Positions 1-64,000 of a stretch of DNA of 64,000 nt are shown here, in pieces. The position numbers and the translations under genes are program-made. The DNA is taken from contig NZ_CP136423.1 in the NCBI RefSeq assembly GCF_034356035.1, positions 2,170,001-2,234,000 on the forward strand. Reading direction: 5' to 3'. This stretch comes from Blautia hydrogenotrophica DSM 10507 (GTDB lineage: Bacteria > Bacillota > Clostridia > Lachnospirales > Lachnospiraceae). How positions within the stretch are numbered: position 1 is the first letter of the stretch; every line of letters begins with the position of its first letter. The notes under the pieces were generated by a model. That model was not told the DNA's origin. It made no database searches and worked only from the letters and a program-made list of their open reading frames with translations.

Positions 1-22
1 CAAGATCTTTCCTATTACATAA
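1..22 (+). repeat. Right-end fragment of the terminator-associated repeat (family B)
   Basis: The first bases match the right hairpin arm of the longer family B copies (CTTTCCTATTACATAA). The rest lies outside the window. It abuts the gap terminator on its right, the same arrangement as in the full copies. Confidence 0.5.
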
Positions 23-51
23 GAAAGGTCCGGTCCATATACGACCGGACC
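21..51 (-). terminator. Rho-independent terminator of gap
   Basis: Read on the minus strand, a perfect 9-bp stem (GGTCCGGTC with GACCGGACC, 7-nt loop) is followed by TTTCTT. It lies 16 bases after the gap stop codon. Confidence 0.85.
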
Positions 52-67
52 CTTAATGAGTCTATAA

Positions 68-1081
68 TTACAGTAATGTTCCGAAGTGCTTGATTGTTCT
101 CACCATCTGGCTGGTGTAAGAATTCTCATTGTCATACCAGGAGATAACCTGAACCTCAGTAGTTCCATTATCCAAAGGCAACACCATGGTCTGAGTAGCA
201 TCAAACAGAGAACCATATTTCATTCCGATGATATCGCTGGATACGATCTCATCCTCATTGTAACCAAAAGATTCATTTGCTGCGGCTTTCATCGCTGCAT
301 TTACCTGTTCTACAGTCACATTTCCCTCTACAACTGCTGTCAGAATTGTAGTAGAACCAGTAGGAGTCGGAACACGCTGTGCGGAACCGATCAGCTTTCC
401 ATTCAGCTCTGGGATAACCAGACCGATCGCTTTTGCAGCACCTGTGCTGTTCGGAACAATGTTAACAGCTGCCGCACGAGATCTTCTCAGATCACCTTTT
501 CTCTGAGGTCCGTCCAGAGTCATCTGATCTCCAGTGTACGCATGAATGGTGCACATAATACCAGATTTGATTGGTGCCAGGTCGTTCAGAGCCTTTGCCA
601 TCGGAGCCAGACAGTTTGTAGTACAAGAAGCTGCAGAAATGATATTGTCTTCTTTTGTCAATTTATCATGGTTTACATTGTAAACGATAGTTGGCAGATC
701 GTTACCTGCTGGTGCAGAAATGACAACTTTCTTAGCGCCTGCTTTGATATGAGCGGCAGCTTTGTCCTTGGAGGTGTAGAATCCAGTACACTCCAGAACA
801 ACATCTACGCCAATTTCGCCCCATGGAAGCTCAGAAGCGTCTGCTTTCGCATAGATTTTGATCTCTTTTCCGTCAACGATAATAGAATCCTCACCAGCGG
901 ATACCTTGTCAGCTAGTGCATATCTACCCTGTGTAGAGTCATATTTCAATAAATGAGCCAGCATTTTCGGGGAGGTCAGGTCGTTGATCGCAACTACTTC
1001 ATAACCCTCAGCTCCGAACATCTGTCTGAATGCAAGACGTCCGATACGTCCAAATCCATTGATTGCAACTTTTACTGCCAT
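68..1081 (-). CDS. gap: Type I glyceraldehyde-3-phosphate dehydrogenase
   Basis: Cytosolic glycolytic enzyme that oxidises glyceraldehyde-3-phosphate to 1,3-bisphosphoglycerate with NAD. The 337 residues match the family length. The Rossmann motif INGFGRIGR is at residues 8-16, and an Asp in AINDLT (about residue 34) fits NAD preference. The catalytic Cys153 lies in SCTTNC, and the partner His180 in TIHAYTGDQ. The start is preceded by AGGAGG at proper spacing. It has its own promoter and terminator and so appears monocistronic. Nothing is unusual in the sequence. Identification is firm. Confidence 0.98.
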
Positions 1082-1156
1082 GTTAAATTCCTCCTATGAT
1101 GATTGATATTTTTTTCCCGGCACAAAATATGCAGGGATAGCTTCAACCTGTATGCT

Positions 1157-1185
1157 ATTGTAACCAAATTTGTAAAAAAATTCAA
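1157..1185 (-). promoter_or_regulatory. Sigma-A-type promoter of gap
   Basis: On the minus strand: -35 TTGAAT (1180-1185), a 17-bp spacer and -10 TACAAT (1157-1162), about 75 bases before the gap start codon. Confidence 0.6.
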
Positions 1186-1214
1186 GACCAATTTCAAAAA
1201 ATCTCCTTTTTAAC

Positions 1215-1538
1215 GTAACTATTCAGCCATAACAGCTCGGATTAGCTGCTGCGCAGCTTATATCGCCGCATATGCGGCGAAATCCTCGCTTATGGCTAAG
1301 CGCCATATGCCTGATAAGAGTAAAACTCCTCTGCAAACAAGCTTGTTCCGGATTTTTGCTCGTAACACATCAGCCTTTCGGCTTCACTGTCACGACTGCA
1401 TGCACACAGACTGCGATTCTCTCCGTCTGGCGCCTGCAGTCCTCGGGATCCCGCTGCAAATGCAGCGGGACGCCTCGCGGGACAGTATCAGGTTGTCTGT
1501 TACTTTTCCTTCTATCAGTCGCATGGCTGAATAGTTAC
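1215..1538. mobile_element. MITE-like element (type 1) carrying a nested type 2 element
   Basis: The ends are a perfect 16-bp inverted repeat, GTAACTATTCAGCCAT and its complement. Without the nested insert at 1362-1503 the element is about 182 bp and closely matches the 173-bp copy at 14139-14311 in inverse orientation, including the GCCGCATATGCGGC palindrome and the GATAAGAG region. It encodes no protein and fills most of the gap between gap and the PHP gene. Confidence 0.75.
1362..1503 (+). mobile_element. MITE-like element (type 2), nested in a type 1 copy
   Basis: It runs from GTAACACATCAGCC to GGTTGTCTGTTAC, about 142 bp, and is highly similar along its length to the copies at 15972-16114 and 16194-16336. 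Shared features are the CTTTCGGCTTCACTGTCAC start, the GACTGCGATTCTCT region and the CGGGATCCCGCTGCAAATGC region. Its ends are more diverged than those of the other two copies. Confidence 0.7.
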
Positions 1539-1562
1539 TTCTTATCAAATTTGTGATATAAT
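1535..1562 (+). promoter_or_regulatory. Candidate promoter of the PHP gene, partly inside the MITE end
   Basis: A perfect -10 TATAAT (1557-1562) lies 16 bp after TTACTT (1535-1540). The -35 overlaps the last bases of the type 1 MITE, whose right end is at 1538. The -35 match is weak. Confidence 0.4.
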
Positions 1563-1635
1563 GGGCGAGGAATGCGACCATACTGCTTCATTTAGATAGC
1601 ATTCCACATTCACAGAAAACAGGAGTATACAAATT

Positions 1636-2460
1636 ATGCAGACAAAAATTCTAAGCGATATTCATCTTCACTCTTCTTTTTCCGGCGACAGCGAGACACC
1701 AATGGAAGCTATGATACAGGCAGGAATTCAAAAAGGACTTCACCACATGTGCTTCACAGAACATCTAGATCTAGACTATCCCTACCATCCAGAAGACTTT
1801 GTGGATTTTTCCCTAGACGACGACAGTTACCGACAGACTTTTTTGACGCTGAGAGACAAGTATCAACACCAAATTGAGCTGCTCTTCGGCATTGAACTAG
1901 GACTTCAGCCTCATCTTAAAGATGCTCATTCTCAACTATTAAAAAAACATCCCTTTGATTTCGTCATCGGCTCTTCCCACACTGCCCGCGGCGAAGACCC
2001 CTACTACACTTCCAGCTTTTTTCAGAATCGAGGCGAACGAGAAGCCTACACCCTCTATTTCACTTCGATTTTAGAAAACCTCGATGCCTTCTCGGACATT
2101 GACACCTACGGGCATATCGACTATGTCGTCCGCTATGGTCCAAACCGAAACAAAAACTATACCTATGAAATGTACGGAGAAGTTCTCGATCAAATTCTAA
2201 AGACCTTGATTCAAAAGGGTATCGGTATGGAAGTAAATAGTGGAGGCTTAAAATACGGCCTTGGACAGCCAAATCCTTGCGAGGAAATCATACGCAGATA
2301 CCACCAGCTAGGCGGCAAAATCATCACCATCGGCTCTGATGCCCACAGCCCTGAGTATCTAGCTTACGAATTTCCAAAAATCTCAGAGATTCTCAAAAGC
2401 TGCGGTTTCACTCATTATACAATTTTTCGTCAGCGTACCCCTGTCTTTTTGCCGCTTTAG
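1636..2460 (+). CDS. PHP-domain phosphoesterase, histidinol-phosphatase (HisK/HisJ) family
   Basis: The 274-residue protein begins with the PHP metal-binding motif SDIHLHSSFSGD (residues 7-18), followed by CFTEHLD. Near the C-terminus SDAH completes the trinuclear metal site. Family members hydrolyse histidinol phosphate in histidine synthesis, but no other his genes are nearby, so another phosphate-ester substrate is possible. The RBS is AGGAG, 11 nt before the ATG. It is one of few plus-strand genes and converges on the P-type ATPase gene. Family assignment is firm; substrate is inferred. Confidence 0.85.
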   Translation: MQTKILSDIHLHSSFSGDSETPMEAMIQAGIQKGLHHMCFTEHLDLDYPYHPEDFVDFSLDDDSYRQTFLTLRDKYQHQIELLFGIELGLQPHLKDAHSQLLKKHPFDFVIGSSHTARGEDPYYTSSFFQNRGEREAYTLYFTSILENLDAFSDIDTYGHIDYVVRYGPNRNKNYTYEMYGEVLDQILKTLIQKGIGMEVNSGGLKYGLGQPNPCEEIIRRYHQLGGKIITIGSDAHSPEYLAYEFPKISEILKSCGFTHYTIFRQRTPVFLPL

Positions 2461-2495
2461 TCAAAATACCTGCACCACTGTATGGGAAATACCGG

Positions 2496-2681
2496 ACAAA
2501 GTGGGCAAGTCCTCTTCCATTTCCCTCCCCTCAATCTTTGAGGGGAACGTCCCACTTTGCGCACCGCCGCAACACCGCTAAACGGGGAATTTCTCATTGC
2601 GGTTGCGCATCCATAGTGGAGCGTTTACGTGATAAAAAAGGGCTTTTACGCATTAGCCTGACAGGTTCTTTCCTATCACAT
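2496..2681 (+). repeat. Terminator-associated structured repeat (family B), full copy
   Basis: It contains the family landmarks in order: CAAAGTGGGCAAG, the small hairpin CCCCTCAATCTTTGAGGGG, CCCACTTTGCGC, the GCCGCAACACCG block, and a terminal hairpin whose right arm is CTTTCCTATCACATAA. The right end runs straight into the A-run that is the U-tract of the ATPase terminator. Confidence 0.75.
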
Positions 2682-2729
2682 AAAAAAATGGGATGTATCC
2701 TGAAAGCTATTCCTGATACATCCCATTTT
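2682..2729 (-). terminator. Terminator of the P-type ATPase gene
   Basis: A perfect 12-bp stem, ATGGGATGTATC with GATACATCCCAT (2688-2726), is followed on the minus strand by seven T residues. It may also act weakly on the plus strand for the convergent PHP gene. Confidence 0.85.
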
Positions 2730-2749
2730 GGGTCCACAGATGCCTATTC

Positions 2750-5257
2750 TCATCTTATAAATTTTCTGAGTTTCCCCTGCTTTTTCTCTTTTCCGCGTTC
2801 CATTGATCTTAGATACATTTTCCTCAGCAGGGAAGTAATCGCATCAATCACCACAGGCGAAAAAATCATCAGCATAAACACCAAAATAATCATGCCAAAT
2901 TCCAGAGCTCTCAAATTCAAAAGCTTCTGTAAAATCAAAGCGCAGCCAAAGAATATAAGCTGCATACCATAGATAATCACTTTTCTAAAACGTGTCAGCG
3001 GCGAATAAACGGTCTTCAACGCAGCCATATAGTTCCACCCTGTAACCAAGACACAGGCGGTATTCAGCATCGCATTGGAATGATACACATCCTGACAGAC
3101 CAGCATCACTACAAAGACACAGGCAGTGATCGTCACCGCAGCTGGAAAGGCATTCATAAACACATGGCGTAAAAATGTCTTATCTATGCGCTCGTAATTA
3201 AATTCCTGAGCTAGCAAAAAGGTCGGAATTCCCACCGCGCAGGCACTGATCAGAGACATCTGTATCGGCTCAAAGGGATATGCCTCCCCGAAAAAGATGG
3301 TAAGCAGCGACAGGCAGACCGAGAAAATTGTTTTAATCAGAAACATAGACGCGGCCGTCCGTATGTTGTTGACCACCTTTCGCCCCTGATTTACGATATG
3401 AGGCATCGCTCCAAAATTGGAGTCCAGCAGCACCACGTTGGCAATATTCTTTGCAGCATCACTTCCAGAAGCCATCGCAATGCTACAGTCTGATTCTTTT
3501 AACGCCAGAACATCATTGACACCGTCACCAGTCATGGCAACCGTGTGTCCTTGCTTTTTCAGCGCCAGAACCATTTCCTTTTTCTGCTGCGGCGTTACTC
3601 GACCAAATACACTGCACTCAGCTACTGCCCGTTCCATCTCCTGGGGACTGCTGATCTTCGTCGCATCCACATAGCGTTCCGCATTCTTTAGCCCTGCCTT
3701 CTTGGCAATCGCTGACACGGTCACAGGATCATCCCCTGAAATCACTTTTAAATCAACTCCCTGGCTGTCAAAAAATGCCAGAGTTTCAGGTGCTTCCTGA
3801 CGAATGACATCCGTGAGCAAAATCACCGCACACGGCAACAACCCTTGAGGCAGTTTTGTCCCATCTGCAGTCTGAGAACTGTGTGCCAAAACCAAAAGCC
3901 GATAGCCTTTTCCCGCGTATTCCTGGCAAATCTCATCCAGTTTTTTATTTCTTTTTGGAAACAAAAACTGAACCGCTCCCATCAGATAGGTTCCCCTACC
4001 CTCGAAGCAGGCACCGCTGTATTTTCTCTCCGACGAAAATGGAACTGCATGGTCCAAAGTAAATTCTCTGACCGGTCTGAAGTGCTCTCTGAGAGCGTCT
4101 GCTGTCGCATTGGAATCGCTCAAAACCCCCATGAGATTCTGCATCACATGATTTAGCTCATCCATGCTCATGCCCTTTCGAACGTCCTCCCTTTCCTTGT
4201 CCGGCACGTCCTCCTTCACAGCATCTTCTATTTCTTGGGTCTCAATTTCTTGAGACTCTTTTTTCTTCAGATTTACTTTTTCAGACTCTTCCTTTTGACA
4301 ATCCTCCTGAAAATCCGCCGGTTCCAGCAAAATCACCTGCTCCACGCACATGCTTCCCTCTGTAATAGTTCCGGTTTTGTCCAGACACAGAGTATCCACC
4401 CGCGCCAACGTCTCAATACAATACAATTCTTGAACCAAGGTTTTGCGTTTTGCAAGAGAAAGCGCTCCCAAAGTCAGAGCCACACTGGTAAGCAGTACTA
4501 GCCCTTCTGGAATCATTCCAAGCACAGCCGCCACTGTGCTTACAACAGAATTTTTAAAGGAATCTCCTACCATGTAGAACTGCTTATAAAACAGCATAAT
4601 TCCCAATGGAAGAATAATGATACTGATGACTTTCAAGATCTTATTCAGCGCGTTTCGAAGCTCTGAATTATGCTTCTTGAACTCTTTTGCCTCTTTGGTA
4701 ATCTGGGAGGCATAGTTATCCTTCCCTACATGTATCACTTGACAGCAAGCTTCGCCGGCTGTCACAAAGCTCCCGGAAAACAGCTCGTCTTTCACTGTCT
4801 TTACCAGATTGTCCGCCTCACCGGTCAACAACGATTCATTCACTTCCACGCTGCCCTCGAGGACAACGGCATCTGCCGGTACCTGGTCGCCACTTTTGAG
4901 AAATATCACATCGTCGAGCACCAGCTCTTCCGTGGAAATCGACCATTTTTTTCCATCCCTTAAGACTACCGCTTTATTTGCTGTGAGAATCGCAAGCTTG
5001 TCTATGGTTTTCTTCGCCCTGACTTCCTGTACAATTCCAATGACTGTATTGATGATAATAATTCCCATGAACATACTGTTCTTGTAAGAACCTACAACCA
5101 ATACCAGAACCAGCAAAACCACATTCAGAAAGTTAAAAAAAGTCAATGTATTTTCACGGATGATCTGTTTATATGTTCTTGTATTCGGAGAATCGCTGAT
5201 GTTGACCTGACCAGCTTCTATTCTTTTTTGAATCTGTTCACTTGTAAGTCCCGTCAT
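2750..5257 (-). CDS. Cation-translocating P-type ATPase, CtpE-like
   Basis: A membrane pump of about 835 residues. It has the TGE actuator motif (about 148), transmembrane helix 4 with PEGLVLLTS (about 253), the phosphorylation motif DKTGT (about 296) and TGDGVND (about 580), plus a C-terminal helix block. The PEGLVLL motif resembles mycobacterial CtpE, reported as a calcium transporter; calcium specificity here is inference. A charged insert rich in Glu and Lys (about 316-372) follows DKTGT. There is no N-terminal heavy-metal domain. The first ATG (5266) has no proper RBS spacing; the one at 5257 sits 9 bases after AGGA and is preferred. No operon partner is evident: mnmA ends just upstream. 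Confidence 0.9.
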   Translation of the reverse strand: MTGLTSEQIQKRIEAGQVNISDSPNTRTYKQIIRENTLTFFNFLNVVLLVLVLVVGSYKNSMFMGIIIINTVIGIVQEVRAKKTIDKLAILTANKAVVLRDGKKWSISTEELVLDDVIFLKSGDQVPADAVVLEGSVEVNESLLTGEADNLVKTVKDELFSGSFVTAGEACCQVIHVGKDNYASQITKEAKEFKKHNSELRNALNKILKVISIIILPLGIMLFYKQFYMVGDSFKNSVVSTVAAVLGMIPEGLVLLTSVALTLGALSLAKRKTLVQELYCIETLARVDTLCLDKTGTITEGSMCVEQVILLEPADFQEDCQKEESEKVNLKKKESQEIETQEIEDAVKEDVPDKEREDVRKGMSMDELNHVMQNLMGVLSDSNATADALREHFRPVREFTLDHAVPFSSERKYSGACFEGRGTYLMGAVQFLFPKRNKKLDEICQEYAGKGYRLLVLAHSSQTADGTKLPQGLLPCAVILLTDVIRQEAPETLAFFDSQGVDLKVISGDDPVTVSAIAKKAGLKNAERYVDATKISSPQEMERAVAECSVFGRVTPQQKKEMVLALKKQGHTVAMTGDGVNDVLALKESDCSIAMASGSDAAKNIANVVLLDSNFGAMPHIVNQGRKVVNNIRTAASMFLIKTIFSVCLSLLTIFFGEAYPFEPIQMSLISACAVGIPTFLLAQEFNYERIDKTFLRHVFMNAFPAAVTITACVFVVMLVCQDVYHSNAMLNTACVLVTGWNYMAALKTVYSPLTRFRKVIIYGMQLIFFGCALILQKLLNLRALEFGMIILVFMLMIFSPVVIDAITSLLRKMYLRSMERGKEKKQGKLRKFIR

Positions 5258-5285
5258 TTTCACCATTCCTATTTGCCGTTATCAT

Positions 5286-6377
5286 TTATTTGACCGCAGT
5301 AACGATTGTGCCTCCTGCTGCCACATAGCCTTCCTGGTAAAAGACAACTGCCTGCCCAGGTGTGATCGCTCTTTGCGGCTGCGCAAAACGACAGATCACG
5401 TCCCCATCAGGAAGAACCTTCTCAATCCAACAAGGGGCTCCCTTATGATTATAACGAATTTTCGCGAGAAGTTCCATCCCTTCTTCAAATTTCTCGATTC
5501 CCATATAATTTATTTTTGTACACCGCAAAGCAGACGCGAACACTTCCTGCGCGTCTCCGATCACCACCTCATTCGTCTTTGGCCGAATTTCCGTCACAAA
5601 AACCGGACGACCCATAGAAAGATTCAACCCTTTGCGCTGGCCAATAGTATAATGTATGATTCCTCTGTGCTGACCAACCACCGTACCGCCAGCCGTCACA
5701 AAATTTCCTTGACAGACTTCTTTTCCTGTTCTTTGCCGGATAAAATTGGCGTAGTCATGATCTGGTATAAAACAGATTTCCTGACTGTCAGGCTTGTCCG
5801 CCACCGGAAGCCCGATCTTTGAGGCTATCTCTCGAATTTCTTCCTTATTATAATCGCCTACCGGCATCAACGTGTGGGCTAACTGAGCCTGTGTGAGATT
5901 GTACAGGGCATACGTCTGATCTTTCGCCGACACCTCACAGGTTTTCAAAGCATATCTGCCATTCTCGAGACAGACAATCCGAGCATAATGCCCCGTTGCA
6001 ATATAGTCTGCTCCCAGCTCCTTCGCCTTATTCAGCAAAGCCTCCCACTTTACATATCTATTGCACACAACACAGGGGTTGGGGGTTCTACCTTCCAAAT
6101 ATTCCTGCGTAAAATAATCTACCACATAATCAGAGAAATCTCTCTGAAAATCTACAACATAATAAGAAATCCCCAGCGCCCGTGCAACCTCCTTCGCATC
6201 TTCAATCACTTCAGGACTGCCACCCAAGCCTGGGTCATCGGCAGACTCTGAGACGGGAGTCCAAGTCTTCATCGTCACACCCAAAACCTCGTAGCCTGCT
6301 TTCTTCAGCAAATAGGCTGCCACGGAGGAATCCACTCCTCCGGACATTCCTATTACAACTCTTTTTCTCGTCATCAA
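5286..6377 (-). CDS. mnmA: tRNA-specific 2-thiouridylase
   Basis: Adenylates and thiolates U34 of Lys, Glu and Gln tRNAs. The PP-loop GMSGGVDSS is at residues 10-18. The catalytic Cys pair lies in PNPCVVC (about 100) and SQEICFIPD (about 200). The 363 residues match the family length. Its ATG overlaps the iscU stop by 4 bases, so it is translationally coupled to the cysteine desulfurase and scaffold genes that supply its sulfur. Identification is firm. Confidence 0.97.
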   Translation of the reverse strand: MMTRKRVVIGMSGGVDSSVAAYLLKKAGYEVLGVTMKTWTPVSESADDPGLGGSPEVIEDAKEVARALGISYYVVDFQRDFSDYVVDYFTQEYLEGRTPNPCVVCNRYVKWEALLNKAKELGADYIATGHYARIVCLENGRYALKTCEVSAKDQTYALYNLTQAQLAHTLMPVGDYNKEEIREIASKIGLPVADKPDSQEICFIPDHDYANFIRQRTGKEVCQGNFVTAGGTVVGQHRGIIHYTIGQRKGLNLSMGRPVFVTEIRPKTNEVVIGDAQEVFASALRCTKINYMGIEKFEEGMELLAKIRYNHKGAPCWIEKVLPDGDVICRFAQPQRAITPGQAVVFYQEGYVAAGGTIVTAVK

Positions 6378-6817
6378 TACTCTTCCTCTTCTTCCTCTTC
6401 ACCCTCATGGATATCGGACTTAGGTTTTGAAAGTCCTTCGATCTTAATCCCGTGTTTTTCCGCGTAATCCCACAGGGCAGCGTGAATTGCCTCTTCTGCC
6501 AGCAAGGAACAGTGCACCTTCACGGGCGGAAGTCCGTCCAGAGCTTCCATAACAGCTTTATTTGTCACCTGAAGAGCTTCCTGAATATTTTTTCCTTTTA
6601 CCAGCTCTGTCGCCATGCTGCTGGTAGCCACAGCTGCTCCGCATCCAAATGTCTTAAATTTACAATCACGAATCACCTGATTCTCATCAATATCCAGATA
6701 AATTCTCATAATATCTCCACATTTTGCATTTCCTACAGTGCCAACACCGCTGGCATCCTCAATCTCACCTACGTTTCTCGGATTTTGGAAATGGTCCATC
6801 ACTTTATCACTATACAT
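6374..6817 (-). CDS. iscU: Fe-S cluster scaffold protein IscU/NifU N-terminal type
   Basis: A 147-residue scaffold on which Fe-S clusters are assembled. The three ligand cysteines lie in GNAKCGD, FGCGAAV and VHCSLLAEEA. The start is preceded by GGAGGAA. It lies 24 bases after iscS and overlaps mnmA. The protein ends in a run of seven Glu residues and a Tyr, an acidic tail beyond the conserved domain whose role is unknown. Confidence 0.95.
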   Translation of the reverse strand: MYSDKVMDHFQNPRNVGEIEDASGVGTVGNAKCGDIMRIYLDIDENQVIRDCKFKTFGCGAAVATSSMATELVKGKNIQEALQVTNKAVMEALDGLPPVKVHCSLLAEEAIHAALWDYAEKHGIKIEGLSKPKSDIHEGEEEEEEEY

Positions 6818-6841
6818 CGTTTCTTCCTCCTGTGTTTTCCA

Positions 6842-8026
6842 TTATTTATTCTTTTTCATAAAATCTTCATACAACGGAGACATGTCTCGAAGTCTCGCGA
6901 CAATCTCCTTTAATTTCTCAACTACATAGTCCAAATCTTCCTTCGTTGTCTCCTCACTGAGAGTCAGACGAAGGGAACCATGGGCAATCTCATGGGGAAG
7001 CCCTATCGCCAGCAGTACATGAGATGGGTCCAGAGAACCAGACGTGCAGGCGGAACCGCTGGAAGCACAGATCCCGGCTCCATCCAGAAAGATCAACAAA
7101 GACTCGCCTTCAATAAACTGAAAGCTGATATTTACATTGTTCGGAAGTCTCTTTACCGGATCACCGTTTAAGCGGCAATAAGGAATCTCTTTCGTAATCC
7201 TCTCAATCAGGTAATCCCGCAGCTTTCTCTCCACTTCGGTGCGCTCCTGCATGGTCCTAGCCGCTCTCTCGGCCGCCGCTCCATATCCTACAATTCCTGG
7301 CACGTTCTCTGTACCCGCGCGGCGTTTTCTTTCCTGGGCACCTCCATGAATGAAGGAACGGATTTTCACTCCTTTTCTAATATAGAGAAAACCGATGCCT
7401 TTGGGACCGTTAATCTTATGAGCGCTGGAACTGAGCATATCAATATGATACTCGTCCACGTCAATCGGCACCTGCCCAAATGCCTGAACCGCATCCGTGT
7501 GAAAATAAATTCCATGCTCTTTCGCAATCTGTCCAATCTCTTTGATTGGCTGGATGCTTCCAATTTCATTATTCGCAAACATCACAGAAATTAGTATTGT
7601 CTCCGGTGTAATCGCTTTTTCTAGATCTTCCAATTTGACGATGCCATTCTCATCCACGTCTAGATAGGTCACTCTTGCTCCTCTGTTTTTTTCTAAATAC
7701 TCACAGGTATGCAAAATTGCGTGATGTTCAATTTTAGTCGTGATAATATGGTTTCCTTTTTTACACAACAGCTCATAGGTGGCCTCCAAAGCCCAGTTAT
7801 CTGCCTCGGTACCTCCTGCGGTAAAATAAATCTCTTTCGGTTCTGCCCCAATCACCGCCGCAATCTGTTCCCTAGCTTTTGTGATTGCCTCCTTACTGGT
7901 TGCCGCGAGATCATAGACACTCGAAGGATTTCCATAGTTCTCCGTAAAATACGGAAGCATCGCTTCCACTACCTCCGTAGCTGTCTTTGTGGTTGCCGCA
8001 TTATCCAGATAAATTCGTTTACTCAT
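6842..8026 (-). CDS. iscS: Cysteine desulfurase (NifS/IscS family)
   Basis: A PLP enzyme that takes sulfur from cysteine and passes it as persulfide to IscU and MnmA. The PLP Lys lies in SSAHKINGPKG (about 200), and the catalytic Cys in SGSACTSGS near residue 323, a group I/NifS-like short loop. An upstream in-frame GTG exists, but the ATG at 8026 has AGGAG 8 bases upstream and is preferred. It is second in the iscR-iscS-iscU-mnmA operon. Confidence 0.95.
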   Translation of the reverse strand: MSKRIYLDNAATTKTATEVVEAMLPYFTENYGNPSSVYDLAATSKEAITKAREQIAAVIGAEPKEIYFTAGGTEADNWALEATYELLCKKGNHIITTKIEHHAILHTCEYLEKNRGARVTYLDVDENGIVKLEDLEKAITPETILISVMFANNEIGSIQPIKEIGQIAKEHGIYFHTDAVQAFGQVPIDVDEYHIDMLSSSAHKINGPKGIGFLYIRKGVKIRSFIHGGAQERKRRAGTENVPGIVGYGAAAERAARTMQERTEVERKLRDYLIERITKEIPYCRLNGDPVKRLPNNVNISFQFIEGESLLIFLDGAGICASSGSACTSGSLDPSHVLLAIGLPHEIAHGSLRLTLSEETTKEDLDYVVEKLKEIVARLRDMSPLYEDFMKKNK

Positions 8027-8051
8027 ATTTTTCACTCCTGACCTTTTCTTT

Positions 8052-8480
8052 TTATAGTCCGTTTACTTTTTTGCTTTCCTGAACCAACTGTTCAATCATA
8101 ATCGTGTCCACAGCCTGGCTGATGCTCTCATTAATCTTTTTCCAGACATACTTTGTAACGCATTTTTGAGATGCTTTACAGGTAGAGACCTCCAAATTAC
8201 CCGGACAGTCTACTGCATCCAGTGTCCCTTCTAGAGCCCGCAGCACATCTCCCACAGAAATTTCAGAAGGGGATTTCGCTAGACGATACCCTCCCGTCGC
8301 TCCTCGCACACTGGTCACCAGACCTGCTCTTCGCATCTTGCCTACCAATTGTTCCAAATAACTGACAGATATATCCTGTCTGTTCGCAATACTCTGAATC
8401 GAGACAGGTCCTGTTTCGCTGTGAACTGCCAAGTCCACCATAGCTCGTAGACCATACCTCCCCTTTGTAGATAACTTCAT
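8052..8480 (-). CDS. iscR: Rrf2-family transcriptional regulator, IscR-like
   Basis: A 142-residue winged-helix regulator starting MKLSTKGRYGLRAM, typical of Rrf2 proteins. Three cysteines (C92, C101, C107, spacing x8 and x5) sit where IscR binds its Fe-S cluster, so it probably senses Fe-S status and controls its own operon. It is the first gene of the sulfur-transfer operon and has its own promoter. The exact effector is inferred from family and neighbours. Confidence 0.88.
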   Translation of the reverse strand: MKLSTKGRYGLRAMVDLAVHSETGPVSIQSIANRQDISVSYLEQLVGKMRRAGLVTSVRGATGGYRLAKSPSEISVGDVLRALEGTLDAVDCPGNLEVSTCKASQKCVTKYVWKKINESISQAVDTIMIEQLVQESKKVNGL

Positions 8481-8528
8481 ATCTCATCCTCTTCTTATTT
8501 CCGAGTATTTTACTGTGATTTCATTTTT

Positions 8529-8557
8529 ACTGTAACATTCTTTCCAAGTTCTGTCAA
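8529..8557 (-). promoter_or_regulatory. Sigma-A-type promoter of iscR-iscS-iscU-mnmA
   Basis: On the minus strand: -35 TTGACA (8552-8557), 17-bp spacer, -10 TACAGT (8529-8534), about 50 bases before the iscR start. No operator could be assigned with confidence. Confidence 0.65.
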
Positions 8558-8666
8558 GAGGATTATGCGAATATACTTAACAAAATATATCAGTTATCGC
8601 CATTTGCATTTTTCATCCCATTCTCTGTAAATGGCAGCTAACTGTTCATTGGGTAAGGTAAAAGTC

Positions 8667-10019
8667 ATGGGACAAAAAAAACAACTGTTATGGGGAACTA
8701 TCATCCTCACTGCCACCGGTTTCCTAAGCCGGCTTATTGGTTTCTTCTATAGAATATTCCTCTCTCACACCATTGGTGCAGAGGGCCTCGGAATCTACCA
8801 GCTCGTCTTTCCCGTCCAAGCACTCTGTCTCGCCCTCACCGTCATGGGAATGTCCACCGCGATCTCCCGTTTTGTAGCCAGTCGGTTCGCCGTAAAAGAT
8901 TTAAAAGGAGCGCATGATATCTTTCTGGTAGGCACCGGAGTCTCCGTGCTCTTTGCCTGCTTAGTTTCCTGGGTCATCCGTGAAAACGCTTCCTTCCTCT
9001 CATCTGTTTTCTTAGGAGAACCCAGGACTGAGTCTTTGTTGTGTCTAATGTCCTGGTCTTTGCCACTGTGCGCACTGCACAATTGTATCAATGGTTACTT
9101 CTATGCGCAAAAAAAGACAGGAATACCCGCAGCCAGTCAGCTTTTAGAACAGTTCGTCCGTGTGGCAACTGCTTATCTTGCCTATAGTTTCCTTTTGTCC
9201 CGAGGACAAGAACCTACCGCCTGGATAGCCGTCATTGGCATCTTTACCAGTGAACTGTGTGTCGTCTTATTTTGCCTCTTCTTCCTTCTCTGGAATCATC
9301 AGAAAAGCAAATTGCTGCTCTTTCCCATCCAAGAACCATTCGGACATCTAAGACGGCTTATGGGAATGTACCTCCCTCTAACTACGAACCGCCTAATCAT
9401 GACCTTTCTCGCATCTGCGGAGGCTATCTTAATCCCCTCCCGGCTGCTGATCTTCGGCTATACCTCCTCCACAGCTTTAAGCATCTATGGTGTTCTCACT
9501 GGAATGGCTTTGCCTATGATCTTATTCCCCAGTGCTGTGACCAATTCTATCTCTGTAATGCTGCTTCCCTCCATCGCTCAGCAACAAGCTCTCGGGCAGA
9601 AAAAGCAAATCCAAAAAACCATTGAACTCACTGTTCAATGCTGCCTTCTCCTGGGATTTCTCTGCACCGCATTTTTTGCAGTGTTTGGAACCTTTATCGG
9701 AAATTTCTTATTCCATAACGAATTAGCTGGCTCTTTTATCCAAACCTTAGCCTTCGTATGTCCCTTTCTCTATCTCAATGGGACTTTGAACAGTGTTTTA
9801 AACGGTCTGGGTAAAACCGGCACTTCTCTGATCCACAGTATACTAGGAATCACCCTGCGAATTGCCAGTGTAATCTGGATCATTCCCAGATACAGTATTC
9901 AAGGATACCTGTGGGGACTTTTAGCCGGAGAAGTCCTTGTCACTTTTCTGCATCTCCACGCCCTAAACCGCATAGTCCAGATTAATTTTCGCCTTCTGCC
10001 TCTGCGTCTGAACAAATAG
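8667..10019 (+). CDS. spoVB: Stage V sporulation protein B-like MOP flippase
   Basis: A polytopic membrane protein of about 450 residues of the MATE/MurJ-like polysaccharide exporter superfamily, with a dozen or so hydrophobic segments. The N-terminal stretch WGTIILTATGFLSRLIGFFY is typical of SpoVB and its relatives, which are thought to flip lipid-linked peptidoglycan precursors for the spore cortex. The start at 8667 was chosen over the upstream ATG at 8631 because it has AAGG ahead of it and begins at the conserved N-terminus. A role in general cell-wall export cannot be excluded. Confidence 0.82.
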   Translation: MGQKKQLLWGTIILTATGFLSRLIGFFYRIFLSHTIGAEGLGIYQLVFPVQALCLALTVMGMSTAISRFVASRFAVKDLKGAHDIFLVGTGVSVLFACLVSWVIRENASFLSSVFLGEPRTESLLCLMSWSLPLCALHNCINGYFYAQKKTGIPAASQLLEQFVRVATAYLAYSFLLSRGQEPTAWIAVIGIFTSELCVVLFCLFFLLWNHQKSKLLLFPIQEPFGHLRRLMGMYLPLTTNRLIMTFLASAEAILIPSRLLIFGYTSSTALSIYGVLTGMALPMILFPSAVTNSISVMLLPSIAQQQALGQKKQIQKTIELTVQCCLLLGFLCTAFFAVFGTFIGNFLFHNELAGSFIQTLAFVCPFLYLNGTLNSVLNGLGKTGTSLIHSILGITLRIASVIWIIPRYSIQGYLWGLLAGEVLVTFLHLHALNRIVQINFRLLPLRLNK

Positions 10020-10020
10020 C

Positions 10021-10222
10021 CTTTCCTATCACAAAACAAAGGGGCACGCTCTCTTTAGCTTCTCCTTCCCCTCAGTCTTGAGGGACGCGTCCCACTTTGC
10101 GCGCCGTCGCTACACCGCCTCGCGGTGAAATTCCTCATTGCAGCGTGCGCATCCTTAGCGGCGCATTTCTGTGATAAGAAAGATCTTTCATACATCCACG
10201 TGACAAGGTTTTTCCTAGAATA
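10021..10222 (+). repeat. Family B structured repeat, full copy with a degraded terminal hairpin
   Basis: It has CTTTCCTATCACA at its left end, CAAAGGGG, CCCCTCAGTCTTGAGG, CCCACTTTGCGCGCC, and the inner CATCCACGTGACAAGG stretch. The right hairpin arm is altered. It is followed directly by a second copy at 10226 rather than by a terminator. Confidence 0.7.
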
Positions 10223-10225
10223 GAA

Positions 10226-10396
10226 TAAAGTGGGCAAGCCCACTTCAACTCCCCCTCAATCTTTGAGGGGCGCGTCCCACTTTGCGCGCCGCCGCAACAC
10301 CGTCTCGCGATGAAATTCCTCATTGCGGCGTGTGCATCTTGCCCGGAGGGCTTTTTATTGCATAGAGAACAAAGTTTCCTATGCAATGAAAAAGCC
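10226..10396 (+). repeat. Family B structured repeat, second tandem copy
   Basis: The left part is nearly identical to the copy at 61991. The terminal hairpin is different: GGCTTTTTATTGCATAG (10349-10365) pairs with CTATGCAATGAAAAAGCC (10379-10396), replacing the usual TGTAATAGG arms while keeping the pairing. Confidence 0.75.
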
Positions 10397-10411
10397 ACGA
10401 ACCGGCTGTAA
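10387..10411 (-). terminator. Possible terminator of xerD
   Basis: On the minus strand a short hairpin (AGCC, 7-nt loop, GGCT) is followed by TTTTT. The stem is weak and merges with the hairpin arm of the adjacent repeat. Confidence 0.35.
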
Positions 10412-10438
10412 AAAACAACCGGCGCGCAGCCTCCCATT

Positions 10439-11323
10439 TTATCTTCTTGGATGTGCCTGCATATACACATCTCTCATTCTGTTCATATTTAGATTCAAAT
10501 ACATCTGTGTCGTCGAGATATCTGAGTGCCCCAACATTTCTTGTAAACTCTTAATATCCGCTCCATTTTGCAGCATATGAGCCGCAAAAGAATGTCTCAG
10601 AGTATGGGGTGTAATGTCCGTCGTAATTCCTGCCGCAGACGCATATCCTTTTAAAACTTTCCAAAAACCCTGGCGACTCATCATCTTTCCGGAGCAATTG
10701 GGAAACAAGATATCCGTCTCCCCTTTCCTCTGGAAAGCCTCTCTGCCTTGTTCTAAGTACTGAACCAAAGCTCTTTTACACACATTTCCAAAAGGAATCA
10801 CCCGCTCTCTGGCACCTTCACTGCAATCCACATATCCTAGATTCAAATTCACATCCGATACTTTTAAGTGCATGAGCTCGCTGACACGCATCCCAGTCGC
10901 ATAGAGCAACTCCAGCATCGCCTTGTCTCTCAGCCCCTTTGCCGTATCCAAAGAAGGCTGTCTCAGCAACAAATCCACTTCTTCCACGGTCAAGATCTCA
11001 GGGGTTTTCTTCTCCACTTTCGGAGGCTTCAGATTTTCTGAAGGGTCCTGTACTATCTGGTGGGCTCTGAATAAAAATTGATAAAATGCTCGTATTGAAG
11101 CTACGCTTCTGGATATCGTAGACGCTGCGAACTTATTTCTTCTCAAATAACTGAGATATCCATTTAAGTCCGTCTCTGTAACCTTCAAGGGATTATACAC
11201 CCCCTGTCTCTCCAGATAGGCTGCCATTTTATTCAAATCTCTCTCATAAGAGATTTCCGTGTTGTTAGATGTCTGTTTAATGTTATGTAGATAAGTGATA
11301 AACTCACGAATTGCATTTTTCAT
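10439..11323 (-). CDS. xerD: Tyrosine recombinase XerD
   Basis: A site-specific recombinase that resolves chromosome dimers. The 294 residues have an N-terminal SAM-like domain, then the catalytic Arg in YATGMRVSEL, HTLRHSFAAHML and the Tyr nucleophile in STTQMYLNLN near the C-terminus (R-H-x-x-R-Y set). An upstream TTG gives a longer frame, but the ATG at 11323 gives the usual XerD length. It lies downstream of spoIIM. No dif-like site was recognised in the window. A plasmid or phage integrase is less likely given length and context. Confidence 0.9.
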   Translation of the reverse strand: MKNAIREFITYLHNIKQTSNNTEISYERDLNKMAAYLERQGVYNPLKVTETDLNGYLSYLRRNKFAASTISRSVASIRAFYQFLFRAHQIVQDPSENLKPPKVEKKTPEILTVEEVDLLLRQPSLDTAKGLRDKAMLELLYATGMRVSELMHLKVSDVNLNLGYVDCSEGARERVIPFGNVCKRALVQYLEQGREAFQRKGETDILFPNCSGKMMSRQGFWKVLKGYASAAGITTDITPHTLRHSFAAHMLQNGADIKSLQEMLGHSDISTTQMYLNLNMNRMRDVYMQAHPRR

Positions 11324-11386
11324 CTGTGCCCATACCTTATTTCTCAAAATTTAAAAGCAATTCATCATCCAAAAGATTGCTTAAGA

Positions 11387-11539
11387 GTTACAGTTCAGAC
11401 CTTCAATAACCTGCAAGGTGTTTTTGTATATTTTGTACAAAAATCCCGCGTATATTCTCGCCAAACTACTATTCGCAGCAGTTTGTGTGCATCGCGAAAC
11501 GTGTTACTACTCACGAACTGCAAATGAGTGAACAGTAAC
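11387..11539. mobile_element. Degenerate MITE-like element
   Basis: It begins with GTTACAGTTCAGAC and ends with the imperfect inverse GAGTGAACAGTAAC, 153 bp apart, similar in ends and length to the GTAAC family. The interior does not obviously match. It fills most of the xerD-spoIIM gap; nothing else was seen there. Confidence 0.35.
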
Positions 11540-11718
11540 GTTTAAAATTGCCGTTTTATCGACTGTTTCTTCCTCTGATAAAAATTATTATACGCAGATT
11601 TCGCCAGAAAATCAATCGTTTTTTTCCTGAAAACCCCTGTAAAATCAAGGCTTTCGGCATGAAATACCATATGTCGCCCTCCCTACATTTCCCAACACAA
11701 GATTTAGTATTCTGCTTC

Positions 11719-12321
11719 TCAAAAAATCTTAATTTTTTCCAATACAAAGTTCAAAAAAATAGGATTCACATAACTTTCCAGCAGAATCCCTAGTATATAT
11801 CCTCCTAGACACAGTGCCACCACCAACAACGGATTTTGGCTGATCTTTTTAACTTTTCCCTGAAAACGTAGATGAGACGCAGATTTGCGGGCAAGTTCCC
11901 CCATCAGAAATATAGTTGCGGGTAAATAGCAAAGTCCCTGGGGCAGAAACAAAGCTGCACCACCTGCCATCCCGGACACTCCAAACTGAAGAACTGCCAA
12001 CGCTAAGATGCCTCCCAAGAACAAACCAAGAATCAGAACCGTTAATATTGCCAAGGGCAGCCCCCAAACAGAAAAGCTTCCCAACAGACACATAAACAGC
12101 CATCCTCCCCGGTACTTTAAAATATAGAAAAAATACTCCTTTGTCGATAATTCTTCTTTGGACAGCTGAAATAGCATGTAAATCCCCAGCACATTCCCTT
12201 GCTGTAGATAAGGCTCCCAGAACAGATTCGCTCCCACAACCCCCACTCCAAATGCCGCTAAAAACAACACCAAAAAGAATTCTGGCGTAAACTTCCAGAC
12301 AGATATTTTCCGATTCTCCAT
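11719..12321 (-). CDS. spoIIM: Stage II sporulation protein M
   Basis: A membrane protein of about 200 residues with several hydrophobic helices, including one at the N-terminus and one at the C-terminus. In Bacillus, SpoIIM with SpoIID and SpoIIP drives peptidoglycan remodelling during engulfment. The ATG at 12321 has AGAGGTG ahead of it and is preferred over the in-frame GTG three codons upstream. It lies between rny and xerD on the same strand. Assignment rests on length, topology and neighbourhood as well as sequence feel. Confidence 0.8.
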   Translation of the reverse strand: MENRKISVWKFTPEFFLVLFLAAFGVGVVGANLFWEPYLQQGNVLGIYMLFQLSKEELSTKEYFFYILKYRGGWLFMCLLGSFSVWGLPLAILTVLILGLFLGGILALAVLQFGVSGMAGGAALFLPQGLCYLPATIFLMGELARKSASHLRFQGKVKKISQNPLLVVALCLGGYILGILLESYVNPIFLNFVLEKIKIF

Positions 12322-12414
12322 TTTATTCACCTCTTAGGAATCTATGCTTTCCCTAGCTTGTCACAGAACACTTTGTGCGGCAGCTTGGCGTGAAAAAGGC
12401 TTTTCCATAACAAC

Positions 12415-12455
12415 GCAAAAAAGCTGAACACTCTATTCTGAGCATTCAGCTTTTC
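12415..12455 (-). terminator. Terminator of rny
   Basis: On the minus strand AAAAGCTGAATGCTC pairs with GAGTGTTCAGCTTTT, followed by further T residues. It lies about 25 bases after the rny stop. Confidence 0.75.
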
Positions 12456-12479
12456 CATAATCGCTAGCTTAAGAACATT

Positions 12480-14033
12480 TTATTTCGCATAGTCCACAAC
12501 ACGGCTCTCCCGAATCACATTCACCTTAATCTGTCCCGGATACTCCAACTCTGCCTCGATCTGCTTCGCGATATCCCTCGCTAACAATACCATATCTGCA
12601 TCGTTGATGTGATCTGGAACCACCATTACGCGGACCTCTCTACCTGCCTGAATAGCAAAAGACTTATCCACACCCTTAAATTGATTGGTGATATCTTCCA
12701 ACTGTTTTAATCTGTTTGTATATGTCTCCAAGGTCTCTCTTCTTGCACCCGGTCTTGCCGCGGAAATGGCATCCGCCGCTTGAACGATACATGCAATCAA
12801 TGACTCTGGCTCACAATCTCCATGATGTGCCGCCACTGCATTGATGATAAGAGGAGATTCTTTATATTTCTTACATAAGTCAACACCGATCTGAATATGA
12901 GATCCCTCAACCTCGTGGTCGATAGATTTTCCAATATCATGGAGCAGACCAGCGCGTTTTGCCATACGTACATCAACCCCAATCTCTCCTGCCAACAGGC
13001 CGGACAACTGGGCAACTTCTATGGAATGTTTCAACGCATTCTGTCCATAACTGGACCGGAACTTCATTCTACCTAAGAGTCGAATCAATTCCGGATGAAT
13101 GCCATGTACTCCAACATCAATGGCTGCGTTTTCTCCTTCTTCACGGATCATCGCTTCCACTTCTTTTTGAGCCTTCTCCACCATTTCCTCAATACGTGCG
13201 GGGTGGATACGTCCATCAACAATTAATTTTTCCAGTGCGATACGTGCAATTTCTCTCCGAATCGGATCAAATCCCGACAGGACCACCGCCTCCGGTGTGT
13301 CATCAATAATCAAATCGACACCTGTCAGCGTCTCCAACGTCCGAATATTCCTTCCTTCCCTTCCGATAATTCGCCCTTTCATCTCATCGCTCGGAAGCTG
13401 AACTACCGAAATGGTTGTCTCAGAAACATGGTCTACGGCACATTTCTGAATAGCAGTCACTACATACTCTTTGGCTTTCTTGTTTGCTTCTTCCTTTGCT
13501 CGGCCCTCCAATTCTTTATAGAGCTTCGCAACATCAACTTTTACGTCGTCTTCTACAGATTTTAACAATTGTTCTTTTGCTTGTTCGGAGGTAAGACCTG
13601 AAATTCTTTCCAGTTCCCGTACTCCTTGTTCTTCAAGCTCGCCTACGCGTTTTTCTTTCTTTTGCAAATCAGCTATTCTTGCTGTACATTCCGCTTCCCG
13701 CTTTTCAATCACGTCAGCCTTCTTGTCCACCGCTTCTTCCTTAGACAACACCCGCTTTTCATATTTCTGTAATTCAGCTCTACGTTCTTTCGTCTCTTTT
13801 TCCAGTTCATTGCGGGTGCGCAGAGATTCCTCTTTTACTTCCAAAAGAGCTTCTCTTTTCTTAGAGTCTGCTGCTTTCAAGGCTTCGTCTATGATGCTTC
13901 TTGCTTTCTCCTCAGCCGTACCAATAACTTCCGCATCCTTCTTCGTCTTGTTATCGATCGCCACCTTATAGGTTACAGGGATTGCAATAAGTAGCGCAAC
14001 TACAGCGACAATTGCAATGATTACACTTGCCAC
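12480..14033 (-). CDS. rny: Ribonuclease Y
   Basis: A membrane-anchored endoribonuclease that starts mRNA decay. The 517 residues show an N-terminal transmembrane helix (1-20), a long charged coiled coil (about 30-190), a KH domain containing [14 protein letters not shown] (about 215-230), and an HD domain with LLHDIGKS (about 355). The start is GTG, with AAGGAGG 8 bases upstream. It lies downstream of recA-recX. Confidence 0.97.
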
Positions 14034-14138
14034 AGGAGCACCTCCTTATTAAATTTTCATTGTACATTCACAACAATACAAGTTTATATTGTTTTCGGAA
14101 TTATGTCAAGTTTTTCTAATCAAATTTTATACCTTTTC

Positions 14139-14311
14139 GAAACTATTCAGCCATGCGACTGATAAGAGCAAAAATCTGGAGCAAGCTTGCTTGCAGAGGA
14201 ATTTTGCTCTTATCAGACATATGGCACTTGCCATAAGCGAGGATTTCTCCGCATATGCGGCGATATAAGCTTCGTAACAGCTAATCCGAGCTGCTATGAC
14301 TGAATTGTTAC
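14139..14311 (-). mobile_element. MITE-like element (type 1), full copy
   Basis: The ends are GAAACTATTCAGCCAT (left) and ATGACTGAATTGTTAC (right), an imperfect 16-bp inverted repeat. Reverse-complemented, it aligns with the uninterrupted parts of the copy at 1215-1538. Its right end reaches into recX: the TAA stop codon of recX (14308-14310) lies inside the terminal repeat. Confidence 0.75.
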
Positions 14312-14793
14312 ACCTTTTCAATCCCTTCCTCTTCCAGTACGGCCCGGATATCCTCGAATTGAAACCCTCGCCTGGCCAAAAAGCCATACAGACGTCTCAG
14401 ATGAACCTCGTCCAATTTCGTCCCCGGCGCATATTTTCTGCGAATCTGACGTCGAATCATCGCCTTCTCGTCCACGTCTTCATAAGTGGTCACTTCTTCC
14501 CACGCCTCCTGCAACTTTTCATAGGAAATCCCTCTTTGATACAGCTCCTGAAACAACCTTTGTTTGCTCTTAGTCTGAAGACGGTATGTCAGATAATTTC
14601 TGGCATACCGTTCATCATCCACATATCCAAAGGATTTCACATACTCCACCGCTGCCTCCACTGCCTCTGGCGGATACCCATTTTGGGCAAGTTTCTGTCT
14701 CAAATTCTGTTCTGTACGGTCTCTCTGTTCCAGAAGACGCAGCGCCTTTCTCTTAGCTTTCTGGCACAGAAGTCTCTGCTCTTCCTCCATCAT
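14308..14793 (-). CDS. recX: RecA regulator RecX
   Basis: A small, charged three-helix-repeat protein of 161 residues that binds RecA filaments and modulates their activity. It contains LRQKLAQNGYPPEAVEAA (about 32-49) and FGYVDDERYARNYL, typical of RecX. It lies 2 bases after the recA stop and shares the recA promoter, so it is SOS-controlled with recA. Its stop codon is supplied by the end of a MITE. Confidence 0.93.
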   Translation of the reverse strand: MMEEEQRLLCQKAKRKALRLLEQRDRTEQNLRQKLAQNGYPPEAVEAAVEYVKSFGYVDDERYARNYLTYRLQTKSKQRLFQELYQRGISYEKLQEAWEEVTTYEDVDEKAMIRRQIRRKYAPGTKLDEVHLRRLYGFLARRGFQFEDIRAVLEEEGIEKV

Positions 14794-14795
14794 TC

Positions 14796-15854
14796 CTATA
14801 CTTCCTTGTCAGAATCCGGTACAAGGGAGCTAGTGCCTTCTGTACCCACAGGTTCTTCCTCCAACAAATGGTGAAAAACTCTCACCTTATGATCAATCTC
14901 TTGAAAAACTTCCGGGTGTTCTTTTAAGTATATTTTTGCATTTTCCCGCCCCTGCCCGATCTTCTCTCCATTATACGCGTACCAGGCACCACTCTTGTTC
15001 ACCACATTGCAGGCCGCTGCTAAATCCAAGACATCTCCTTCTCTAGAGATTCCCTCTCCAAACATAATATCAAACTCCGCTGTCTTAAAGGGCGGTGCCA
15101 CCTTATTCTTCACCACTTTCACCTTTGTGCGGCTACCCACGAATTCACTGCCTTGTTTTAGACTTTCTCCCTTACGAACTTCCAGACGGATGGAGGAATA
15201 AAATTTTAAAGCCCGGCCTCCTGTAGTCGTCTCCGGATTTCCAAACATTACACCGACTTTTTCACGGAGCTGATTGATAAAAAGTACAATACAGTTGGAT
15301 TTGCTGATAACAGCAGTCAGTTTCCGCAATGCCTGAGACATTAACCTAGCCTGTAGTCCCACATGGGAATCTCCCATATCTCCGTCAATTTCCGCTTTCG
15401 GCACTAGAGCTGCTACAGAATCCACGATTACAATGTCCACAGCCCCCGAGCGAACCATAGTTTCAGCGATTTCTAAAGCCTGCTCTCCGTTGTCAGGCTG
15501 CGAGATATATAAATTATCAATATCTACGCCAATGTTTTTTGCATACACCGGATCCAACGCATGCTCCGCATCGATAAATCCAGCGATTCCCCCTCTTTTT
15601 TGTACCTCAGCCACCATGTGAAGTGCCACTGTTGTCTTACCGCTGGATTCTGGACCATATACTTCCAAAATTCTTCCCCTCGGCACTCCGCCAAGTCCCA
15701 GAGCAATGTCCAAACTCAGAGAGCCCGTGGGAACCGTCTCAATCTGGTGATTGATCTTAGATTCTCCCAATTTCATGACAGCTCCCTTGCCATACTGCTT
15801 TTCGATATTTTCAATCGCTGACTCCAGCGCTTTTTGTTTCTGTTCGTTATTCAT
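14796..15854 (-). CDS. recA: Recombinase RecA
   Basis: An ATP-dependent strand-exchange protein and SOS co-protease. The 352 residues carry Walker [10 protein letters not shown] (about 66-74), the Walker B region [14 protein letters not shown], and the L2 segment [21 protein letters not shown] in standard order. It is the first gene of recA-recX. An SOS box lies between the promoter and the start codon. Confidence 0.99.
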
Positions 15855-15883
15855 CTATGTACTCCTTCAATATTCATTTTATA

Positions 15884-15897
15884 CGAACCTGTGTTCG
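15884..15897. promoter_or_regulatory. LexA (SOS) box of recA
   Basis: CGAACCTGTGTTCG is a perfect match to the Gram-positive LexA operator CGAAC-N4-GTTCG. It lies 30 bases before the recA start and just downstream of the predicted transcription start. Confidence 0.9.
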
Positions 15898-15912
15898 TGT
15901 CCTCTATCTACC

Positions 15913-15941
15913 ATAGTAAAGCACATCTTCTGAAATGTCAA
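15913..15941 (-). promoter_or_regulatory. Sigma-A promoter of recA-recX
   Basis: On the minus strand: -35 TTGACA (15936-15941), 17-bp spacer, -10 TACTAT (15913-15918). The SOS box lies about 10-22 bases after the predicted start. Confidence 0.75.
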
Positions 15942-15971
15942 CCGGTTTTTTAGACATCCGTCAAAACTGTC

Positions 15972-16114
15972 GTAACCGTTCAGCCTTTCGGCTTCACTGT
16001 CACAAATGCATGCACACAGACTGCGATTCTCTCAGTCTGGCACCTGCAGTCCCCGGGATCCCGCTGCAAATGCAGTGTAACGCCTCGCGGGACAGCGTCA
16101 GGCTGAACTATTAC
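15972..16114 (+). mobile_element. MITE-like element (type 2), first of a pair
   Basis: A 143-bp element running from GTAACCGTTCAGCC to GGCTGAACTATTAC. It is near-identical to the copy at 16194-16336 and in the same orientation. It lies behind the recA promoter region. Confidence 0.75.
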
Positions 16115-16144
16115 AAACTGCCATCACTGTGAACAGAGGGATAA

Positions 16145-16179
16145 CAATAAGGCGCCGGCCAACAGCCAGCGCCTTATTG
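16145..16179 (-). terminator. Probable terminator of glgA
   Basis: A perfect 11-bp stem, CAATAAGGCGC with GCGCCTTATTG, 13-nt loop. The downstream T-run is poor on both strands. It lies between the two type 2 elements. Confidence 0.5.
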
Positions 16180-16193
16180 CTATCAGACATTTA

Positions 16194-16336
16194 GTAACCG
16201 TTCAGCCTTTCGGCTTCACTGTCACAAATGCATGCACACAGACTGCGATTCTCTCAGTCTGGCGCCTGCAGTTCTCGGGATCCCGCTGCAAATGCAGCGT
16301 GACGCCTCACGGGACAATGTCAGGCTGAACTATTAC
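16194..16336 (+). mobile_element. MITE-like element (type 2), second of a pair
   Basis: A 143-bp element with the same ends as the first copy. It ends 5 bases from the glgA stop codon, so it lies between glgA and its terminator and would be in the glgA 3' untranslated region. Confidence 0.75.
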
Positions 16337-16341
16337 AACAT

Positions 16342-17787
16342 TTACTCTCCGATCAGCCAGTTATACATCTCCTCATACTGAGCAGCGGAATGATTCCATG
16401 AAAAATCAGCAGCCATCGCTCGGTCAATGATCTTATTCCACTCTCGTTTTTTGTCATAATAAATTCTCTCCGCATTGCGGATTACACCCAGCATCTCATG
16501 GGCATTGTAATTTGTAAAACTAAAACCAGTTCCTGTACTCTCATACTCATTGTACGGCTGTACTGTATCTTTTAATCCGCCAGTTTCACGAACAATCGGA
16601 ACGGTTCCGTACCGCAGACTCATCAGCTGACTCAGACCACATGGCTCAAACAAAGACGGCATCAAAAATGCATCTGCGGATGCATAAATCTTATGAGACA
16701 TCGGCTCTGAATAATAAATATTCGCTGAAACTTTTCCATGGTACTTCCAGTCAAAATGGCGGAACATATTTTCGTATCGTTCATCTCCAGTACCCAGCAC
16801 CACAATCTGTACTGCGTCCTGACACAATTCGTCCATAACATAAGCGATCAGATCAAACCCTTTCTGGTCTGTCAGTCTCGAGACAATTCCCAGCATCATC
16901 ACACTGGAGTCCTCGTCCAACCCCAGCTCTCTCTGAAGCGCTAACTTGTTTTTTACTTTTTCTTTTCTAAACGTTACAGCATTATACTGTTTTGCAATAA
17001 AAGGATCTGTCTGAGGATTGTACTCTTCATAGTCAATTCCATTTACAATTCCTCTCAGACTGTTGGAGCGGGCACACATCAGCCCCTCTAACCTTTCCCC
17101 ATAAAAAGGAGTCTTAATCTCTTCTGCATAGGTATTACTTACGGTCGTCACCGCGTCAGCAAACACGATTCCACCTTTAAGGTAATTCGCATCCTTATAA
17201 GCCTCAAGCTTATCTGGAGTAAAATAATAGTCAGAAAGCCCGGTAATGTCCTTTACCGTCTTTACATCCCACACACCTTGGAACTTCAGGTTATGTATCG
17301 TCATAACCGTTTTAATACCTCGGAAGAATTCACCGGCTTGAAAACTGTCATGCAGATAGACAGGTACCAAGCCAGTCTGCCAGTCATGGCAGTGTATAAT
17401 ATCCGGCCTGAAATCGATCACCGGCAGGATAGACAGTACTGCTTTGGAGAAAAAAGCAAACTTTTCCAAATCCCAAGGGCCACTGTCATAGGGCTTAGGT
17501 CCACTGAAATAATACTCGTTGTCGATGAAGTAAAATTGAATACCATCGTACTCCAGATGCATAATTCCGACATAACAGTTTTTAAATCCCAGGTCCATAT
17601 AAAAATGCGTCATATACTGCATTTTATCTTTCCATTCCTGTTTCATACAGGCATATTTCGGTAAAACCACCCGCACGTCGAAATACTGTTTGTCAAAACA
17701 TTTAGGAAGTGCACCGGCTACGTCAGCTAATCCACCAGTTTTGATAAAAGGTACTGCTTCCGATGTGGCAAATAAAATTTTCTTCAT
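16342..17787 (-). CDS. glgA: Glycogen synthase (ADP-glucose type, GT5)
   Basis: Adds glucose from ADP-glucose to growing glycogen. The 481 residues carry the substrate-binding motif KTGGLADVAGALPK (about 16-29) and the C-terminal motif FEPCGLSQLMSLRYGTVP. No other glycogen genes are in the window. It lies downstream of spo0A and ends against a type 2 MITE. Identification is firm. Confidence 0.96.
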   Translation of the reverse strand: MKKILFATSEAVPFIKTGGLADVAGALPKCFDKQYFDVRVVLPKYACMKQEWKDKMQYMTHFYMDLGFKNCYVGIMHLEYDGIQFYFIDNEYYFSGPKPYDSGPWDLEKFAFFSKAVLSILPVIDFRPDIIHCHDWQTGLVPVYLHDSFQAGEFFRGIKTVMTIHNLKFQGVWDVKTVKDITGLSDYYFTPDKLEAYKDANYLKGGIVFADAVTTVSNTYAEEIKTPFYGERLEGLMCARSNSLRGIVNGIDYEEYNPQTDPFIAKQYNAVTFRKEKVKNKLALQRELGLDEDSSVMMLGIVSRLTDQKGFDLIAYVMDELCQDAVQIVVLGTGDERYENMFRHFDWKYHGKVSANIYYSEPMSHKIYASADAFLMPSLFEPCGLSQLMSLRYGTVPIVRETGGLKDTVQPYNEYESTGTGFSFTNYNAHEMLGVIRNAERIYYDKKREWNKIIDRAMAADFSWNHSAAQYEEMYNWLIGE

Positions 17788-17873
17788 CAGTATACCCTCC
17801 TTGGTAGTACAATTTTCTCGCTGTCTTTTATAAATGACTCGCTCTATTATTGTTATTATATCCTATTCTCCGG

Positions 17874-18680
17874 TCAATGAAAAGAGCGATTTTTGTACTC
17901 CAATCGTATTTTGTCCGCGATCAGTGCAATAAATTCTGAATTTGTAGGCTTGCCTTTTCCTGTGCTGACCGTATAACCAAACAATTCATCAATTGTGTCC
18001 ATTTTCCCACGGCTCCAAGCCACCTCAATCGCATGGCGGATTGCCCGTTCCACTCTACTTGGCGTCGTCTGCTGTCTTTTGGCAATGGTCGGATACAAAA
18101 TCTTTGTAATAGAATTGAGCATCTCCATATCGTTGACACACAGAATAATGGCATCTCTTAGATACTGATACCCTTTGATATGAGCCGGAACTCCGATTTC
18201 ATGAATGATATTCGTCACATCCGTCTCTAAATTTCTCTGAGAATATACGGATTTTTCCTCCTGCACTTCTTTTCTTGTGATCTCTCTGCTCCTTCTAGTG
18301 ACAAAATTTCTCATATGTTTGATACGGTTTAACAACATCTGCGTGTCAAAGGGTTTTAGCACATAGTAATCTGCTCCCAAGTTAAACGCATCCTCCGTAA
18401 TTCTCTCCTGTCCGACAGCCGATACGACAATAAAAGACGGAACTTTTTTCAGGCTGCTGTCATGGTGAATTTTCTCCATCACCGACAGACCGTCCACCTT
18501 CGGCATAATAATATCCAAAATCACCACATCCGGCTCTTTATTCTGAATAATTTTACAAATCTCTTCTCCATTGTGAGCTTTTCCAACTAGCTCTAATTCG
18601 TTGTCCTCGTCGATCAGCTTCCCCAGCATTTCCACCATCTTCTCATTGTCATCTGCTATCGCTACATTTAATTTTTCCAT
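17874..18680 (-). CDS. spo0A: Sporulation master regulator Spo0A
   Basis: A phosphorelay response regulator that commits the cell to sporulation. The receiver domain (1-120) has the acidic pocket ADDNE and phosphoacceptor Asp56 in [14 protein letters not shown] holds the conserved Lys. The C-terminal DNA-binding domain (about 150-268) has the Spo0A recognition region [14 protein letters not shown]. The 268 residues match the family. It follows spoIVB, the order conserved in Clostridia. Identification is firm. Confidence 0.98.
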
Positions 18681-18835
18681 GGGTATAATACCTCCTAAAT
18701 TCTAAAACGCAAAAACCACTTTTTAACCTTTCCATTCCAAAAATCATTCCCTGATTCTACAGGCAACGCAGGAATCCCTTCATGATGAGAAACAATGGGC
18801 CCTCTATAAAACTTGTTTCCTTACACCACATCACT

Positions 18836-18864
18836 ATTATAGACTGAATCTTCTTCTGAGACAA
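18836..18864 (-). promoter_or_regulatory. Sigma-A-type promoter of spo0A
   Basis: On the minus strand: -35 TTGTCT (18859-18864), 17-bp spacer, perfect -10 TATAAT (18836-18841), about 150 bases before the start codon. A sigma-H promoter could lie closer to the gene but none was convincing. Confidence 0.65.
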
Positions 18865-18903
18865 GACGAATATATCACTTCCGATCTAATTTCGTTCCCC
18901 ATA

Positions 18904-18913
18904 TTTTGACAAA
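18904..18913 (-). promoter_or_regulatory. Spo0A-box-like site upstream of spo0A
   Basis: TTTGTCAAAA on the minus strand differs by one base from the core 0A box TGTCGAA. It lies about 40 bases upstream of the -35. The rest of the 18681-19136 gap shows nothing else recognisable. Confidence 0.4.
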
Positions 18914-19136
18914 TTATTCTTTTTTTTGATATCTATATCGAGCTTCTTCGTCTTTTTTTTACTATATTGGAATCAAAATTCTAACAATCCATAATTATAA
19001 AACTTCTTTCCTCATAGATCGCCGAATACCCATAAAAAACTCGTAATATTGTGATAATTAGATTAATTTTTATAGTTTTCCCGGAAATTCTGGTTATTAA
19101 AACAGATTTTTACAAGGCGGGCAACATGGATTTTTT

Positions 19137-20339
19137 CTACTGCTTCAGCATGGTCTCAATAAAAATTCCATACCCCGTACTGGAATCCTGAACAAAAACA
19201 TGGGTGACTGCTCCTACCACCTTGCCGTCCTGAATCACTGGGCTTCCGCTCATTCCCTGGACGATTCCCCCTGTAGCTGACAAAAGACGGGGATCCGTGA
19301 CTTTAATGACAAAACTCTTATTCGTGTCTTCATGGTCCATATCGATCTTCGTAATCTCCACATCAAATTTTTCAACTTTTCCATCCAACTCAAACAGAAT
19401 CTGTGCATCCCCAAGCTTCATGTCCTGTTTATAGCCAACCGGCAGCTTCTGCCACTGAAACCTTTTTTTCTCATCGGAGTCCATCGAACCATAGATGCCA
19501 TTGGAACAATTTTTGCTGATCTTCCCCACTCGATTGGAATCCTGATACCGAATAATTCCTGACAATTCTCCAGGGCTTCCCTTGCTGCCCTTTTGAATTC
19601 CTAGAATCTCTGTCTGGTACAAGGCACCATCCTGTATGTGCAAAAGTTCTCCAGTGTCCACATCACTGATCCCATGCCCTAGTGCTCCAAAATCTCCATT
19701 CTCCCGCACATAAGTCAATGTTCCTATTCCTTGCGTGTTGTCGCGGACCCATATGCCGAGCTTATAGCATCCGTCTTCCCCCATCACTGGTTCCAGGCAA
19801 ATTGGTATTTCCTCCCCGTGACGTATGACAGACAAGGTGGCCGTCTCTCCCTGACAACAGGCGATGTCTTCCACAAGCTCCTTTTTGGAAGTCACTCTTT
19901 GATCGTTAAAGGCAACGATGTAGTCTCCTGCCTGAGCAATGTTCTTAGCCGGGTCATAGCTAGTCCCATCCTTTCCTACGATCTCTCCGGTATCAATAAT
20001 CAGGACACCTTGAGTCTCCATATAAAGCCCTACTGGCTCTCCACTGACCCAAAGATTCTCCCGGCTTCCTGTAGTGACTTTTACATCCTTAAAAGGAATC
20101 ACCCCAAACAGACTACACTGAATCGTATAAGAGCCACCTTGCGATGCAGGAATGGACGCCTCACTTTTTATCCAAAAAGAATCAAACAGCCTTTCTACTT
20201 TCTCTTCCTCCCCTTCCACAAGGTGAAGTTCCTGAGGTATTTTTCGGTCAAGATAGCGATAACCTAGGTATCCCATTACCAGCAAATCCAGAGCTAAAAG
20301 ACAATAGATCAGCCGCCGGTATCTTTTTTTCCTCGCCAT
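19137..20339 (-). CDS. spoIVB: SpoIVB peptidase (S55 family)
   Basis: A forespore-secreted serine protease that triggers pro-sigma-K processing in the mother cell. The 400 residues have an N-terminal membrane/signal segment (about 8-27), a PDZ domain (about 110-180) and a C-terminal S55 peptidase domain with the catalytic Ser in GMSGSPVIQDGK. The N-terminal methionine follows AAAGGAGG. A terminator separates it from recN, so it probably has its own promoter. Identification is firm. Confidence 0.95.
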   Translation of the reverse strand: MARKKRYRRLIYCLLALDLLVMGYLGYRYLDRKIPQELHLVEGEEEKVERLFDSFWIKSEASIPASQGGSYTIQCSLFGVIPFKDVKVTTGSRENLWVSGEPVGLYMETQGVLIIDTGEIVGKDGTSYDPAKNIAQAGDYIVAFNDQRVTSKKELVEDIACCQGETATLSVIRHGEEIPICLEPVMGEDGCYKLGIWVRDNTQGIGTLTYVRENGDFGALGHGISDVDTGELLHIQDGALYQTEILGIQKGSKGSPGELSGIIRYQDSNRVGKISKNCSNGIYGSMDSDEKKRFQWQKLPVGYKQDMKLGDAQILFELDGKVEKFDVEITKIDMDHEDTNKSFVIKVTDPRLLSATGGIVQGMSGSPVIQDGKVVGAVTHVFVQDSSTGYGIFIETMLKQ

Positions 20340-20386
20340 TTTATCACATCCTCCTTTGTCTAAAGTTTACTTTTTTATATACAAAG

Positions 20387-20418
20387 AAAAAGGATATACA
20401 CTTGGTATACCCTTTTTT
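20387..20418 (-). terminator. Terminator of the recN transcript
   Basis: On the minus strand AAAAAGGGTATAC pairs with GTATATCCTTTTT around a 5-nt loop, ending in T residues. It lies about 18 bases after the recN stop and separates recN from spoIVB. Confidence 0.8.
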
Positions 20419-20435
20419 AGTATGTGATAAAATTA

Positions 20436-22127
20436 TTATTTCAATCTTGTATTTTTTTGTTGTCGTGCCAATTCCTTCATCTCTCTGGCATTTTCTATAA
20501 CTCGCCCGGTAATTTGTGCTCCTCCTAACATCCTCGCCAGCTCTCGAACAGATGCCTCCTTGTCTAAAGCATAAATCTGTGTCGTCGTCTCAGACTGATC
20601 GGCTAATTTTCTGATCTCAAAGTGTCGATCTGCCATCGCTGCAATCTGGGGCAAATGGGTGATGCACAGAACTTGGTGTCTTCTTCCAATAATTGCCATT
20701 TTCTCGGAGACTTTCTGTGCCGTGCGTCCACTGATTCCAGTATCAATTTCATCGAAAATCAAAGTATCAATCTCGTCTCTGTCTGCGAGAATCGTCTTAA
20801 TTGCCAGCATAATTCTGGACAACTCTCCTCCGGACACCACTTTGCCAAAGGGTTTTCTGGGCTCGCCGGGATTTGTTGAAATCTCGTATTCGATCTCATC
20901 GAAGCCGTTGGCTGAATAGGTTTTTCCCCGTCGAAAATCAATTGCAAAATCGACTTCCAAAAAATTGAGATCTTTCAGACTGTTTCGAATCTCCTCTGAA
21001 AGCTTTTGTCCATATTGTTTCCGAATTGCTGACAAATCATGTGAGACTTTCTCCAATTTATTCTGAGATTTTTCAAGTTTCTCTCTCAATTCCTGGATAT
21101 TTTCCTGATATTTTCTCAGCTTTTCCAATTTTTTCCGCTGTTCTTCCTCAAAAGAAGTAATTTTCTCTAACGTCTTTCCATATTTTGCCTTCAAACTGTT
21201 AATGAAGTCCAGCCTCTGCTCCGTCTGATAGAATTCCTCTTCCTCAAAAACTAAACTGTCCAGATATGAGGACAGCTCCCGGTTAAAATCATTCAACAAT
21301 CCGTCAATGTCCAGCAGAGATTTTTCCATCTGGGATAGTTCCTCATCGTAAGAGGAAACTTGTGAAATCTCCTGAAGTGCTTTTCCTAGCAGTTCACCAA
21401 CACATCCTGTCTCCTCATATCCTGTACAAAGGTAGACGGTTTGAAGAGCCTCCACAATTTTCCGACTGTTATTCATCTTCCGGTATCTCTGTTCCAGCTC
21501 CTCGTCTTCACCAGGCACCAGCTGCGCTTTCTCAATTTCCTCCAGCTGAAACTCCAAAAGAGACAGCTCCCGATTTCTCTGAGACTCGTCCATATCCATG
21601 GAGGCAAGCTCTTTCCTGATATGACAATACTCCTGGTACGCCTCTTGAACTTTGCGCTTTGACGGCTCAATCTGCTCTTTTCCATAGGCATCCAAAATTT
21701 CCAACTGCCTTTGGGGATAGAGCAAAGACTGATGTTCATGCTGACCGTGAATGTCCAGCAAGAGCCCTGCCGCCTCTTTCATCTGACTCACAGTACAAGT
21801 CTGTCCATTTATTTTATTCACACTGCGCCCTTCCATAATCTTACGCGAGAGCAAAACCTGTCCATCCTCCACAGAGATATCCATTTCCGCCAGTTTTCTC
21901 TCCACCTGCGGATTCTCTATCTGAAACAGCAACTCCACCAGCGCATGTGACGATTTCTCACGAATCATTTCTTTTGACATTTTGCTGCCTAAAATCAACT
22001 GCATGGACCCTAGAAGAATAGACTTTCCTGCTCCCGTCTCTCCGGTCAGAATATTCAAGCCTGGACCAAAATCCACCTCAGCTTCCTCAATCAATGCCAG
22101 ATTTTTCACATGAAGATGTATTAACAT
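20436..22127 (-). CDS. recN: DNA repair ATPase RecN
   Basis: An SMC-like protein that acts early in double-strand break repair. The 563 residues have an N-terminal Walker A GETGAGKS (about 29-36), a long coiled-coil region (about 150-390), the ABC signature VSGGELSRIMLA, and Walker B DTLIFDEIDTGISG near the C-terminus. It lies 10 bases after argR, in the conserved argR-recN pair. Confidence 0.97.
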   Translation of the reverse strand: MLIHLHVKNLALIEEAEVDFGPGLNILTGETGAGKSILLGSMQLILGSKMSKEMIREKSSHALVELLFQIENPQVERKLAEMDISVEDGQVLLSRKIMEGRSVNKINGQTCTVSQMKEAAGLLLDIHGQHEHQSLLYPQRQLEILDAYGKEQIEPSKRKVQEAYQEYCHIRKELASMDMDESQRNRELSLLEFQLEEIEKAQLVPGEDEELEQRYRKMNNSRKIVEALQTVYLCTGYEETGCVGELLGKALQEISQVSSYDEELSQMEKSLLDIDGLLNDFNRELSSYLDSLVFEEEEFYQTEQRLDFINSLKAKYGKTLEKITSFEEEQRKKLEKLRKYQENIQELREKLEKSQNKLEKVSHDLSAIRKQYGQKLSEEIRNSLKDLNFLEVDFAIDFRRGKTYSANGFDEIEYEISTNPGEPRKPFGKVVSGGELSRIMLAIKTILADRDEIDTLIFDEIDTGISGRTAQKVSEKMAIIGRRHQVLCITHLPQIAAMADRHFEIRKLADQSETTTQIYALDKEASVRELARMLGGAQITGRVIENAREMKELARQQKNTRLK

Positions 22128-22136
22128 TGCATCACC

Positions 22137-22598
22137 TTATCCTAACTCTTCCAGTATTTTACGCAGACGTTCCATAATCAAAAGAGTGTCGTCCGCCGTT
22201 TTGATTGCACACATAATTGTATCGTCACCGGCAATACACCCTACAATCTCTTTCCAATTCAGTTCATCCAGCGCTGCCCCCACAGCCATAGCCATCCCAG
22301 GTACTGTCTTAATCACCAGAATATTCTGTGCCATATCCATGGAGAGAAACGCGTCTCTTAAAACTCTGGAATATTTCTCGCTGAGATTCTGCCTGGAATT
22401 ATGTAAAACCTCATAGTGGGAGCGCCCGCTCTTCCCTGTAACTTTCGTTAAATTCAATTCCCTGATGTCTCTAGAAATCGTAGCCTGGGTCACAGAATAT
22501 CCGGCTTGATTCAAGTGTGCCGCCAATTCCTCCTGCGTCTCGATCTCATACTCATGAATCAGCTCAATAATCTTCGCATGTCTTTCTATCTTCATCAC
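22137..22598 (-). CDS. argR: Arginine repressor ArgR/AhrC
   Basis: A hexameric, arginine-responsive repressor of arginine synthesis genes. The 153 residues have an N-terminal winged helix with QATISRDIRELNL (about 38-50) and a C-terminal arginine-binding domain with AGDDTIM (about 122-128). It sits 9 bases after nadK. No arginine genes are in the window. Confidence 0.95.
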   Translation of the reverse strand: MMKIERHAKIIELIHEYEIETQEELAAHLNQAGYSVTQATISRDIRELNLTKVTGKSGRSHYEVLHNSRQNLSEKYSRVLRDAFLSMDMAQNILVIKTVPGMAMAVGAALDELNWKEIVGCIAGDDTIMCAIKTADDTLLIMERLRKILEELG

Positions 22599-22606
22599 AG
22601 GACCTC

Positions 22607-23467
22607 CTAATGGTTACGCATCTTCTTGCGCAAAACTTCCACAAAGCTCAGATTACTCAGTCTCACAATCCGAGTCTTTACATTCGCCTTCTCAATAATC
22701 AGTTTGTCTTTAGTCACCATTCGAAGCATCGTATCCCCGTCAAAAGATACGATTGCCTGTTCTTCACTGACCTTCCTTCCCTCGCCAACCTCCACACACA
22801 GTACGTCTCCAGGTGAAAAAACCACACTGCGGGAGTTCAACGTATGCGGAGCTAGCGGTGTCATAATCATCATAGAAGCGCTAGGAGAGACAATCGGCCC
22901 CCCTGCTGACAGACTATAACCAGTGGAGCCCGTAGGCGTAGACACAATCACACCATCAGCATTGTACACATTGAGATACTCTCCATTTACATAATTGATG
23001 AATTTCAGAACTCTTAAACGTCCTTCACGGCTAATTACAATATCATTTAAAGCGATATCCTCTCCAATCAGCTCCCCCTCATGAAATGCTCGGCCAATCA
23101 GCATCATCCGCTCATCAATGGAATACTCGTCAGCCATCAACTTATCCAAAGCTGGATATAAATTCTGCCGATCTACTTCTGCGAGAAACCCTAAAGTTCC
23201 AAGGTTGATTCCCAACAACGGAATCCCTTTGTGTACCACATCTCTGGCTGCTTGAAGAAGAGTTCCGTCTCCGCCCAGTACTATGATACAGTCCGTGTCA
23301 TCTGGAATTTTATCCGGGTTTGTGTAATGATACGGTCCTTCCTTTTTCTCACCGGCGATCTGAATCTGACAGGTTCTGCCATGGTGTTCCAAATACTGCC
23401 GAATCTTATCTGTAATCACCAGTCCTACATCTTTTTGATTGTTGGTTATGATAAAAAATCTGTCCAT
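22607..23467 (-). CDS. nadK: NAD kinase
   Basis: Phosphorylates NAD to NADP. The 286 residues carry the GGDGTLL motif (about 65-71), LGTLGFLAE, and the substrate loop STPTGSTGYSLSAGGPI (about 175-191). It lies between tlyA and argR in a conserved clostridial order. Confidence 0.97.
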   Translation of the reverse strand: MDRFFIITNNQKDVGLVITDKIRQYLEHHGRTCQIQIAGEKKEGPYHYTNPDKIPDDTDCIIVLGGDGTLLQAARDVVHKGIPLLGINLGTLGFLAEVDRQNLYPALDKLMADEYSIDERMMLIGRAFHEGELIGEDIALNDIVISREGRLRVLKFINYVNGEYLNVYNADGVIVSTPTGSTGYSLSAGGPIVSPSASMMIMTPLAPHTLNSRSVVFSPGDVLCVEVGEGRKVSEEQAIVSFDGDTMLRMVTKDKLIIEKANVKTRIVRLSNLSFVEVLRKKMRNH

Positions 23468-23478
23468 TGGCTTCTTCC

Positions 23479-24285
23479 TTACATGAGTGTCTCGTGGGCT
23501 TTCTTTACAATCTGTGCGGATTCGAAAACCATCCTTTCAGACTCCTGCCCTTCTTTCAATCTTCGCAGATAGAGCAAATACTCAATATTCCCTTCTGGGC
23601 CTTTAATTGGAGAAAATTCCAGGTTCAAGATCTCAAAAGAAATTGACTTCGCATAATCAACGATCTTCTCAATAACTTCCAGATGAACCGCAGGGTCTCT
23701 GACCACGCCTTTTTTCCCTACCTTCTCTCTTCCCGCCTCGAACTGCGGTTTAATTAGACAGACAATCTCTCCTCCCTCTCCTAACAGCTCCCTCACCGGG
23801 AGTAACACCTTAGTCAGAGAGATAAAAGACACATCAATGGAGGAAAAGTCCGCCTGTTCCCCGATGTCATCCGGTACGACATACCGAATGTTCGTCTTCT
23901 CCATGCAGACCACTCTTGGGTCATTTCGCAGCTTCCAATCCAGCTGTCCGTGCCCCACATCGATGGCATAGACCCTCTTTGCCCCATTCTGAAGCATACA
24001 GTCTGTAAAACCGCCTGTGGAGGCTCCCACATCCAGGCACACCTTTCCTTCTAGGCTGACACCGAAATGGGTCATGGCCTTTTCCAGCTTCAGCCCACCT
24101 CTACTGACGTAAGGCAGTGTATTTCCCCGAACTTCAATGTGAACACTGTCCTGAAACATCGAACCTGCCTTGTCTTCTTTCTGCCCGTCCACATAGACCT
24201 CTCCGGCCATAATTACCGCTTTTGCCTTTTCCCGGGAAACCGCAAGATTTCTCTTGACCAATAAAACATCTAAGCGTTCCTTCAT
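23479..24285 (-). CDS. tlyA: TlyA-family rRNA 2'-O-methyltransferase
   Basis: Has an N-terminal S4 RNA-binding domain (RLDVLLVKRNLAVSREKAK) followed by an FtsJ-like methyltransferase domain with the SAM motif CLDVGASTGGFTDCML (about 79-94) and the K-D-K-E-type residues. Family members methylate ribosomal RNA; mycobacterial TlyA also has haemolysin history, but that name is misleading here. Its ATG overlaps the dxs stop by 4 bases. The 268 residues match the family. Confidence 0.93.
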   Translation of the reverse strand: MKERLDVLLVKRNLAVSREKAKAVIMAGEVYVDGQKEDKAGSMFQDSVHIEVRGNTLPYVSRGGLKLEKAMTHFGVSLEGKVCLDVGASTGGFTDCMLQNGAKRVYAIDVGHGQLDWKLRNDPRVVCMEKTNIRYVVPDDIGEQADFSSIDVSFISLTKVLLPVRELLGEGGEIVCLIKPQFEAGREKVGKKGVVRDPAVHLEVIEKIVDYAKSISFEILNLEFSPIKGPEGNIEYLLYLRRLKEGQESERMVFESAQIVKKAHETLM

Positions 24286-26138
24286 CTTGTATTATCCTCA
24301 ATGATTTTCAGAACGGACTGCGCGTCCAGTCCCAATTCTTTCTTCCATTTTTCCACATTTCCATGCTCCACAAAGTGGTCCTGAATAGCCAATATCCTGA
24401 CTTTTATCTGGGAATACTTGCCGTTCAGATAGGCGGATACCTGCTCTCCAAAACCTCCACTTTGATTGTTCTCTTCCATTGTAATCATCAGTCTGTGATC
24501 CTGTGCTAAATCATCCAGCAACTCCCGGTCAAAGGGCTTCGCAAAACGCATATTCACAAAGGTCACATCTTTTCCCTGCTCCTGCAGTGCTTTCCACACC
24601 TGCTCTGCCGTCTTTACCATACTTCCGAGAGCCAGTAAAGCCACATCTTTTCCCCGCGAGATCACCTCGGCCTTTCCACACTCAATGGGAGCACGAAACT
24701 CCTGAAGCCCATCGTAGGCCTCCCCTCTAGGATATCTCACAGCAACAGGGCCATCCGCGTGAATCGCATATTTCATCATATCGGAGAGTTCCCAGATATT
24801 CTTCGGAGCCATCACGGTCATATTCGGCATCATAGACAGATAACTTAAATCAAAGCAGCCATTGTGCGTCTCCCCGTCACTTCCCACGAGGCCAGCCCGG
24901 TCAATAGCAAAAACCACGTGGAGCTTCTGCATACATACATCGTGTAGTACCTGGTCTATAGCCCTTTGCAGGAAAGAAGAATACACAGCAAAAACTGGAA
25001 CCATCCCTCCTAGAGCCAGCCCTGCAGCAAAAGTCACTGCGTGACTCTCCGCGATTCCCACATCAAAAAAACGCTCCGGGAACATATTGGCAAAACGTTT
25101 CAGCCCCGTGCCCGTGGGCATGGCCGCTGTAATCGCCACTACATTTTTTTCCCGATCTCCCATCTTTCTCATCACAGTGGAAAAAATATCCGTATACGTA
25201 GGCTTTCCCTTCTTTAAGGGCAGCCCCGTCCCAATGTCGAAGGCAGCAGTTCCATGAAACCTTGCAGGATGTCTCACCGCTGGCTCATAGCCCCGGCCTT
25301 TCTCAGTGACCACATGTACCAGCACTGGGCCCTGAACCCGTTTTGCCTCATTGAACAGCTTCATCATCTGAAGCATATCGTGCCCGTCGGCAGGCCCCAG
25401 ATAAGTAATTCCCATATCTTCAAACCACATGCCTGGAATGAACAGTTGTTTTATACTGGTCTTTGTCCTACGGACCGCGTCCACAAGCTGCTCCCCCACT
25501 CTCGGTATTTTTTTTAGAGAATTCGTCACACTCAGCTTCAGTCCTGTGTAAGACTGCGCAGTCCGAACTGCACTCAGATAGGAAGAGATGCCTCCTACAT
25601 TTTTAGAAATGGACATGGTATTATCATTCAGCACAATCATAAAATTTGTCTTTAATTCTGCTGCATTGTTCAGCGCCTCATAGGCCATTCCACCTGTCAG
25701 AGCTCCGTCTCCGATTACAGAGACTACTCGGTAATTCTCTCCCCTTAAATCTCTCGCCCGTACATAGCCTAGCCCCGCCGACAGAGAATTCGAACTGTGT
25801 CCCGTATCAAACGAGTCACACGCACTCTCATTTCTCTTTGGAAAGCCACTGAGGCCGCCCTCCTGTCTCAAACTTGAGAATAGATTTTTGCGGCCTGTGA
25901 GAATTTTATGAGTGTAGGCTTGATGCCCCACATCCCAGATCAGTTTATCCTCCGGAAATTCCAACACATTGTGTAAAGCCAAAGTCAGCTCCACTGCTCC
26001 TAGGTTGGACGCTAAATGTCCTCCTGTCTTACTCACACTCTCAATGAGAAACTGACGGATTTCTTCTGCCAGTTCTGGAAACTCTGCCAGAGGAATTCTG
26101 TGCAGATCATTCGCTTTGTTTATTTTTTCCAGAATCAT
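24282..26138 (-). CDS. dxs: 1-deoxy-D-xylulose-5-phosphate synthase
   Basis: A thiamine-diphosphate enzyme that starts the MEP isoprenoid pathway from pyruvate and glyceraldehyde-3-phosphate. The 618 residues carry DVGHQAYTHKILTGR, the ThDP-binding GDGALTGGMAYEALNNA (about 148-164), and the transketolase-like central domain with DRAGLVGSDGETH. It is linked to ispA, 10 bases upstream, which uses its end products. Confidence 0.98.
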   Translation of the reverse strand: MILEKINKANDLHRIPLAEFPELAEEIRQFLIESVSKTGGHLASNLGAVELTLALHNVLEFPEDKLIWDVGHQAYTHKILTGRKNLFSSLRQEGGLSGFPKRNESACDSFDTGHSSNSLSAGLGYVRARDLRGENYRVVSVIGDGALTGGMAYEALNNAAELKTNFMIVLNDNTMSISKNVGGISSYLSAVRTAQSYTGLKLSVTNSLKKIPRVGEQLVDAVRRTKTSIKQLFIPGMWFEDMGITYLGPADGHDMLQMMKLFNEAKRVQGPVLVHVVTEKGRGYEPAVRHPARFHGTAAFDIGTGLPLKKGKPTYTDIFSTVMRKMGDREKNVVAITAAMPTGTGLKRFANMFPERFFDVGIAESHAVTFAAGLALGGMVPVFAVYSSFLQRAIDQVLHDVCMQKLHVVFAIDRAGLVGSDGETHNGCFDLSYLSMMPNMTVMAPKNIWELSDMMKYAIHADGPVAVRYPRGEAYDGLQEFRAPIECGKAEVISRGKDVALLALGSMVKTAEQVWKALQEQGKDVTFVNMRFAKPFDRELLDDLAQDHRLMITMEENNQSGGFGEQVSAYLNGKYSQIKVRILAIQDHFVEHGNVEKWKKELGLDAQSVLKIIEDNTR

Positions 26139-26148
26139 AAGTACCCCT

Positions 26149-27036
26149 CTATTTCTTGCGGTTTACCAACTCCTGTATCAAAGTCCGCAAAAATTCATTT
26201 TTTTCTTCCAAACCGTCAAAAGTTTCAATTGCCTCCTGGGATAATCGTTCCACTTCTCTTTGCGCATTCTCAATACCTTTTAGTGTCACATAGGTCGTCT
26301 TATGATTTTTTTCATCACTGTGAATCGGTTTTCCCAACTCTTCCTGTGTGCTAGTCACATCCAAAATATCGTCTTCGATCTGAAATGCCAGTCCCACACA
26401 GCCCGCAGCCTTCTCCACCTGGCGGATTTTCGTGTTCTCAGCTCCTGCAAGAATAGCCCCTACCATCATAGAGGCTTCCATCAGCGCCGATGTTTTGTTC
26501 TCATAAATATAATCCAAGAGCTGAAGATCCAGAGGTTTTCTGTCATTTTCCACGTCCACACTCTGCCCTCCCAGCATCCCATACATTCCGGTTTTCGCGG
26601 CTAGAACCCTAAGGGCCAGTACCACCCGCTCTGTACGGTCTGTCAGCTCAAATCCAGACAATGCCACTTCATAGGCATAATTCAAGAGCGCTGCTCCACT
26701 TATCACTCCCATATCCTCTCCGAATACCTTCCAAGTCGTCTCTCTTCCACGACGGTACTCATCGTTGTCCAGAGCAGGAAGATCATCATGAATCAGAGAA
26801 TGCGTATGAATCATTTCCATAGCCACCATGAACGGCTCGATCACTCTTTGCGTTCCCCCGAACATCCGATAGACTTCCTGCATCATCAGCGGCCTCAGTC
26901 TTTTTCCTCCAGCCAGCATACTATAGTTCATCGCCCTTGCCAAAGTGCTGGCAAATCCTTCCTCCTTTGGAAGATAGCGCCGAATCAGCTGTTCTATCTC
27001 CTGTGTTTTTAAATTTAATTCTTCTTTAAAATTCAC
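26149..27036 (-). CDS. ispA: Polyprenyl (farnesyl/geranyl) diphosphate synthase
   Basis: Condenses isopentenyl diphosphate with allylic diphosphates. The 295 residues carry both Asp-rich motifs, DDLPALDNDEYRRG (about 86) and QIEDDILD (about 222). It overlaps xseB by 11 bases. Length and motif spacing fit short-chain (C10-C15) synthases; exact chain length is inferred. Confidence 0.94.
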   Translation of the reverse strand: MNFKEELNLKTQEIEQLIRRYLPKEEGFASTLARAMNYSMLAGGKRLRPLMMQEVYRMFGGTQRVIEPFMVAMEMIHTHSLIHDDLPALDNDEYRRGRETTWKVFGEDMGVISGAALLNYAYEVALSGFELTDRTERVVLALRVLAAKTGMYGMLGGQSVDVENDRKPLDLQLLDYIYENKTSALMEASMMVGAILAGAENTKIRQVEKAAGCVGLAFQIEDDILDVTSTQEELGKPIHSDEKNHKTTYVTLKGIENAQREVERLSQEAIETFDGLEEKNEFLRTLIQELVNRKK

Positions 27037-27259
27037 TGATTACTCCATCCTCATCTATCTGAAGCATCTTCTTCTCCACCCGGTCGATCTTTCCATTGCA
27101 GTATTTCAACAGCTTGATTCCCTCCTGATACACTGCAAAAGACTCCTCCAAAGAGGTCTGACCATTCTCTAGCTTTTGTGTCAATGCATCCAGCCTTTCA
27201 AATGCTTCCTCTATCGTCAATATAGTTTCCTTTGTCTCTTGCTCGTCTTTCTTACACAT
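27026..27259 (-). CDS. xseB: Exodeoxyribonuclease VII small subunit
   Basis: A 77-residue helical subunit that joins XseA to form exonuclease VII. The central sequence FERLDALTQKLENGQTSLEE (about 24-43) is the family signature. It overlaps both xseA (8 bases) and ispA (11 bases), indicating translational coupling. Confidence 0.95.
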   Translation of the reverse strand: MCKKDEQETKETILTIEEAFERLDALTQKLENGQTSLEESFAVYQEGIKLLKYCNGKIDRVEKKMLQIDEDGVISEF

Positions 27260-28472
27260 TCCATTTCTCCCTGTCTACCAGACTGCTCCCGGTCACCTGT
27301 GCCTGAATCTCTCCGTCAGTCACCTGAATTCGAATAGCATCCAGCGGTTTCACCTGCTCAACTCGATGAATGCCATGTCCATTTTCATCTGTGACAAACG
27401 AAAATCCCTGGGTCAGCTTTTTCAGCGGAGAGCAACCGTAAAGCCGTTGGGCATAAACCTGAAGCTCATGTCTGGAGTCTTTGATTTTCTGCTTCATACC
27501 GTTCTCAATCTTCTCCTGGATATCTGCCAGATACTGCCTTCTCTCCAAAATCTGCTGCCTAGGACTCAAAAAACCCATACGAATCTTATACTGTTCCAAG
27601 CGGCTTTTTAAAAGCGTCAGGCGCCCCAGTAATCCACGCTCCAATCTGCTTTCGTACTCCGCCAATTGTCCCAGAAATCCACGGTAATCATCCACTGCCA
27701 GTTCCGCAGCCGCTGACGGCGTGGGAGCCCGCAAATCTGCCACATAGTCTGCAATCGTCACATCTGTCTCATGTCCCACTGCCGATATCACTGGGGTTGT
27801 GCATTCAAAAATTGCGCGGGCGACTTCCTCCTCGTTAAAAGCCCATAAATCCTCAATAGATCCGCCGCCTCTGCCTACGATCATCACGTCTACACCCAGC
27901 CTGTCTAAAGTCTGAATTCCCTTTACAATACTCTCTTTCGCGCCAGCTCCCTGAACCAGAGCCGGATACAGAATAATTTGAAGATAGGGATTTCTTCTAT
28001 ATGAAATGTTCCGAATGTCCTGAATCGCAGCCCCGGTAGGTGCCGTCACCACACCCAGAGTGCGTATGAATCTGGGAATCGGCTGTTTGTACTCAGGTGC
28101 AAACATCCCCATCTCTTCCAATTCTCTTTTCAGAGCCAAAAACCGTTCATAGAGCAACCCTGCTCCTTCTAACTGAATCTGTCTGGCGTAGAGCTGGTAT
28201 TTTCCATCTCTCTCATAGACGTTCACGCTGCCGCTCACCACAACCTTATCTCCGTTTTTCATGGCGAAGCCTAGTCCTCGTCTCTGACCTGCGAACATCA
28301 CACAGGCAATCGTTCCAGTCTCATCTTTCAGGGAAAAATAGATGTGTCCGGACGTATGATATTTACAGTTGGATACCTCTCCTTTTACAGAAATTCTGCT
28401 GAGCATGAAATCCTGCGTAAACATATTTTTGATGTAGTTGTTTACCTGTCCTACGGAATAGATACTGTTCAT
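27252..28472 (-). CDS. xseA: Exodeoxyribonuclease VII large subunit
   Basis: The catalytic subunit of exonuclease VII. The 406 residues show an N-terminal OB fold (about 1-100, with GHIYFSLKDETG), the catalytic region VGRGGGSIEDLWAFNEE (about 200-216) and SAVGHETDVTIADYVADLRAPTPSAAAE, then a coiled-coil C-terminus. It overlaps nusB by 4 bases. Confidence 0.97.
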   Translation of the reverse strand: MNSIYSVGQVNNYIKNMFTQDFMLSRISVKGEVSNCKYHTSGHIYFSLKDETGTIACVMFAGQRRGLGFAMKNGDKVVVSGSVNVYERDGKYQLYARQIQLEGAGLLYERFLALKRELEEMGMFAPEYKQPIPRFIRTLGVVTAPTGAAIQDIRNISYRRNPYLQIILYPALVQGAGAKESIVKGIQTLDRLGVDVMIVGRGGGSIEDLWAFNEEEVARAIFECTTPVISAVGHETDVTIADYVADLRAPTPSAAAELAVDDYRGFLGQLAEYESRLERGLLGRLTLLKSRLEQYKIRMGFLSPRQQILERRQYLADIQEKIENGMKQKIKDSRHELQVYAQRLYGCSPLKKLTQGFSFVTDENGHGIHRVEQVKPLDAIRIQVTDGEIQAQVTGSSLVDREKWNV

Positions 28473-28876
28473 CTCAATTCTTTCGCCACTCTACCAAGAA
28501 TTCCGTTGACAAACGCAAAGGAATCCTCACCACCGAATCTCTTTGCAAGCTCCACAGCTTCATTGATGGATACCTTCGTGGGAATCTCTTCCTCATATTT
28601 CAGCTCATAGACGGAAAGACGCAGCGCTGTCAAGTCCACTCTGGCCATACGGCTGGTCTTCCATCCCTTTGACAGTTGGTTGAGCAGTTCGTCAATTTCC
28701 TTCAAATGTGAGATCACCTGCTCATATTTTTCCTGCATATATGCGCGGTCACTTTCATCCAACTCTTCCAGTTCATTGAAATAGATTGTCAGCTGCTGCG
28801 GCATTTCCTCCTCCGTATTAAACTGACTCATAAAAAGGAGCTTAAAAATGTGCTCCCTGATCTTACTTCTCCCCAT
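28469..28876 (-). CDS. nusB: Transcription antitermination factor NusB
   Basis: Binds boxA RNA with NusE (S10) in rRNA antitermination. The start MGRSKIREHIFKLLF at 28876 is preceded by AGGAGG and matches the family N-terminus; a longer frame to 28915 lacks an RBS. The C-terminal part IPTKVSINEAVELAKRFGGE fits the family. It starts the overlapping nusB-xseA-xseB-ispA-dxs-tlyA chain. Confidence 0.95.
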   Translation of the reverse strand: MGRSKIREHIFKLLFMSQFNTEEEMPQQLTIYFNELEELDESDRAYMQEKYEQVISHLKEIDELLNQLSKGWKTSRMARVDLTALRLSVYELKYEEEIPTKVSINEAVELAKRFGGEDSFAFVNGILGRVAKELR

Positions 28877-28927
28877 GGGATTTCCTCCTGTATCTGTTGC
28901 TTTCATGTAACACAAAAAAGGAAAGGG

Positions 28928-29314
28928 TTACTTTCCTTTTTCGTTCTCCATATCGACACTTGCAATTCGGATATTCACATCCGCAACCTCGAGCCCCGTC
29001 ATATTCTCGATAGCCGCCTTTACCTTTTCCTGTACCGTCTTACTGGTCTCGAGTATGTTCTTCCCGTAAGCAATATTCAGAGCCAGATCCACCGTAACCA
29101 CGTTCTCCAGGACATTTACCTTCACACCTTTAGACAGATTCTTCATTCCCAGTTTTCCCACCAGCTCGTTGGTGATGTTCCCGGCCATGGACGCGACCCC
29201 TTCTACCTCCGTTGCCGCCAGCCCTGCGATGATCGCCACTACTTCATCAGCAATGTAGACTTCCCCGCTTCCATCTAGTTCCTGTATCTTATATGTGTTT
29301 CTCTTCTCTGCCAT
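28928..29314 (-). CDS. Asp23/Gls24-family protein (YqhY-like)
   Basis: A 128-residue protein of the Asp23 (DUF322) family, with GEVYIADEVVAIIAGLAA near the N-terminus and VEGVASMAGNI. In Bacillus the homologue YqhY lies between accC and nusB and affects acetyl-CoA carboxylase activity; here it sits just ahead of nusB but far from the acc genes. Function is not established. Confidence 0.88.
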   Translation of the reverse strand: MAEKRNTYKIQELDGSGEVYIADEVVAIIAGLAATEVEGVASMAGNITNELVGKLGMKNLSKGVKVNVLENVVTVDLALNIAYGKNILETSKTVQEKVKAAIENMTGLEVADVNIRIASVDMENEKGK

Positions 29315-29402
29315 AATAAGACCCTCCTACGGTTCTTCAATCTGATGATTCATTTTTTTTATTATATCAAAACTTATCTGAAAATAAAAGGGCTTTCCTG
29401 GA

Positions 29403-30995
29403 TTAATTTCGACTGAACTCTGAGAGAACCAGCCCCTCATTTCTGTCCAAAGTCATACCTACACTCCAAGAATTAATGAACAGCAAAAGCGGATTTCCTT
29501 TCAAATCCGTCACCTTTTTCATATCCGAAGTGCCCGTCAATCTGCGCACATCCACCTCGTCCTTGTTCTCAATCCACCGAATATGCTCATATGGCAAGTT
29601 TTCCAAAAGTATCTCCACATTATACTCATTTTTCAGGCGGTATTTCAGGACATCAAACTGCAAAACGCCGACAACACCTACAATGATCTCCTCCATACCT
29701 GTATTGAATTCCTGGAAAATCTGAATCGCACCCTCCTGGGCAATCTGATTAATCCCTTTTACAAACTGCTTTCTCTTCATGGTATCCATCTGCCGTACCC
29801 TGGCGAAATGTTCCGGAGCGAAAGTCGGGATTCCCTCGTAGGCAAACTTCTTCCCCGGCGCGCAGACTGTATCTCCTATTGAAAAAATACCCGGGTCAAA
29901 CACGCCAATGATATCGCCTGCGTAAGCCTCCTCCACCACATGCCTGTCCTGAGCCATCAGCTGCTGCGGCTGTGACAGACGCATCTTTTTTTCTCCTTGC
30001 ACGTGGTACACTTCCCTGGACGCCTCAAATTTGCCAGAACAGATACGCATAAATGCAATACGGTCTCTGTGATTCTTATTCATATTCGCCTGGATTTTAA
30101 AGACAAACGCAGAAAAATCTTCCTCCATCGGGTCAACCACCCCACAGTCTGCCAGTCTCGGCAGAGGGGAGGTAGTCATCTTCAAAAAGTGCTTCAGAAA
30201 AGTCTCCACTCCAAAGTTTGTCAGCGCGGAGCCAAAAAACACTGGCGACAATTTTCCTTGGCTGACCTGTTCCTGGTCAAATTCCGCGCTGGCCCCGTCC
30301 AAAAGTTCAATCTCCTCCAATAACTGCTCCTTTTGTTCCTGGGAAATCACTTCGTCTAAACGGGAGTCGTCCACAGAAATTTCTTCCTCAACTCCCTCCT
30401 TCGTCCCTTTCTGCGTGTCGCTGAAAGTCAAAACCTTTCTGGTATTTCTGTCATACACGCCTCGAAAATTTTTTCCTGAACCAATCGGCCAATTTATGGG
30501 ACAGGTGGCAATTCCAAGCTCCTTTTCAATCTCGTCCAACAGCTCAAAGGTGTCATTGGCGTCCCGGTCCATCTTGTTGATAAACGTAAAGATGGGAATA
30601 TGGCGCATTACACAAACTTTAAAAAGTTTTCTGGTCTGCGCCTCTACTCCCTTAGAACCATCAATGACCATCACTGCGGAATCCGCTGCCATCAAGGTAC
30701 GATATGTGTCCTCCGAGAAATCCTGATGCCCCGGAGTATCCAATATGTTTATGCAGTAGTCATCATAGTGAAACTGCAAAACGGAAGAGGTGACCGAAAT
30801 TCCCCTCTCCTTCTCGATCTCCATCCAGTCCGAGACCGCATGTCTCGCCGTAGCTTTTCCTTTCACGGAACCTGCCAGATTGATGGCACCTCCGTACAGG
30901 AGAAACTTTTCCGTCAAAGTGGTTTTTCCAGCGTCTGGATGGGAAATAATCGCAAATGTACGTCTTTTTTCTATTTCTTTCGTATACTGAGACAC
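29403..30995 (-). CDS. prfC: Peptide chain release factor 3
   Basis: A GTPase that recycles class I release factors. The 530 residues start with a G domain: SHPDAGKTTLTEK (P-loop), ILDTPGHQDF and NKMDRD. Domains II-III resemble EF-G. The start was placed at GTG (30995), six bases after AGGAGG; the longer TTG-start frame has no RBS. It lies downstream of the spoIIIA operon. Confidence 0.95.
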   Translation of the reverse strand: MSQYTKEIEKRRTFAIISHPDAGKTTLTEKFLLYGGAINLAGSVKGKATARHAVSDWMEIEKERGISVTSSVLQFHYDDYCINILDTPGHQDFSEDTYRTLMAADSAVMVIDGSKGVEAQTRKLFKVCVMRHIPIFTFINKMDRDANDTFELLDEIEKELGIATCPINWPIGSGKNFRGVYDRNTRKVLTFSDTQKGTKEGVEEEISVDDSRLDEVISQEQKEQLLEEIELLDGASAEFDQEQVSQGKLSPVFFGSALTNFGVETFLKHFLKMTTSPLPRLADCGVVDPMEEDFSAFVFKIQANMNKNHRDRIAFMRICSGKFEASREVYHVQGEKKMRLSQPQQLMAQDRHVVEEAYAGDIIGVFDPGIFSIGDTVCAPGKKFAYEGIPTFAPEHFARVRQMDTMKRKQFVKGINQIAQEGAIQIFQEFNTGMEEIIVGVVGVLQFDVLKYRLKNEYNVEILLENLPYEHIRWIENKDEVDVRRLTGTSDMKKVTDLKGNPLLLFINSWSVGMTLDRNEGLVLSEFSRN

Positions 30996-31075
30996 GATAT
31001 ACCTCCTGTATTTACCAATTCTTCGCAAAACACAACGTATTCATTCTATTATACCTGCATGACACTGTCAAGGTC

Positions 31076-31876
31076 CTATTCCTGCTGCTCTTCGCTCTGT
31101 GCAGTGTCCTCCGTCTGAGTACTCTCCTCCGTCTGCGAGCTTTCCTCTGTCTGAGTATCCTCACTGGATTCAGCGTCCACATTAGAAGAAGTAATCACAA
31201 TCTGCTCTGCTCCCACACCAGTTTTCCGCTGTACAATATCCTCAATCTGCGCTCTTTGGTCATCCCCTAGTTGAGAATTGGAAACCACCACATCAGCCGT
31301 CTCCCCTGTCAGATTCACAATCGCGTCCACAAACCCTTTTGCTTCCAAAAGCATCTCTGCGGCCGTCTCCTTCTCTGCCAGCTCAGTCATGGCTACTAGG
31401 CTGTCGATGGCCTGTTGCTTTTCTGTCTCAGAGATTTGTTCATTGTCAATAATTTTCTGCAAATCCTCTTTATTTTGTGCTCTCACCTGTTCCCGTGTGA
31501 TTTTAGCCTGCGCCGCGAAATTGGACGCTCCTGTCAGCACCGCCTCTCCTGGTGTCTCTGTATCCATACTTCCCGTCTCATCCACCGCATCTGTGACCTC
31601 TGTGGCATCCGCTACCTCTGTGGAATCCACCGCTTCTTCGCCAGCTGTCTCCTCATCCTGGGCAGCGGTACTCTTTGCGTTTTCTTCCATTACCGTGCTG
31701 TCTCCAATATCGTAATCCAGATTTTCCACCTCTTCCAGTATACTATTGTCGCTGCTGGCCTCCTGATCTTTATCGAAGCCGAGATCCACATTGGCAAAAT
31801 TCAGATATCCCGCCACCGCGATCAACAAAGCCAGACCGGTAATAATGACTTGATTTTTTTTGAATACTTTCTTCAC
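31076..31876 (-). CDS. spoIIIAH: Stage III sporulation protein AH
   Basis: A mother-cell membrane protein that pairs with forespore SpoIIQ in the feeding-tube channel. The 266 residues have one N-terminal transmembrane helix (about 8-26), an acidic low-complexity linker (about 35-120), a YscJ/FliF-like domain (about 120-225) and a Glu/Thr/Gln-rich tail (226-266). The tail and linker make it longer than the 218-residue Bacillus protein. It is the last gene of the spoIIIA operon. Confidence 0.92.
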   Translation of the reverse strand: MKKVFKKNQVIITGLALLIAVAGYLNFANVDLGFDKDQEASSDNSILEEVENLDYDIGDSTVMEENAKSTAAQDEETAGEEAVDSTEVADATEVTDAVDETGSMDTETPGEAVLTGASNFAAQAKITREQVRAQNKEDLQKIIDNEQISETEKQQAIDSLVAMTELAEKETAAEMLLEAKGFVDAIVNLTGETADVVVSNSQLGDDQRAQIEDIVQRKTGVGAEQIVITSSNVDAESSEDTQTEESSQTEESTQTEDTAQSEEQQE

Positions 31877-31887
31877 TTGCCCTCTCC

Positions 31888-32346
31888 TTATATCATTTTC
31901 ATTATTTTTATTTTATGGGCTTCCACTGGAAATAATGCCATTACTGCCTGCTGAATGTTTCTTTCCACCACAGAATTTCCGACTCCTTCGGCCACAATCA
32001 CTACTCCTTCCACTTGTGGAGCCTCTTCATCCCCATAAAATTCAGCAGTCTTCTCCTGAACAGAGAGCATCACCTTCACTTCGCCTACTCCTTCCACCTG
32101 GGACAAGGTTTCCTCCAACTGACGCTCCATCCGTTCTTTCTGAGTAAGACTGCTGCCTTGATCTGTCTTGGTCCAAGTCATGTTGGAAGAATCCTGAACA
32201 TTTGTCTCATTCTTTTTCACCGGCAGAGCCATAACAGCAAGCAAGACTCCCACCAGCAAAAGCACCAGCCATTGCTGCTTCGTGATTTTACCCAGAGAGA
32301 ATTTGGAGCCTTTCTCCTGGGATTTCGTAAATCCGCTCCAGCTCAT
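31888..32346 (-). CDS. spoIIIAG: Stage III sporulation protein AG
   Basis: A ring-forming component of the SpoIIIA-SpoIIQ channel. One transmembrane helix (about 27-43) is followed by a ring-building motif with VEGVGEVKVMLSVQ (about 83-96) and VVIVAEGVGNSVVERNIQQAV. At 152 residues it is much shorter than the 229-residue Bacillus protein: the long insertion between the motif strands is cut to about 15 residues. The start, 9 bases after AGGAGG, lies 59 bases inside the spoIIIAF reading frame. Confidence 0.9.
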   Translation of the reverse strand: MSWSGFTKSQEKGSKFSLGKITKQQWLVLLLVGVLLAVMALPVKKNETNVQDSSNMTWTKTDQGSSLTQKERMERQLEETLSQVEGVGEVKVMLSVQEKTAEFYGDEEAPQVEGVVIVAEGVGNSVVERNIQQAVMALFPVEAHKIKIMKMI

Positions 32347-32788
32347 CCGCCACCGCCTCCTTTTTCTCCTGGCTGCATGCCTCTTTCACCGTCACCTTGA
32401 TCTTTGCAATTTCCACTTCTTCCCCTTTGTCCAAAGTGACTTCTACCATTCTGGGATACGCCTCCATCTTTACCATGATCTGTCGTATCTGTTCTTCTAG
32501 TTCTCTTTCATACTGCTCATAGAGATAATCCTCTTGTGAATGTTCCAAATCCCAGGCCTTCTCCCACAGTTCCTCTTTCATACTGTTTGCCATAAAGTTA
32601 CGGTCCACCAGATCTTTCAGCCGAAAAATCTGTAAGATCGGTGTAATCAACAGCAGAATCAATAGCAGTCCCAGAAAGTGTCGGATATACTTGTTGTATT
32701 TTCCATCAGGAAGAAAATTCATCACAGCCGTAAAAAACAGATAAAACACTGCAAGATTTTTCATCCACTCATAGATTGTCTCCCTCAT
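32288..32788 (-). CDS. spoIIIAF: Stage III sporulation protein AF
   Basis: A membrane protein with two N-terminal transmembrane segments (about 8-25 and 32-50), then a soluble domain. The start MRETIYEWMKNLAVFY at 32788 overlaps the spoIIIAE stop by 4 bases; a longer in-frame start to 32902 would lie inside spoIIIAE and is rejected. The 3' end overlaps spoIIIAG by 59 bases. Confidence 0.9.
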   Translation of the reverse strand: MRETIYEWMKNLAVFYLFFTAVMNFLPDGKYNKYIRHFLGLLLILLLITPILQIFRLKDLVDRNFMANSMKEELWEKAWDLEHSQEDYLYEQYERELEEQIRQIMVKMEAYPRMVEVTLDKGEEVEIAKIKVTVKEACSQEKKEAVADELERIYEIPGERLQILSG

Positions 32789-33996
32789 CCGCTTCCTCCA
32801 AAAGTGACAGCCAAAATCACCACCGTAACCATGCACAACACCTGAGTGGTCAACAAAATTCTCAAAAGCAGAGCACAGCCATCTCCCATGATACTTAGAC
32901 AACCTACCATCCTAGGATCAGACACTGGCTGCGTCAAAGCCGACATCAACCGATAAGTCAAAGACATCAGTCCATACTGTATGATCGGTGTCAGCCCCCA
33001 GATCAACAGGATAATCACAAAAGTGACACCCAGACAGTTGCGCACCAGCACAGCAGCAGTCACCACAATTTCTGTGACCGCGTTAAACGCATTGCCTACA
33101 CCTGGCAGGGCACTGGCAGTCTTGCCAATGGCACTTCTCTTCAACGAATCAATCACCGGCGCGACCAAGGACTGCACAATCTGCATTCCCGCCACTACTC
33201 CCAGCATTGTCTTCAGTGACCAGTCTACCAAAGTCCTCAATAAGTCTGCCAATTTGCTCAGCAAATCCTCCTTCGAGAGATGGTTCACCATATTCAGAAG
33301 CACGCACAAATTCGCCGCCGGCAGCACAAAGGTAATCATTAGCCACTGAATCAGCCAGACCAGCAGCAAAACCATCTCATAAAAAACTGCCGCAGTCGTT
33401 GCCCCGTTAGAAGCTGCCACCGCCAGAAAATAAGCTGGCGCCAATCCCTGCATAAATGTGACTACTGCCCGCAGACTGTCTTCCAGCTGGCTGCTCATAT
33501 TCTGAAAAGACTCCATCAGAAGCACAAACAGTAGCAGATAGATCACATAAAAACTGATCTCTCCAATTTGTCCATTTTCAAACATGCTTGTAAAATTTGA
33601 AAAGACTGCTGCTATCAGCACCAACAGAAAAATTTGTAAGAGAATGGTTTTTTCTCTGGCAAACTGTTCAATGAAAATCTCTCTTAAAAAAACTACAATC
33701 GTATCTCCATCCAGACTGATCTCGCCATTCATGAGCTTTCCCATCATCTCCGTGAAAGAAAAAGTTCTTTCCTCCAGCAGGTTGTCCATTACTTCCTGAA
33801 GCTCATCCAAATCCAAATCTGACATCAGACGGCTCGTCTCCTCCTCCGCCAGCCCGCTGTTTTCCTCGTCTGAGGGCTCCTCCTGAGCCTTGACACTCAC
33901 TGTACAGCAGAGAAAACAGAGAAGCAGAAAAATCCCCAAACTGATCTTTTTTATTTTTTTCTTGCCGCCCCAGGCGCTCTTCTTTGCTCTGTTCAT
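32785..33996 (-). CDS. spoIIIAE: Stage III sporulation protein AE
   Basis: A polytopic membrane protein of 403 residues with an N-terminal signal-like segment (about 17-37), an acidic region, and then eight or so hydrophobic helices. It resembles transport proteins and is a core membrane part of the SpoIIIA complex. It overlaps spoIIIAD by 4 bases and spoIIIAF by 4 bases. Confidence 0.93.
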   Translation of the reverse strand: MNRAKKSAWGGKKKIKKISLGIFLLLCFLCCTVSVKAQEEPSDEENSGLAEEETSRLMSDLDLDELQEVMDNLLEERTFSFTEMMGKLMNGEISLDGDTIVVFLREIFIEQFAREKTILLQIFLLVLIAAVFSNFTSMFENGQIGEISFYVIYLLLFVLLMESFQNMSSQLEDSLRAVVTFMQGLAPAYFLAVAASNGATTAAVFYEMVLLLVWLIQWLMITFVLPAANLCVLLNMVNHLSKEDLLSKLADLLRTLVDWSLKTMLGVVAGMQIVQSLVAPVIDSLKRSAIGKTASALPGVGNAFNAVTEIVVTAAVLVRNCLGVTFVIILLIWGLTPIIQYGLMSLTYRLMSALTQPVSDPRMVGCLSIMGDGCALLLRILLTTQVLCMVTVVILAVTFGGSG

Positions 33997-34379
33997 GTCA
34001 TAAAATCCTGAATTGTCTCCAACAAAGCCAGCAAAATCGGCATACTGACTGCCATAATTGCCAACTTACAAAAAAGTTCAATCTGTCCAGCAATGGCGGA
34101 GTAACCCGCATCTTTGCAAATACCGGAAGAAAATTGTCCAATATAAGTAATTCCTATCATCTTCAGTATCGCAGCCATGTAAGTACTGTCAATGGGTATG
34201 TAAGACCGTATCTTTTCCAGCGAGGCAAACAAGTAGTCCAATTTACCTACCGCCAAAGACAAGATCAAAATTCCCATGCCTAAAGTCAGATATCCTGAGA
34301 ACTCCGGTCTGGTGTTCTTCATCAGATACCCCAGCAAAACTCCGGCAATCCCCAGGACAGAGATTTTGATTACTTCCAC
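33993..34379 (-). CDS. spoIIIAD: Stage III sporulation protein AD
   Basis: A small membrane protein with four hydrophobic segments. GYLMKNTRPEFSGYL and ILKMIGITYIGQF match the family. The start was placed at a GTG (34379), which has AAGGGGG just upstream and gives 128 residues, close to the 133-residue Bacillus protein. A longer frame to 34448 would overlap spoIIIAC and is less likely. Confidence 0.9.
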   Translation of the reverse strand: MEVIKISVLGIAGVLLGYLMKNTRPEFSGYLTLGMGILILSLAVGKLDYLFASLEKIRSYIPIDSTYMAAILKMIGITYIGQFSSGICKDAGYSAIAGQIELFCKLAIMAVSMPILLALLETIQDFMT

Positions 34380-34407
34380 GTTTCCCCCTTTTTCAGCAGC
34401 AGGCTTC

Positions 34408-34602
34408 CTACAATAAAAACAATTTCTGAATGTCTTCAAACAATTCATAGATATAGGGAAGTATCCAAAACAAAACGATTAAAAGACCTGCCAGGCTGGT
34501 CAAAAAAGCCTGTTCTTCCCTTCCGCTGTGTTTTAATACCTGTGTCAGCACGGAGACCAGGATGCCCACTGCTGCGATTTTGAAAATAATACTGACTTCC
34601 AT
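34408..34602 (-). CDS. spoIIIAC: Stage III sporulation protein AC
   Basis: A 64-residue protein with two transmembrane helices, matching SpoIIIAC in length and position. LTQVLKHSGREEQAFL in the loop is characteristic. The start follows AAGGAGG. Confidence 0.92.
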   Translation of the reverse strand: MEVSIIFKIAAVGILVSVLTQVLKHSGREEQAFLTSLAGLLIVLFWILPYIYELFEDIQKLFLL

Positions 34603-34618
34603 AGTCCTCCTTCTCTCA

Positions 34619-35137
34619 CTAAAACACTAAAATCGCTAAAAACAGACCTCCTAGAATTCCCAGGCTCCGATACATTCTCTGCTTCGCCGGCATCGTCTTT
34701 TCGAAAGAGAGAATCTCCTGTTCCAGCTCTTTTTCAAACAACTGTAATTGTTCTATTTGAACCTTCCTGCTCTCCCTGCCCAGGTGCATCCCAAGCTGGC
34801 ATAGCAGTTCAAAATCTCTTTGGCTTAGTTCCCAGTTCCTTGTGTATTCCTCCGCCTGTTCCCGGAACATCACCTCCATGGAGCTTCCGGAACCGGACCG
34901 CAGCCTTTTGGCCAACCCCCTCGCAAAGACCGCACAGCCGCCGTCCAGTTTTCTTCCGGTCCGCTCTAAAGCCTGGGCCAGCACCGTGTGAGCGCACCCA
35001 ATCTCGTTTTCCAAGAGAAGAGCCATTCTCCTTAAGTTCTTTAGCTCCCTCAGACGCCGGTTCATCTGAAATACACTGGAAAATCCAAGCCCTGCCCCTG
35101 ACAGCAGAATCAACAGCATCCCAATTCCTTTCAGCAC
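34619..35137 (-). CDS. spoIIIAB: Stage III sporulation protein AB
   Basis: A 172-residue protein with hydrophobic ends and a helical soluble middle, a fold akin to type II secretion GspF. LRELKNLRRMALLLENEIG (about 30-48) is typical. The start codon is GTG. It lies between spoIIIAA and spoIIIAC. Confidence 0.9.
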   Translation of the reverse strand: MLKGIGMLLILLSGAGLGFSSVFQMNRRLRELKNLRRMALLLENEIGCAHTVLAQALERTGRKLDGGCAVFARGLAKRLRSGSGSSMEVMFREQAEEYTRNWELSQRDFELLCQLGMHLGRESRKVQIEQLQLFEKELEQEILSFEKTMPAKQRMYRSLGILGGLFLAILVF

Positions 35138-35176
35138 AGACCTGTCCCCCCTTCCGCCGTTTTTGCGGTCTTCTTC

Positions 35177-36112
35177 TCACAGAGGCTGTCCATCGGCGTC
35201 ATAAATACCTCGAATCACTCCTGCTCTTTTCTCATATCCCAACAAAAGGTATCTCTCAAACACCCTCTCTTCCATTAATCTTTGAAACAAAGGCTTACGC
35301 CTGAGATCCTCCAGAGAATTCCCATGGACCGTTGCTAGCAATTTACAGCCACAGTGCACCACGGATTCAATGGCATGAATATCCTCATAGTCGCCCAATT
35401 CATCTACCGCCACCACCTGTGGCGCCATGGAGCGGATCAGCATCATCATACCTTCGGCTTTCGGGCAGCCGTCCAGCACATCCGTGCGGATTCCCACATC
35501 GTTTTGTGCAATGCCCTGATAACAGCCCGCAATTTCTGAGCGCTCATCCACCACCCCTACCGTCCGTCCTGGACAGGAAGAAGTTCCATTGGAAATCTGG
35601 CGGATCAAATCCCGCAGCAAGGTAGTCTTGCCGCAGCGGGGAGGAGAAATAATCAGAGTATGAGCCACTTCTTTTCCATATACCCAAGAAAATACCGAAT
35701 CTGCACAGCCCTTCTTCTCATGAGCCAACCGCAGATTCAGACAAGAGATGTCCCTCATGCCGTCCACCCTCTTGCCAGACAGCACCGTCCTGCCCGCAAC
35801 CCCAACACGGTGTCCTCCCGGGACAGTAAGAAATCCCTGCCGCAGTTCCTCTTCGTAAGCGTAGAGTGAATACTCGCTGATAATCTCTAAGGTCTCTGAG
35901 AGTTCCTCCGCCGTCACTCGAAATGCGCGCTTTAAGTCCCTAGTCCGTCTACCCTTGTCATCCAGAAAAATCTCTCCCTCCTGAGACGATAGCAGCAACG
36001 GCTGAGAAACTCTAAGGCGAATCTCATAGATATTTCCAAAGTTCAGACAGGCAGCCTGCAAAACGTGGCGAATCCCCTCCGAAAAGAAAGTCACGACCTG
36101 CTCTTGTTCCAA
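35177..36112 (-). CDS. spoIIIAA: Stage III sporulation protein AA (ATPase)
   Basis: The secretion-type ATPase of the SpoIIIA complex. The 311 residues carry the Walker A ISPPRCGKTTLLRDLIR (about 153-169), VGVVDERSEIAGCY, and the Walker B-like VVAVDELGD. The start codon is TTG, preceded by AAAGGAGGG. It is the first gene of the eight-gene operon, behind a sigma-E-like promoter. Confidence 0.95.
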   Translation of the reverse strand: MEQEQVVTFFSEGIRHVLQAACLNFGNIYEIRLRVSQPLLLSSQEGEIFLDDKGRRTRDLKRAFRVTAEELSETLEIISEYSLYAYEEELRQGFLTVPGGHRVGVAGRTVLSGKRVDGMRDISCLNLRLAHEKKGCADSVFSWVYGKEVAHTLIISPPRCGKTTLLRDLIRQISNGTSSCPGRTVGVVDERSEIAGCYQGIAQNDVGIRTDVLDGCPKAEGMMMLIRSMAPQVVAVDELGDYEDIHAIESVVHCGCKLLATVHGNSLEDLRRKPLFQRLMEERVFERYLLLGYEKRAGVIRGIYDADGQPL

Positions 36113-36138
36113 CTACTCACCCTCCTTTCCCTCTATGT

Positions 36139-36172
36139 GCTTCCGAATTTCCGATTGGCACTTCGGAAGTAC
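36139..36172 (-). other. Hairpin in the spoIIIA leader
   Basis: CTTCCGAA and TTCGGAAG form a perfect 8-bp inverted repeat in the untranslated leader, between the promoter and the RBS. No T-run follows, so it is unlikely to be a terminator; it could affect stability or translation. Confidence 0.35.
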
Positions 36173-36179
36173 ATACTTC

Positions 36180-36209
36180 AATATATGAGGACAAACTTTA
36201 AAACATGTC
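36180..36209 (-). promoter_or_regulatory. Sigma-E-like promoter of the spoIIIA operon
   Basis: On the minus strand: GACATGTT (36202-36209), 14-bp spacer, CATATATT (36180-36187). This compares well with the sigma-E consensus GTCATATT and CATACAAT. The operon is sigma-E-dependent in Bacillus. Confidence 0.55.
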
Positions 36210-36260
36210 ATCACAGCACAATCCTGTACGTCTTTGCCAAAGCAATCCTAATTACGACAT

Positions 36261-36296
36261 AAAAAACGCTCTTGACAATTTCAAACTGTCAAGAGC
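36261..36296 (-). terminator. Terminator of the Sfp-type transferase gene
   Basis: A perfect 10-bp stem, GCTCTTGACA with TGTCAAGAGC (36268-36296), is followed on the minus strand by six T residues. It separates the upstream helicase/transferase transcript from spoIIIA. Confidence 0.88.
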
Positions 36297-36385
36297 ACAT
36301 CCACACGTATGAAATTTTCTTTTAGATTCCATGCACATGAACAGAAGGAGCTTCCATGATTTAGTCATACTCCGCATAGGAAAGG

Positions 36386-36937
36386 TCATTTTTGAATCCG
36401 AATATCCTTTTGCCTCCACCCAATCTCCATGGGTTTCGCTCCATAGACGGCCATGCTGTACCCGGAGTCAATCTGTAACAGCTCATACCAGCCTTCCTCC
36501 AAATTGATCTTTCTCAAATCTTTCGACAAGCCTTCCCCTGTCCATTTCACATACGCCTCTCTCAAAACCCACTGCGTATAAAAGGCTTTCTCTGTATTCG
36601 GAGAATCTAAAATCTGACGTGCTAAGTCTGCCGGTACTGTACGTTCTAAGATTCTCTTGATGTTCGAAGCTGCACTGTGAATCTGAATGTCGATTCCCAC
36701 CTCCTGAGGTGCCACAACACAGACCACATATTTCCCTGAATGGCTGATATTATAGTGTATCTCGGGCCTGCTGCTGATAAAAGGCTTACCGTGCTCTCCC
36801 ACACTCCTAGCCTCATATTCTAAGCGTATCCCATACTCTTCTCTCAGAGCCTCTCTTAGAAGTTGTTCTCCTACCATATGCTCCATCTTTTTTTCGTATT
36901 CCGGCGGCATCACAGTGTAAAAAATCATTGCCTTCAT
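36386..36937 (-). CDS. 4'-phosphopantetheinyl transferase (Sfp family)
   Basis: Transfers the phosphopantetheine arm of CoA to carrier proteins. The 183 residues show the Mg-binding VGIDIQIH (about 96-103) and the WVLREAYVKWTGEGL motif (about 143-157). The length is short for Sfp (about 220). It may serve the acyl carrier protein encoded downstream in this window, or carriers elsewhere. It starts one base after the helicase stop. Confidence 0.85.
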   Translation of the reverse strand: MKAMIFYTVMPPEYEKKMEHMVGEQLLREALREEYGIRLEYEARSVGEHGKPFISSRPEIHYNISHSGKYVVCVVAPQEVGIDIQIHSAASNIKRILERTVPADLARQILDSPNTEKAFYTQWVLREAYVKWTGEGLSKDLRKINLEEGWYELLQIDSGYSMAVYGAKPMEIGWRQKDIRIQK

Positions 36938-38764
36938 CTAATTTTCTACCTCCTCCAAGAATCGAGATCTCTCCCTCTCTTTTTCAAACTGATGAGTGAC
37001 ATAGCACAAAAACAGTTTTTTCCTTGCCCGAGTCATTCCCACATAGAACAGCCGGCGTTCTTCCTCCAACTGCTCTTCCAAAACAGCCTTTTTATAAGGG
37101 ATGCTTCCCTCGTTTACATTCAATATGTATACCCTCTCATACTCCAATCCTTTGACGCTGTGCAAAGTGGAAATTGTAACTCCCTCACTTTTCTGACTCT
37201 GCCTAGCCGCCTGTTCTTTCAGCTTATTTCCATAGTCTTCCATGTGTTCTTTCCACTGTTCTAGACTGTCCATCCCTTTTGTGCTCTCCTGAATCCGGTC
37301 TAAGAGTTCAAACAATTCTTCTGACTTTATTTTACGATATGCGGCATAATCCCGCAAGTATTCTTCATATCCTATCCCATGCCGAATAAAATTGACTGCC
37401 GCGTAAGGCTTCATCTGCCTAAGCAGCTTTAACTGTTCTTCCAGCAGATCAATTCTGTCACACATCCACTCTTTTTCTTCATAATACATTCGCAGGCTTT
37501 CCAAGGACACCCTCTTTTCATACACTGCCTCCCTGGATATGTACCGGTTCGGCCGATTCATCACTGCCAAGAACCTCTTCCTGCTCATATCCCCTTGTGC
37601 CATCTCCATATAATCCAGCAAATTACGGCAAATCCAATGTTCATAGAGGTCCGGCAGTCTTTCTTTCATCGTAAAAGGCAGATGAAATTCCATCAAGACA
37701 TTCACCATGTTCTCCGCCTCTAAATTCGTCCGAAACAGCACTGCCGCGTCCTCTAAGCTTCCTCCTGCCTCCACAAATTTTTGGAGATCTTTTAGCACAA
37801 ACAGGCTTTGCTGTCTTGGCTGCTCTAACTGGCAGATTTGGACTGGACAGCCTTTTTCATTGGGAGTAGACAATTTCTTAGGAAAACGGTTTTTGTTGTG
37901 TTTAATCATTCTCATCGCACTGTTCAAAATTTCTTCCGTACACCGATAATTCACATTGAGCAGCACCTTTTGAGTTCCAGGATAATCCTTCTCAAAGTTC
38001 ATCATAATCTGGGGACGCGCACCCCGAAAATGGTAGATGGACTGGTCATCGTCTCCCACGATGAACAAGTTTTTTCTGGGTTCCGCCAAAAGTCGTATCA
38101 CATCGTACTGAACTGGATTGATATCCTGAAATTCGTCTACCAATATATAGGGAAACCTCTCCTGCCAGGCCCTTCGGATATCTGTTCTCTCCCGCAGAAG
38201 TTCCCAGGTGTTCAAGAGCATATCGTCAAAATCCAGCAGTCGGAGGGCACGGCATTTCTTTTGATATCCCAGGTAGATCTTCCGAAAAATCTCATCTGGG
38301 CAGTTCTTGGAATAGTAATACTCCAATTCCACCCGGTTTCCTTTTACCATGCTGATTTCCCGCCCCAGTTCTTCCAGAAATTCTCCTTCCTGGCGCAGTT
38401 CTTCGCCGTACTGTTCCACCAGCTCCCCCAGAAATTGTTTCTTTTGTTCCTCGCTCAGAATATTCCTGGCATCCAGACCGTAGGCACACTTTAAAATGCC
38501 GTAAAAGACCCCGTGAAAAGTTCCGAAAGTCACACCGCTGCCGGAGCGGTTTTCCAGCCTTAAAAACCGTTCTTTCATCTCCCTGGCTGCCGCTTTTGAA
38601 AAAGTAACCACCAATATTCCAGTTTCTGGAACCTGATGATGGTGTATCATATATGAAGTTCTCTCAACAATGACGGAGGTTTTCCCCGAACCGGGGCCTG
38701 CCAGGACCATCATAGGCCCTGACAGGTGGGCGATTGCCCTTAATTGAGATGGATTTTTTTTCAT
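36938..38764 (-). CDS. UvrD/PcrA-like superfamily 1 DNA helicase
   Basis: A 608-residue helicase with Walker [10 protein letters not shown] (about 23-31), [14 protein letters not shown], the DEFQD box (about 210), [13 protein letters not shown], and C-terminal [15 protein letters not shown] and [10 protein letters not shown]. It is shorter than PcrA/UvrD (about 720) in its accessory 1B/2B domains and C-terminus. Its substrate role is not known. It overlaps gltX by 4 bases. Confidence 0.88.
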
Positions 38765-40215
38765 GATTCACTCAGTTTTTCTATAGCCGCACGAATACGT
38801 CCCAGACTTTCCTCTTTGCCGATGATCTCCATAATGCCGGTGGCCCCAGCCGGAGTCATCTGCTTGCCGGATACGGCTGTCCGAATCGGCCACATCACAA
38901 AATTGGTCTTGTACTCTTTCTCCTTCATGTACTCGCTCAGAGTCTCAAACAGAGCATCATTTCCGAAGTCCTCCTGCTTCTCTAAGATGGGAAGTACTTC
39001 CCTGAGAACCTGACAAGAGGTCTCCTCTGTAGTCTTCATCTTTTTATGCCTGTACATAGAATTGTCATACTCAGGAACTTCCTCAAAGAAAGCAACCATT
39101 TCCGGTATCTCTGCAAAGGTCTCAATTCTAGTCTGGACCATCGCCGCTATCTTTCGAAAATCATAGTCTCTTTTCAACGTCTCTTTCATATAAGGAAGCG
39201 CCTTTTGATAGAATTCTTCCGGCTCCATGGCTTTGATGTACTCACCGTTCATCCACTTCATCTTTACCATATCAAAGACTGCCGGAGATTTGCTGATATG
39301 GTGATAGTCAAACGCCTCCACCAGTTCTTTCAGCGAAAAAATTTCCCTGTTGTCAGAAGGACTCCAGCCCAGCAGCGCCACGAAATTCACCACGGCCTCT
39401 GTTAAAAATCCCTGTTCAATCAAATCCTCATAGGATGAATGTCCAGAACGCTTAGACAACTTTTGATGTTCCTCATTGGTAATTAACGGACAGTGGACAT
39501 ACGTAGGAATCTCCCAACCAAAAGCCTCATAGATACGGTTATATTTCGGTGCTGAAGAGAGGTACTCATTTCCTCTCACCACATGGGTAATCCCCATCAG
39601 ATGGTCATCGATGACATTGGCAAAATTATAAGTAGGATACCCGTCTGTCTTGATCAAAATCAGATCTTCCAGTTCTTCATTGTTTACTGTGATGTCTCCA
39701 TAAATCACATCGTGAAAAGTCGTCGTTCCCTCCGTAGGCATATTAAAACGAATCACATGGGGTTCCCCTGCTGCCAGCTTCGCCTCTACCTCTTCTTTGG
39801 TCAGCTTCAGGCATCGCTTGTCATAGATGGCAATCTCTTTGCCTGCCACTTCCCGTCTCATGGACTCGAGAGTCTCTTTATCGCAGAAGCAATAATAAGC
39901 GTCTCCTTGTTCCACAAGCTGCTGCGCATATTTCAAATAAAGTCCAGAGGCGTTTCTCTCACTCTGAACATAGGGACCAAAGCCTCCATCCTTATCCGGT
40001 CCCTCATCGTGGACCAGCCCCGTCTTCTCCAGAGTACGGTAGATAATGTCCAAGGCCCCTTCCATAAGTCTCTCCTGGTCGGTGTCCTCAATTCTCAGGA
40101 TAAAATCTCCGCCTTCATGCTTCGCAATCAAATATGCATACAATGCTGTCCTCAAATTTCCCACATGCATTTTGCCTGTAGGACTGGGGGCAAATCTTGT
40201 TCTGATCTTACTCAT
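38761..40215 (-). CDS. gltX: Glutamyl-tRNA synthetase
   Basis: Charges tRNA-Glu. The class I HIGH-like motif [13 protein letters not shown] follows the start, and KMSKS corresponds to KLSKRSG (about 244). The start at 40215 ([15 protein letters not shown]) is preceded by AGGGAG and matches the family; an upstream ATG at 40245 has no support. It lies 51 bases after the sirtuin-like gene and probably shares its transcript. No T-box is seen. Confidence 0.96.
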
Positions 40216-40266
40216 TTTCTTTGTCTCCCTGTTATTTATTTTCATTCAATTTTACTCGACATAACA

Positions 40267-41001
40267 TTATAGCGCAAGCTGTGCCAATATGTCCATAGAT
40301 TTTCCATGAATCACAAGATCTGCTTTGGAGTCTGCATAATGTTCCCTGTTATGAATTAAAATAACTCTCTTGCCTGTAAAATAGCGCAGAAAAGATTCCG
40401 CCAAAACAGAGCTCATATCACATCCCAACAGCAAAAGCGTGTCTGCCTTACTCACCTCATCCGCCGCTTTCGTGGACAGAGCATTGTTCACCATCTCCCC
40501 GGCCAATACAATCTGCGGACGAATGGTCGTTCCACAGTTCTCACACCTTGGCACTCCTTTAGAATCCCGAATGTATTCCAGAGGATATTTTCTTCTGCAA
40601 TGCGGACACTCATTGTGGTATACGCTTCCATGAAGCTCAATGACATTTTTACAGCCTGCTCTGTGAGCCAGAGAAAAAATGTCCCGGGTGATTATCATTT
40701 TCAATACTCCCATATCTTCCAGCTTCTTTAAGGTTTTAAGGCCGTCATTGATCTCACCCAAACTGCTGATCAGATCGTTTTTATAAAATTCAAAGAACTC
40801 TCTCACCCTCGTATTATAGAATCCGGCACTGAAAATCTCCTCTGGAGACCGTCCGTATTTTTCTTCGATTTCATATGCGTACTTTGATCTTCGATAACTG
40901 GTGCAGCCACACTCCATGCTGACGCCAATTCCTTTCAGGATTACCAGATAGTCACTTTCCAACAGCATCTTCTTCAGTAAAATTAATCTCTCCTCCATCA
41001 T
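40267..41001 (-). CDS. Sir2-like protein with a degenerate NAD site
   Basis: The 244 residues follow the sirtuin layout. The structural Zn cysteines (C132, C135, C153, C156), the catalytic-position LHGS with H124, and RPQIVLAGE are present. The NAD-binding GAGxS motif, however, is KGIGVS (about 23-28), the following P-D/T-F-R is TSYR, and the TQNxD motif is TRDIF (105-109), which loses the key Asn and Asp. Deacetylase activity is therefore doubtful; it may bind another ligand. The RBS is AGGAGGG. It precedes gltX. Confidence 0.8.
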   Translation of the reverse strand: MMEERLILLKKMLLESDYLVILKGIGVSMECGCTSYRRSKYAYEIEEKYGRSPEEIFSAGFYNTRVREFFEFYKNDLISSLGEINDGLKTLKKLEDMGVLKMIITRDIFSLAHRAGCKNVIELHGSVYHNECPHCRRKYPLEYIRDSKGVPRCENCGTTIRPQIVLAGEMVNNALSTKAADEVSKADTLLLLGCDMSSVLAESFLRYFTGKRVILIHNREHYADSKADLVIHGKSMDILAQLAL

Positions 41002-41049
41002 AATTATCCCTCCTGAGCATGTAAAAAATGAGGTAACTCTGGCTTTCTT

Positions 41050-41112
41050 CTAGTCGATCTCTACTCTGCAAAGTCTTCGGACATTCCTTTCAAAGACTAT
41101 CCAATGACCCAT
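41050..41112 (-). CDS. Possible 20-residue leader peptide upstream of the sirtuin-gltX transcript
   Basis: An ATG directly after AAAAGGAGGTC opens a 20-codon frame (MGHWIVFERNVRRLCRVEID) ending in TAG, 48 bases before the sirtuin-like gene. A promoter candidate lies immediately upstream. No homologue is recognised; translation is inferred from the strong RBS only. Confidence 0.35.
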   Translation of the reverse strand: MGHWIVFERNVRRLCRVEID

Positions 41113-41127
41113 GACCTCCTTTTATCT

Positions 41128-41156
41128 ATTATACAATTCCTGTTTTTTCCATGCAA
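41128..41156 (-). promoter_or_regulatory. Sigma-A-type promoter upstream of sirtuin-gltX
   Basis: On the minus strand: -35 TTGCAT (41151-41156), 17-bp spacer, perfect -10 TATAAT (41128-41133). The predicted start is only a few bases before the RBS of the small frame. Confidence 0.6.
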
Positions 41157-41196
41157 TATCAAAATGCTGAAACTATATGTCTAATCATTTTAACAC

Positions 41197-41224
41197 AAAA
41201 AGCCGCCCTGCCGGACAGCTTTTT
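41197..41224 (-). terminator. Terminator at the end of the fatty-acid operon
   Basis: AAAAGCTGTCC pairs with GGGCGGCTTTT (with G-T pairs), flanked by A and T runs on both sides, so it can work in both directions. It lies about 65 bases after the stop of the last operon gene. Confidence 0.7.
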
Positions 41225-41281
41225 CATGTAACAGAAAAGGCCTTATCACGCTAATGCGCGAAAGCCCTTTCCTATCACATA
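41225..41281 (-). repeat. Hairpin-only family B fragment, reverse orientation
   Basis: Read on the minus strand it matches the terminal hairpin of the full copies (TATGTGATAGGAAAGGGC, then CGCATTAGCGTG). It lacks the rest. Its right end touches the plus-strand T-run of the adjoining terminator. Confidence 0.6.
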
Positions 41282-41290
41282 AATGCTCTC

Positions 41291-42349
41291 TCATTGAAAC
41301 TCTTCCATAATCTCAGCCACAGTCTCGATTCTGTCACAGCGCCACACATTTGCCCCACAAAACAACAGGCCTTCCTTGGTATTTCCCTCCACAGCATTCA
41401 CCAAGGCATCTGTGATGCAATACGGAATTTCTTTTGGACTGCAAGTCACAATACAGTGATGACATCTTCGAATCGGCAATTTTTCTCTTTGTACCCTCTG
41501 TACAAACTCATTTTGAATTGCTCTGCCCGGCATTCCTACTGGGCTTTGTACGATACACACGTCCTCCTGTCTTGCATCCAGATAACTCTGTTTGTACTCC
41601 ATGGATGCATCACACTCTTTTGTGGTCACAAAGCGGGTGCCAAGCTGAACTCCATCCGCTCCCAATTCCAGGGCATGGTCTAAATCTTCCGACTTGAAAA
41701 TCCCGCCCGCCACTGCTACAGGTATCTTTTTTTTGTACTTATCCGCATATTCCCTCACCAATTTTACGACAGAGCGAATCACTTCATCATATCCCAGCTC
41801 ATCTATTGTCTCTAGCTCTTCTCTCGAAAATCCCAAATGTCCTCCCGCTTTTGGTCCTTCAATTACCACCAAATCAGGGGCTGTCTGGTACTTTCGATCC
41901 CACATTTTGCAGAGCACCTTCGCCGATTTCAGGGAGGAGATAATCGGAGCGATCTTCGTTTTGCTGCCCTGAACCAATCCGGGCAAATCCACAGGAAGCC
42001 CGGCTCCTGAGATAATCAAATCGACCCCGTTTTTCACTGCCTCCTTCACATACTCCTTATAATGCTGGGTGGCAACCATGATGTTCACTCCCAGTATTCC
42101 TTTTCCCTCCGAAATCTGGCGGGCCTTCAAGATTTCCTTTTTCATAGCCCGAAAATTAGCCTCCAGAGGATTCTTACAAAAATCAGCTTCTCTCCAGCCG
42201 ATCTGAGCTGTGGAAATCACACCGACGCCTCCACAGGCCGCCACGCTCCCAGCTAAGCTGGACAGGCTGATTCCCACACCCATTCCGCCTTGTATCACAG
42301 GAATCCTAGCTGTCAAATTTCCGATCACCAATGGCTTACGATTTTTCAT
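41291..42349 (-). CDS. FabX-like / nitronate monooxygenase-family flavoenzyme
   Basis: A 352-residue FMN TIM-barrel protein with IPVIQGGMGVGIS (about 17-29), GVNIMVAT, VIEGPKAGGHLG, VAVAGGI and GVQLGTRFV. The C-terminus has a cysteine cluster C296-x2-C-x3-C-x7-C311, unlike FabK. As recalled, Helicobacter FabX has the same start and a cysteine cluster binding [4Fe-4S], and makes unsaturated acyl-ACP. Here the gene is last in the fatty-acid operon, which otherwise lacks an enoyl reductase, so a role in acyl-ACP oxidation/isomerisation or reduction is plausible. Database tools would probably call it nitronate monooxygenase. Confidence 0.75.
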   Translation of the reverse strand: MKNRKPLVIGNLTARIPVIQGGMGVGISLSSLAGSVAACGGVGVISTAQIGWREADFCKNPLEANFRAMKKEILKARQISEGKGILGVNIMVATQHYKEYVKEAVKNGVDLIISGAGLPVDLPGLVQGSKTKIAPIISSLKSAKVLCKMWDRKYQTAPDLVVIEGPKAGGHLGFSREELETIDELGYDEVIRSVVKLVREYADKYKKKIPVAVAGGIFKSEDLDHALELGADGVQLGTRFVTTKECDASMEYKQSYLDARQEDVCIVQSPVGMPGRAIQNEFVQRVQREKLPIRRCHHCIVTCSPKEIPYCITDALVNAVEGNTKEGLLFCGANVWRCDRIETVAEIMEEFQ

Positions 42350-44055
42350 TACATTCTCCTAAATCTCTCATACCGTTCCATCGCAAACTGCTCTTTCGTC
42401 TTTCCAGCCTGTCTGCGCAGGAATCGCTTAATCTGAATCTTCAAATATTCCCCGATCTCTTCTAAATTGTCTGCACAAGCTGGGGACTCTTCTGGAATCA
42501 CTCTCTCAATGATTCCCAGTTCTTTCAACTCAGCCGCTGTCACCTTCATCACCTCAGCTGCCTCGTCGGCCTTCTTACTGTCTTTCCAGAGAATAGATGC
42601 AAAGCCTTCCGGCGAGAGAATCGTGTAGGTAGAATTCTCCATCATCCACACCTCGTTACCCACACCCAGGGCGAGAGCCCCGCCGCTTCCTCCTTCTCCA
42701 ATGACAATCGAGAGAATCGGCACCGTCAAATCAGACATCTCCATCAGGTTCCTGGCTATCGCCTCCCCCTGACCTCTCTCTTCAGCCTCAATGCCGCAGA
42801 AAGCACCTGGCGTATCAATAAATGTGATAATTGGGCGTCCAAATTTCTCCGCCTGCTTCATCAGTCTCAGTGCTTTTCGGTATCCTTCCGGAGATGGCAT
42901 TCCAAAGTTTCTAATCAGATTATCCTTGGTGCTTCTACCTTTCTGAATTCCAATCACAGTTACAGGCTGTCCATCCAGGTAGGCGACTCCACCTATTACC
43001 GCTCCGTCATCTCGAAAGGCCCTGTCTCCGTGAAGCTCCATGAAGTCCCCAAACAGCAGCGAAATATAGTCCAAGGCCACCGGTCTTTTGGGACTTCTCG
43101 CGGTCTGAACCCGCTCCCACGCACTCATAGAAGCGCTGGCCTTATGCCCCTTCTTTTTTTCGTGAAACTGCTTTCTTCCCGGCCACTCCTGAGGGAAAGA
43201 AGCATAATCCGGCTTTTTGGAATGAAGACGAATAAGGTTGGAAACCGTCGCTTTTAACTGGTCTCTGGTCACAATTGCGTCAATCATTCCATGCTCCAGC
43301 AAAAACTCCGATTTCTGAAACCCTTCCGGCAGCTTCTGCCCAATGGTCTGCTGAATCACACGAGGCCCTGCGAACCCGATCAGAGCATCCGGCTCCGCAA
43401 GTATCACATCTCCTAGCATCGCAAAGCTTGCGGTGACTCCTCCCGTGGTAGGGTCTGTCAAAATCGGAAGATAAAACAGTCCTGCCTTTGAGTGAGCCTT
43501 AATCGCCGCGGAAGTTTTTGCCATCTGCATCAAAGAGACCATTCCCTCCTGCATCCTCGCACCACCAGAACAGCAGAAAAGCACTACCGGCAGTCTTCTG
43601 ACTGTCGCCTCCTCGAAGGCCCGGGTGATCTTCTCTCCCACCACATAGCCCATGCTAGCCATGAGAAACCTGGCGTCACAGGCACCGATTACCACAGGCT
43701 GCCCATCCACGGTCCCTAGTCCGATGCGCACGGCCTCATCTAGCCGCGTTTTTTCCTGAAGCGCCTTCACCTTCTGTGGATATTCCGGGTAATCCAACGG
43801 ATTCGTGTTTTCAATTCCCGTAAACCACTCCTCGAAGGAATGCGGGTCCAAAACCATCTTCATCCTTGTCTTTGCCTTGATACGGAAATAACCTCCGCAT
43901 TTGGGACAGACATAGTGATTTTCAACCACATCCTCCTTATAGACCATCTCCGAGCACTTCGGACACTTTACCCAAAGTCCCTTAGGCACTTCAGGCGTCT
44001 GCTCCACCGGCTGTGAGACGCTGGTCTTTTTAAAAAATTTTTTCAAATCAGGCAT
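42349..44055 (-). CDS. accDA: Fused acetyl-CoA carboxylase carboxyltransferase (AccD-AccA)
   Basis: One 568-residue chain joins both carboxyltransferase subunits. The beta part (about 1-290) has the Zn ribbon C31-x2-C34 and C50-x2-C53 and GGARMQEGM. The alpha part (about 310-568) starts near [15 protein letters not shown] and contains [15 protein letters not shown]. It transfers carboxyl from biotin on AccB to acetyl-CoA to give malonyl-CoA. It lies 11 bases after accC. In many bacteria these are separate genes. Confidence 0.94.
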
Positions 44056-44066
44056 GGTATCACTCC

Positions 44067-45410
44067 TTATTCACCGAAATGTTCCGGGATAAAATCCGTC
44101 GTAATCTTTCCCGCTTGAAAATCAGGCTCGCTTAAAATCTCATACTGAAAATCAATGTTCGTCTTCAAGCCGTCAATGACCAGCTCTCCGAGCACGCTTT
44201 GCATCTTTCGGATTGCGCTGGGCCGGTCTTTGTCGTGGACAATTACCTTGACAATCATAGAATCATAGTTTGGCGGAATATGATAGCCATTATACACCGC
44301 AGTATCCATCCGCACTCCATTTCCACCTGGCAAATGTAAATACTCAATCGTCCCCGGACAGGGCATAAAATTGCGTCCCGGGTCCTCCGCATTGATTCTA
44401 CACTCAATCGCATGACCTCGAAGTTCTATCTGGGATTGGCTCACAGAAAGAGGCAGCCCTGCGGCCACTTGAATCTGCTCCTTTACCAAATCCACGCCAG
44501 AGACAAGCTCCGACACAGGATGCTCCACTTGAATCCGTGTGTTCATCTCCATAAAGAAAAACTCCCCCGATTCATCCAACAGAAACTCTATCGTTCCAGC
44601 ATTCTCATAGCCCACTGCCTTTGCCGCCCGTACCGCAGTCTGTCCCATCTTTTGGCGAAGCTCCTCTGTCAGAGCCACACAGGGAGACTCCTCGATCATC
44701 TTCTGATGCCGTCTTTGAATCGAACAGTCTCTCTCTCCTAAATGCACCACATTTCCAAACTTATCGGCCATAATCTGTACTTCCACGTGGCGCGGCTTTC
44801 TCACATACCGCTCCAAGTACATGGTGTTATCCCCAAAAGCATTGACTGATTCCTGCTGAGCCATCTGAAAATGCTCCAGAAATTCTGCTTCGCTCTCAGC
44901 GATTCGCATCCCTTTGCCGCCTCCGCCGGAAGAAGCTTTTATCATCACCGGAAAGCCGATTTCTCTGGCCGCCTCCAATGCGCTTTCAGGGTCATACACC
45001 GGCTCTTTGGTGCCAGGAACCACGGGAACACCTGCCTTTCGCATCGTGTTTTTCGCTTCCGACTTATTCCCCATCTTCTGAATCAGTTCCGCAGACGGAC
45101 CGATAAAGGTCACATTGCACTGCTGACACATCTCCACAAACTTACTGTTTTCCGAGAGAAAACCAAAGCCCGGATGAATTGCCTGGGCCTTGGAGGCGAT
45201 AGTGGCACTTAAAATCCTCTCCATATTCAAATAACTGTCCTTTGGGGCCGCCGGCCCGATACAGATCGCCTCATCTGCCAGCTGTGTGTGCAAAGCGTCT
45301 CTGTCAGCCTCCGAGTAGACAGCGACGGTTTGAATTCCCAGCTCTCTGCACGCACGGATGATACGGACGGCGATCTCTCCTCGATTGGCAATCAATATCT
45401 TTCCAAACAT
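44067..45410 (-). CDS. accC: Biotin carboxylase subunit of acetyl-CoA carboxylase
   Basis: Carboxylates biotin on AccB using ATP and bicarbonate. The start [16 protein letters not shown] at 45410 follows GGAG and matches the family; an upstream frame to 45434 lies in fabZ. ATP-grasp motifs [12 protein letters not shown] (about 158-169) and [14 protein letters not shown] (about 287) are intact. The length, 447, is standard. Confidence 0.97.
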
Positions 45411-45420
45411 CTCGCTACTC

Positions 45421-45849
45421 CTATCCGATGGCAAAGGTCAGCTCCGCCATTGCAGCAACTTTTCCGTCCTGCTTTACCGCCTTTGCCTTACCGATTCCGA
45501 TGGGCCCTTTCTGCTTGATGATCTCCACTTCCAGGGTTAGTACATCTCCCGGCACTACTTTATTCTTAAACTTCGCAGAATTAATTCCGCCGAAATATCC
45601 GATTTTTCCTTTGTTCTCCGGCTTGCACAGCATCGCCACACAACCAGCCTGAGCCAGTGCCTCTATAATCAGCACTCCTGGCATCACCGGCTCCTGGGGA
45701 AAGTGTCCTGCAAAAAACGGTTCATTATAAGACACACATTTTTTTGCCACTGCTCGGACGCCTGGTTCCAGCTCTTCCACGGTATCAATCAGCAAAAAAG
45801 GCTGTCTGTGAGGAATAATCTCCATAATCTCTTTCGTCGTCAGCTTCAT
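45421..45849 (-). CDS. fabZ: 3-hydroxyacyl-ACP dehydratase FabZ
   Basis: Dehydrates 3-hydroxyacyl-ACP. The hot-dog fold motif IIPHRQPFLLID has the catalytic His, and GHFPQEPVMPGVLIIEALAQ has the Glu. The start at 45849 (MKLTTKEIMEI) follows AGGAGG at a suitable distance and gives 142 residues. It sits between accB and accC. Confidence 0.95.
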   Translation of the reverse strand: MKLTTKEIMEIIPHRQPFLLIDTVEELEPGVRAVAKKCVSYNEPFFAGHFPQEPVMPGVLIIEALAQAGCVAMLCKPENKGKIGYFGGINSAKFKNKVVPGDVLTLEVEIIKQKGPIGIGKAKAVKQDGKVAAMAELTFAIG

Positions 45850-45862
45850 CGTTTGGCCTCCT

Positions 45863-46309
45863 CTATCCAATTACAAACAGCGGCTGTCCATACTCCACCA
45901 TCTGCTCGTTTTCCACTAAAATCTCCTTGATCTCACCCTCAAATTCGGACTCAATCTCATTCATCAGCTTCATGGCCTCTACAATCCCCAGAACCTGGCC
46001 TTTTTTCACCACGTCGCCCACCTGGACATATGGCTTTGCGTCCACGTTAGGCGCACAGTAGAAGGTTCCCACCAGAGGAGATTTCACCACCATGCTACCG
46101 GCCGTCTCTTCTACCTGTGGCACAGCCGCCGTTTGTACCATGGGTTCTGCCACAGTAGCTGCCGCCGTTTGCGATGCAGCCACGACAATATTCTTACTGT
46201 CTTTGTCTGTGCGCATGGAAATTTTCAGTCCACCCTCTTCCACCTCGAAACGAGTCAAATTTGACTTACTCACGGCCTCAATCAGCTCTTTGATTTTATC
46301 ATAATCCAT
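45863..46309 (-). CDS. accB: Biotin carboxyl carrier protein
   Basis: Carries biotin for acetyl-CoA carboxylase. The C-terminal biotinyl domain has the biotinylation site VEAMKLMNE (Lys near residue 110). The N-terminal part is followed by an Ala/Val/Thr-rich linker. The ATG at 46309 has GAGGTG six bases ahead and is preferred over the GTG three codons upstream. Confidence 0.95.
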   Translation of the reverse strand: MDYDKIKELIEAVSKSNLTRFEVEEGGLKISMRTDKDSKNIVVAASQTAAATVAEPMVQTAAVPQVEETAGSMVVKSPLVGTFYCAPNVDAKPYVQVGDVVKKGQVLGIVEAMKLMNEIESEFEGEIKEILVENEQMVEYGQPLFVIG

Positions 46310-46326
46310 CTTGTCCACCTCACAAT

Positions 46327-47562
46327 TTATCCGTGATATTTTTTCAACAGAATGCTGGCATTGTGTCCGCCGAATCCCAGAGAATTACTCAGTGCATACT
46401 CCACATCTTCCTGAATCGCAGCTTCGGTCACATAATTCAGATCACACTCTTCGTCCGGCACCTGATATCCTACTGTCTTGTGAATCCATCCTTCTTGAAT
46501 CGTCTTCACACAGGTAATAAACTCTACCGCTCCGGCAGCACCCAATAGATGGCCGACCATGGATTTCGTAGAGTTGACGCGGATATCTTTCGCATGTTCC
46601 CCGAACAGAGTTTTGATGGCTCTGGTCTCAAAGAGATCATTGTGGTGGGTACTGGTACCGTGGGCATTGATGTAAGTCAAAACCTCCAGAGGTACCCCCG
46701 CCTCTTTCATCGCAAGCTCCATAGCCTTTGCCGCTCCGGAGCCATCTTCGATAGGTGAAGTGATATGGTAAGCATCCGCCGTGGTACCGTAGCCCACAAC
46801 CTCCGCCAAAATATTTGCCCCTCTTTTCTTCGCGTGTTCCAATTCTTCAAGAATTACCACACCTGCTCCCTCACCCATCACAAAACCGTCTCTTTCTTTG
46901 TCAAATGGAATCGAGCATCTTTGCGGATCTGTGGAAGTAGAAAGTGCAGTCAACGCCGCGAAGCCACCCAATCCGACTGGTGTGATCGCCGCTTCTGTAC
47001 CGCCTGCTACCATCACATCGGCATCCTCGCACTGAATACTTCGGAAAGCTTCACCAATGCTATTGGTTCCTGTTGCACAAGCCGTCACAACATTAATGTT
47101 TTTTCCTCTCAGCCCTAGCTGAATGGACACGTTGCCGGCCGCCATATTGGAAATCATTAGCGGAACCATCAGAGGATTGACACGGTTCGGTCCTTTCTCC
47201 ATCATTTTCTTATATTCCCGTTCTATTACCTGAAGGCTTCCAATCCCTGAACCGATGGAACAGCCCACACGGAAGGAATCCTCTTTGTCCATATCCAGCC
47301 CTGAGTCTTCCATCGCTTCCTTCGCGGCTGCCACTGCATACTGACAAAACAGTTCCATTCTTCTCGCAGCCTTAAAATCCATGTAGTCTTTTCCCTGAAA
47401 ACCTTTGACCTCCGCTGCCAGATGCACTTTAAATTCCGTGGTGTCAAAATGGGTCACTTCCCCAAAACCAGTTCTGCCCTCCTTCACACCGTTCCAGAAC
47501 TCCTCTACATTCAGACCGATGGGAGTGATCGCTCCCATCCCTGTCACAACTACTCTTCTCAT
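46327..47562 (-). CDS. fabF: 3-oxoacyl-ACP synthase II
   Basis: The elongating condensing enzyme of fatty-acid synthesis. The 411 residues carry the active Cys in TACATGTNSIGEA (about 165) and the two His residues in NAHGTSTHHND and KSMVGHLLGAAG. The RBS is AGGAGG. It is the only condensing enzyme seen in this operon; initiating FabH is not in the window. Confidence 0.97.
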   Translation of the reverse strand: MRRVVVTGMGAITPIGLNVEEFWNGVKEGRTGFGEVTHFDTTEFKVHLAAEVKGFQGKDYMDFKAARRMELFCQYAVAAAKEAMEDSGLDMDKEDSFRVGCSIGSGIGSLQVIEREYKKMMEKGPNRVNPLMVPLMISNMAAGNVSIQLGLRGKNINVVTACATGTNSIGEAFRSIQCEDADVMVAGGTEAAITPVGLGGFAALTALSTSTDPQRCSIPFDKERDGFVMGEGAGVVILEELEHAKKRGANILAEVVGYGTTADAYHITSPIEDGSGAAKAMELAMKEAGVPLEVLTYINAHGTSTHHNDLFETRAIKTLFGEHAKDIRVNSTKSMVGHLLGAAGAVEFITCVKTIQEGWIHKTVGYQVPDEECDLNYVTEAAIQEDVEYALSNSLGFGGHNASILLKKYHG

Positions 47563-47572
47563 CTTACTCCTC

Positions 47573-48313
47573 CTACATATTCATTCCGCCATCCACACTG
47601 ATGACCTGCCCAGTAATGTAATCTGCCTTTTCTGATGCCAGAAATGCCACCACATTGGCGATATCAGAAGTTTTCCCAAAACGTCCCAGGGGAATCTGCC
47701 CACAGGCAGCTTTCTTTACATCCTCCGAAAGAACTTGCGTCATCTTTGTGTCCACAAAACCAGGGGCCACCGCATTCACTGTAATTCCACGGCTAGCCAG
47801 CTCTCTTGCCATCGTCTTGGTCAAACCGATCACCCCAGCCTTCGACGCCGCATAATTGGCCTGTCCTGCGTTCCCCAAAATTCCAGAGACAGAGGAAATG
47901 TTAATAATCTTTCCGCTTCTTTGTTTCAGCATCTGACGAGACAGATGGCGAATCGTATTGAAGGTTCCCTTCAGATTGATATTCAAAACCGCGTCAAAAT
48001 CTTCTTCCTTCATCTTCATAATCAAGTTATCCCTTGTGATTCCCGCATTGTTCACCAGAATATCAATATGTCCATATTCTTTTACTAAATCCTTCATCAT
48101 GGCTTCACAGGCGTCAAAATCACTCACATTGCACTGATAAACCGCGGCCTTTCCACCTTCACTCTCGATAATCCCTTTTGCCTCTTCTGCTCCTGCCTGG
48201 GAACCATTGTAATTGATGATAACAAAAGCACCCTCCTTTGCCAGCGTTCTCGCGATCTCTCTTCCAATTCCACTGCTGGCTCCTGTTACCAATGCTACTT
48301 TATTTTCTAACAT
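47573..48313 (-). CDS. fabG: 3-oxoacyl-ACP reductase
   Basis: An NADPH-dependent short-chain dehydrogenase of 246 residues. The cofactor motif [12 protein letters not shown] (about 10-21), NNAGIT (about 88), the catalytic Ser in ISSVSG and YAASKAG (about 152) are complete. It lies between fabD and fabF. Confidence 0.97.
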
Positions 48314-48317
48314 TTTC

Positions 48318-49235
48318 TTATACTCCTTTTACCACTTTCTCCAAGTCTTCCAACTTTTCTACATTTACGGCTTTTACATTCCGATTGATCTTTCTCATAA
48401 ATCCGGTCAGTGTCTTTCCAGGACCGATCTCAATAAACGTGTCTACCCCTTCAGAAATCATTCTCTCTACACTCTGTTGCCAAAGAACAGAAGAAGACAC
48501 CTGCTGCACCAACAGAGATTTCACTAATGATGGGTCTGTCACATACTCCGCGGTGACATTCGTCACATAAGGAATATCAAAATTCATAATTTTTACAGGT
48601 TCCAGCACCTTTTTCAGCTGCTCACCTGCCCCTGTCAGCATCTTAGAATGAAAAGGACCACTTACCTTCAGCGGAAGTACTCTTCTGGCCCCTGCTTCTT
48701 TCAATGCCTCTCCCGCCATGCTAACTGCCTTTGTCTCCCCAGTAATCACAATCTGCCCCGGACAGTTATAGTTTGCCACTGAGACAATTCCTTCTGTCTC
48801 CTGGCAGATCTTTTCGATCATCTTTGCTTCGCAGCCCAAAACCGCAGCCATAGCACCGCCTGTGGGAACTGCTTCCTGCATGTAAATTCCCCTTTTGCGC
48901 ACCACTGCAAAAGCATCCTCCATAGACATCGCCCCAGAAGCCACCAAAGCTCCATACTCGCCCAGACTCAATCCCGCATTGACACAGGAAGACATTCCCT
49001 GTTCTTTTAAGGCTTCCAAAATTGCCACGGATACACCAAGCATTGCGATCTGTGTATATTCTGTAATATTGATCTTGTCGTTTTGCTCAAAACAAAGAGC
49101 AGGTAAATCCAATTTCGCCACCTGGCCCGCAAGATCTATCACTCTTTTACAAACTGGTATTTTTTCATAAAAATCCTGGCCCATCCCCACATACTGTGCA
49201 CCCTGGCCAGGAAAGATAAAAGCAACTCTACTCAT
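48318..49235 (-). CDS. fabD: Malonyl-CoA:ACP transacylase
   Basis: Loads malonyl units onto ACP. The start [19 protein letters not shown] at 49235 follows AAGGTGG; a frame to 49262 lacks support. The catalytic Ser lies in [11 protein letters not shown] (about 90), and the His in [13 protein letters not shown] (about 198). It lies between acpP and fabG, where a fabK gene is often found in related bacteria but is absent here. Confidence 0.96.
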
Positions 49236-49372
49236 ATTTCCACCTTTTTTTATCATAATCACAAAATAGTTTGATATGCAAAATATATGTCGAAAAAAAT
49301 TTTGTCCGCCCCACGGCGGACAGGGCTGCCTCGCCCCTCATATACTCAGACATTTAAGGAGAAAGGTGTGGA

Positions 49373-49606
49373 TTACTCTTCCACACCTTTATTTTTCAAA
49401 TAATCAATTACTGCTCCAACCGTTGTCAGATCTGTCAACTCCTCCGCAGGAATCTCCACAGAATACTTGTCCTCCAAGCTCATTACCAATTCAAACAAAT
49501 CCAAAGAATCTGCTCCCAGATCATCTTTAAAATTTGTCTCCAAAGTAATAGAATCAGCATCACAGTTCAATTGTTCAGCAATGATTTCCTTCATGTTCTC
49601 TAACAT
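49373..49606 (-). CDS. acpP: Acyl carrier protein
   Basis: A 77-residue acidic carrier with the phosphopantetheine Ser in DDLGADSLDLFEL (about 36). It is the first gene of the fatty-acid operon, behind a strong promoter and a FabT-like palindrome. The gap of about 140 bases before fabD holds no gene. Confidence 0.97.
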   Translation of the reverse strand: MLENMKEIIAEQLNCDADSITLETNFKDDLGADSLDLFELVMSLEDKYSVEIPAEELTDLTTVGAVIDYLKNKGVEE

Positions 49607-49654
49607 TTTTCATATCTCCTTTTTCTCATCAATCATCTGCATTTCAGCAATTAT

Positions 49655-49667
49655 TTTGATGCTCAAA
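49655..49667. promoter_or_regulatory. FabT-like operator of the fatty-acid operon
   Basis: TTTGATGCTCAAA is a perfect palindrome TTTGA-N3-TCAAA. It matches the core of MarR-family FabT operators and overlaps the -10 and transcription start of acpP. No fabT-like gene is in the window. Confidence 0.6.
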
Positions 49668-49695
49668 GTATATATTCTGCTTTCTGATTTGTCAA
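49667..49695 (-). promoter_or_regulatory. Sigma-A promoter of the fatty-acid operon
   Basis: On the minus strand: perfect -35 TTGACA (49690-49695), 17-bp spacer, -10 TATACT (49667-49672), about 55 bases before the acpP start. Confidence 0.8.
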
Positions 49696-49762
49696 GACAT
49701 ATTTCAGATTTTTCCAAAATTCCGATAACGATTCAACCCTGCACAAAGTTAAAAAATCTGAG

Positions 49763-49778
49763 TTCAAACTTGTTTGAA
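49763..49778. promoter_or_regulatory. Second palindrome upstream of acpP
   Basis: TTCAAACTTGTTTGAA has perfect 7-base arms around a 2-base centre, about 70 bases upstream of the -35. It could be an additional operator. No known regulator is assigned. Confidence 0.35.
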
Positions 49779-49805
49779 AACAAAGATTTTTTTATTCTTT
49801 ATATT

Positions 49806-49896
49806 TGACGTTTAGCCATAAGCGAGGATTTAGCCGCATATGCTGTGACATAAGCTGCGTAGCAGCTAATTCGAGCTGTTATGGCTGAACTGTTAC
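49806..49896 (-). mobile_element. MITE-like element (type 1), short copy
   Basis: On the minus strand it starts GTAACAGTTCAGCCAT and follows the left half of the 1215 copy, including the CATATGCGGC palindrome and CTCGCTTATGGC. The other end is eroded. It lies between ftsW and acpP. Confidence 0.65.
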
Positions 49897-49991
49897 TAAT
49901 TCCGGCGTTACGTAGCCATGACTGATGGTGCTCAACTTCTTCCTGCACCTATTCACAGACAAAGCTCACATATCTTCGACACCAACAGACA

Positions 49992-51218
49992 CTAATGTCT
50001 CTGTCCGCTGACAGCAATCTGCTTCCTAGACTCTTCCTCCACTTCCTGCAGCTTAATTTGGTGAGAAACTCCCAGGGCAATTCCCATCTCGGCCATGAGA
50101 AACAGAATCGAAGTACCTCCGTAGCTGACAAAAGGCAACGTCACACCCGTCGTTGGGATAATGTTGGTTACCACGCAGATGTTTAAAATCACCTGCAAAG
50201 CAATATGTATCATAATTCCAGCTACCAACAAAGACCCGAACAAATCCGGCGCATTCTGGCTGATAAAAAACAGTCGGTATAAAAGATAGGCAAAGAGCAG
50301 CAGAACCAGAGCTCCTCCGAAAATCCCCAGCTCCTCACACACAATCGAAAAGATCATATCGTTTTGGGCCTCAGGCACAGAACCCAGTTTTTGCACACTG
50401 TTTCCCAGACCTTTTCCAAAAAAACCTCCCGAGCCAATCGCGTACAGAGCCTGCATAACCTGGTAGCCGCCCGCATCTGAATTCTGTTCTGGATGTAGCC
50501 ACACCAGAACTCGCTGAACACGGAAGCTTCCGCTCTCCGCAGTGTCAATGCTGAATTTCAAAATCTGAACTAGAATAACCAGAAGTACAAACATGACGGC
50601 TGTAATTGCCACAAAGTATCTCGTATAAGGACTAGCCATCGCCACCAAAATCCAGGTGATACCGCAGATAATGATACCCGTACTCAGGTTATCTGTCGCC
50701 AGATATGCTGTAGCACCCAGCACCCCGCCTATTCCCAGTAAAACCACGGTCGCTCTGAGCGTCTGTATCTGTTTTCCCATCTGTACAATCAAATAGGAAA
50801 TGCAGACAATCGCGGCAATCTTCGCAATCTCTGAAGGCTGAAACTGCACACCCAGTTTCAACCATCTCTTCGCCCCGTTCACTGTAACCCCCAGCGGGGA
50901 CAAGACCAGAAGCATCAAGACCATCGCTGCCGCATATAAAAATGTCGTGAAATTCTTCAGGATATGGTAATCAAACATGGAGATTATTACCATACATACG
51001 ATTCCACCGGCGCTGATTGCGGCCTGTTTTCCGAAATAGTACATATCATCTTCAAATCTGGCTTCTGCCACGTAGGCACTGGTACTGTATAACATCACCA
51101 ACCCAAAACAGGTCAGCAGAACAACTACTGCCAAAAGGCTATAATCATAATAACCGTCTTTATTCAAAACCAGAAATCTTCTTTTTTTCTGTCTTCTTTT
51201 ATTTTTCTTATCACTCAT
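49992..51218 (-). CDS. ftsW: SEDS-family glycosyltransferase FtsW/SpoVE
   Basis: A polytopic membrane peptidoglycan polymerase of 408 residues with a basic N-terminal tail (KKNKRRQKKRRF) and about ten transmembrane helices. LVMLYSTSAYVAEARF and FQPSEIAKIAAIVCISYL (about 128), and FVSYGGTSILFLMAEMG near the C-terminus, are SEDS signatures. It could serve division (FtsW) or spore cortex synthesis (SpoVE); RodA is less likely. It stands alone, away from a division cluster. Confidence 0.88.
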   Translation of the reverse strand: MSDKKNKRRQKKRRFLVLNKDGYYDYSLLAVVVLLTCFGLVMLYSTSAYVAEARFEDDMYYFGKQAAISAGGIVCMVIISMFDYHILKNFTTFLYAAAMVLMLLVLSPLGVTVNGAKRWLKLGVQFQPSEIAKIAAIVCISYLIVQMGKQIQTLRATVVLLGIGGVLGATAYLATDNLSTGIIICGITWILVAMASPYTRYFVAITAVMFVLLVILVQILKFSIDTAESGSFRVQRVLVWLHPEQNSDAGGYQVMQALYAIGSGGFFGKGLGNSVQKLGSVPEAQNDMIFSIVCEELGIFGGALVLLLFAYLLYRLFFISQNAPDLFGSLLVAGIMIHIALQVILNICVVTNIIPTTGVTLPFVSYGGTSILFLMAEMGIALGVSHQIKLQEVEEESRKQIAVSGQRH

Positions 51219-51287
51219 ACAAGGAATACCCCTAATCTGGTCTGAAATTATTTACAACTGCTTTACACAACAACAATAACGCCCCAT

Positions 51288-51449
51288 GATAGTTCAGCCA
51301 TACAGTGTACGGAAAGCATAAAGCATACTTGTATGTTTTTGCGAACAGACATCTGTACGAGCTAAGCGCCTCTCCATGAATAAAACAGCAGCGTCAGCTG
51401 CGGTAAACACGCAATATGTTTTTACGAATGGCACTGGATGAACTGTTAC
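51288..51449. mobile_element. Divergent MITE-like element
   Basis: The ends resemble GATAGTTCAGCC and GGATGAACTGTTAC. The 162-bp interior differs from types 1 and 2 and contains short inverted repeats (AAAGCATACTTG and similar). It fills part of the ftsW-YczE gap. Confidence 0.45.
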
Positions 51450-51584
51450 GTCACCACAGACATTACGGTCACGTATAGGAGTTATTATATCTATTTTTTC
51501 AAAAAAATCAAACCTTAATTTTTTGAAGTCTCCAACTAAAACATATATTTCATGATAATTAAACCGTTATATTCACAGATTCTA

Positions 51585-51613
51585 TAGACAAAATTTCTTT
51601 TTTTCGCTATGAT
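51585..51613 (+). promoter_or_regulatory. Promoter of the YczE-like gene
   Basis: -35 TAGACA (51585-51590), 17-bp spacer, -10 TATGAT (51608-51613), about 50 bases before the start codon. Confidence 0.5.
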
Positions 51614-51621
51614 AGATAGCG
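51605..51621. promoter_or_regulatory. Palindrome overlapping the -10 of the YczE-like gene
   Basis: CGCTATGATAGATAGCG has perfect 6-base arms around GATAG and covers the -10 box, a typical repressor position. The regulator is unknown. Confidence 0.4.
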
Positions 51622-51663
51622 TATGCAAACGTGTACATTAATATTATTTTAAGAGGTGCAGTT

Positions 51664-52350
51664 ATGAATTCTTGGCGTCTATTTCCCGATCATTTTAAGC
51701 AGAGGCTGATCGTAATGCTGGTCAGCGTTTTCATCTTAGGTTTTATTCTTTCTATCATGATATCCATTAATTTTGGTACCGACCCGTATTCTTGTTTTAA
51801 TTACGGTGCGTCTGCAAAACTTCACATTTCATTTGGAAACTGGCAGCTTCTCTTAAATCTGCTGATGTTTCTCATAGTGATCCGTTTTAATCGGCATCTG
51901 ATCGGTTTCGGTACACTGGCAAATATGGTACTGATCGGCTATCTGTCCGATTTTTTTCGCTACATCTGGGCTCAAATTCTGCCTGAAAACTTTTTTGAAA
52001 TCACAGCAGTGCGTTGGATTCTTCTATTTCCAACCATCGCGATTCTGGTCATCGGAGTCTCCGGTTACATAGCTGCTGATCTAGGAGTCGCGCCCTATGA
52101 CGCAATCCCTTTCATTATAACTGAACATCAGACTCGTTTTTCCTTTAAAACCGTACGCATTCTGTGGGATATCGCCTTCACAGTCTGTGGATATCTGTTA
52201 GGCGGAGTCGTCGGAATCATCACAATTCTTGTTTCTTTTTTATTCGGACCTGTGATTGACTATTTTAAGACCAAGATTACGGCTCTCTTTTTTACAGATT
52301 CTCTGCCGGAAACCGTATCGCAGCAGGCCGCGTGTGACGGAAATAGATAA
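51664..52350 (+). CDS. YczE/YitT-type integral membrane protein
   Basis: A protein of 228 residues with about five transmembrane helices. It has an internal duplication: FGTDPYSCFNYG (about 31-42) is echoed by LGVAPYDAIPFI (about 140). This fits the YczE/YyaS family, whose function is not established. The start at 51664 has AGAGGTG just upstream; the earlier frame to 51631 has no RBS. Its promoter overlaps a palindrome. Confidence 0.75.
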   Translation: MNSWRLFPDHFKQRLIVMLVSVFILGFILSIMISINFGTDPYSCFNYGASAKLHISFGNWQLLLNLLMFLIVIRFNRHLIGFGTLANMVLIGYLSDFFRYIWAQILPENFFEITAVRWILLFPTIAILVIGVSGYIAADLGVAPYDAIPFIITEHQTRFSFKTVRILWDIAFTVCGYLLGGVVGIITILVSFLFGPVIDYFKTKITALFFTDSLPETVSQQAACDGNR

Positions 52351-52361
52351 TTCGTCTGCAA

Positions 52362-52545
52362 CGGTTACCTCACAGGCTCGCCCTTCCCTTCAATCTTTTC
52401 TTGGGGAGCGTATCCTACTTTGCATACCGCCCCAATACCGCTTACTACCTTATTGCGGCGTATGCATCCTTAGCGGAGCGTTTTTGTTACAGGAAAGAGC
52501 TTTCATACATTCACGTGACAAGTTTTTTCCGGTAACAAAAAACGC
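52362..52545 (+). repeat. Family B structured repeat, full copy
   Basis: It is more diverged in the left part but keeps TCCTACTTTGCATACCGCC, TTGCGGCGTATGCATCC, and the inner CATTCACGTGACAAG. The terminal hairpin arms are GCGTTTTTGTTAC (52478-52490) and GTAACAAAAAACGC (52532-52545), replacing the usual sequence but still paired. The right arm overlaps the U-tract of the tRNA terminator. Confidence 0.7.
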
Positions 52546-52571
52546 ACCCACAGATTTTCCTGTGGATGCGT
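52537..52571 (-). terminator. Terminator of the tRNA transcript
   Basis: On the minus strand ACGCATCCACAG pairs with CTGTGGGTGCGT (one mismatch) and is followed by TTTTTT. It lies 3 bases after tRNA-Val. Confidence 0.85.
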
Positions 52572-52574
52572 CAA

Positions 52575-52648
52575 TGGAAGCAACGGGGCTCGAACCCGTG
52601 ACCTCTCGCGTGTGAGGCGAACGCTCATCCCAGCTGAGCTATGCTTCC
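52575..52648 (-). tRNA. tRNA-Val (anticodon CAC)
   Basis: A full cloverleaf: acceptor GGAAGCA with TGCTTCC, D arm, anticodon stem TTCGC/GCGAG around loop CTCACAC, and T arm ACGGGTTCGAGCCCCGT. Discriminator A; CCA is not encoded. Anticodon CAC (52612-52614) reads GUG. Confidence 0.95.
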
Positions 52649-52651
52649 AGA

Positions 52652-52724
52652 TGGAGCATACGGGACTTGAACCCGTGGCCTCCACACTGCCAGTGTGGCG
52701 CGCTCCCAACTGCGCTAATGCCCC
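52652..52724 (-). tRNA. tRNA-Ala (anticodon GGC)
   Basis: A full cloverleaf: acceptor GGGGCAT with ATGCTCC, including the G3-U70 alanine identity pair; anticodon stem CCACA/TGTGG around CTGGCAG; T arm with GGTTCAAGT. Discriminator A; CCA not encoded. It lies 3 bases before tRNA-Val and shares its transcript. A TATAAT (52735-52740) lies just upstream. Confidence 0.95.
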
Positions 52725-52934
52725 ATGTATTTTATTATAGCACTCTTAGTCTTAAGATGGAAGAAGAACTTTCTTTATTTTACAAAATTTTTATCAAGAA
52801 CTCCATCCAGCCCATCCTTTTTATGCCCACACTATCTGTGTCCATCTTCCGACTCCCATATTCTTGTCACGGACAATCTTCTGGGAACCAATCACTCCTT
52901 CAAGTAGTATGATAATAAAAAGGAGGAATGAACT

Positions 52935-53927
52935 ATGAAAGATTTATGGACTCAGACAGCAGAGCTAATGGCTGAACAGACTGGATACCTAGAAAAAAAA
53001 TCCACTTCAGATCTGGACAGTAAGACTGGAAATGCCGGGTATGGAAACTATACAAAATATGCTAGGGATGTAAACTCCTGGGGACAACCCGGCTGCCAAG
53101 GCCAACCATGGTGCGCAGTATATCAGTTTTGGATTTGTGTCCAAATTTTCGGTCTGTCCAAAGGACTAAAAATCATGGGAAATGGTTTCTACAACTGTAA
53201 CAGCATCAAAAACCAGGCCCGAATTAATGGCACCTGGCATTCAGAACCCAAACTAGGAGCACTGGTAATCTTCCGTAACGGAGCCCATATAGGCAGAATC
53301 ACCAAGGTTACCTCGTCCCAGATCTATACCAACGAAGGAAACACCTCCAAAGGCGGCATCAACAATGTAGTCTCCAATGGCGGAATGGTGTGTGACAAAG
53401 TGTATACCAAAGATTATTCTGGAATTGACGGTTATGTATGGATTGACTATGAGACTACCTCCCAGGTTCCGGAAAAAAATTTTCTGTCCCGCGGAGACCA
53501 AGGCGAGCAGGTAAAAAATCTGCAAAGACAGCTAATTTCTCTAAGTTATTCCTGTGGAGAGAATGGCGCAGATGGGGACTTTGGCAAAGACACCGAAAAA
53601 GCCGTCGAAGCCTTTCAAAAAGAGTACAATTTGACCTCCGACGGAGCTGCCGGGCCTGAGACTATGAAAAAACTCGAGCGGGAATCCTTCAAACAGAGAC
53701 ATACCCAGAAAGATTTCCAGCGCTTTGTAGGTATTGTAACAAAGAAAGCCGCTGTTCACGAAAATCCCGCAAAAAAATCAGCGGCTATCAAAGAATGGCC
53801 ACAGCTAAACGCGGGAAATCTAGTGGATGTGTTAGGCCGGTATGGTTATCAGAACAACTGGTACAAAGTGTGTGTAGCTGACCAATATATCGGTTACGCT
53901 TGGGCAGGCAGCATAGAAAAAGCCTAA
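52935..53927 (+). CDS. CHAP-like amidase with peptidoglycan-binding and SH3-like domains
   Basis: The 330-residue protein has three parts. An N-terminal CHAP/NlpC-like domain (about 35-175) has a probable catalytic Cys60 in GQPWCAVYQFW, His118 in GAHIGRI and Glu134. A PG_binding_1 domain (about 186-250) contains GDQGEQVKNLQRQL and DGAAGPETMKKLE. An SH3-like C-terminus (about 265-328) ends it. There is no signal peptide, as in phage endolysins, but no phage genes are nearby. The RBS AAAGGAGG is strong. A role in spore germination or lysis of the mother cell is possible. Confidence 0.75.
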   Translation: MKDLWTQTAELMAEQTGYLEKKSTSDLDSKTGNAGYGNYTKYARDVNSWGQPGCQGQPWCAVYQFWICVQIFGLSKGLKIMGNGFYNCNSIKNQARINGTWHSEPKLGALVIFRNGAHIGRITKVTSSQIYTNEGNTSKGGINNVVSNGGMVCDKVYTKDYSGIDGYVWIDYETTSQVPEKNFLSRGDQGEQVKNLQRQLISLSYSCGENGADGDFGKDTEKAVEAFQKEYNLTSDGAAGPETMKKLERESFKQRHTQKDFQRFVGIVTKKAAVHENPAKKSAAIKEWPQLNAGNLVDVLGRYGYQNNWYKVCVADQYIGYAWAGSIEKA

Positions 53928-54014
53928 GCTTTCACACGGAAACACTTCTGCAAAACTTGTCTTATGGCAGATACAGTCAAAGAAACAACAGTATACACTT
54001 TTTCACGAATCTGT

Positions 54015-54023
54015 CATAGGATA
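54015..54023 (+). promoter_or_regulatory. Sigma-E/K-like -10 element of cotJABC
   Basis: CATAGGATA fits the -10 of mother-cell sporulation sigma factors (CATA-N3-TA). The -35 match is poor. Confidence 0.3.
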
Positions 54024-54056
54024 TAGAGAAATCAAGTTTTTACAGAAAGGATTCCA

Positions 54057-54332
54057 ATGGAACGTTATCAAATGAATCGTCCTGGATGCAGGTCATGTTA
54101 TCCGAACTCTAATTCGCGTCAACAGTCCCCCTGCTATTCTATGCCGGCAAATTGCAATTCAACCCCTGAAAATGGACTGTATTCCCACGTGGACTTATTG
54201 CCGGTAGGTATGGCATACGTCCCGTATCAGAAATATCAACAGCCTTTTGACCTATGCTATGCACTTTCGGTGGGAAGCATTTTCCCAGATCTGTGCAAAC
54301 CGTTTTGCGGAAGGAGGGGCGTAAGACCATGA
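54057..54332 (+). CDS. cotJA: Spore coat protein CotJA
   Basis: A small spore-coat associated protein of 91 residues. The conserved C-terminal half contains LLPVGMAYVPYQKY and SVGSIFPDLCKPFCGRRG, typical of CotJA. The N-terminal part is Cys/Asn/Ser-rich. RBS AAAGGA. It overlaps cotJB by 4 bases. Confidence 0.88.
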   Translation: MERYQMNRPGCRSCYPNSNSRQQSPCYSMPANCNSTPENGLYSHVDLLPVGMAYVPYQKYQQPFDLCYALSVGSIFPDLCKPFCGRRGVRP

Positions 54333-54610
54333 ATAGAATGCAGAATTCTTCCCGCGAAGTCCTGCTAAAGAGAATTAACGAAGTCAGTTTTGCCGTCAGC
54401 GACATCTTATTGTTTCTGGATACACACCCAGACTGTCAGGAAGCTCTGGCTTTCTATCAGAAAAATGTCGCCATCCGCAAGGAGGCTCTGGCCGAATACG
54501 CCCGCTTGTACGGTCCTCTAACGATCGACACTGCAGACGATACCTGTAGTCGTTCCTGGGAATGGGTTCAGCAACCATTTCCATGGGAAGTGAAAGGAGG
54601 TTGCCGTTAA
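54329..54610 (+). CDS. cotJB: Spore coat protein CotJB
   Basis: A 93-residue coat protein starting MNRMQNSSREVLLKRINE, with FLDTHPDCQEALAFY typical of CotJB. The start overlaps the cotJA stop (ATGA). A longer frame from 54254 would lie inside cotJA and is rejected. Confidence 0.88.
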   Translation: MNRMQNSSREVLLKRINEVSFAVSDILLFLDTHPDCQEALAFYQKNVAIRKEALAEYARLYGPLTIDTADDTCSRSWEWVQQPFPWEVKGGCR

Positions 54611-55240
54611 ATGTGGAATTATGAAAAACGTCTGCAATATCCGATCAATATCAAAACCCCCAACGCCAAAATCGCCCAATATATCATGAGTCAGTATGGG
54701 GGCCCCGACGGCGAAATTGGTGCTTCGATGCGCTATCTATCACAGCGTTTCGCCATGCCAAACCGTACTGCAATGGCAGTTTTAAACGATGTCGGCACAG
54801 AAGAGCTAGCTCATTTAGAGATGGTGTCCACTATGGTCCATCAGCTCACAAGAGATCTCAGCATGGAAGAAATCGAGAAATCTGGTTTTGGAAATTACTA
54901 TATCGATCACACCGTCGGCGTCTGGCCCCAGGCCGCAGGCAATATTCCATTCAACGCCTGTGAATTTCAGTCTAAAGGAGACCCGATCACCGACCTTCAT
55001 GAGGACCTCGCAGCGGAGCAGAAAGCCCGCAGCACCTATGACAACATCCTGCGCGTGGTAAAGGACATTCCAGAGATTGCCGACCCAATCAAATTTCTCC
55101 GTGCACGGGAAATCGTACACTATCAGCGTTTTGGTGAAGCGCTCCGCTCTGTCCAGGAACAGCTAGACGCCAAAAACTTCTATGCCTTCAATCCAAGCTT
55201 TGACAATCCGTGCAAAGCCTCCTGCAAAGATTGCAGATAA
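54611..55240 (+). CDS. cotJC: Spore coat protein CotJC (manganese catalase family)
   Basis: A ferritin-like four-helix protein related to manganese catalases. The 209 residues include the metal-binding Glu/His residues in VGTEELAHLEMV (about 72-83) and DLAAEQKARSTYD and AREIVHYQRFGEAL. The Cys-rich end (SFDNPCKASCKDCR) is unusual. It starts directly after cotJB with its own GGAGG. It may protect spores against peroxide. Confidence 0.92.
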   Translation: MWNYEKRLQYPINIKTPNAKIAQYIMSQYGGPDGEIGASMRYLSQRFAMPNRTAMAVLNDVGTEELAHLEMVSTMVHQLTRDLSMEEIEKSGFGNYYIDHTVGVWPQAAGNIPFNACEFQSKGDPITDLHEDLAAEQKARSTYDNILRVVKDIPEIADPIKFLRAREIVHYQRFGEALRSVQEQLDAKNFYAFNPSFDNPCKASCKDCR

Positions 55241-55300
55241 AGTCTTTTCACAGGGTAAAGCTTCTTTAAAACGTGGAAAACTATCCATGACAGATATAGT

Positions 55301-55345
55301 AAATGCCTTCTTCCCTAGACTTATCGCTCTGGGAGAAGGCATTTT
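55301..55345 (+). terminator. Terminator of cotJABC
   Basis: AAATGCCTTCTTCCC pairs with GGGAGAAGGCATTT, followed by a T-run on the plus strand; an A-run on the other side makes it possibly bidirectional for cysK. Confidence 0.8.
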
Positions 55346-55395
55346 TATATAATAGAAAAGACCTTGTTGCGCGAATGTATGAAAGTCCTGTCCAG
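55346..55395 (-). repeat. Hairpin-only family B fragment, reverse orientation
   Basis: Read on the minus strand it matches the end of full copies (GACTTTCATACATTCGCG, then AAGGTCTTTTCTATTATA). Its right end abuts the T-run of the cotJABC terminator. It lies between cotJC and cysK. Confidence 0.5.
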
Positions 55396-55404
55396 TGAAA
55401 GTTC

Positions 55405-56331
55405 TCAGGAGAACAATTCTGTAGACAGATAACGCTCTCCTGTATCAGGCAAAAGAACTACAACATTTTTGTCCCGACTTTCCTCAGACCTAGCCAAGCG
55501 AATCGCCGCCCACAGCGCAGCACCCGAGGATATCCCTGCTAAAATCCCTTCTGTTCTTGCTAATAATCTGCTGGTCTCAAAAGCGTCTTCTGCTTCGACT
55601 GAAATTACCTCGTCATAGATATTCGTATCTAAGATCTCCGGTACAAATCCTGCACCAATTCCCTGTATCTTATGAGGCCCTGCCTCTCCTCGGCTCAACA
55701 CAGGAGATGCCTCCGGTTCCACCGCCACAACCTTAATGTCACGGTTTTTACTTTTCAGAAATTCTCCTGTCCCAGTAATGGTACCGCCAGTCCCCACACC
55801 CGCGACAAAATAATCCACTTCTCCATCCATATCTTCCCAGATCTCCGGCCCTGTGGTCAAGCGGTGCACCTGCGGATTCGCCTGGTTTTCAAACTGTCCG
55901 AGAGTCACACTTCCCTCGATCTCTCCTGCCAGAGCTTTAGCCTTCTCGATGGCACCTTTCATTCCCTTTGCCCCCTCTGTCAGCACCAGCTCCGCCCCAT
56001 AAGCTTTCACTAATTTTCTCCGCTCGACGCTCATCGTCTCTGGCATAACCAAGATTAGGCGAAGCCCCATGGCCGCAGCTGCCGCTGCCAGGCCAATTCC
56101 CGTGTTACCGCTAGTAGGTTCTACTAAAACACTACCCTCTTGAATCACACCTCGCCTCTTTGCATCCTCGATCATTGCCTTGGCAATTCGATCTTTCACG
56201 CTCCCTGCCGGGTTAAAAGACTCTAGTTTTGCATATATTCTTCCCTTTAACTGCAACTTATCTTCTATTTTTTTTAGTTCCACAATTGGCGTCTTTCCTA
56301 CAAGTTCCTGAATAGATGTATAAATTCTCAT
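55405..56331 (-). CDS. cysK: Cysteine synthase (O-acetylserine sulfhydrylase)
   Basis: A PLP enzyme that makes cysteine from O-acetylserine and sulfide. The 308 residues carry the PLP Lys in [11 protein letters not shown] (about 47), [11 protein letters not shown] (about 74), and [14 protein letters not shown] (about 179). It lies 13 bases after metY and shares its transcript. Confidence 0.97.
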
Positions 56332-56344
56332 TTTTATTCCTCCT

Positions 56345-57637
56345 TTATCTTTTCAAGGCTGCAAAACCAAGCTCCAAATCTTCCAAAATATCCTCTATGT
56401 TCTCCGTTCCTATGGAAAGTCTCACGGTACTCTGAGAAATCCCCTGCTCCTGCAACTCTTCTTCTGTGAGTTGGGAATGTGTCGTTGAAGCTGGATGTAT
56501 TACTAGAGATTTCACATCCGCTACATTGGCCAATAGAGAAAATAGTTCCAAATGATCAATAAATTTCTTCGCCTGCTCTTCTTTCCCCCGAATCTCAAAG
56601 GTGAAAATTGAACCGCCGCCATTTGGAAAATATCTCTGATATAACTCCCTCTGCTCGCCTTCTGCTAATGCTGGATGATTGACCTTCTTTACCATTGGAT
56701 GACCGGATAGATATTCCACAACTTTTTTCGCATTTTCCACATGACGTTCCACCCTCAAAGACAGTGTCTCAAGCCCCTGCAACAGCAAAAACGCATGAAA
56801 CGGTGAGAGCGTCGCCCCCATATCTCTTAATAAAACAGCCCTTACCTGAGTAATCCAAGCTGCTCTACCTGCAACGTCCACAAAGCTTAGTCCGTGATAG
56901 CTGGGATTTGGCTGAGTAATCCAGGGAAACTTACCACTGTTTTTCCAATCAAAGTTCCCGCTATCTACAATAATTCCCCCTAAAGTAGTCCCATGACCGC
57001 CTATGAACTTGGTGGCTGAGTGTATCACAATATCTGCTCCATGTTCAATCGGTCGAAACAAATACGGCGTCGCAAAAGTATTGTCCACAACCAGAGGTAT
57101 CCCATTCCTGTGGGCAATCTGAGCCAGAGCATCCAAATTAATCAAATTTGAATTTGGGTTCCCCAATGTCTCTACAAAAATGGCCTTTGTATTCTCTCTC
57201 ACAGCCTCAGAAAAATTATTTAAATCCTCGGGAGCCACGAATGTTGTCTCTACTCCAAAATCTGCCAGAGTATGTGCCAACAAATTATAACTGCCTCCAT
57301 AGATCGTCTTTGCCGCAATAATATGATCTCCTGCATGGGCCAGTCCCTGAAATGTATATGTGATGGCTGCTGCCCCAGATGCTACAGCTAAAGCTGCCAC
57401 ACCTTTTTCCAGAGCACAAATTCTTTTCTCTAGTACCTCCTGTGTAGAATTGGTCAGCCTTCCATAAATATTCCCCTCATCTTGTAGGCTAAATCTCGCA
57501 GCCGCATGTTCACAATTCTCAAACACGTAAGATGTCGTCTGATAAATTGGCACTGCTCTTGCTCCTGTCACTGAATCTGCTTTTTCCTGTCCCACATGTA
57601 ACTGAAGTGTCTCAAAACGATAATTTTTTTCTCTCAT
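56345..57637 (-). CDS. metY: O-acetylhomoserine sulfhydrylase
   Basis: A PLP enzyme of the Cys/Met metabolism family that makes homocysteine from O-acetylhomoserine and sulfide. It starts [18 protein letters not shown] at 57637, after GGAGG; a longer frame to 57676 lacks support. PLP Lys in [15 protein letters not shown] (about 205). The length, 430, fits MetY rather than cystathionine synthase (about 380). It precedes cysK; both use sulfide. Confidence 0.95.
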
Positions 57638-57694
57638 AAATACGCCTCCACTATTGGTCATCTGTCTAAAACACACATACTTTTACTCATTTTG

Positions 57695-57754
57695 TCAACA
57701 CATTCGCCCATTTCTATAATTTTGTCTCAGAAGCTTTCCAAATAATTTTGCCAT
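57695..57754 (-). CDS. Possible 19-residue leader peptide ending in Cys, upstream of metY
   Basis: An ATG after TAGGAG at suitable spacing opens a 19-codon frame (MAKLFGKLLRQNYRNGRMC) whose last codon before TGA is Cys. It starts about 24 bases after the predicted transcription start of metY-cysK. Translation is not shown; Cys-dependent attenuation is inference. Confidence 0.4.
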   Translation of the reverse strand: MAKLFGKLLRQNYRNGRMC

Positions 57755-57774
57755 CTTTTTACTCCTATATTTTT

Positions 57775-57821
57775 TATAGGATATAGATTACCACTTATAT
57801 CCTACTATGTCAATAGGATAT
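57775..57821 (-). promoter_or_regulatory. Promoter and palindromic operator of metY-cysK
   Basis: Promoter on the minus strand: TTGACA (57808-57813), 17-bp spacer, TAATCT (57785-57790). The operator ATATCCTA-N9-TAGGATAT (57797-57821) is a perfect inverted repeat over the -35, and a third ATAGGATAT lies at 57776-57784 near the transcription start. An Rrf2-family regulator gene lies about 230 bases away. Confidence 0.7.
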
Positions 57822-57854
57822 TTTATTATAGTATCTGACCATGTCACATCAATT

Positions 57855-57981
57855 TATGTGTCACTACATCACCACTATGCGATGAAACTTCTCATTTCAG
57901 CATACACATACAAAGCAGAGCATTTGTGTCCTAGGAAAAAACATTCAAACATTAACGTGACAATGGTTTCCTAGGACATAA
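57855..57981 (+). repeat. Family B structured repeat, diverged copy
   Basis: The left half is eroded. The inner CATTAACGTGACAATGG matches the family. The terminal hairpin has arms TGTCCTAGGAAA (57927-57938) and TTTCCTAGGACA (57967-57978), different bases from other copies but perfectly paired. The right end abuts the terminator of the Rrf2 gene. Confidence 0.6.
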
Positions 57982-58025
57982 AAAATACGCTTTGCAAAGA
58001 TTTTTACCTCTTTACAAAACGTATT
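57981..58025 (-). terminator. Terminator of the Rrf2-type regulator gene
   Basis: AATACG and CGTATT close a longer stem with mismatches (TTTGCAAAG with CTTTACAAA). On the minus strand a T-run follows. It makes the regulator monocistronic, apart from metY-cysK. Confidence 0.65.
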
Positions 58026-58050
58026 TCTATTCAGCCGCTCTTAGATTCTT

Positions 58051-58455
58051 TTAGTTTTTCAGTAAATCCGCTAGTGTCACGCTGTCCAGGTACTCCCCAA
58101 TCCGCCGGTCCAACTCCTTCCACATAGGCAACGTCAGGCAAGTCATTGACCTACCACAGGCCTCCTCTTCACACTCAAGACAGGACACAGGCGCCAAGCT
58201 ACCCTCTGTCAGCCTCAAAATCTCTCCGACCGTATAATCCTGTGCACTCCTAGCCAGTTGATAACCACCTTTTTTTCCCATCTGACTTCTCAAATAACCG
58301 CCTTTGTTCAGAATAGAAATAATCATCTCTAAGTACTTCACAGAAATTTCCTGTCGCTGAGCGATGGAAGCCACAGAAGTATATGCTTTGGGATCCTGTT
58401 GCGCCAGATCCAACATCACTCGAATCGCGTATCTTCCTTTTGTAGAAATTTTCAT
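58051..58455 (-). CDS. Rrf2-family transcriptional regulator next to metY-cysK
   Basis: A 134-residue winged-helix regulator starting MKISTKGRYAIRVM. Cysteines at 92, 95, 100 and 106 (C-x2-C-x4-C-x5-C) differ in spacing from the IscR-like protein at 8052. Its position suggests a CymR-like role in cysteine and sulfur gene control, acting on the palindrome at 57797-57821. It may sense Fe-S or redox state through the Cys cluster. The function is inferred from context. Confidence 0.8.
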   Translation of the reverse strand: MKISTKGRYAIRVMLDLAQQDPKAYTSVASIAQRQEISVKYLEMIISILNKGGYLRSQMGKKGGYQLARSAQDYTVGEILRLTEGSLAPVSCLECEEEACGRSMTCLTLPMWKELDRRIGEYLDSVTLADLLKN

Positions 58456-58525
58456 AACCTATCACTTCAGTCAGGTGTACAGTCCTGCTTCCTTTCTCAA
58501 TCGTTGCGCTTGCATCGCGCTATAG

Positions 58526-58545
58526 GGAGAAAATAAGTTTTCTCC
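58526..58545. promoter_or_regulatory. Palindrome in the leader of the Rrf2-type gene
   Basis: GGAGAAAATAAGTTTTCTCC has perfect 8-base arms around TAAG. It lies a few bases after the promoter of the Rrf2-type gene. It could be an operator or a hairpin; it lacks a T-run, so it is probably not a terminator. Confidence 0.35.
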
Positions 58546-58551
58546 AGCTCC

Positions 58552-58580
58552 ATTATATTCGAGCAAGACGTCATCAGCAA
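58552..58580 (-). promoter_or_regulatory. Promoter of the Rrf2-type regulator
   Basis: On the minus strand: -35 TTGCTG (58575-58580), 17-bp spacer, perfect -10 TATAAT (58552-58557). Confidence 0.6.
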
Positions 58581-58614
58581 GGGATGAACAGAAAATTTTT
58601 TAGATTGCTCCAGC

Positions 58615-59511
58615 TTATTCATTGAAAAAAACCTTGATAGACAGCCTCTCTTCGTGTATCTTAGCCATGATCTCTCCTCCCAGCTTCTCCACCAAAATTT
58701 TGACTACGGCGAGCCCCAGCCCCGTTCCCTCTTCATGTGTTGAACTGTCTCCTGTATAAAATCGCTCAAACAGCCTGTCTATGTCTAACTTAGAAATATC
58801 CCTGACCGGATTCTCAATACAAAAGATTCCTTGATCTTTCTTCGTCTGGCAGACAGAAATTTTTATATTCCCACTTGAATACCTGACCGCATTTACAAAA
58901 AGATTTTGCAGTACTCTCTCAACCATACCACAATCTGAGAGAAGAAACACGGAGCAGTCTGGAAGACAAACTTCAGGGAAAATCCCCCGCCTCTCCAAGA
59001 TCGGTGCATTCTCCGCCAATAGATTCATTACCATGTTGCTCAGATTGACCTTTTCTTTTCTCGGAATGATCTGTTCTGTATCCAAAAGTGACAACTCATA
59101 AAAAGTATTCACCAAATCCTTCATCTTTTCCGTCCTACTCAAAATGAGATCTACCCGTCTTCTCTGTTCCTCCGACAGTTCCGAGGAACAAAGCAACTGT
59201 ATATGTCCGAGAATCACAGTCAAAGGTGTGCGCAAATCATGTGAGAGGTTCGCCACAGACTCTTTTAAAGAAACTTCATGCCGCTGGGCAGTTACTACCG
59301 CCTGCCTCTGTCTGGCTCTGTGCTGATTCAACAATGTGGCCAGACGCTCCACATCTTTATCTATCAAAGAAATATCCAGCATTTTTTCAGAGTTTCTACA
59401 GAGAGAATCCTGTACCTGACAGGCCAGACTTCTCACCTGTCTCTTCAACAGACCATACTTTACAACCAAGATCAGGACCGTCGCTCCCAACACCCAAAAT
59501 AGAATTTCCAT
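58615..59511 (-). CDS. Sensor histidine kinase of a LanRK/CprRK-type system
   Basis: A 298-residue kinase with a single N-terminal transmembrane helix and hardly any extracellular part. The H box SHDLRTPLT (His91) is followed by a dimerisation helix and a HATPase domain with NLFVNAVRYS and GTGLGLAVV. The start at 59511 has GGAGG close upstream; the frame from 59535 is less likely. It is the last gene of the operon and probably pairs with the regulator at 62222. Confidence 0.88.
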   Translation of the reverse strand: MEILFWVLGATVLILVVKYGLLKRQVRSLACQVQDSLCRNSEKMLDISLIDKDVERLATLLNQHRARQRQAVVTAQRHEVSLKESVANLSHDLRTPLTVILGHIQLLCSSELSEEQRRRVDLILSRTEKMKDLVNTFYELSLLDTEQIIPRKEKVNLSNMVMNLLAENAPILERRGIFPEVCLPDCSVFLLSDCGMVERVLQNLFVNAVRYSSGNIKISVCQTKKDQGIFCIENPVRDISKLDIDRLFERFYTGDSSTHEEGTGLGLAVVKILVEKLGGEIMAKIHEERLSIKVFFNE

Positions 59512-59537
59512 GGACCTCCTCCTTCTCCTGAGCACTT

Positions 59538-60275
59538 TTACCTGAAATCACTTTTTTTGAAAATCTTCCAAGCCATCAGAAAAAATACACCTGCCCATAC
59601 CACACCGACCAAGATACCCTCAGGCTGCCAAAGCTGTGGAGTACTCACAACCACTCTAATCTGATAAATAGGCAAAAAGGCCACTGGAAACCCTAGCATC
59701 ATTCCATACCCTAAATATAGGCTGAGCACAAATACCGTCCCAGCAGTGACTCCGACTGCTTTTTTCATACTTTTAGACCAACAGCAAACACAAATTGTTA
59801 GGAGAAAAACCGCGCTGTTCAGCAAAACAGAATAGGAAAATGCTTTCAGCGCATGGCAGAAAAAATCGCCTGGCCTGGCAATCCCAAACCGTGGATACTC
59901 ACGAATACAACCGGCAACTGGATATATGAAGGTCATAAAATGAAAAGCTGCCAGATAAACCACTGCCTTGCTGACAAAAACAGACTTTCTCGAATGCCCA
60001 GCACTAATCTCCAATCCAACTGTCCTAGACGAAAACTCTTGCCCCAGAATCACAGACAGAAGTGTTGAAACCAAGATCAGTAAAAAGGTAGAATCATAGA
60101 CCATGCCATCTAAGATATCTTCCAGCGATGCAGCTGCACCGCCAGAAGGCCCCATCACTTCTGATAGATAAGTGTCCGCGGTAAAAAAGCCCAATAAAAA
60201 TACACCTGCCATCCCATACCAATAGAATAAATTGTGCTGCAACTGATATCTATCCATTTTCAGTAAGTTTATCAC
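59538..60275 (-). CDS. ABC transporter permease, lantibiotic-immunity type (second)
   Basis: A 245-residue membrane protein with six hydrophobic segments and an N-terminal amphipathic stretch (MINLLKMDRYQLQHN). It fits the LanG/CprC-type permeases that pair with a second permease and an ATPase. It lies 12 bases after the first permease. Confidence 0.8.
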   Translation of the reverse strand: MINLLKMDRYQLQHNLFYWYGMAGVFLLGFFTADTYLSEVMGPSGGAAASLEDILDGMVYDSTFLLILVSTLLSVILGQEFSSRTVGLEISAGHSRKSVFVSKAVVYLAAFHFMTFIYPVAGCIREYPRFGIARPGDFFCHALKAFSYSVLLNSAVFLLTICVCCWSKSMKKAVGVTAGTVFVLSLYLGYGMMLGFPVAFLPIYQIRVVVSTPQLWQPEGILVGVVWAGVFFLMAWKIFKKSDFR

Positions 60276-60287
60276 ACCAATCCCCCT

Positions 60288-60983
60288 CTATCTCAAATCA
60301 GATCTTCGAAAAATACCATACGTACAAAAAAATAAGGCCAAAATACCAACAACATCCACTACCCAGATCACTGGCATAAAAGCTGGCAAGGGCTGTTCAC
60401 AGAGCAGTCTTAACTGTCCCATCGGTAAGATCGCAGCCGCAGATTGAGCTACAACGCTATTGAGCCAGAAAATCGACACAAAGAAAAGCACCATAGAAGC
60501 CACCAAAGTTCTTCCTATATCCCGAAAAGCTATCGCCAAAAAGAAAGTCGGCATGCACATAGCCAGCGTAACAACCAGACTTAAGACGCTTATTATCCCG
60601 AATTCTAACGCAGAGAAAACCTTTTCTTCCACCAGATTTTCTCCTGATATACCACACAACAGAACCGGCAAGAGCAGAACTACCGCACAAGAAACTTGGT
60701 AAGTAACCACCTTTGCCAGCAAAACTTTGATTCTCTTATGCCCGGCTTCCACATACCAGTACAAAGTACCCTGTTGAAATTCACCTCCTACCCAGATAGC
60801 TCCCCAGATGTTTGTCAAAAAGGAAAGAAGCGGTACATTATAGAGAGCGGAATAAAACAAATGTGACGTCTGTCTGCCATCCAGCAAAAGCACTCTTCCC
60901 AAAAGAAAGGAAACCAACCCGATCATCCAAAAACTGCCGTTGTGAGCTAACTTATAGAATTCAGCTCTCAAAAGGTTTGCCAT
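60288..60983 (-). CDS. ABC transporter permease, lantibiotic-immunity type (first)
   Basis: A 231-residue membrane protein beginning MANLLRAEFYKLAHNG, then six hydrophobic helices. It resembles LanE/CprB-type permeases. Its start overlaps the ATPase gene by 16 bases, suggesting coupled translation. Confidence 0.8.
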   Translation of the reverse strand: MANLLRAEFYKLAHNGSFWMIGLVSFLLGRVLLLDGRQTSHLFYSALYNVPLLSFLTNIWGAIWVGGEFQQGTLYWYVEAGHKRIKVLLAKVVTYQVSCAVVLLLPVLLCGISGENLVEEKVFSALEFGIISVLSLVVTLAMCMPTFFLAIAFRDIGRTLVASMVLFFVSIFWLNSVVAQSAAAILPMGQLRLLCEQPLPAFMPVIWVVDVVGILALFFCTYGIFRRSDLR

Positions 60984-61894
60984 CTATTCTCCCCCACCTT
61001 CGTCAAAAAATAATCTTCCAGAGTTCCCCCGGTAATCGAAAGACCCGTGACAAGGATTTGTGCTTCAGCCAGCGCCTTGGCTACCTTCTCCATATTGTCC
61101 AAGTAATCGTACAGGCGAATTTCATTGTCAGGCATCATCCGAAAATGATCTGTGAGCAGCCTTTCTTCAATGGCCAGGATTGCCCCTTGCGTGTCCGTCG
61201 TTCTGATAGAAATATACCGTTTGCAGTGTTCATTCAGGGCACGTACCGAAATCTCCTCAACGATTCTTCCTCTGTCAATAAAAATGAACTCTGTTGCAGT
61301 CTGATATAACTCCTCCAAAATATGGCTGGAAATCAGAATGGTCATCCCATATTCCTGGTTCAAAGTTTTCAAAAGCCTTCGTATCTTTACAATACCGTCA
61401 GGGTCAAGACCATTCACAGGCTCATCCAATATCAAAAACTCCGGTGTGTTCAGCAGCGCCATTGCGATTCCTAAACGCTGTTTCATTCCAAGAGAAAAAT
61501 TACGTACCTTTTTTTGACTCTTTTCCAGTCCCACCAGTTTCAATGTCCTGTCAATGCTCTCTTTGTCTGGGACTCCCCGTAAAATGCGCTGTACCTCCAG
61601 ATTCTGCCAGGCTGTCAGATTCGGAAATAGCGCAGGACTCTCAATCATACTGCCTATCCTTTTTCTTTGTTCCTGTAATTTCTCAGTAGCTGATTCTCCC
61701 CATAATGCGAGTTTCCCGCTGCTGGGAAACGCCAAACCAGTAATCAGACGCAAAAAAGTAGTTTTCCCCGCACCATTTTGTCCGACAAAACCATAGATTT
61801 TCCCTTGTTCAAGCCTTAAATTGACCTGCTCTAGTACGGCCGTTTTCCTGTAAAACTTCGTTAACGCTTGTGTCTCCAAAACAACTGATTTCAT
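60968..61894 (-). CDS. ABC transporter ATP-binding protein, lantibiotic-immunity type
   Basis: A 308-residue ATPase with Walker A GQNGAGKTT (38-46), signature FSLGMKQRLGIA (about 143), Walker B LILDEPVNGLDPDG and ISSHILEEL. The C-terminal 90 residues are an accessory domain. With two small permeases and a two-component system it matches LanFEG or CprABC modules, which move lantibiotics and other cationic peptides away from the membrane. No lantibiotic synthesis genes are in the window. Confidence 0.88.
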   Translation of the reverse strand: MKSVVLETQALTKFYRKTAVLEQVNLRLEQGKIYGFVGQNGAGKTTFLRLITGLAFPSSGKLALWGESATEKLQEQRKRIGSMIESPALFPNLTAWQNLEVQRILRGVPDKESIDRTLKLVGLEKSQKKVRNFSLGMKQRLGIAMALLNTPEFLILDEPVNGLDPDGIVKIRRLLKTLNQEYGMTILISSHILEELYQTATEFIFIDRGRIVEEISVRALNEHCKRYISIRTTDTQGAILAIEERLLTDHFRMMPDNEIRLYDYLDNMEKVAKALAEAQILVTGLSITGGTLEDYFLTKVGENRWQTF

Positions 61895-61918
61895 AACCTA
61901 ACCTCCTTCATATCCCTA

Positions 61919-61949
61919 TCTTAAGAGGCAATCTTAAAAAATTCCTTAA
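61919..61949 (-). promoter_or_regulatory. Triple TTAAG repeat upstream of the ABC operon
   Basis: On the minus strand TTAAGG, TTAAGA and TTAAGA occur at 12- and 13-base spacing just upstream of the ATPase gene. Direct repeats near a promoter are typical of OmpR-type regulator sites. The assignment is inference. Confidence 0.35.
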
Positions 61950-61990
61950 ATCTCCACAAAAAAATAATTTTCAGCCTTCCTCGTACCATA

Positions 61991-62200
61991 CTCTTTCCTG
62001 TAACCGAACAAAGTGGGCAAGCCCACTTCAACTCCCCCATCCCCTCAATCTTTGAGGGGCGCAGTCCCACTTTGCACGCCGCCGCAACACCGCCTTGCGG
62101 TGCACTACCTCGTTGCGGCGTGTGCATCCCTAACGTAGCGTTTATGTAATAGGAAAGGGCTTTCACGCATTAGCGTGACAAGGTCTTTCCTATTATATAA
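61991..62200 (+). repeat. Family B structured repeat, full copy (best preserved)
   Basis: In order it shows CTTTCCTGTAACC, AAAGTGGGCAAGCCCACTT (hairpin), CCCCTCAATCTTTGAGGGG (hairpin), CCCACTTTGCACGCC, GCCGCAACACCG, TTGCGGCGTGTGCATCC, and the terminal hairpin TATGTAATAGGAAAG/CTTTCCTATTATATA (62143-62199). The inner loop holds CACGC-ATTA-GCGTG. It lies between the ABC operon and the regulator gene and abuts the regulator terminator. Confidence 0.8.
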
Positions 62201-62242
62201 AAAATGCATAAAACCAAGGGCTCATCCCTCAGCCTTATGCAT
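62197..62242 (-). terminator. Terminator of the response regulator gene
   Basis: On the minus strand ATGCATAAGGCTGAGGG pairs with CCCTTGGTTTTATGCAT (several G-U pairs) and is followed by TTTTTT. The 5' arm lies inside the end of the coding region, and the stop codon is in the loop region. Confidence 0.75.
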
Positions 62243-62908
62243 CCGATAACCAATTCCCCATACTGTATCAATGAATTCCCGGTCCGGGCAGATTTTTCTC
62301 AACTTGCTCCTCAGATTACTTATATGGACATTTAACGTATTGTCCTCGCTGATATATTCCATATTCCAGACACTTTGAAATAAATTGGCCTTGGAAAAAA
62401 TTTTGTCCGGAAACTCCATCAGCAGCCTTAAAAGTGCAAATTCTTTCGCAGTCAACACCAATTCACACCCTTGTAATGTCGCCGTATGCCTCTCTAAATC
62501 CAAGAGCAGGTCTTCACACCGCAAAATATCTTTGGATTTTTCCCAAATCCCGACTCGACGCAAGTTGCTCTCAATTCTCGCGAGTACCTCTTCCATGTCA
62601 AAGGGTTTCGTGATATAGTCATCTGCTCCCTGACGCAGTAAGTCAATCTTATTCTGCGTTGTCTCTTTCGCTGAGATCACAATTACAGGCATCAAAAAGT
62701 TTTCCCGTATTTCCGCCAGAACACCCTCTCCACTTTGATATGGCAGCATCAAATCCAACAGTACCAAGTCCACCTTCTTCTGCCTCAGGCATTCTGAGAC
62801 ATGGAGACCCTGATATAAGTTGACAGTCTCATACCCCTTTCCACTTAGAAATCCCGACAACAACTTATTGATCTCTACATCATCTTCAACAATCAAAATC
62901 CGTCTCAT
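62222..62908 (-). CDS. OmpR-family response regulator of the LanRK/CprRK-type system
   Basis: A 228-residue regulator with a receiver domain (acidic pair VEDD, phospho-Asp52 in LVLLDLMLP, Lys in ITKPFD) and a winged-helix C-terminus (VLTAKEFALLRLLME). It is followed by a terminator and a family B repeat, so it is transcribed apart from the ABC-kinase genes it probably controls. Confidence 0.93.
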   Translation of the reverse strand: MRRILIVEDDVEINKLLSGFLSGKGYETVNLYQGLHVSECLRQKKVDLVLLDLMLPYQSGEGVLAEIRENFLMPVIVISAKETTQNKIDLLRQGADDYITKPFDMEEVLARIESNLRRVGIWEKSKDILRCEDLLLDLERHTATLQGCELVLTAKEFALLRLLMEFPDKIFSKANLFQSVWNMEYISEDNTLNVHISNLRSKLRKICPDREFIDTVWGIGYRMHKAEG

Positions 62909-62955
62909 CTCACCGCTCCAACATCCGCAATTGACATTTTCTGTTCACGGAAGGT

Positions 62956-62984
62956 ATTATACTCTTTTTAGCCAAGAACCGCAA
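62956..62984 (-). promoter_or_regulatory. Promoter of the response regulator
   Basis: On the minus strand: -35 TTGCGG (62979-62984), 17-bp spacer, perfect -10 TATAAT (62956-62961), 48 bases before the start codon. Confidence 0.6.
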
Positions 62985-63007
62985 CGAAAATCACATGGCA
63001 GAATTTC

Positions 63008-63206
63008 TTATAACAGGAACAAAGTAGGCAAGCTCACTTCAACTTCTTCCAGCCCCTCAGTCTTGAGAGGCGCCCCACTTTGCACGCTGAACACAACCGC
63101 TTGCGGCGACTACTTCTTATACGAGTGTGTATCTTTAGCGGAACGTTTATGTAATAGGACAGTACTTTCGTGCATCAGCGTGGCAAGATCTTTCCTATTA
63201 CATAAA
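63008..63206 (+). repeat. Family B structured repeat, full copy
   Basis: It has AACAAAGTAGGCAAGCTCACTT, CCCCTCAGTCTTGAGAGG, CCCACTTTGCACGC, and the terminal hairpin TTTATGTAATAGGA/TCCTATTACATAAA (63146-63206) around an inner CATCAGCGTGGCAAG. The right end lies 3 bases from the terminator of the flavoprotein gene. Confidence 0.75.
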
Positions 63207-63255
63207 AGTAGGACAGAAAATTGCCATGACCTGGTCTGGCAAAATTTTCTGTCCT
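63207..63255 (-). terminator. Terminator of the flavodoxin-fold gene
   Basis: A perfect 13-bp stem AGGACAGAAAATT/AATTTTCTGTCCT, extended inward by TTGCCA/TGGCAA-type pairing, about 55 bases after the stop. A short T-run follows on the minus strand. Confidence 0.75.
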
Positions 63256-63309
63256 TATTCATTCCAAACTTTAAAAAGTCCCAATGGCTAATAGCCTTTA
63301 TGCTTTTTC

Positions 63310-63876
63310 TCACCGAATATAATTCGTTTGAATTTTTTCCTCCTGAGCAGGCATCGGCACCCCTGCACTTCTTCCTGCCTCCAGGCATTTTAACAGCCAT
63401 GCCATATTATGGCCGAGACCTCTCATAATCTGAAGTCCCTCCAAATCCTGCCCCACCTCGTCAGGTGTGTTCCCGTGAACCATATTCCAGTAATTAGAGG
63501 ATACAATCGGCATTCTGTGATAGGAGAAATATTTCAACAGCACATCTAGAGTTGCTGTAGTTCCTGCTCTTCTAGCAGAGGCAACTGCCGCTGCTGGTTT
63601 GTAAAGCATATCTTTTCCTGCCATCGCACACAGTTTATCCATAAACTCAATAATTTGCCCTGAGGGAGATGCCCAGTACACCGGCGACCCCACTACGAGT
63701 CCATCTACCTCCCTTAACTTTTCGGCTGCTTCTTTGACACAATCCTTGTCCGGCGCACCCGCATAAAAAATTTCAGTCTCTATTCCATCTTTTTCCAGTG
63801 CTTTCGCCACCTCACACAACGCCGTATAGGTACATCCCGCCTTTCGCGGACTCCCGTTTAGCAACAATACCTTCAT
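63310..63876 (-). CDS. Flavodoxin-fold NAD(P)H-dependent FMN reductase family protein
   Basis: A 188-residue protein with the FMN phosphate loop LNGSPRKAGCTYTAL (6-20) and the flavin-side loop VVGSPVYWASPSGQIIEFMD (about 61-80). It lacks the Cys cluster of iron-sulfur flavoproteins. The electron partner and substrate are unknown. RBS GGAGG overlaps the end of the preceding gene. Confidence 0.85.
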   Translation of the reverse strand: MKVLLLNGSPRKAGCTYTALCEVAKALEKDGIETEIFYAGAPDKDCVKEAAEKLREVDGLVVGSPVYWASPSGQIIEFMDKLCAMAGKDMLYKPAAAVASARRAGTTATLDVLLKYFSYHRMPIVSSNYWNMVHGNTPDEVGQDLEGLQIMRGLGHNMAWLLKCLEAGRSAGVPMPAQEEKIQTNYIR

Positions 63877-63879
63877 ATA

Positions 63880-64000
63880 CTATACCTCCTTTTTGTGCTG
63901 CTGATACCAAATTCCTTTGCGTATCGGAAACTCACCTGCCATCTTCTGAATTTTTGTCCACTTCTCTTCCGTCTCATCCGCCGTCTTTAAATGCTTTCTT
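63880..64000 (-). CDS. C-terminal part of an unidentified protein, cut by the window edge
   Basis: An open minus-strand frame enters from the right edge and ends in TAG at 63880. The last 39 residues include ADETEEKWTKIQKMAGEFP and end HKKEV. It is 3 bases from the flavodoxin-fold gene, whose RBS it contains, so the two are probably an operon. Not enough is visible to name it. Confidence 0.6.
   Translation of the reverse strand, partial: RKHLKTADETEEKWTKIQKMAGEFPIRKGIWYQQHKKEV

What the first reader, a model, noticed from the sequence alone, without database searches (positions are those of the whole stretch)
1..63255. A ~200-bp non-coding repeat sits right against Rho-independent terminators, with fixed polarity
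Family B copies have a right end that meets the U-tract of a terminator: at about 22 (gap), 2681 (P-ATPase), 10396 (xerD, weak terminator), 52545 (tRNAs), 57981 (Rrf2), 62200 (response regulator) and 63206 (flavoprotein), all plus-oriented next to minus-strand genes. The two hairpin-only fragments (41225-41281, 55346-55395) are reversed, and they too face a U-tract, now on the plus strand (cotJABC is a plus gene; the 41197 terminator is bidirectional). The only exception is 10222, where one copy runs into the next. Orientation thus follows the terminator, not the chromosome. Terminator targeting is known for class C group II introns and some insertion sequences; a small non-coding element with this habit would be notable.
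Basis: partly seen in the sequence, partly recalled or inferred. Interest (0 to 1): 0.72.

Follow-up and report, generated by a model that had tools for sequence, protein, structure and literature searches.

The report
Small repeats that home to terminators
Blautia-type gut bacteria and their relatives carry a ~170-200 bp non-coding, hairpin-rich repeat that appears to be mobile and sits, in one fixed direction, right behind the stop signals (terminators) of genes; its far end also resembles a stop signal, and further copies are often found there.

Summary
Confirmed and extended. The repeat is real: ~195 bp, non-coding, at least 150 copies in this genome (scoring cap). Non-tandem right ends abut an A-run plus hairpin (U-tract and stem of a terminator read towards the element) in 83 of 136 copies; left ends 5 of 150, random intergenic sites 24 of 1467, distance-matched sites behind other genes 35 of 1578. 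Other genomes: 45 of 64 against 2 of 64 left ends. Closely similar copies (97% in one genome) have unrelated right flanks, so the terminator is target. Orientation also follows chromosome half (136 of 150), largely because ~90% of genes are co-oriented with replication; the 13 flipped copies still have a hairpin at the right end in 11, hairpin plus A-run in 8 (left ends 3 and 0). The fold covaries strongly; ends are not inverted repeats; no clear target duplication; no Rfam family. The far end is weakly terminator-like; 37 of 150 copies have another copy (13) or a piece of one (24) there. No RT, Y1, Y2 or IS110 gene occurs in every carrier tested: the mobiliser is unknown.

The parts
2493..2682 (+). 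full-length element copy; right end meets minus-strand terminator
2685..2729 (-). terminator (inverted repeat with T-tract) of the minus gene 2750-5266, abutting the copy
   Evidence: read from sequence; not listed
10033..10224 (+). full-length copy whose right end runs into the left end of the next copy
10222..10393 (+). tandem copy with a shorter variant right hairpin; its left end is listed as terminator-like (10247-10226, minus)
10393..10407 (-). weak terminator at the right end of the tandem pair (gene 10439-11347)
52355..52539 (+). diverged copy next to the terminator of two tRNA genes
52541..52572 (-). terminator of the tRNAs
57860..57985 (+). left-truncated, diverged copy, right end kept
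57986..58029 (-). terminator of the minus gene 58051-58455
   Evidence: read from sequence; not listed
62005..62199 (+). full-length copy (61993-62204 was the query of the genome search)
63016..63204 (+). full-length copy
63207..63254 (-). terminator of the minus gene 63310-63876
   Evidence: read from sequence; not listed
41220..41288 (-). right-hairpin-only fragment, reversed, abutting a hairpin with an A-run on one side and a T-run on the other
41197..41225 (.). bidirectional terminator-like hairpin
   Evidence: read from sequence; not listed
55342..55393 (-). right-hairpin-only fragment, reversed, abutting the T-tract of a plus-strand terminator (about 55308-55346, behind the plus ORF 54611-55240)
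   Evidence: not listed
1..22 (+). right end of a copy that starts before the window, followed by a terminator-like hairpin at about 27-51

Best explanation
A family of non-autonomous, structured, non-coding mobile elements of Lachnospiraceae-type bacteria that insert immediately downstream of intrinsic terminators. Read in the direction of the terminated gene, the order is: terminator stem, T-tract, then the element, which starts with a long hairpin (ATAGGAAA..TTTCCTAT core, outer pairs exchanged but kept complementary), continues through a multi-helix core, and ends in a short GC hairpin followed by a T-rich TTTGTTCT. Shown by sequence: the target habit, fixed polarity, a terminator that is not part of the element, closely similar copies at unrelated sites in several species, conserved structure, and further copies or pieces at the element's far end. 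Inferred: movement itself; a mobilising protein acting in trans that recognises a hairpin plus T-tract and joins the element's hairpin end to it; and that the far end, because it imitates a target, serves as a further landing site. Not shown: the enzyme, and whether the intermediate is DNA or RNA.
For: Junction statistics in this genome with four kinds of control and in other genomes. Flipped copies: hairpin at the right end in 11 of 13 and hairpin plus A-run in 8 of 13, against 3 and 0 at their left ends. Gene context: of 114 non-tandem copies with a called gene within 600 bp on the right, 103 face that gene's 3' end; copies are flipped beside 5 of 14 lagging-strand genes and 2 of 100 leading-strand genes (Fisher p 0.0002). 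Similar copies with unrelated flanks. Covariation: 92.2% of cells paired, 209 double-change cells against 62 in shuffles and at most 61 when slid (the structure came from the same alignment, which favours it). Left-end junctions with another copy's right end in 37 of 150 copies against 0.6% of 1969 random sites. Hairpin-only and left-truncated pieces also abut hairpins; at 41220 I saw no gene reading towards that side in the ORF list, which favours recognition of sequence or structure over transcription.
Against: No mobilising gene found: none of four families tested is in every carrier, and no transposase recurs beside copies. No occupied/empty pair of close strains. 36 of 136 non-tandem copies miss the stem threshold; some are scan misses, but a few (e.g. 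255084, 3017184) show an A-run with no terminator that I can see. Of 14 copies beside a lagging-strand gene, 9 keep the orientation usual for their chromosome half and so face that gene's start; one of these (2222355) faces tRNA genes that my caller cannot see, and 3 of the 9 have a stem of 14 or more, so an influence of chromosome strand is not excluded. The far end is only weakly terminator-like: of the window's left ends within the scanned stretches the generic predictor lists one (10222) and not those of 2493, 10033, 62005 and 63016. Strand of action undecided: G-U on the top strand 60 against 48 (A2) and 37 against 20 (A3).
Confidence: 0.7

Rival explanations
1. Retrotransposition: the top-strand RNA is reverse-transcribed in trans from the 3'-OH of the terminator's T-tract (target-primed), so the right end is kept and the left end is often truncated.
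For: Truncated pieces that keep the right end: in the G075 hits, by my reading, 13 keep only the right end (one of them a 30-nt piece beside a full copy), 4 only the left end, 8 neither (57 matches; 40 of 73 candidates scored). Many of the 13 were read and abut a hairpin. Pieces of 11 nt and more keep the right end. The element's T-run pairs with the junction A-run (pairs 185-187 with 253-255). Position as in group IIC introns (PMC8919778, passages). RT genes occur in 10 of 15 carriers, among them G045, G053 and G075.
Against: No RVT_1 match in this genome at E 1e-3 nor in G063 (91% complete), whose copies reach 97.6% identity; also none in G047, G066 and G072. RT is also common in genomes without a class 1 match (23 of 45). 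Right-end-keeping pieces beside another copy are partly an ascertainment effect.
Confidence: 0.2
2. A miniature relative of IS200/IS605, or a REPIN/RAYT-like element, moved as single-stranded DNA by a Y1 transposase.
For: Hairpin ends, fixed polarity to a T-rich flank (family features recalled); a truncated Y1 gene in this genome.
Against: No Y1 match at E 1e-5 in G045, G053, G060 and G075 (G060 and G075 are 92% and 90% complete); G045, G053 and G075 have closely similar copies. Flipped copies (13 of 136) are about as frequent as lagging-strand genes (51 of 538), so no extra strand bias is visible, though genes are a poor count of terminators.
Confidence: 0.12
3. A non-mobile regulatory 3' module (termination back-up or insulator) spread by recombination and selection.
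For: Conserved structure, weakly terminator-like far end, location downstream of genes.
Against: Closely similar copies at unrelated sites, exact abutment, truncated and abutting copies.
Confidence: 0.07
4. An ordinary DDE-transposase MITE (as RUP or BOX).
For: Size and copy number; such repeats are known in Firmicutes (PMC3049150, passages). A short A-rich duplication cannot be excluded.
Against: Ends are not inverted repeats of each other (GAACAAAG against TTTCCTATNNA); no duplication of 7 or more bases above permutation.
Confidence: 0.07

Closest known systems
Bacterial class C (IIC) group II introns
   Same: Sit immediately after Rho-independent terminators, common in Firmicutes (PMC8919778, passages)
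   Different: This element is ~170-200 nt, has no RT in this genome and no group II model match
SPRITE, BOX and RUP repeats of pneumococcus
   Same: Short, structured, dispersed non-coding repeats in a Firmicute; SPRITE resembles a terminator and is enriched near 3' ends (PMC3049150, passages)
   Different: The passages do not describe abutment to existing terminators with fixed polarity; BOX and RUP are said to have terminal inverted repeats and target duplications
IS200/IS605-derived MITEs and REPIN/RAYT systems (features recalled)
   Same: Hairpin ends, orientation-specific
   Different: No Y1 match in several carriers; the target here is a terminator
Second element class seen here (GAATCCTGC..GCAGGATTC left end)
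   Same: Same right module and terminator habit, and a terminator-like left end
   Different: Unrelated left half; seen in G054, G067 and G001, which gave no class 1 match

Membership tests
Class C group II intron | inserted directly 3' of a terminator T-tract, fixed polarity | tested here: met
Class C group II intron | group II ribozyme core (Rfam models) | tested here: not met
   no match at gathering in the window, none among hits to E 5 in five loci
Class C group II intron | reverse transcriptase available in the carrier | tested here: not met
   no PF00078 match in this genome, G047, G063, G066, G072; present in the other 10 of the 15 carriers
IS200/IS605-derived or RAYT-mobilised element | Y1 (PF01797) transposase in the carrier | tested here: not met
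   no match in G045, G053, G060, G066, G069, G072, G075; only a truncated one here
IS91-type rolling-circle element | Y2 (PF04986) transposase in the carrier | tested here: not met
   in 4 of 11 carriers tested, not in this genome
IS110-derived element | PF02371 recombinase in the carrier | tested here: not met
   in 8 of 11 carriers tested, not in this genome, G045 or G070
DDE MITE | target-site duplication | tested here: inconclusive
   123 flank pairs, 960 settings; 3 of the 25 settings printed slightly exceed the maximum of 100 permutations (lengths 4-6), none of length 7 or 8 does
DDE MITE | terminal inverted repeats | tested here: not met
   left and right ends differ; the right end is palindromic within itself
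Known Rfam family | match at gathering score | tested here: not met
   window; five loci, only hits far below gathering overlap the element

The most novel reading that the evidence does not exclude
A new class of mobile non-coding element with a self-renewing target: it homes to the stem plus T-tract of terminators, pairs its own run with the target's run across the junction, and carries a terminator mimic at its far end so that arrays can grow in one direction; two classes with unrelated left halves share one landing module, implying a common trans-acting enzyme of unknown type.
Probability: 0.35. Interest if true: 0.82.

Novelty: new variant of a known kind. Interest (0 to 1): 0.66.

Why it matters
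It would be a safe-harbour strategy for a gene-less mobile element in compact genomes: landing behind terminators should harm little, and a terminator-like far end may both protect neighbours and offer the next landing site. It would show that terminator homing is not confined to elements that carry an RT. The enzyme, if found, would be one that inserts short DNA at terminators in common gut bacteria.

Tried and rejected
Rejected: orientation as an effect of chromosome strand only (one search suggests it; searches show dependence on the gene and terminator, though 9 cases go the other way). Rejected: terminator as part of the repeat. Tried without result: an enzyme by family (PF00078, PF01797, PF04986, PF02371); by recurrent neighbours (274 neighbour ORFs, 4 clusters span 3 or more genome labels; read by eye as a MATE-like and an ABC-type transporter, a glycerol-kinase-like protein and a regulator, not searched); by end-only pieces in G075 (only the junctions were printed; longer flanks were fetched but not searched for a shared gene). 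Target-site duplication: inconclusive for short A-rich lengths. Empty sites: flanks of 41 copies against all DNA held at that time gave, besides the same loci fetched twice, one site worth aligning (G053 L142 against this genome), which holds a 14-nt right-end piece here, and two ambiguous pairings not followed (L123/L291, and a second match within L165); G070 against G045 did not align across the copies. Literature: eight searches; among the rows listed (109 in all, of larger totals in some) I saw no title or abstract start on this repeat; subscription journals are mostly not held.

Limits of method: the gene caller misses some genes (e.g. the 462-aa plus ORF at 8631-10019) and all RNA genes, so 'none' (22 of 136) is not absence. 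The stem scorer misses some long-loop terminators. The 150 copies are a cap. In one search two relatives' rows (L114, L133), truncated or variant, were dropped before the identities. One search gave 34 distinct copies; 30, some with ends trimmed or extended by hand, went into A3. In some searches the fold used as structure comes from the same alignments. After the recount I shifted the odds slightly (best explanation 0.72 to 0.70; DDE MITE and regulatory module 0.06 to 0.07 each), because of the 9 cases and the inconclusive duplication test.
Full report
OBSERVATION. Self-comparison of the window finds the repeat at the places named, and right ends abut an A-run and an inverted repeat. The window is bases 2,170,001-2,234,000 of a 3.59 Mb contig. 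A BLASTN search scored 40 of 210 candidates. A covariance model of 30 copies gave 150 matches of E 2.2e-11 or better, 150 of 1119 candidates scored, so 150 is a lower bound.

TERMINATORS. For all 150 places I fetched the flanks and printed them (the printout was cut in the middle), then scored the A-run at the junction and the best stem starting within 14 bases of the right end (recounted). Fourteen copies run into another copy. Of the other 136, 101 have an A-run of 4 or more, 100 a stem score of 14 or more, 83 both (61%). Controls with both: left ends 5 of 150; random places about 1% of 600; random intergenic places 24 of 1467; and places at the same distances behind other genes (379 called genes without a copy nearby), 35 of 1578. 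So being behind a gene does not explain the exact abutment. Among the 53 failing copies printed, a number show a plain terminator that the thresholds missed, and a few have an A-run without a visible stem. In other genomes, 45 of 64 distinct non-tandem junctions pass, 2 of 64 left ends, 9 of 1000 random sites. The terminator is target, not element: in G075, 14 copies average 96.8% identity while their right flanks average 56.0% (shuffled 55.7%); G045 (9 copies, 94.6%, flanks 58.7%, shuffled 56.8%) and G053 (10 copies, 91.8%, flanks 58.1%, shuffled 56.1%) behave likewise.

ORIENTATION. With a boundary at 1.8 Mb, 136 of 150 copies follow chromosome half. 487 of 538 called genes are co-oriented with replication, the boundary being inferred from the gene strands, so following gene terminators predicts most of this. 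Of 136 non-tandem copies, 114 have a called gene within 600 bp on the right: 103 face its 3' end, 11 its start. Beside a leading-strand gene 2 of 100 copies are flipped, beside a lagging-strand gene 5 of 14 (Fisher p 0.0002). Against the simple reading, 9 of those 14 keep the usual orientation and face the gene's start; one of the 9 (2222355) faces tRNA genes, and 3 of the 9 (903418, 975542, 2222355) have a stem of 14 or more. The 13 flipped copies (boundary 1.78 Mb) have a stem at the right end in 11 and stem plus A-run in 8, against 3 and 0 at their left ends. So orientation follows the terminator; an added influence of chromosome strand at sites without a terminator is not excluded.

ANATOMY. 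Top strand, left to right: AGAACAAAGNGGRCAAGYCCNCTT (largely self-complementary), a CCCTCA..TGAGGG hairpin, a partner of the left end (CTTTG), a long variable stem, then a T-run and the right hairpin with an ATAGGAAA..TTTCCTAT core. Across 30 diverse copies 92.2% of paired cells are standard pairs (shuffled 79.9%), with 209 double-change cells against 62.4 shuffled and at most 61 when slid; the structure was derived from this alignment, which favours it on cells paired. The right hairpin is 96.9% paired although outer bases change. Loops and hairpin lengths vary between species. Which strand acts is not settled. Read with the terminated gene, the element starts with this hairpin after the T-tract and ends in AAGNGGACTTGTCCNCTTTGTTCT, a short GC hairpin with a T-rich tail (-7.1 to -9.0 kcal/mol for four variants). 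The generic scan lists one such end as terminator-like (the 10222 copy) but not those of 2493, 10033, 62005 and 63016: the mimicry is weak by that measure.

ARRAYS AND PIECES. In 37 of 150 copies another copy's right end abuts the left end, mostly at the same base (control 0.6% of 1969 sites). In 13 of the 37 the neighbour is itself one of the 150 model copies, in 24 it is a piece or a copy too decayed to be listed; ungapped match lengths of 11-70 in 28 understate some full copies. Nine exact TTTCCTAT words before A-runs lie outside the masked copies, 5 with a stem, against a mean of 0.27 and a maximum of 2 for 60 permuted words; some of the nine are parts of other repeats or chance. In G075, pieces that keep only the right end are commoner than those that keep only the left (13 against 4 by my reading). 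This suits truncated reverse transcription but also later deletion.

SECOND CLASS. In G054, G074, G023, G067 and G001 partial matches proved to be elements with the same right module before a terminator but, where the left half is present, another left half that starts with a hairpin GAATCCTGC..GCAGGATTC or close to it. In this genome that hairpin is often joined through a T6 run to a class 1 copy or piece (by my reading 6 of 9 seen in the fetched DNA, which is biased towards class 1 sites).

DISTRIBUTION. A model search found the element in 15 of 60 genomes of the genus, this one included (stricter filters). An exact pattern scan of the genome collection gave 89 stretches, 80 of them listed with titles naming Blautia, Roseburia, Anaerostipes, Eubacterium ramulus, Lachnospiraceae bacteria and one 'Eubacteriales' bin whose loci are identical to G075. 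NCBI files E. ramulus under Eubacteriaceae; that it is otherwise grouped with Lachnospiraceae is recalled. Two viral contigs match the pattern. No Rfam family matches at gathering; in five loci only hits far below gathering overlap the element.

MECHANISM. The ends are not inverted repeats of each other, and 123 flank pairs show no duplication of 7 or more bases above permutation, though short A-rich ones cannot be excluded, so a DDE-type MITE is unlikely. RT is missing here and in G063, whose copies reach 97.6% identity (91% complete), but present in 10 of 15 carriers. Y1 gave no match in G045, G053, G060 and G075. Y2 is in 4 and IS110 in 8 of 11 carriers tested. No transposase recurs beside copies. 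I therefore commit to trans-mobilisation by an unidentified enzyme that recognises hairpin plus T-tract, with retrotransposition as the leading rival.

LITERATURE. Passages of PMC8919778 state that bacterial-C group II introns insert immediately after Rho-independent terminators. Passages of PMC3049150 describe SPRITE, BOX and RUP. In the passages seen of PMC2267715 and PMC8040213 I saw nothing on this repeat. Among the listed rows of the eight searches none is about it.

Noticed in passing
window 1215-1367, 14160-14311, 15970-16105, 16194-16338, 49803-49896: A second, unrelated repeat family, with ends like GTAAC..TTCAGCC and GGCTGAA..GTTAC in some copies, which looks like an ordinary inverted-repeat MITE.
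   Followed up: partly
G000:C1 523898, 718770, 720150, 726546, 757532, 827188, 975665, 1589380, 1837868: GAATCCTGC..GCAGGATTC hairpins with a T6 (or A-run) side, left ends of a second terminator-homing class; several are joined to class 1 copies or pieces.
   Followed up: partly
L047 about 8860-9510 (this genome) and L142 (G053): The terminator behind what reads like an HU-type DNA-binding protein gene holds an element in G053 and a 14-nt right-end piece in this genome, a possible shared hot spot (gene named by eye).
   Followed up: partly
G000:C1:661896-662099: The only Y1 transposase match in this genome covers positions 53-121 of the family only.
   Followed up: no
element columns 10, 21 and 66 of alignment A3: One base of the left end appears to co-vary with two different partners (a local hairpin and a long-range stem), suggesting two alternative folds (read; the 10-66 pair is counted).
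   Followed up: no
L134 1835-1917: An S10-Clostridia ribosomal leader lies a few hundred bases from an element copy.
   Followed up: no
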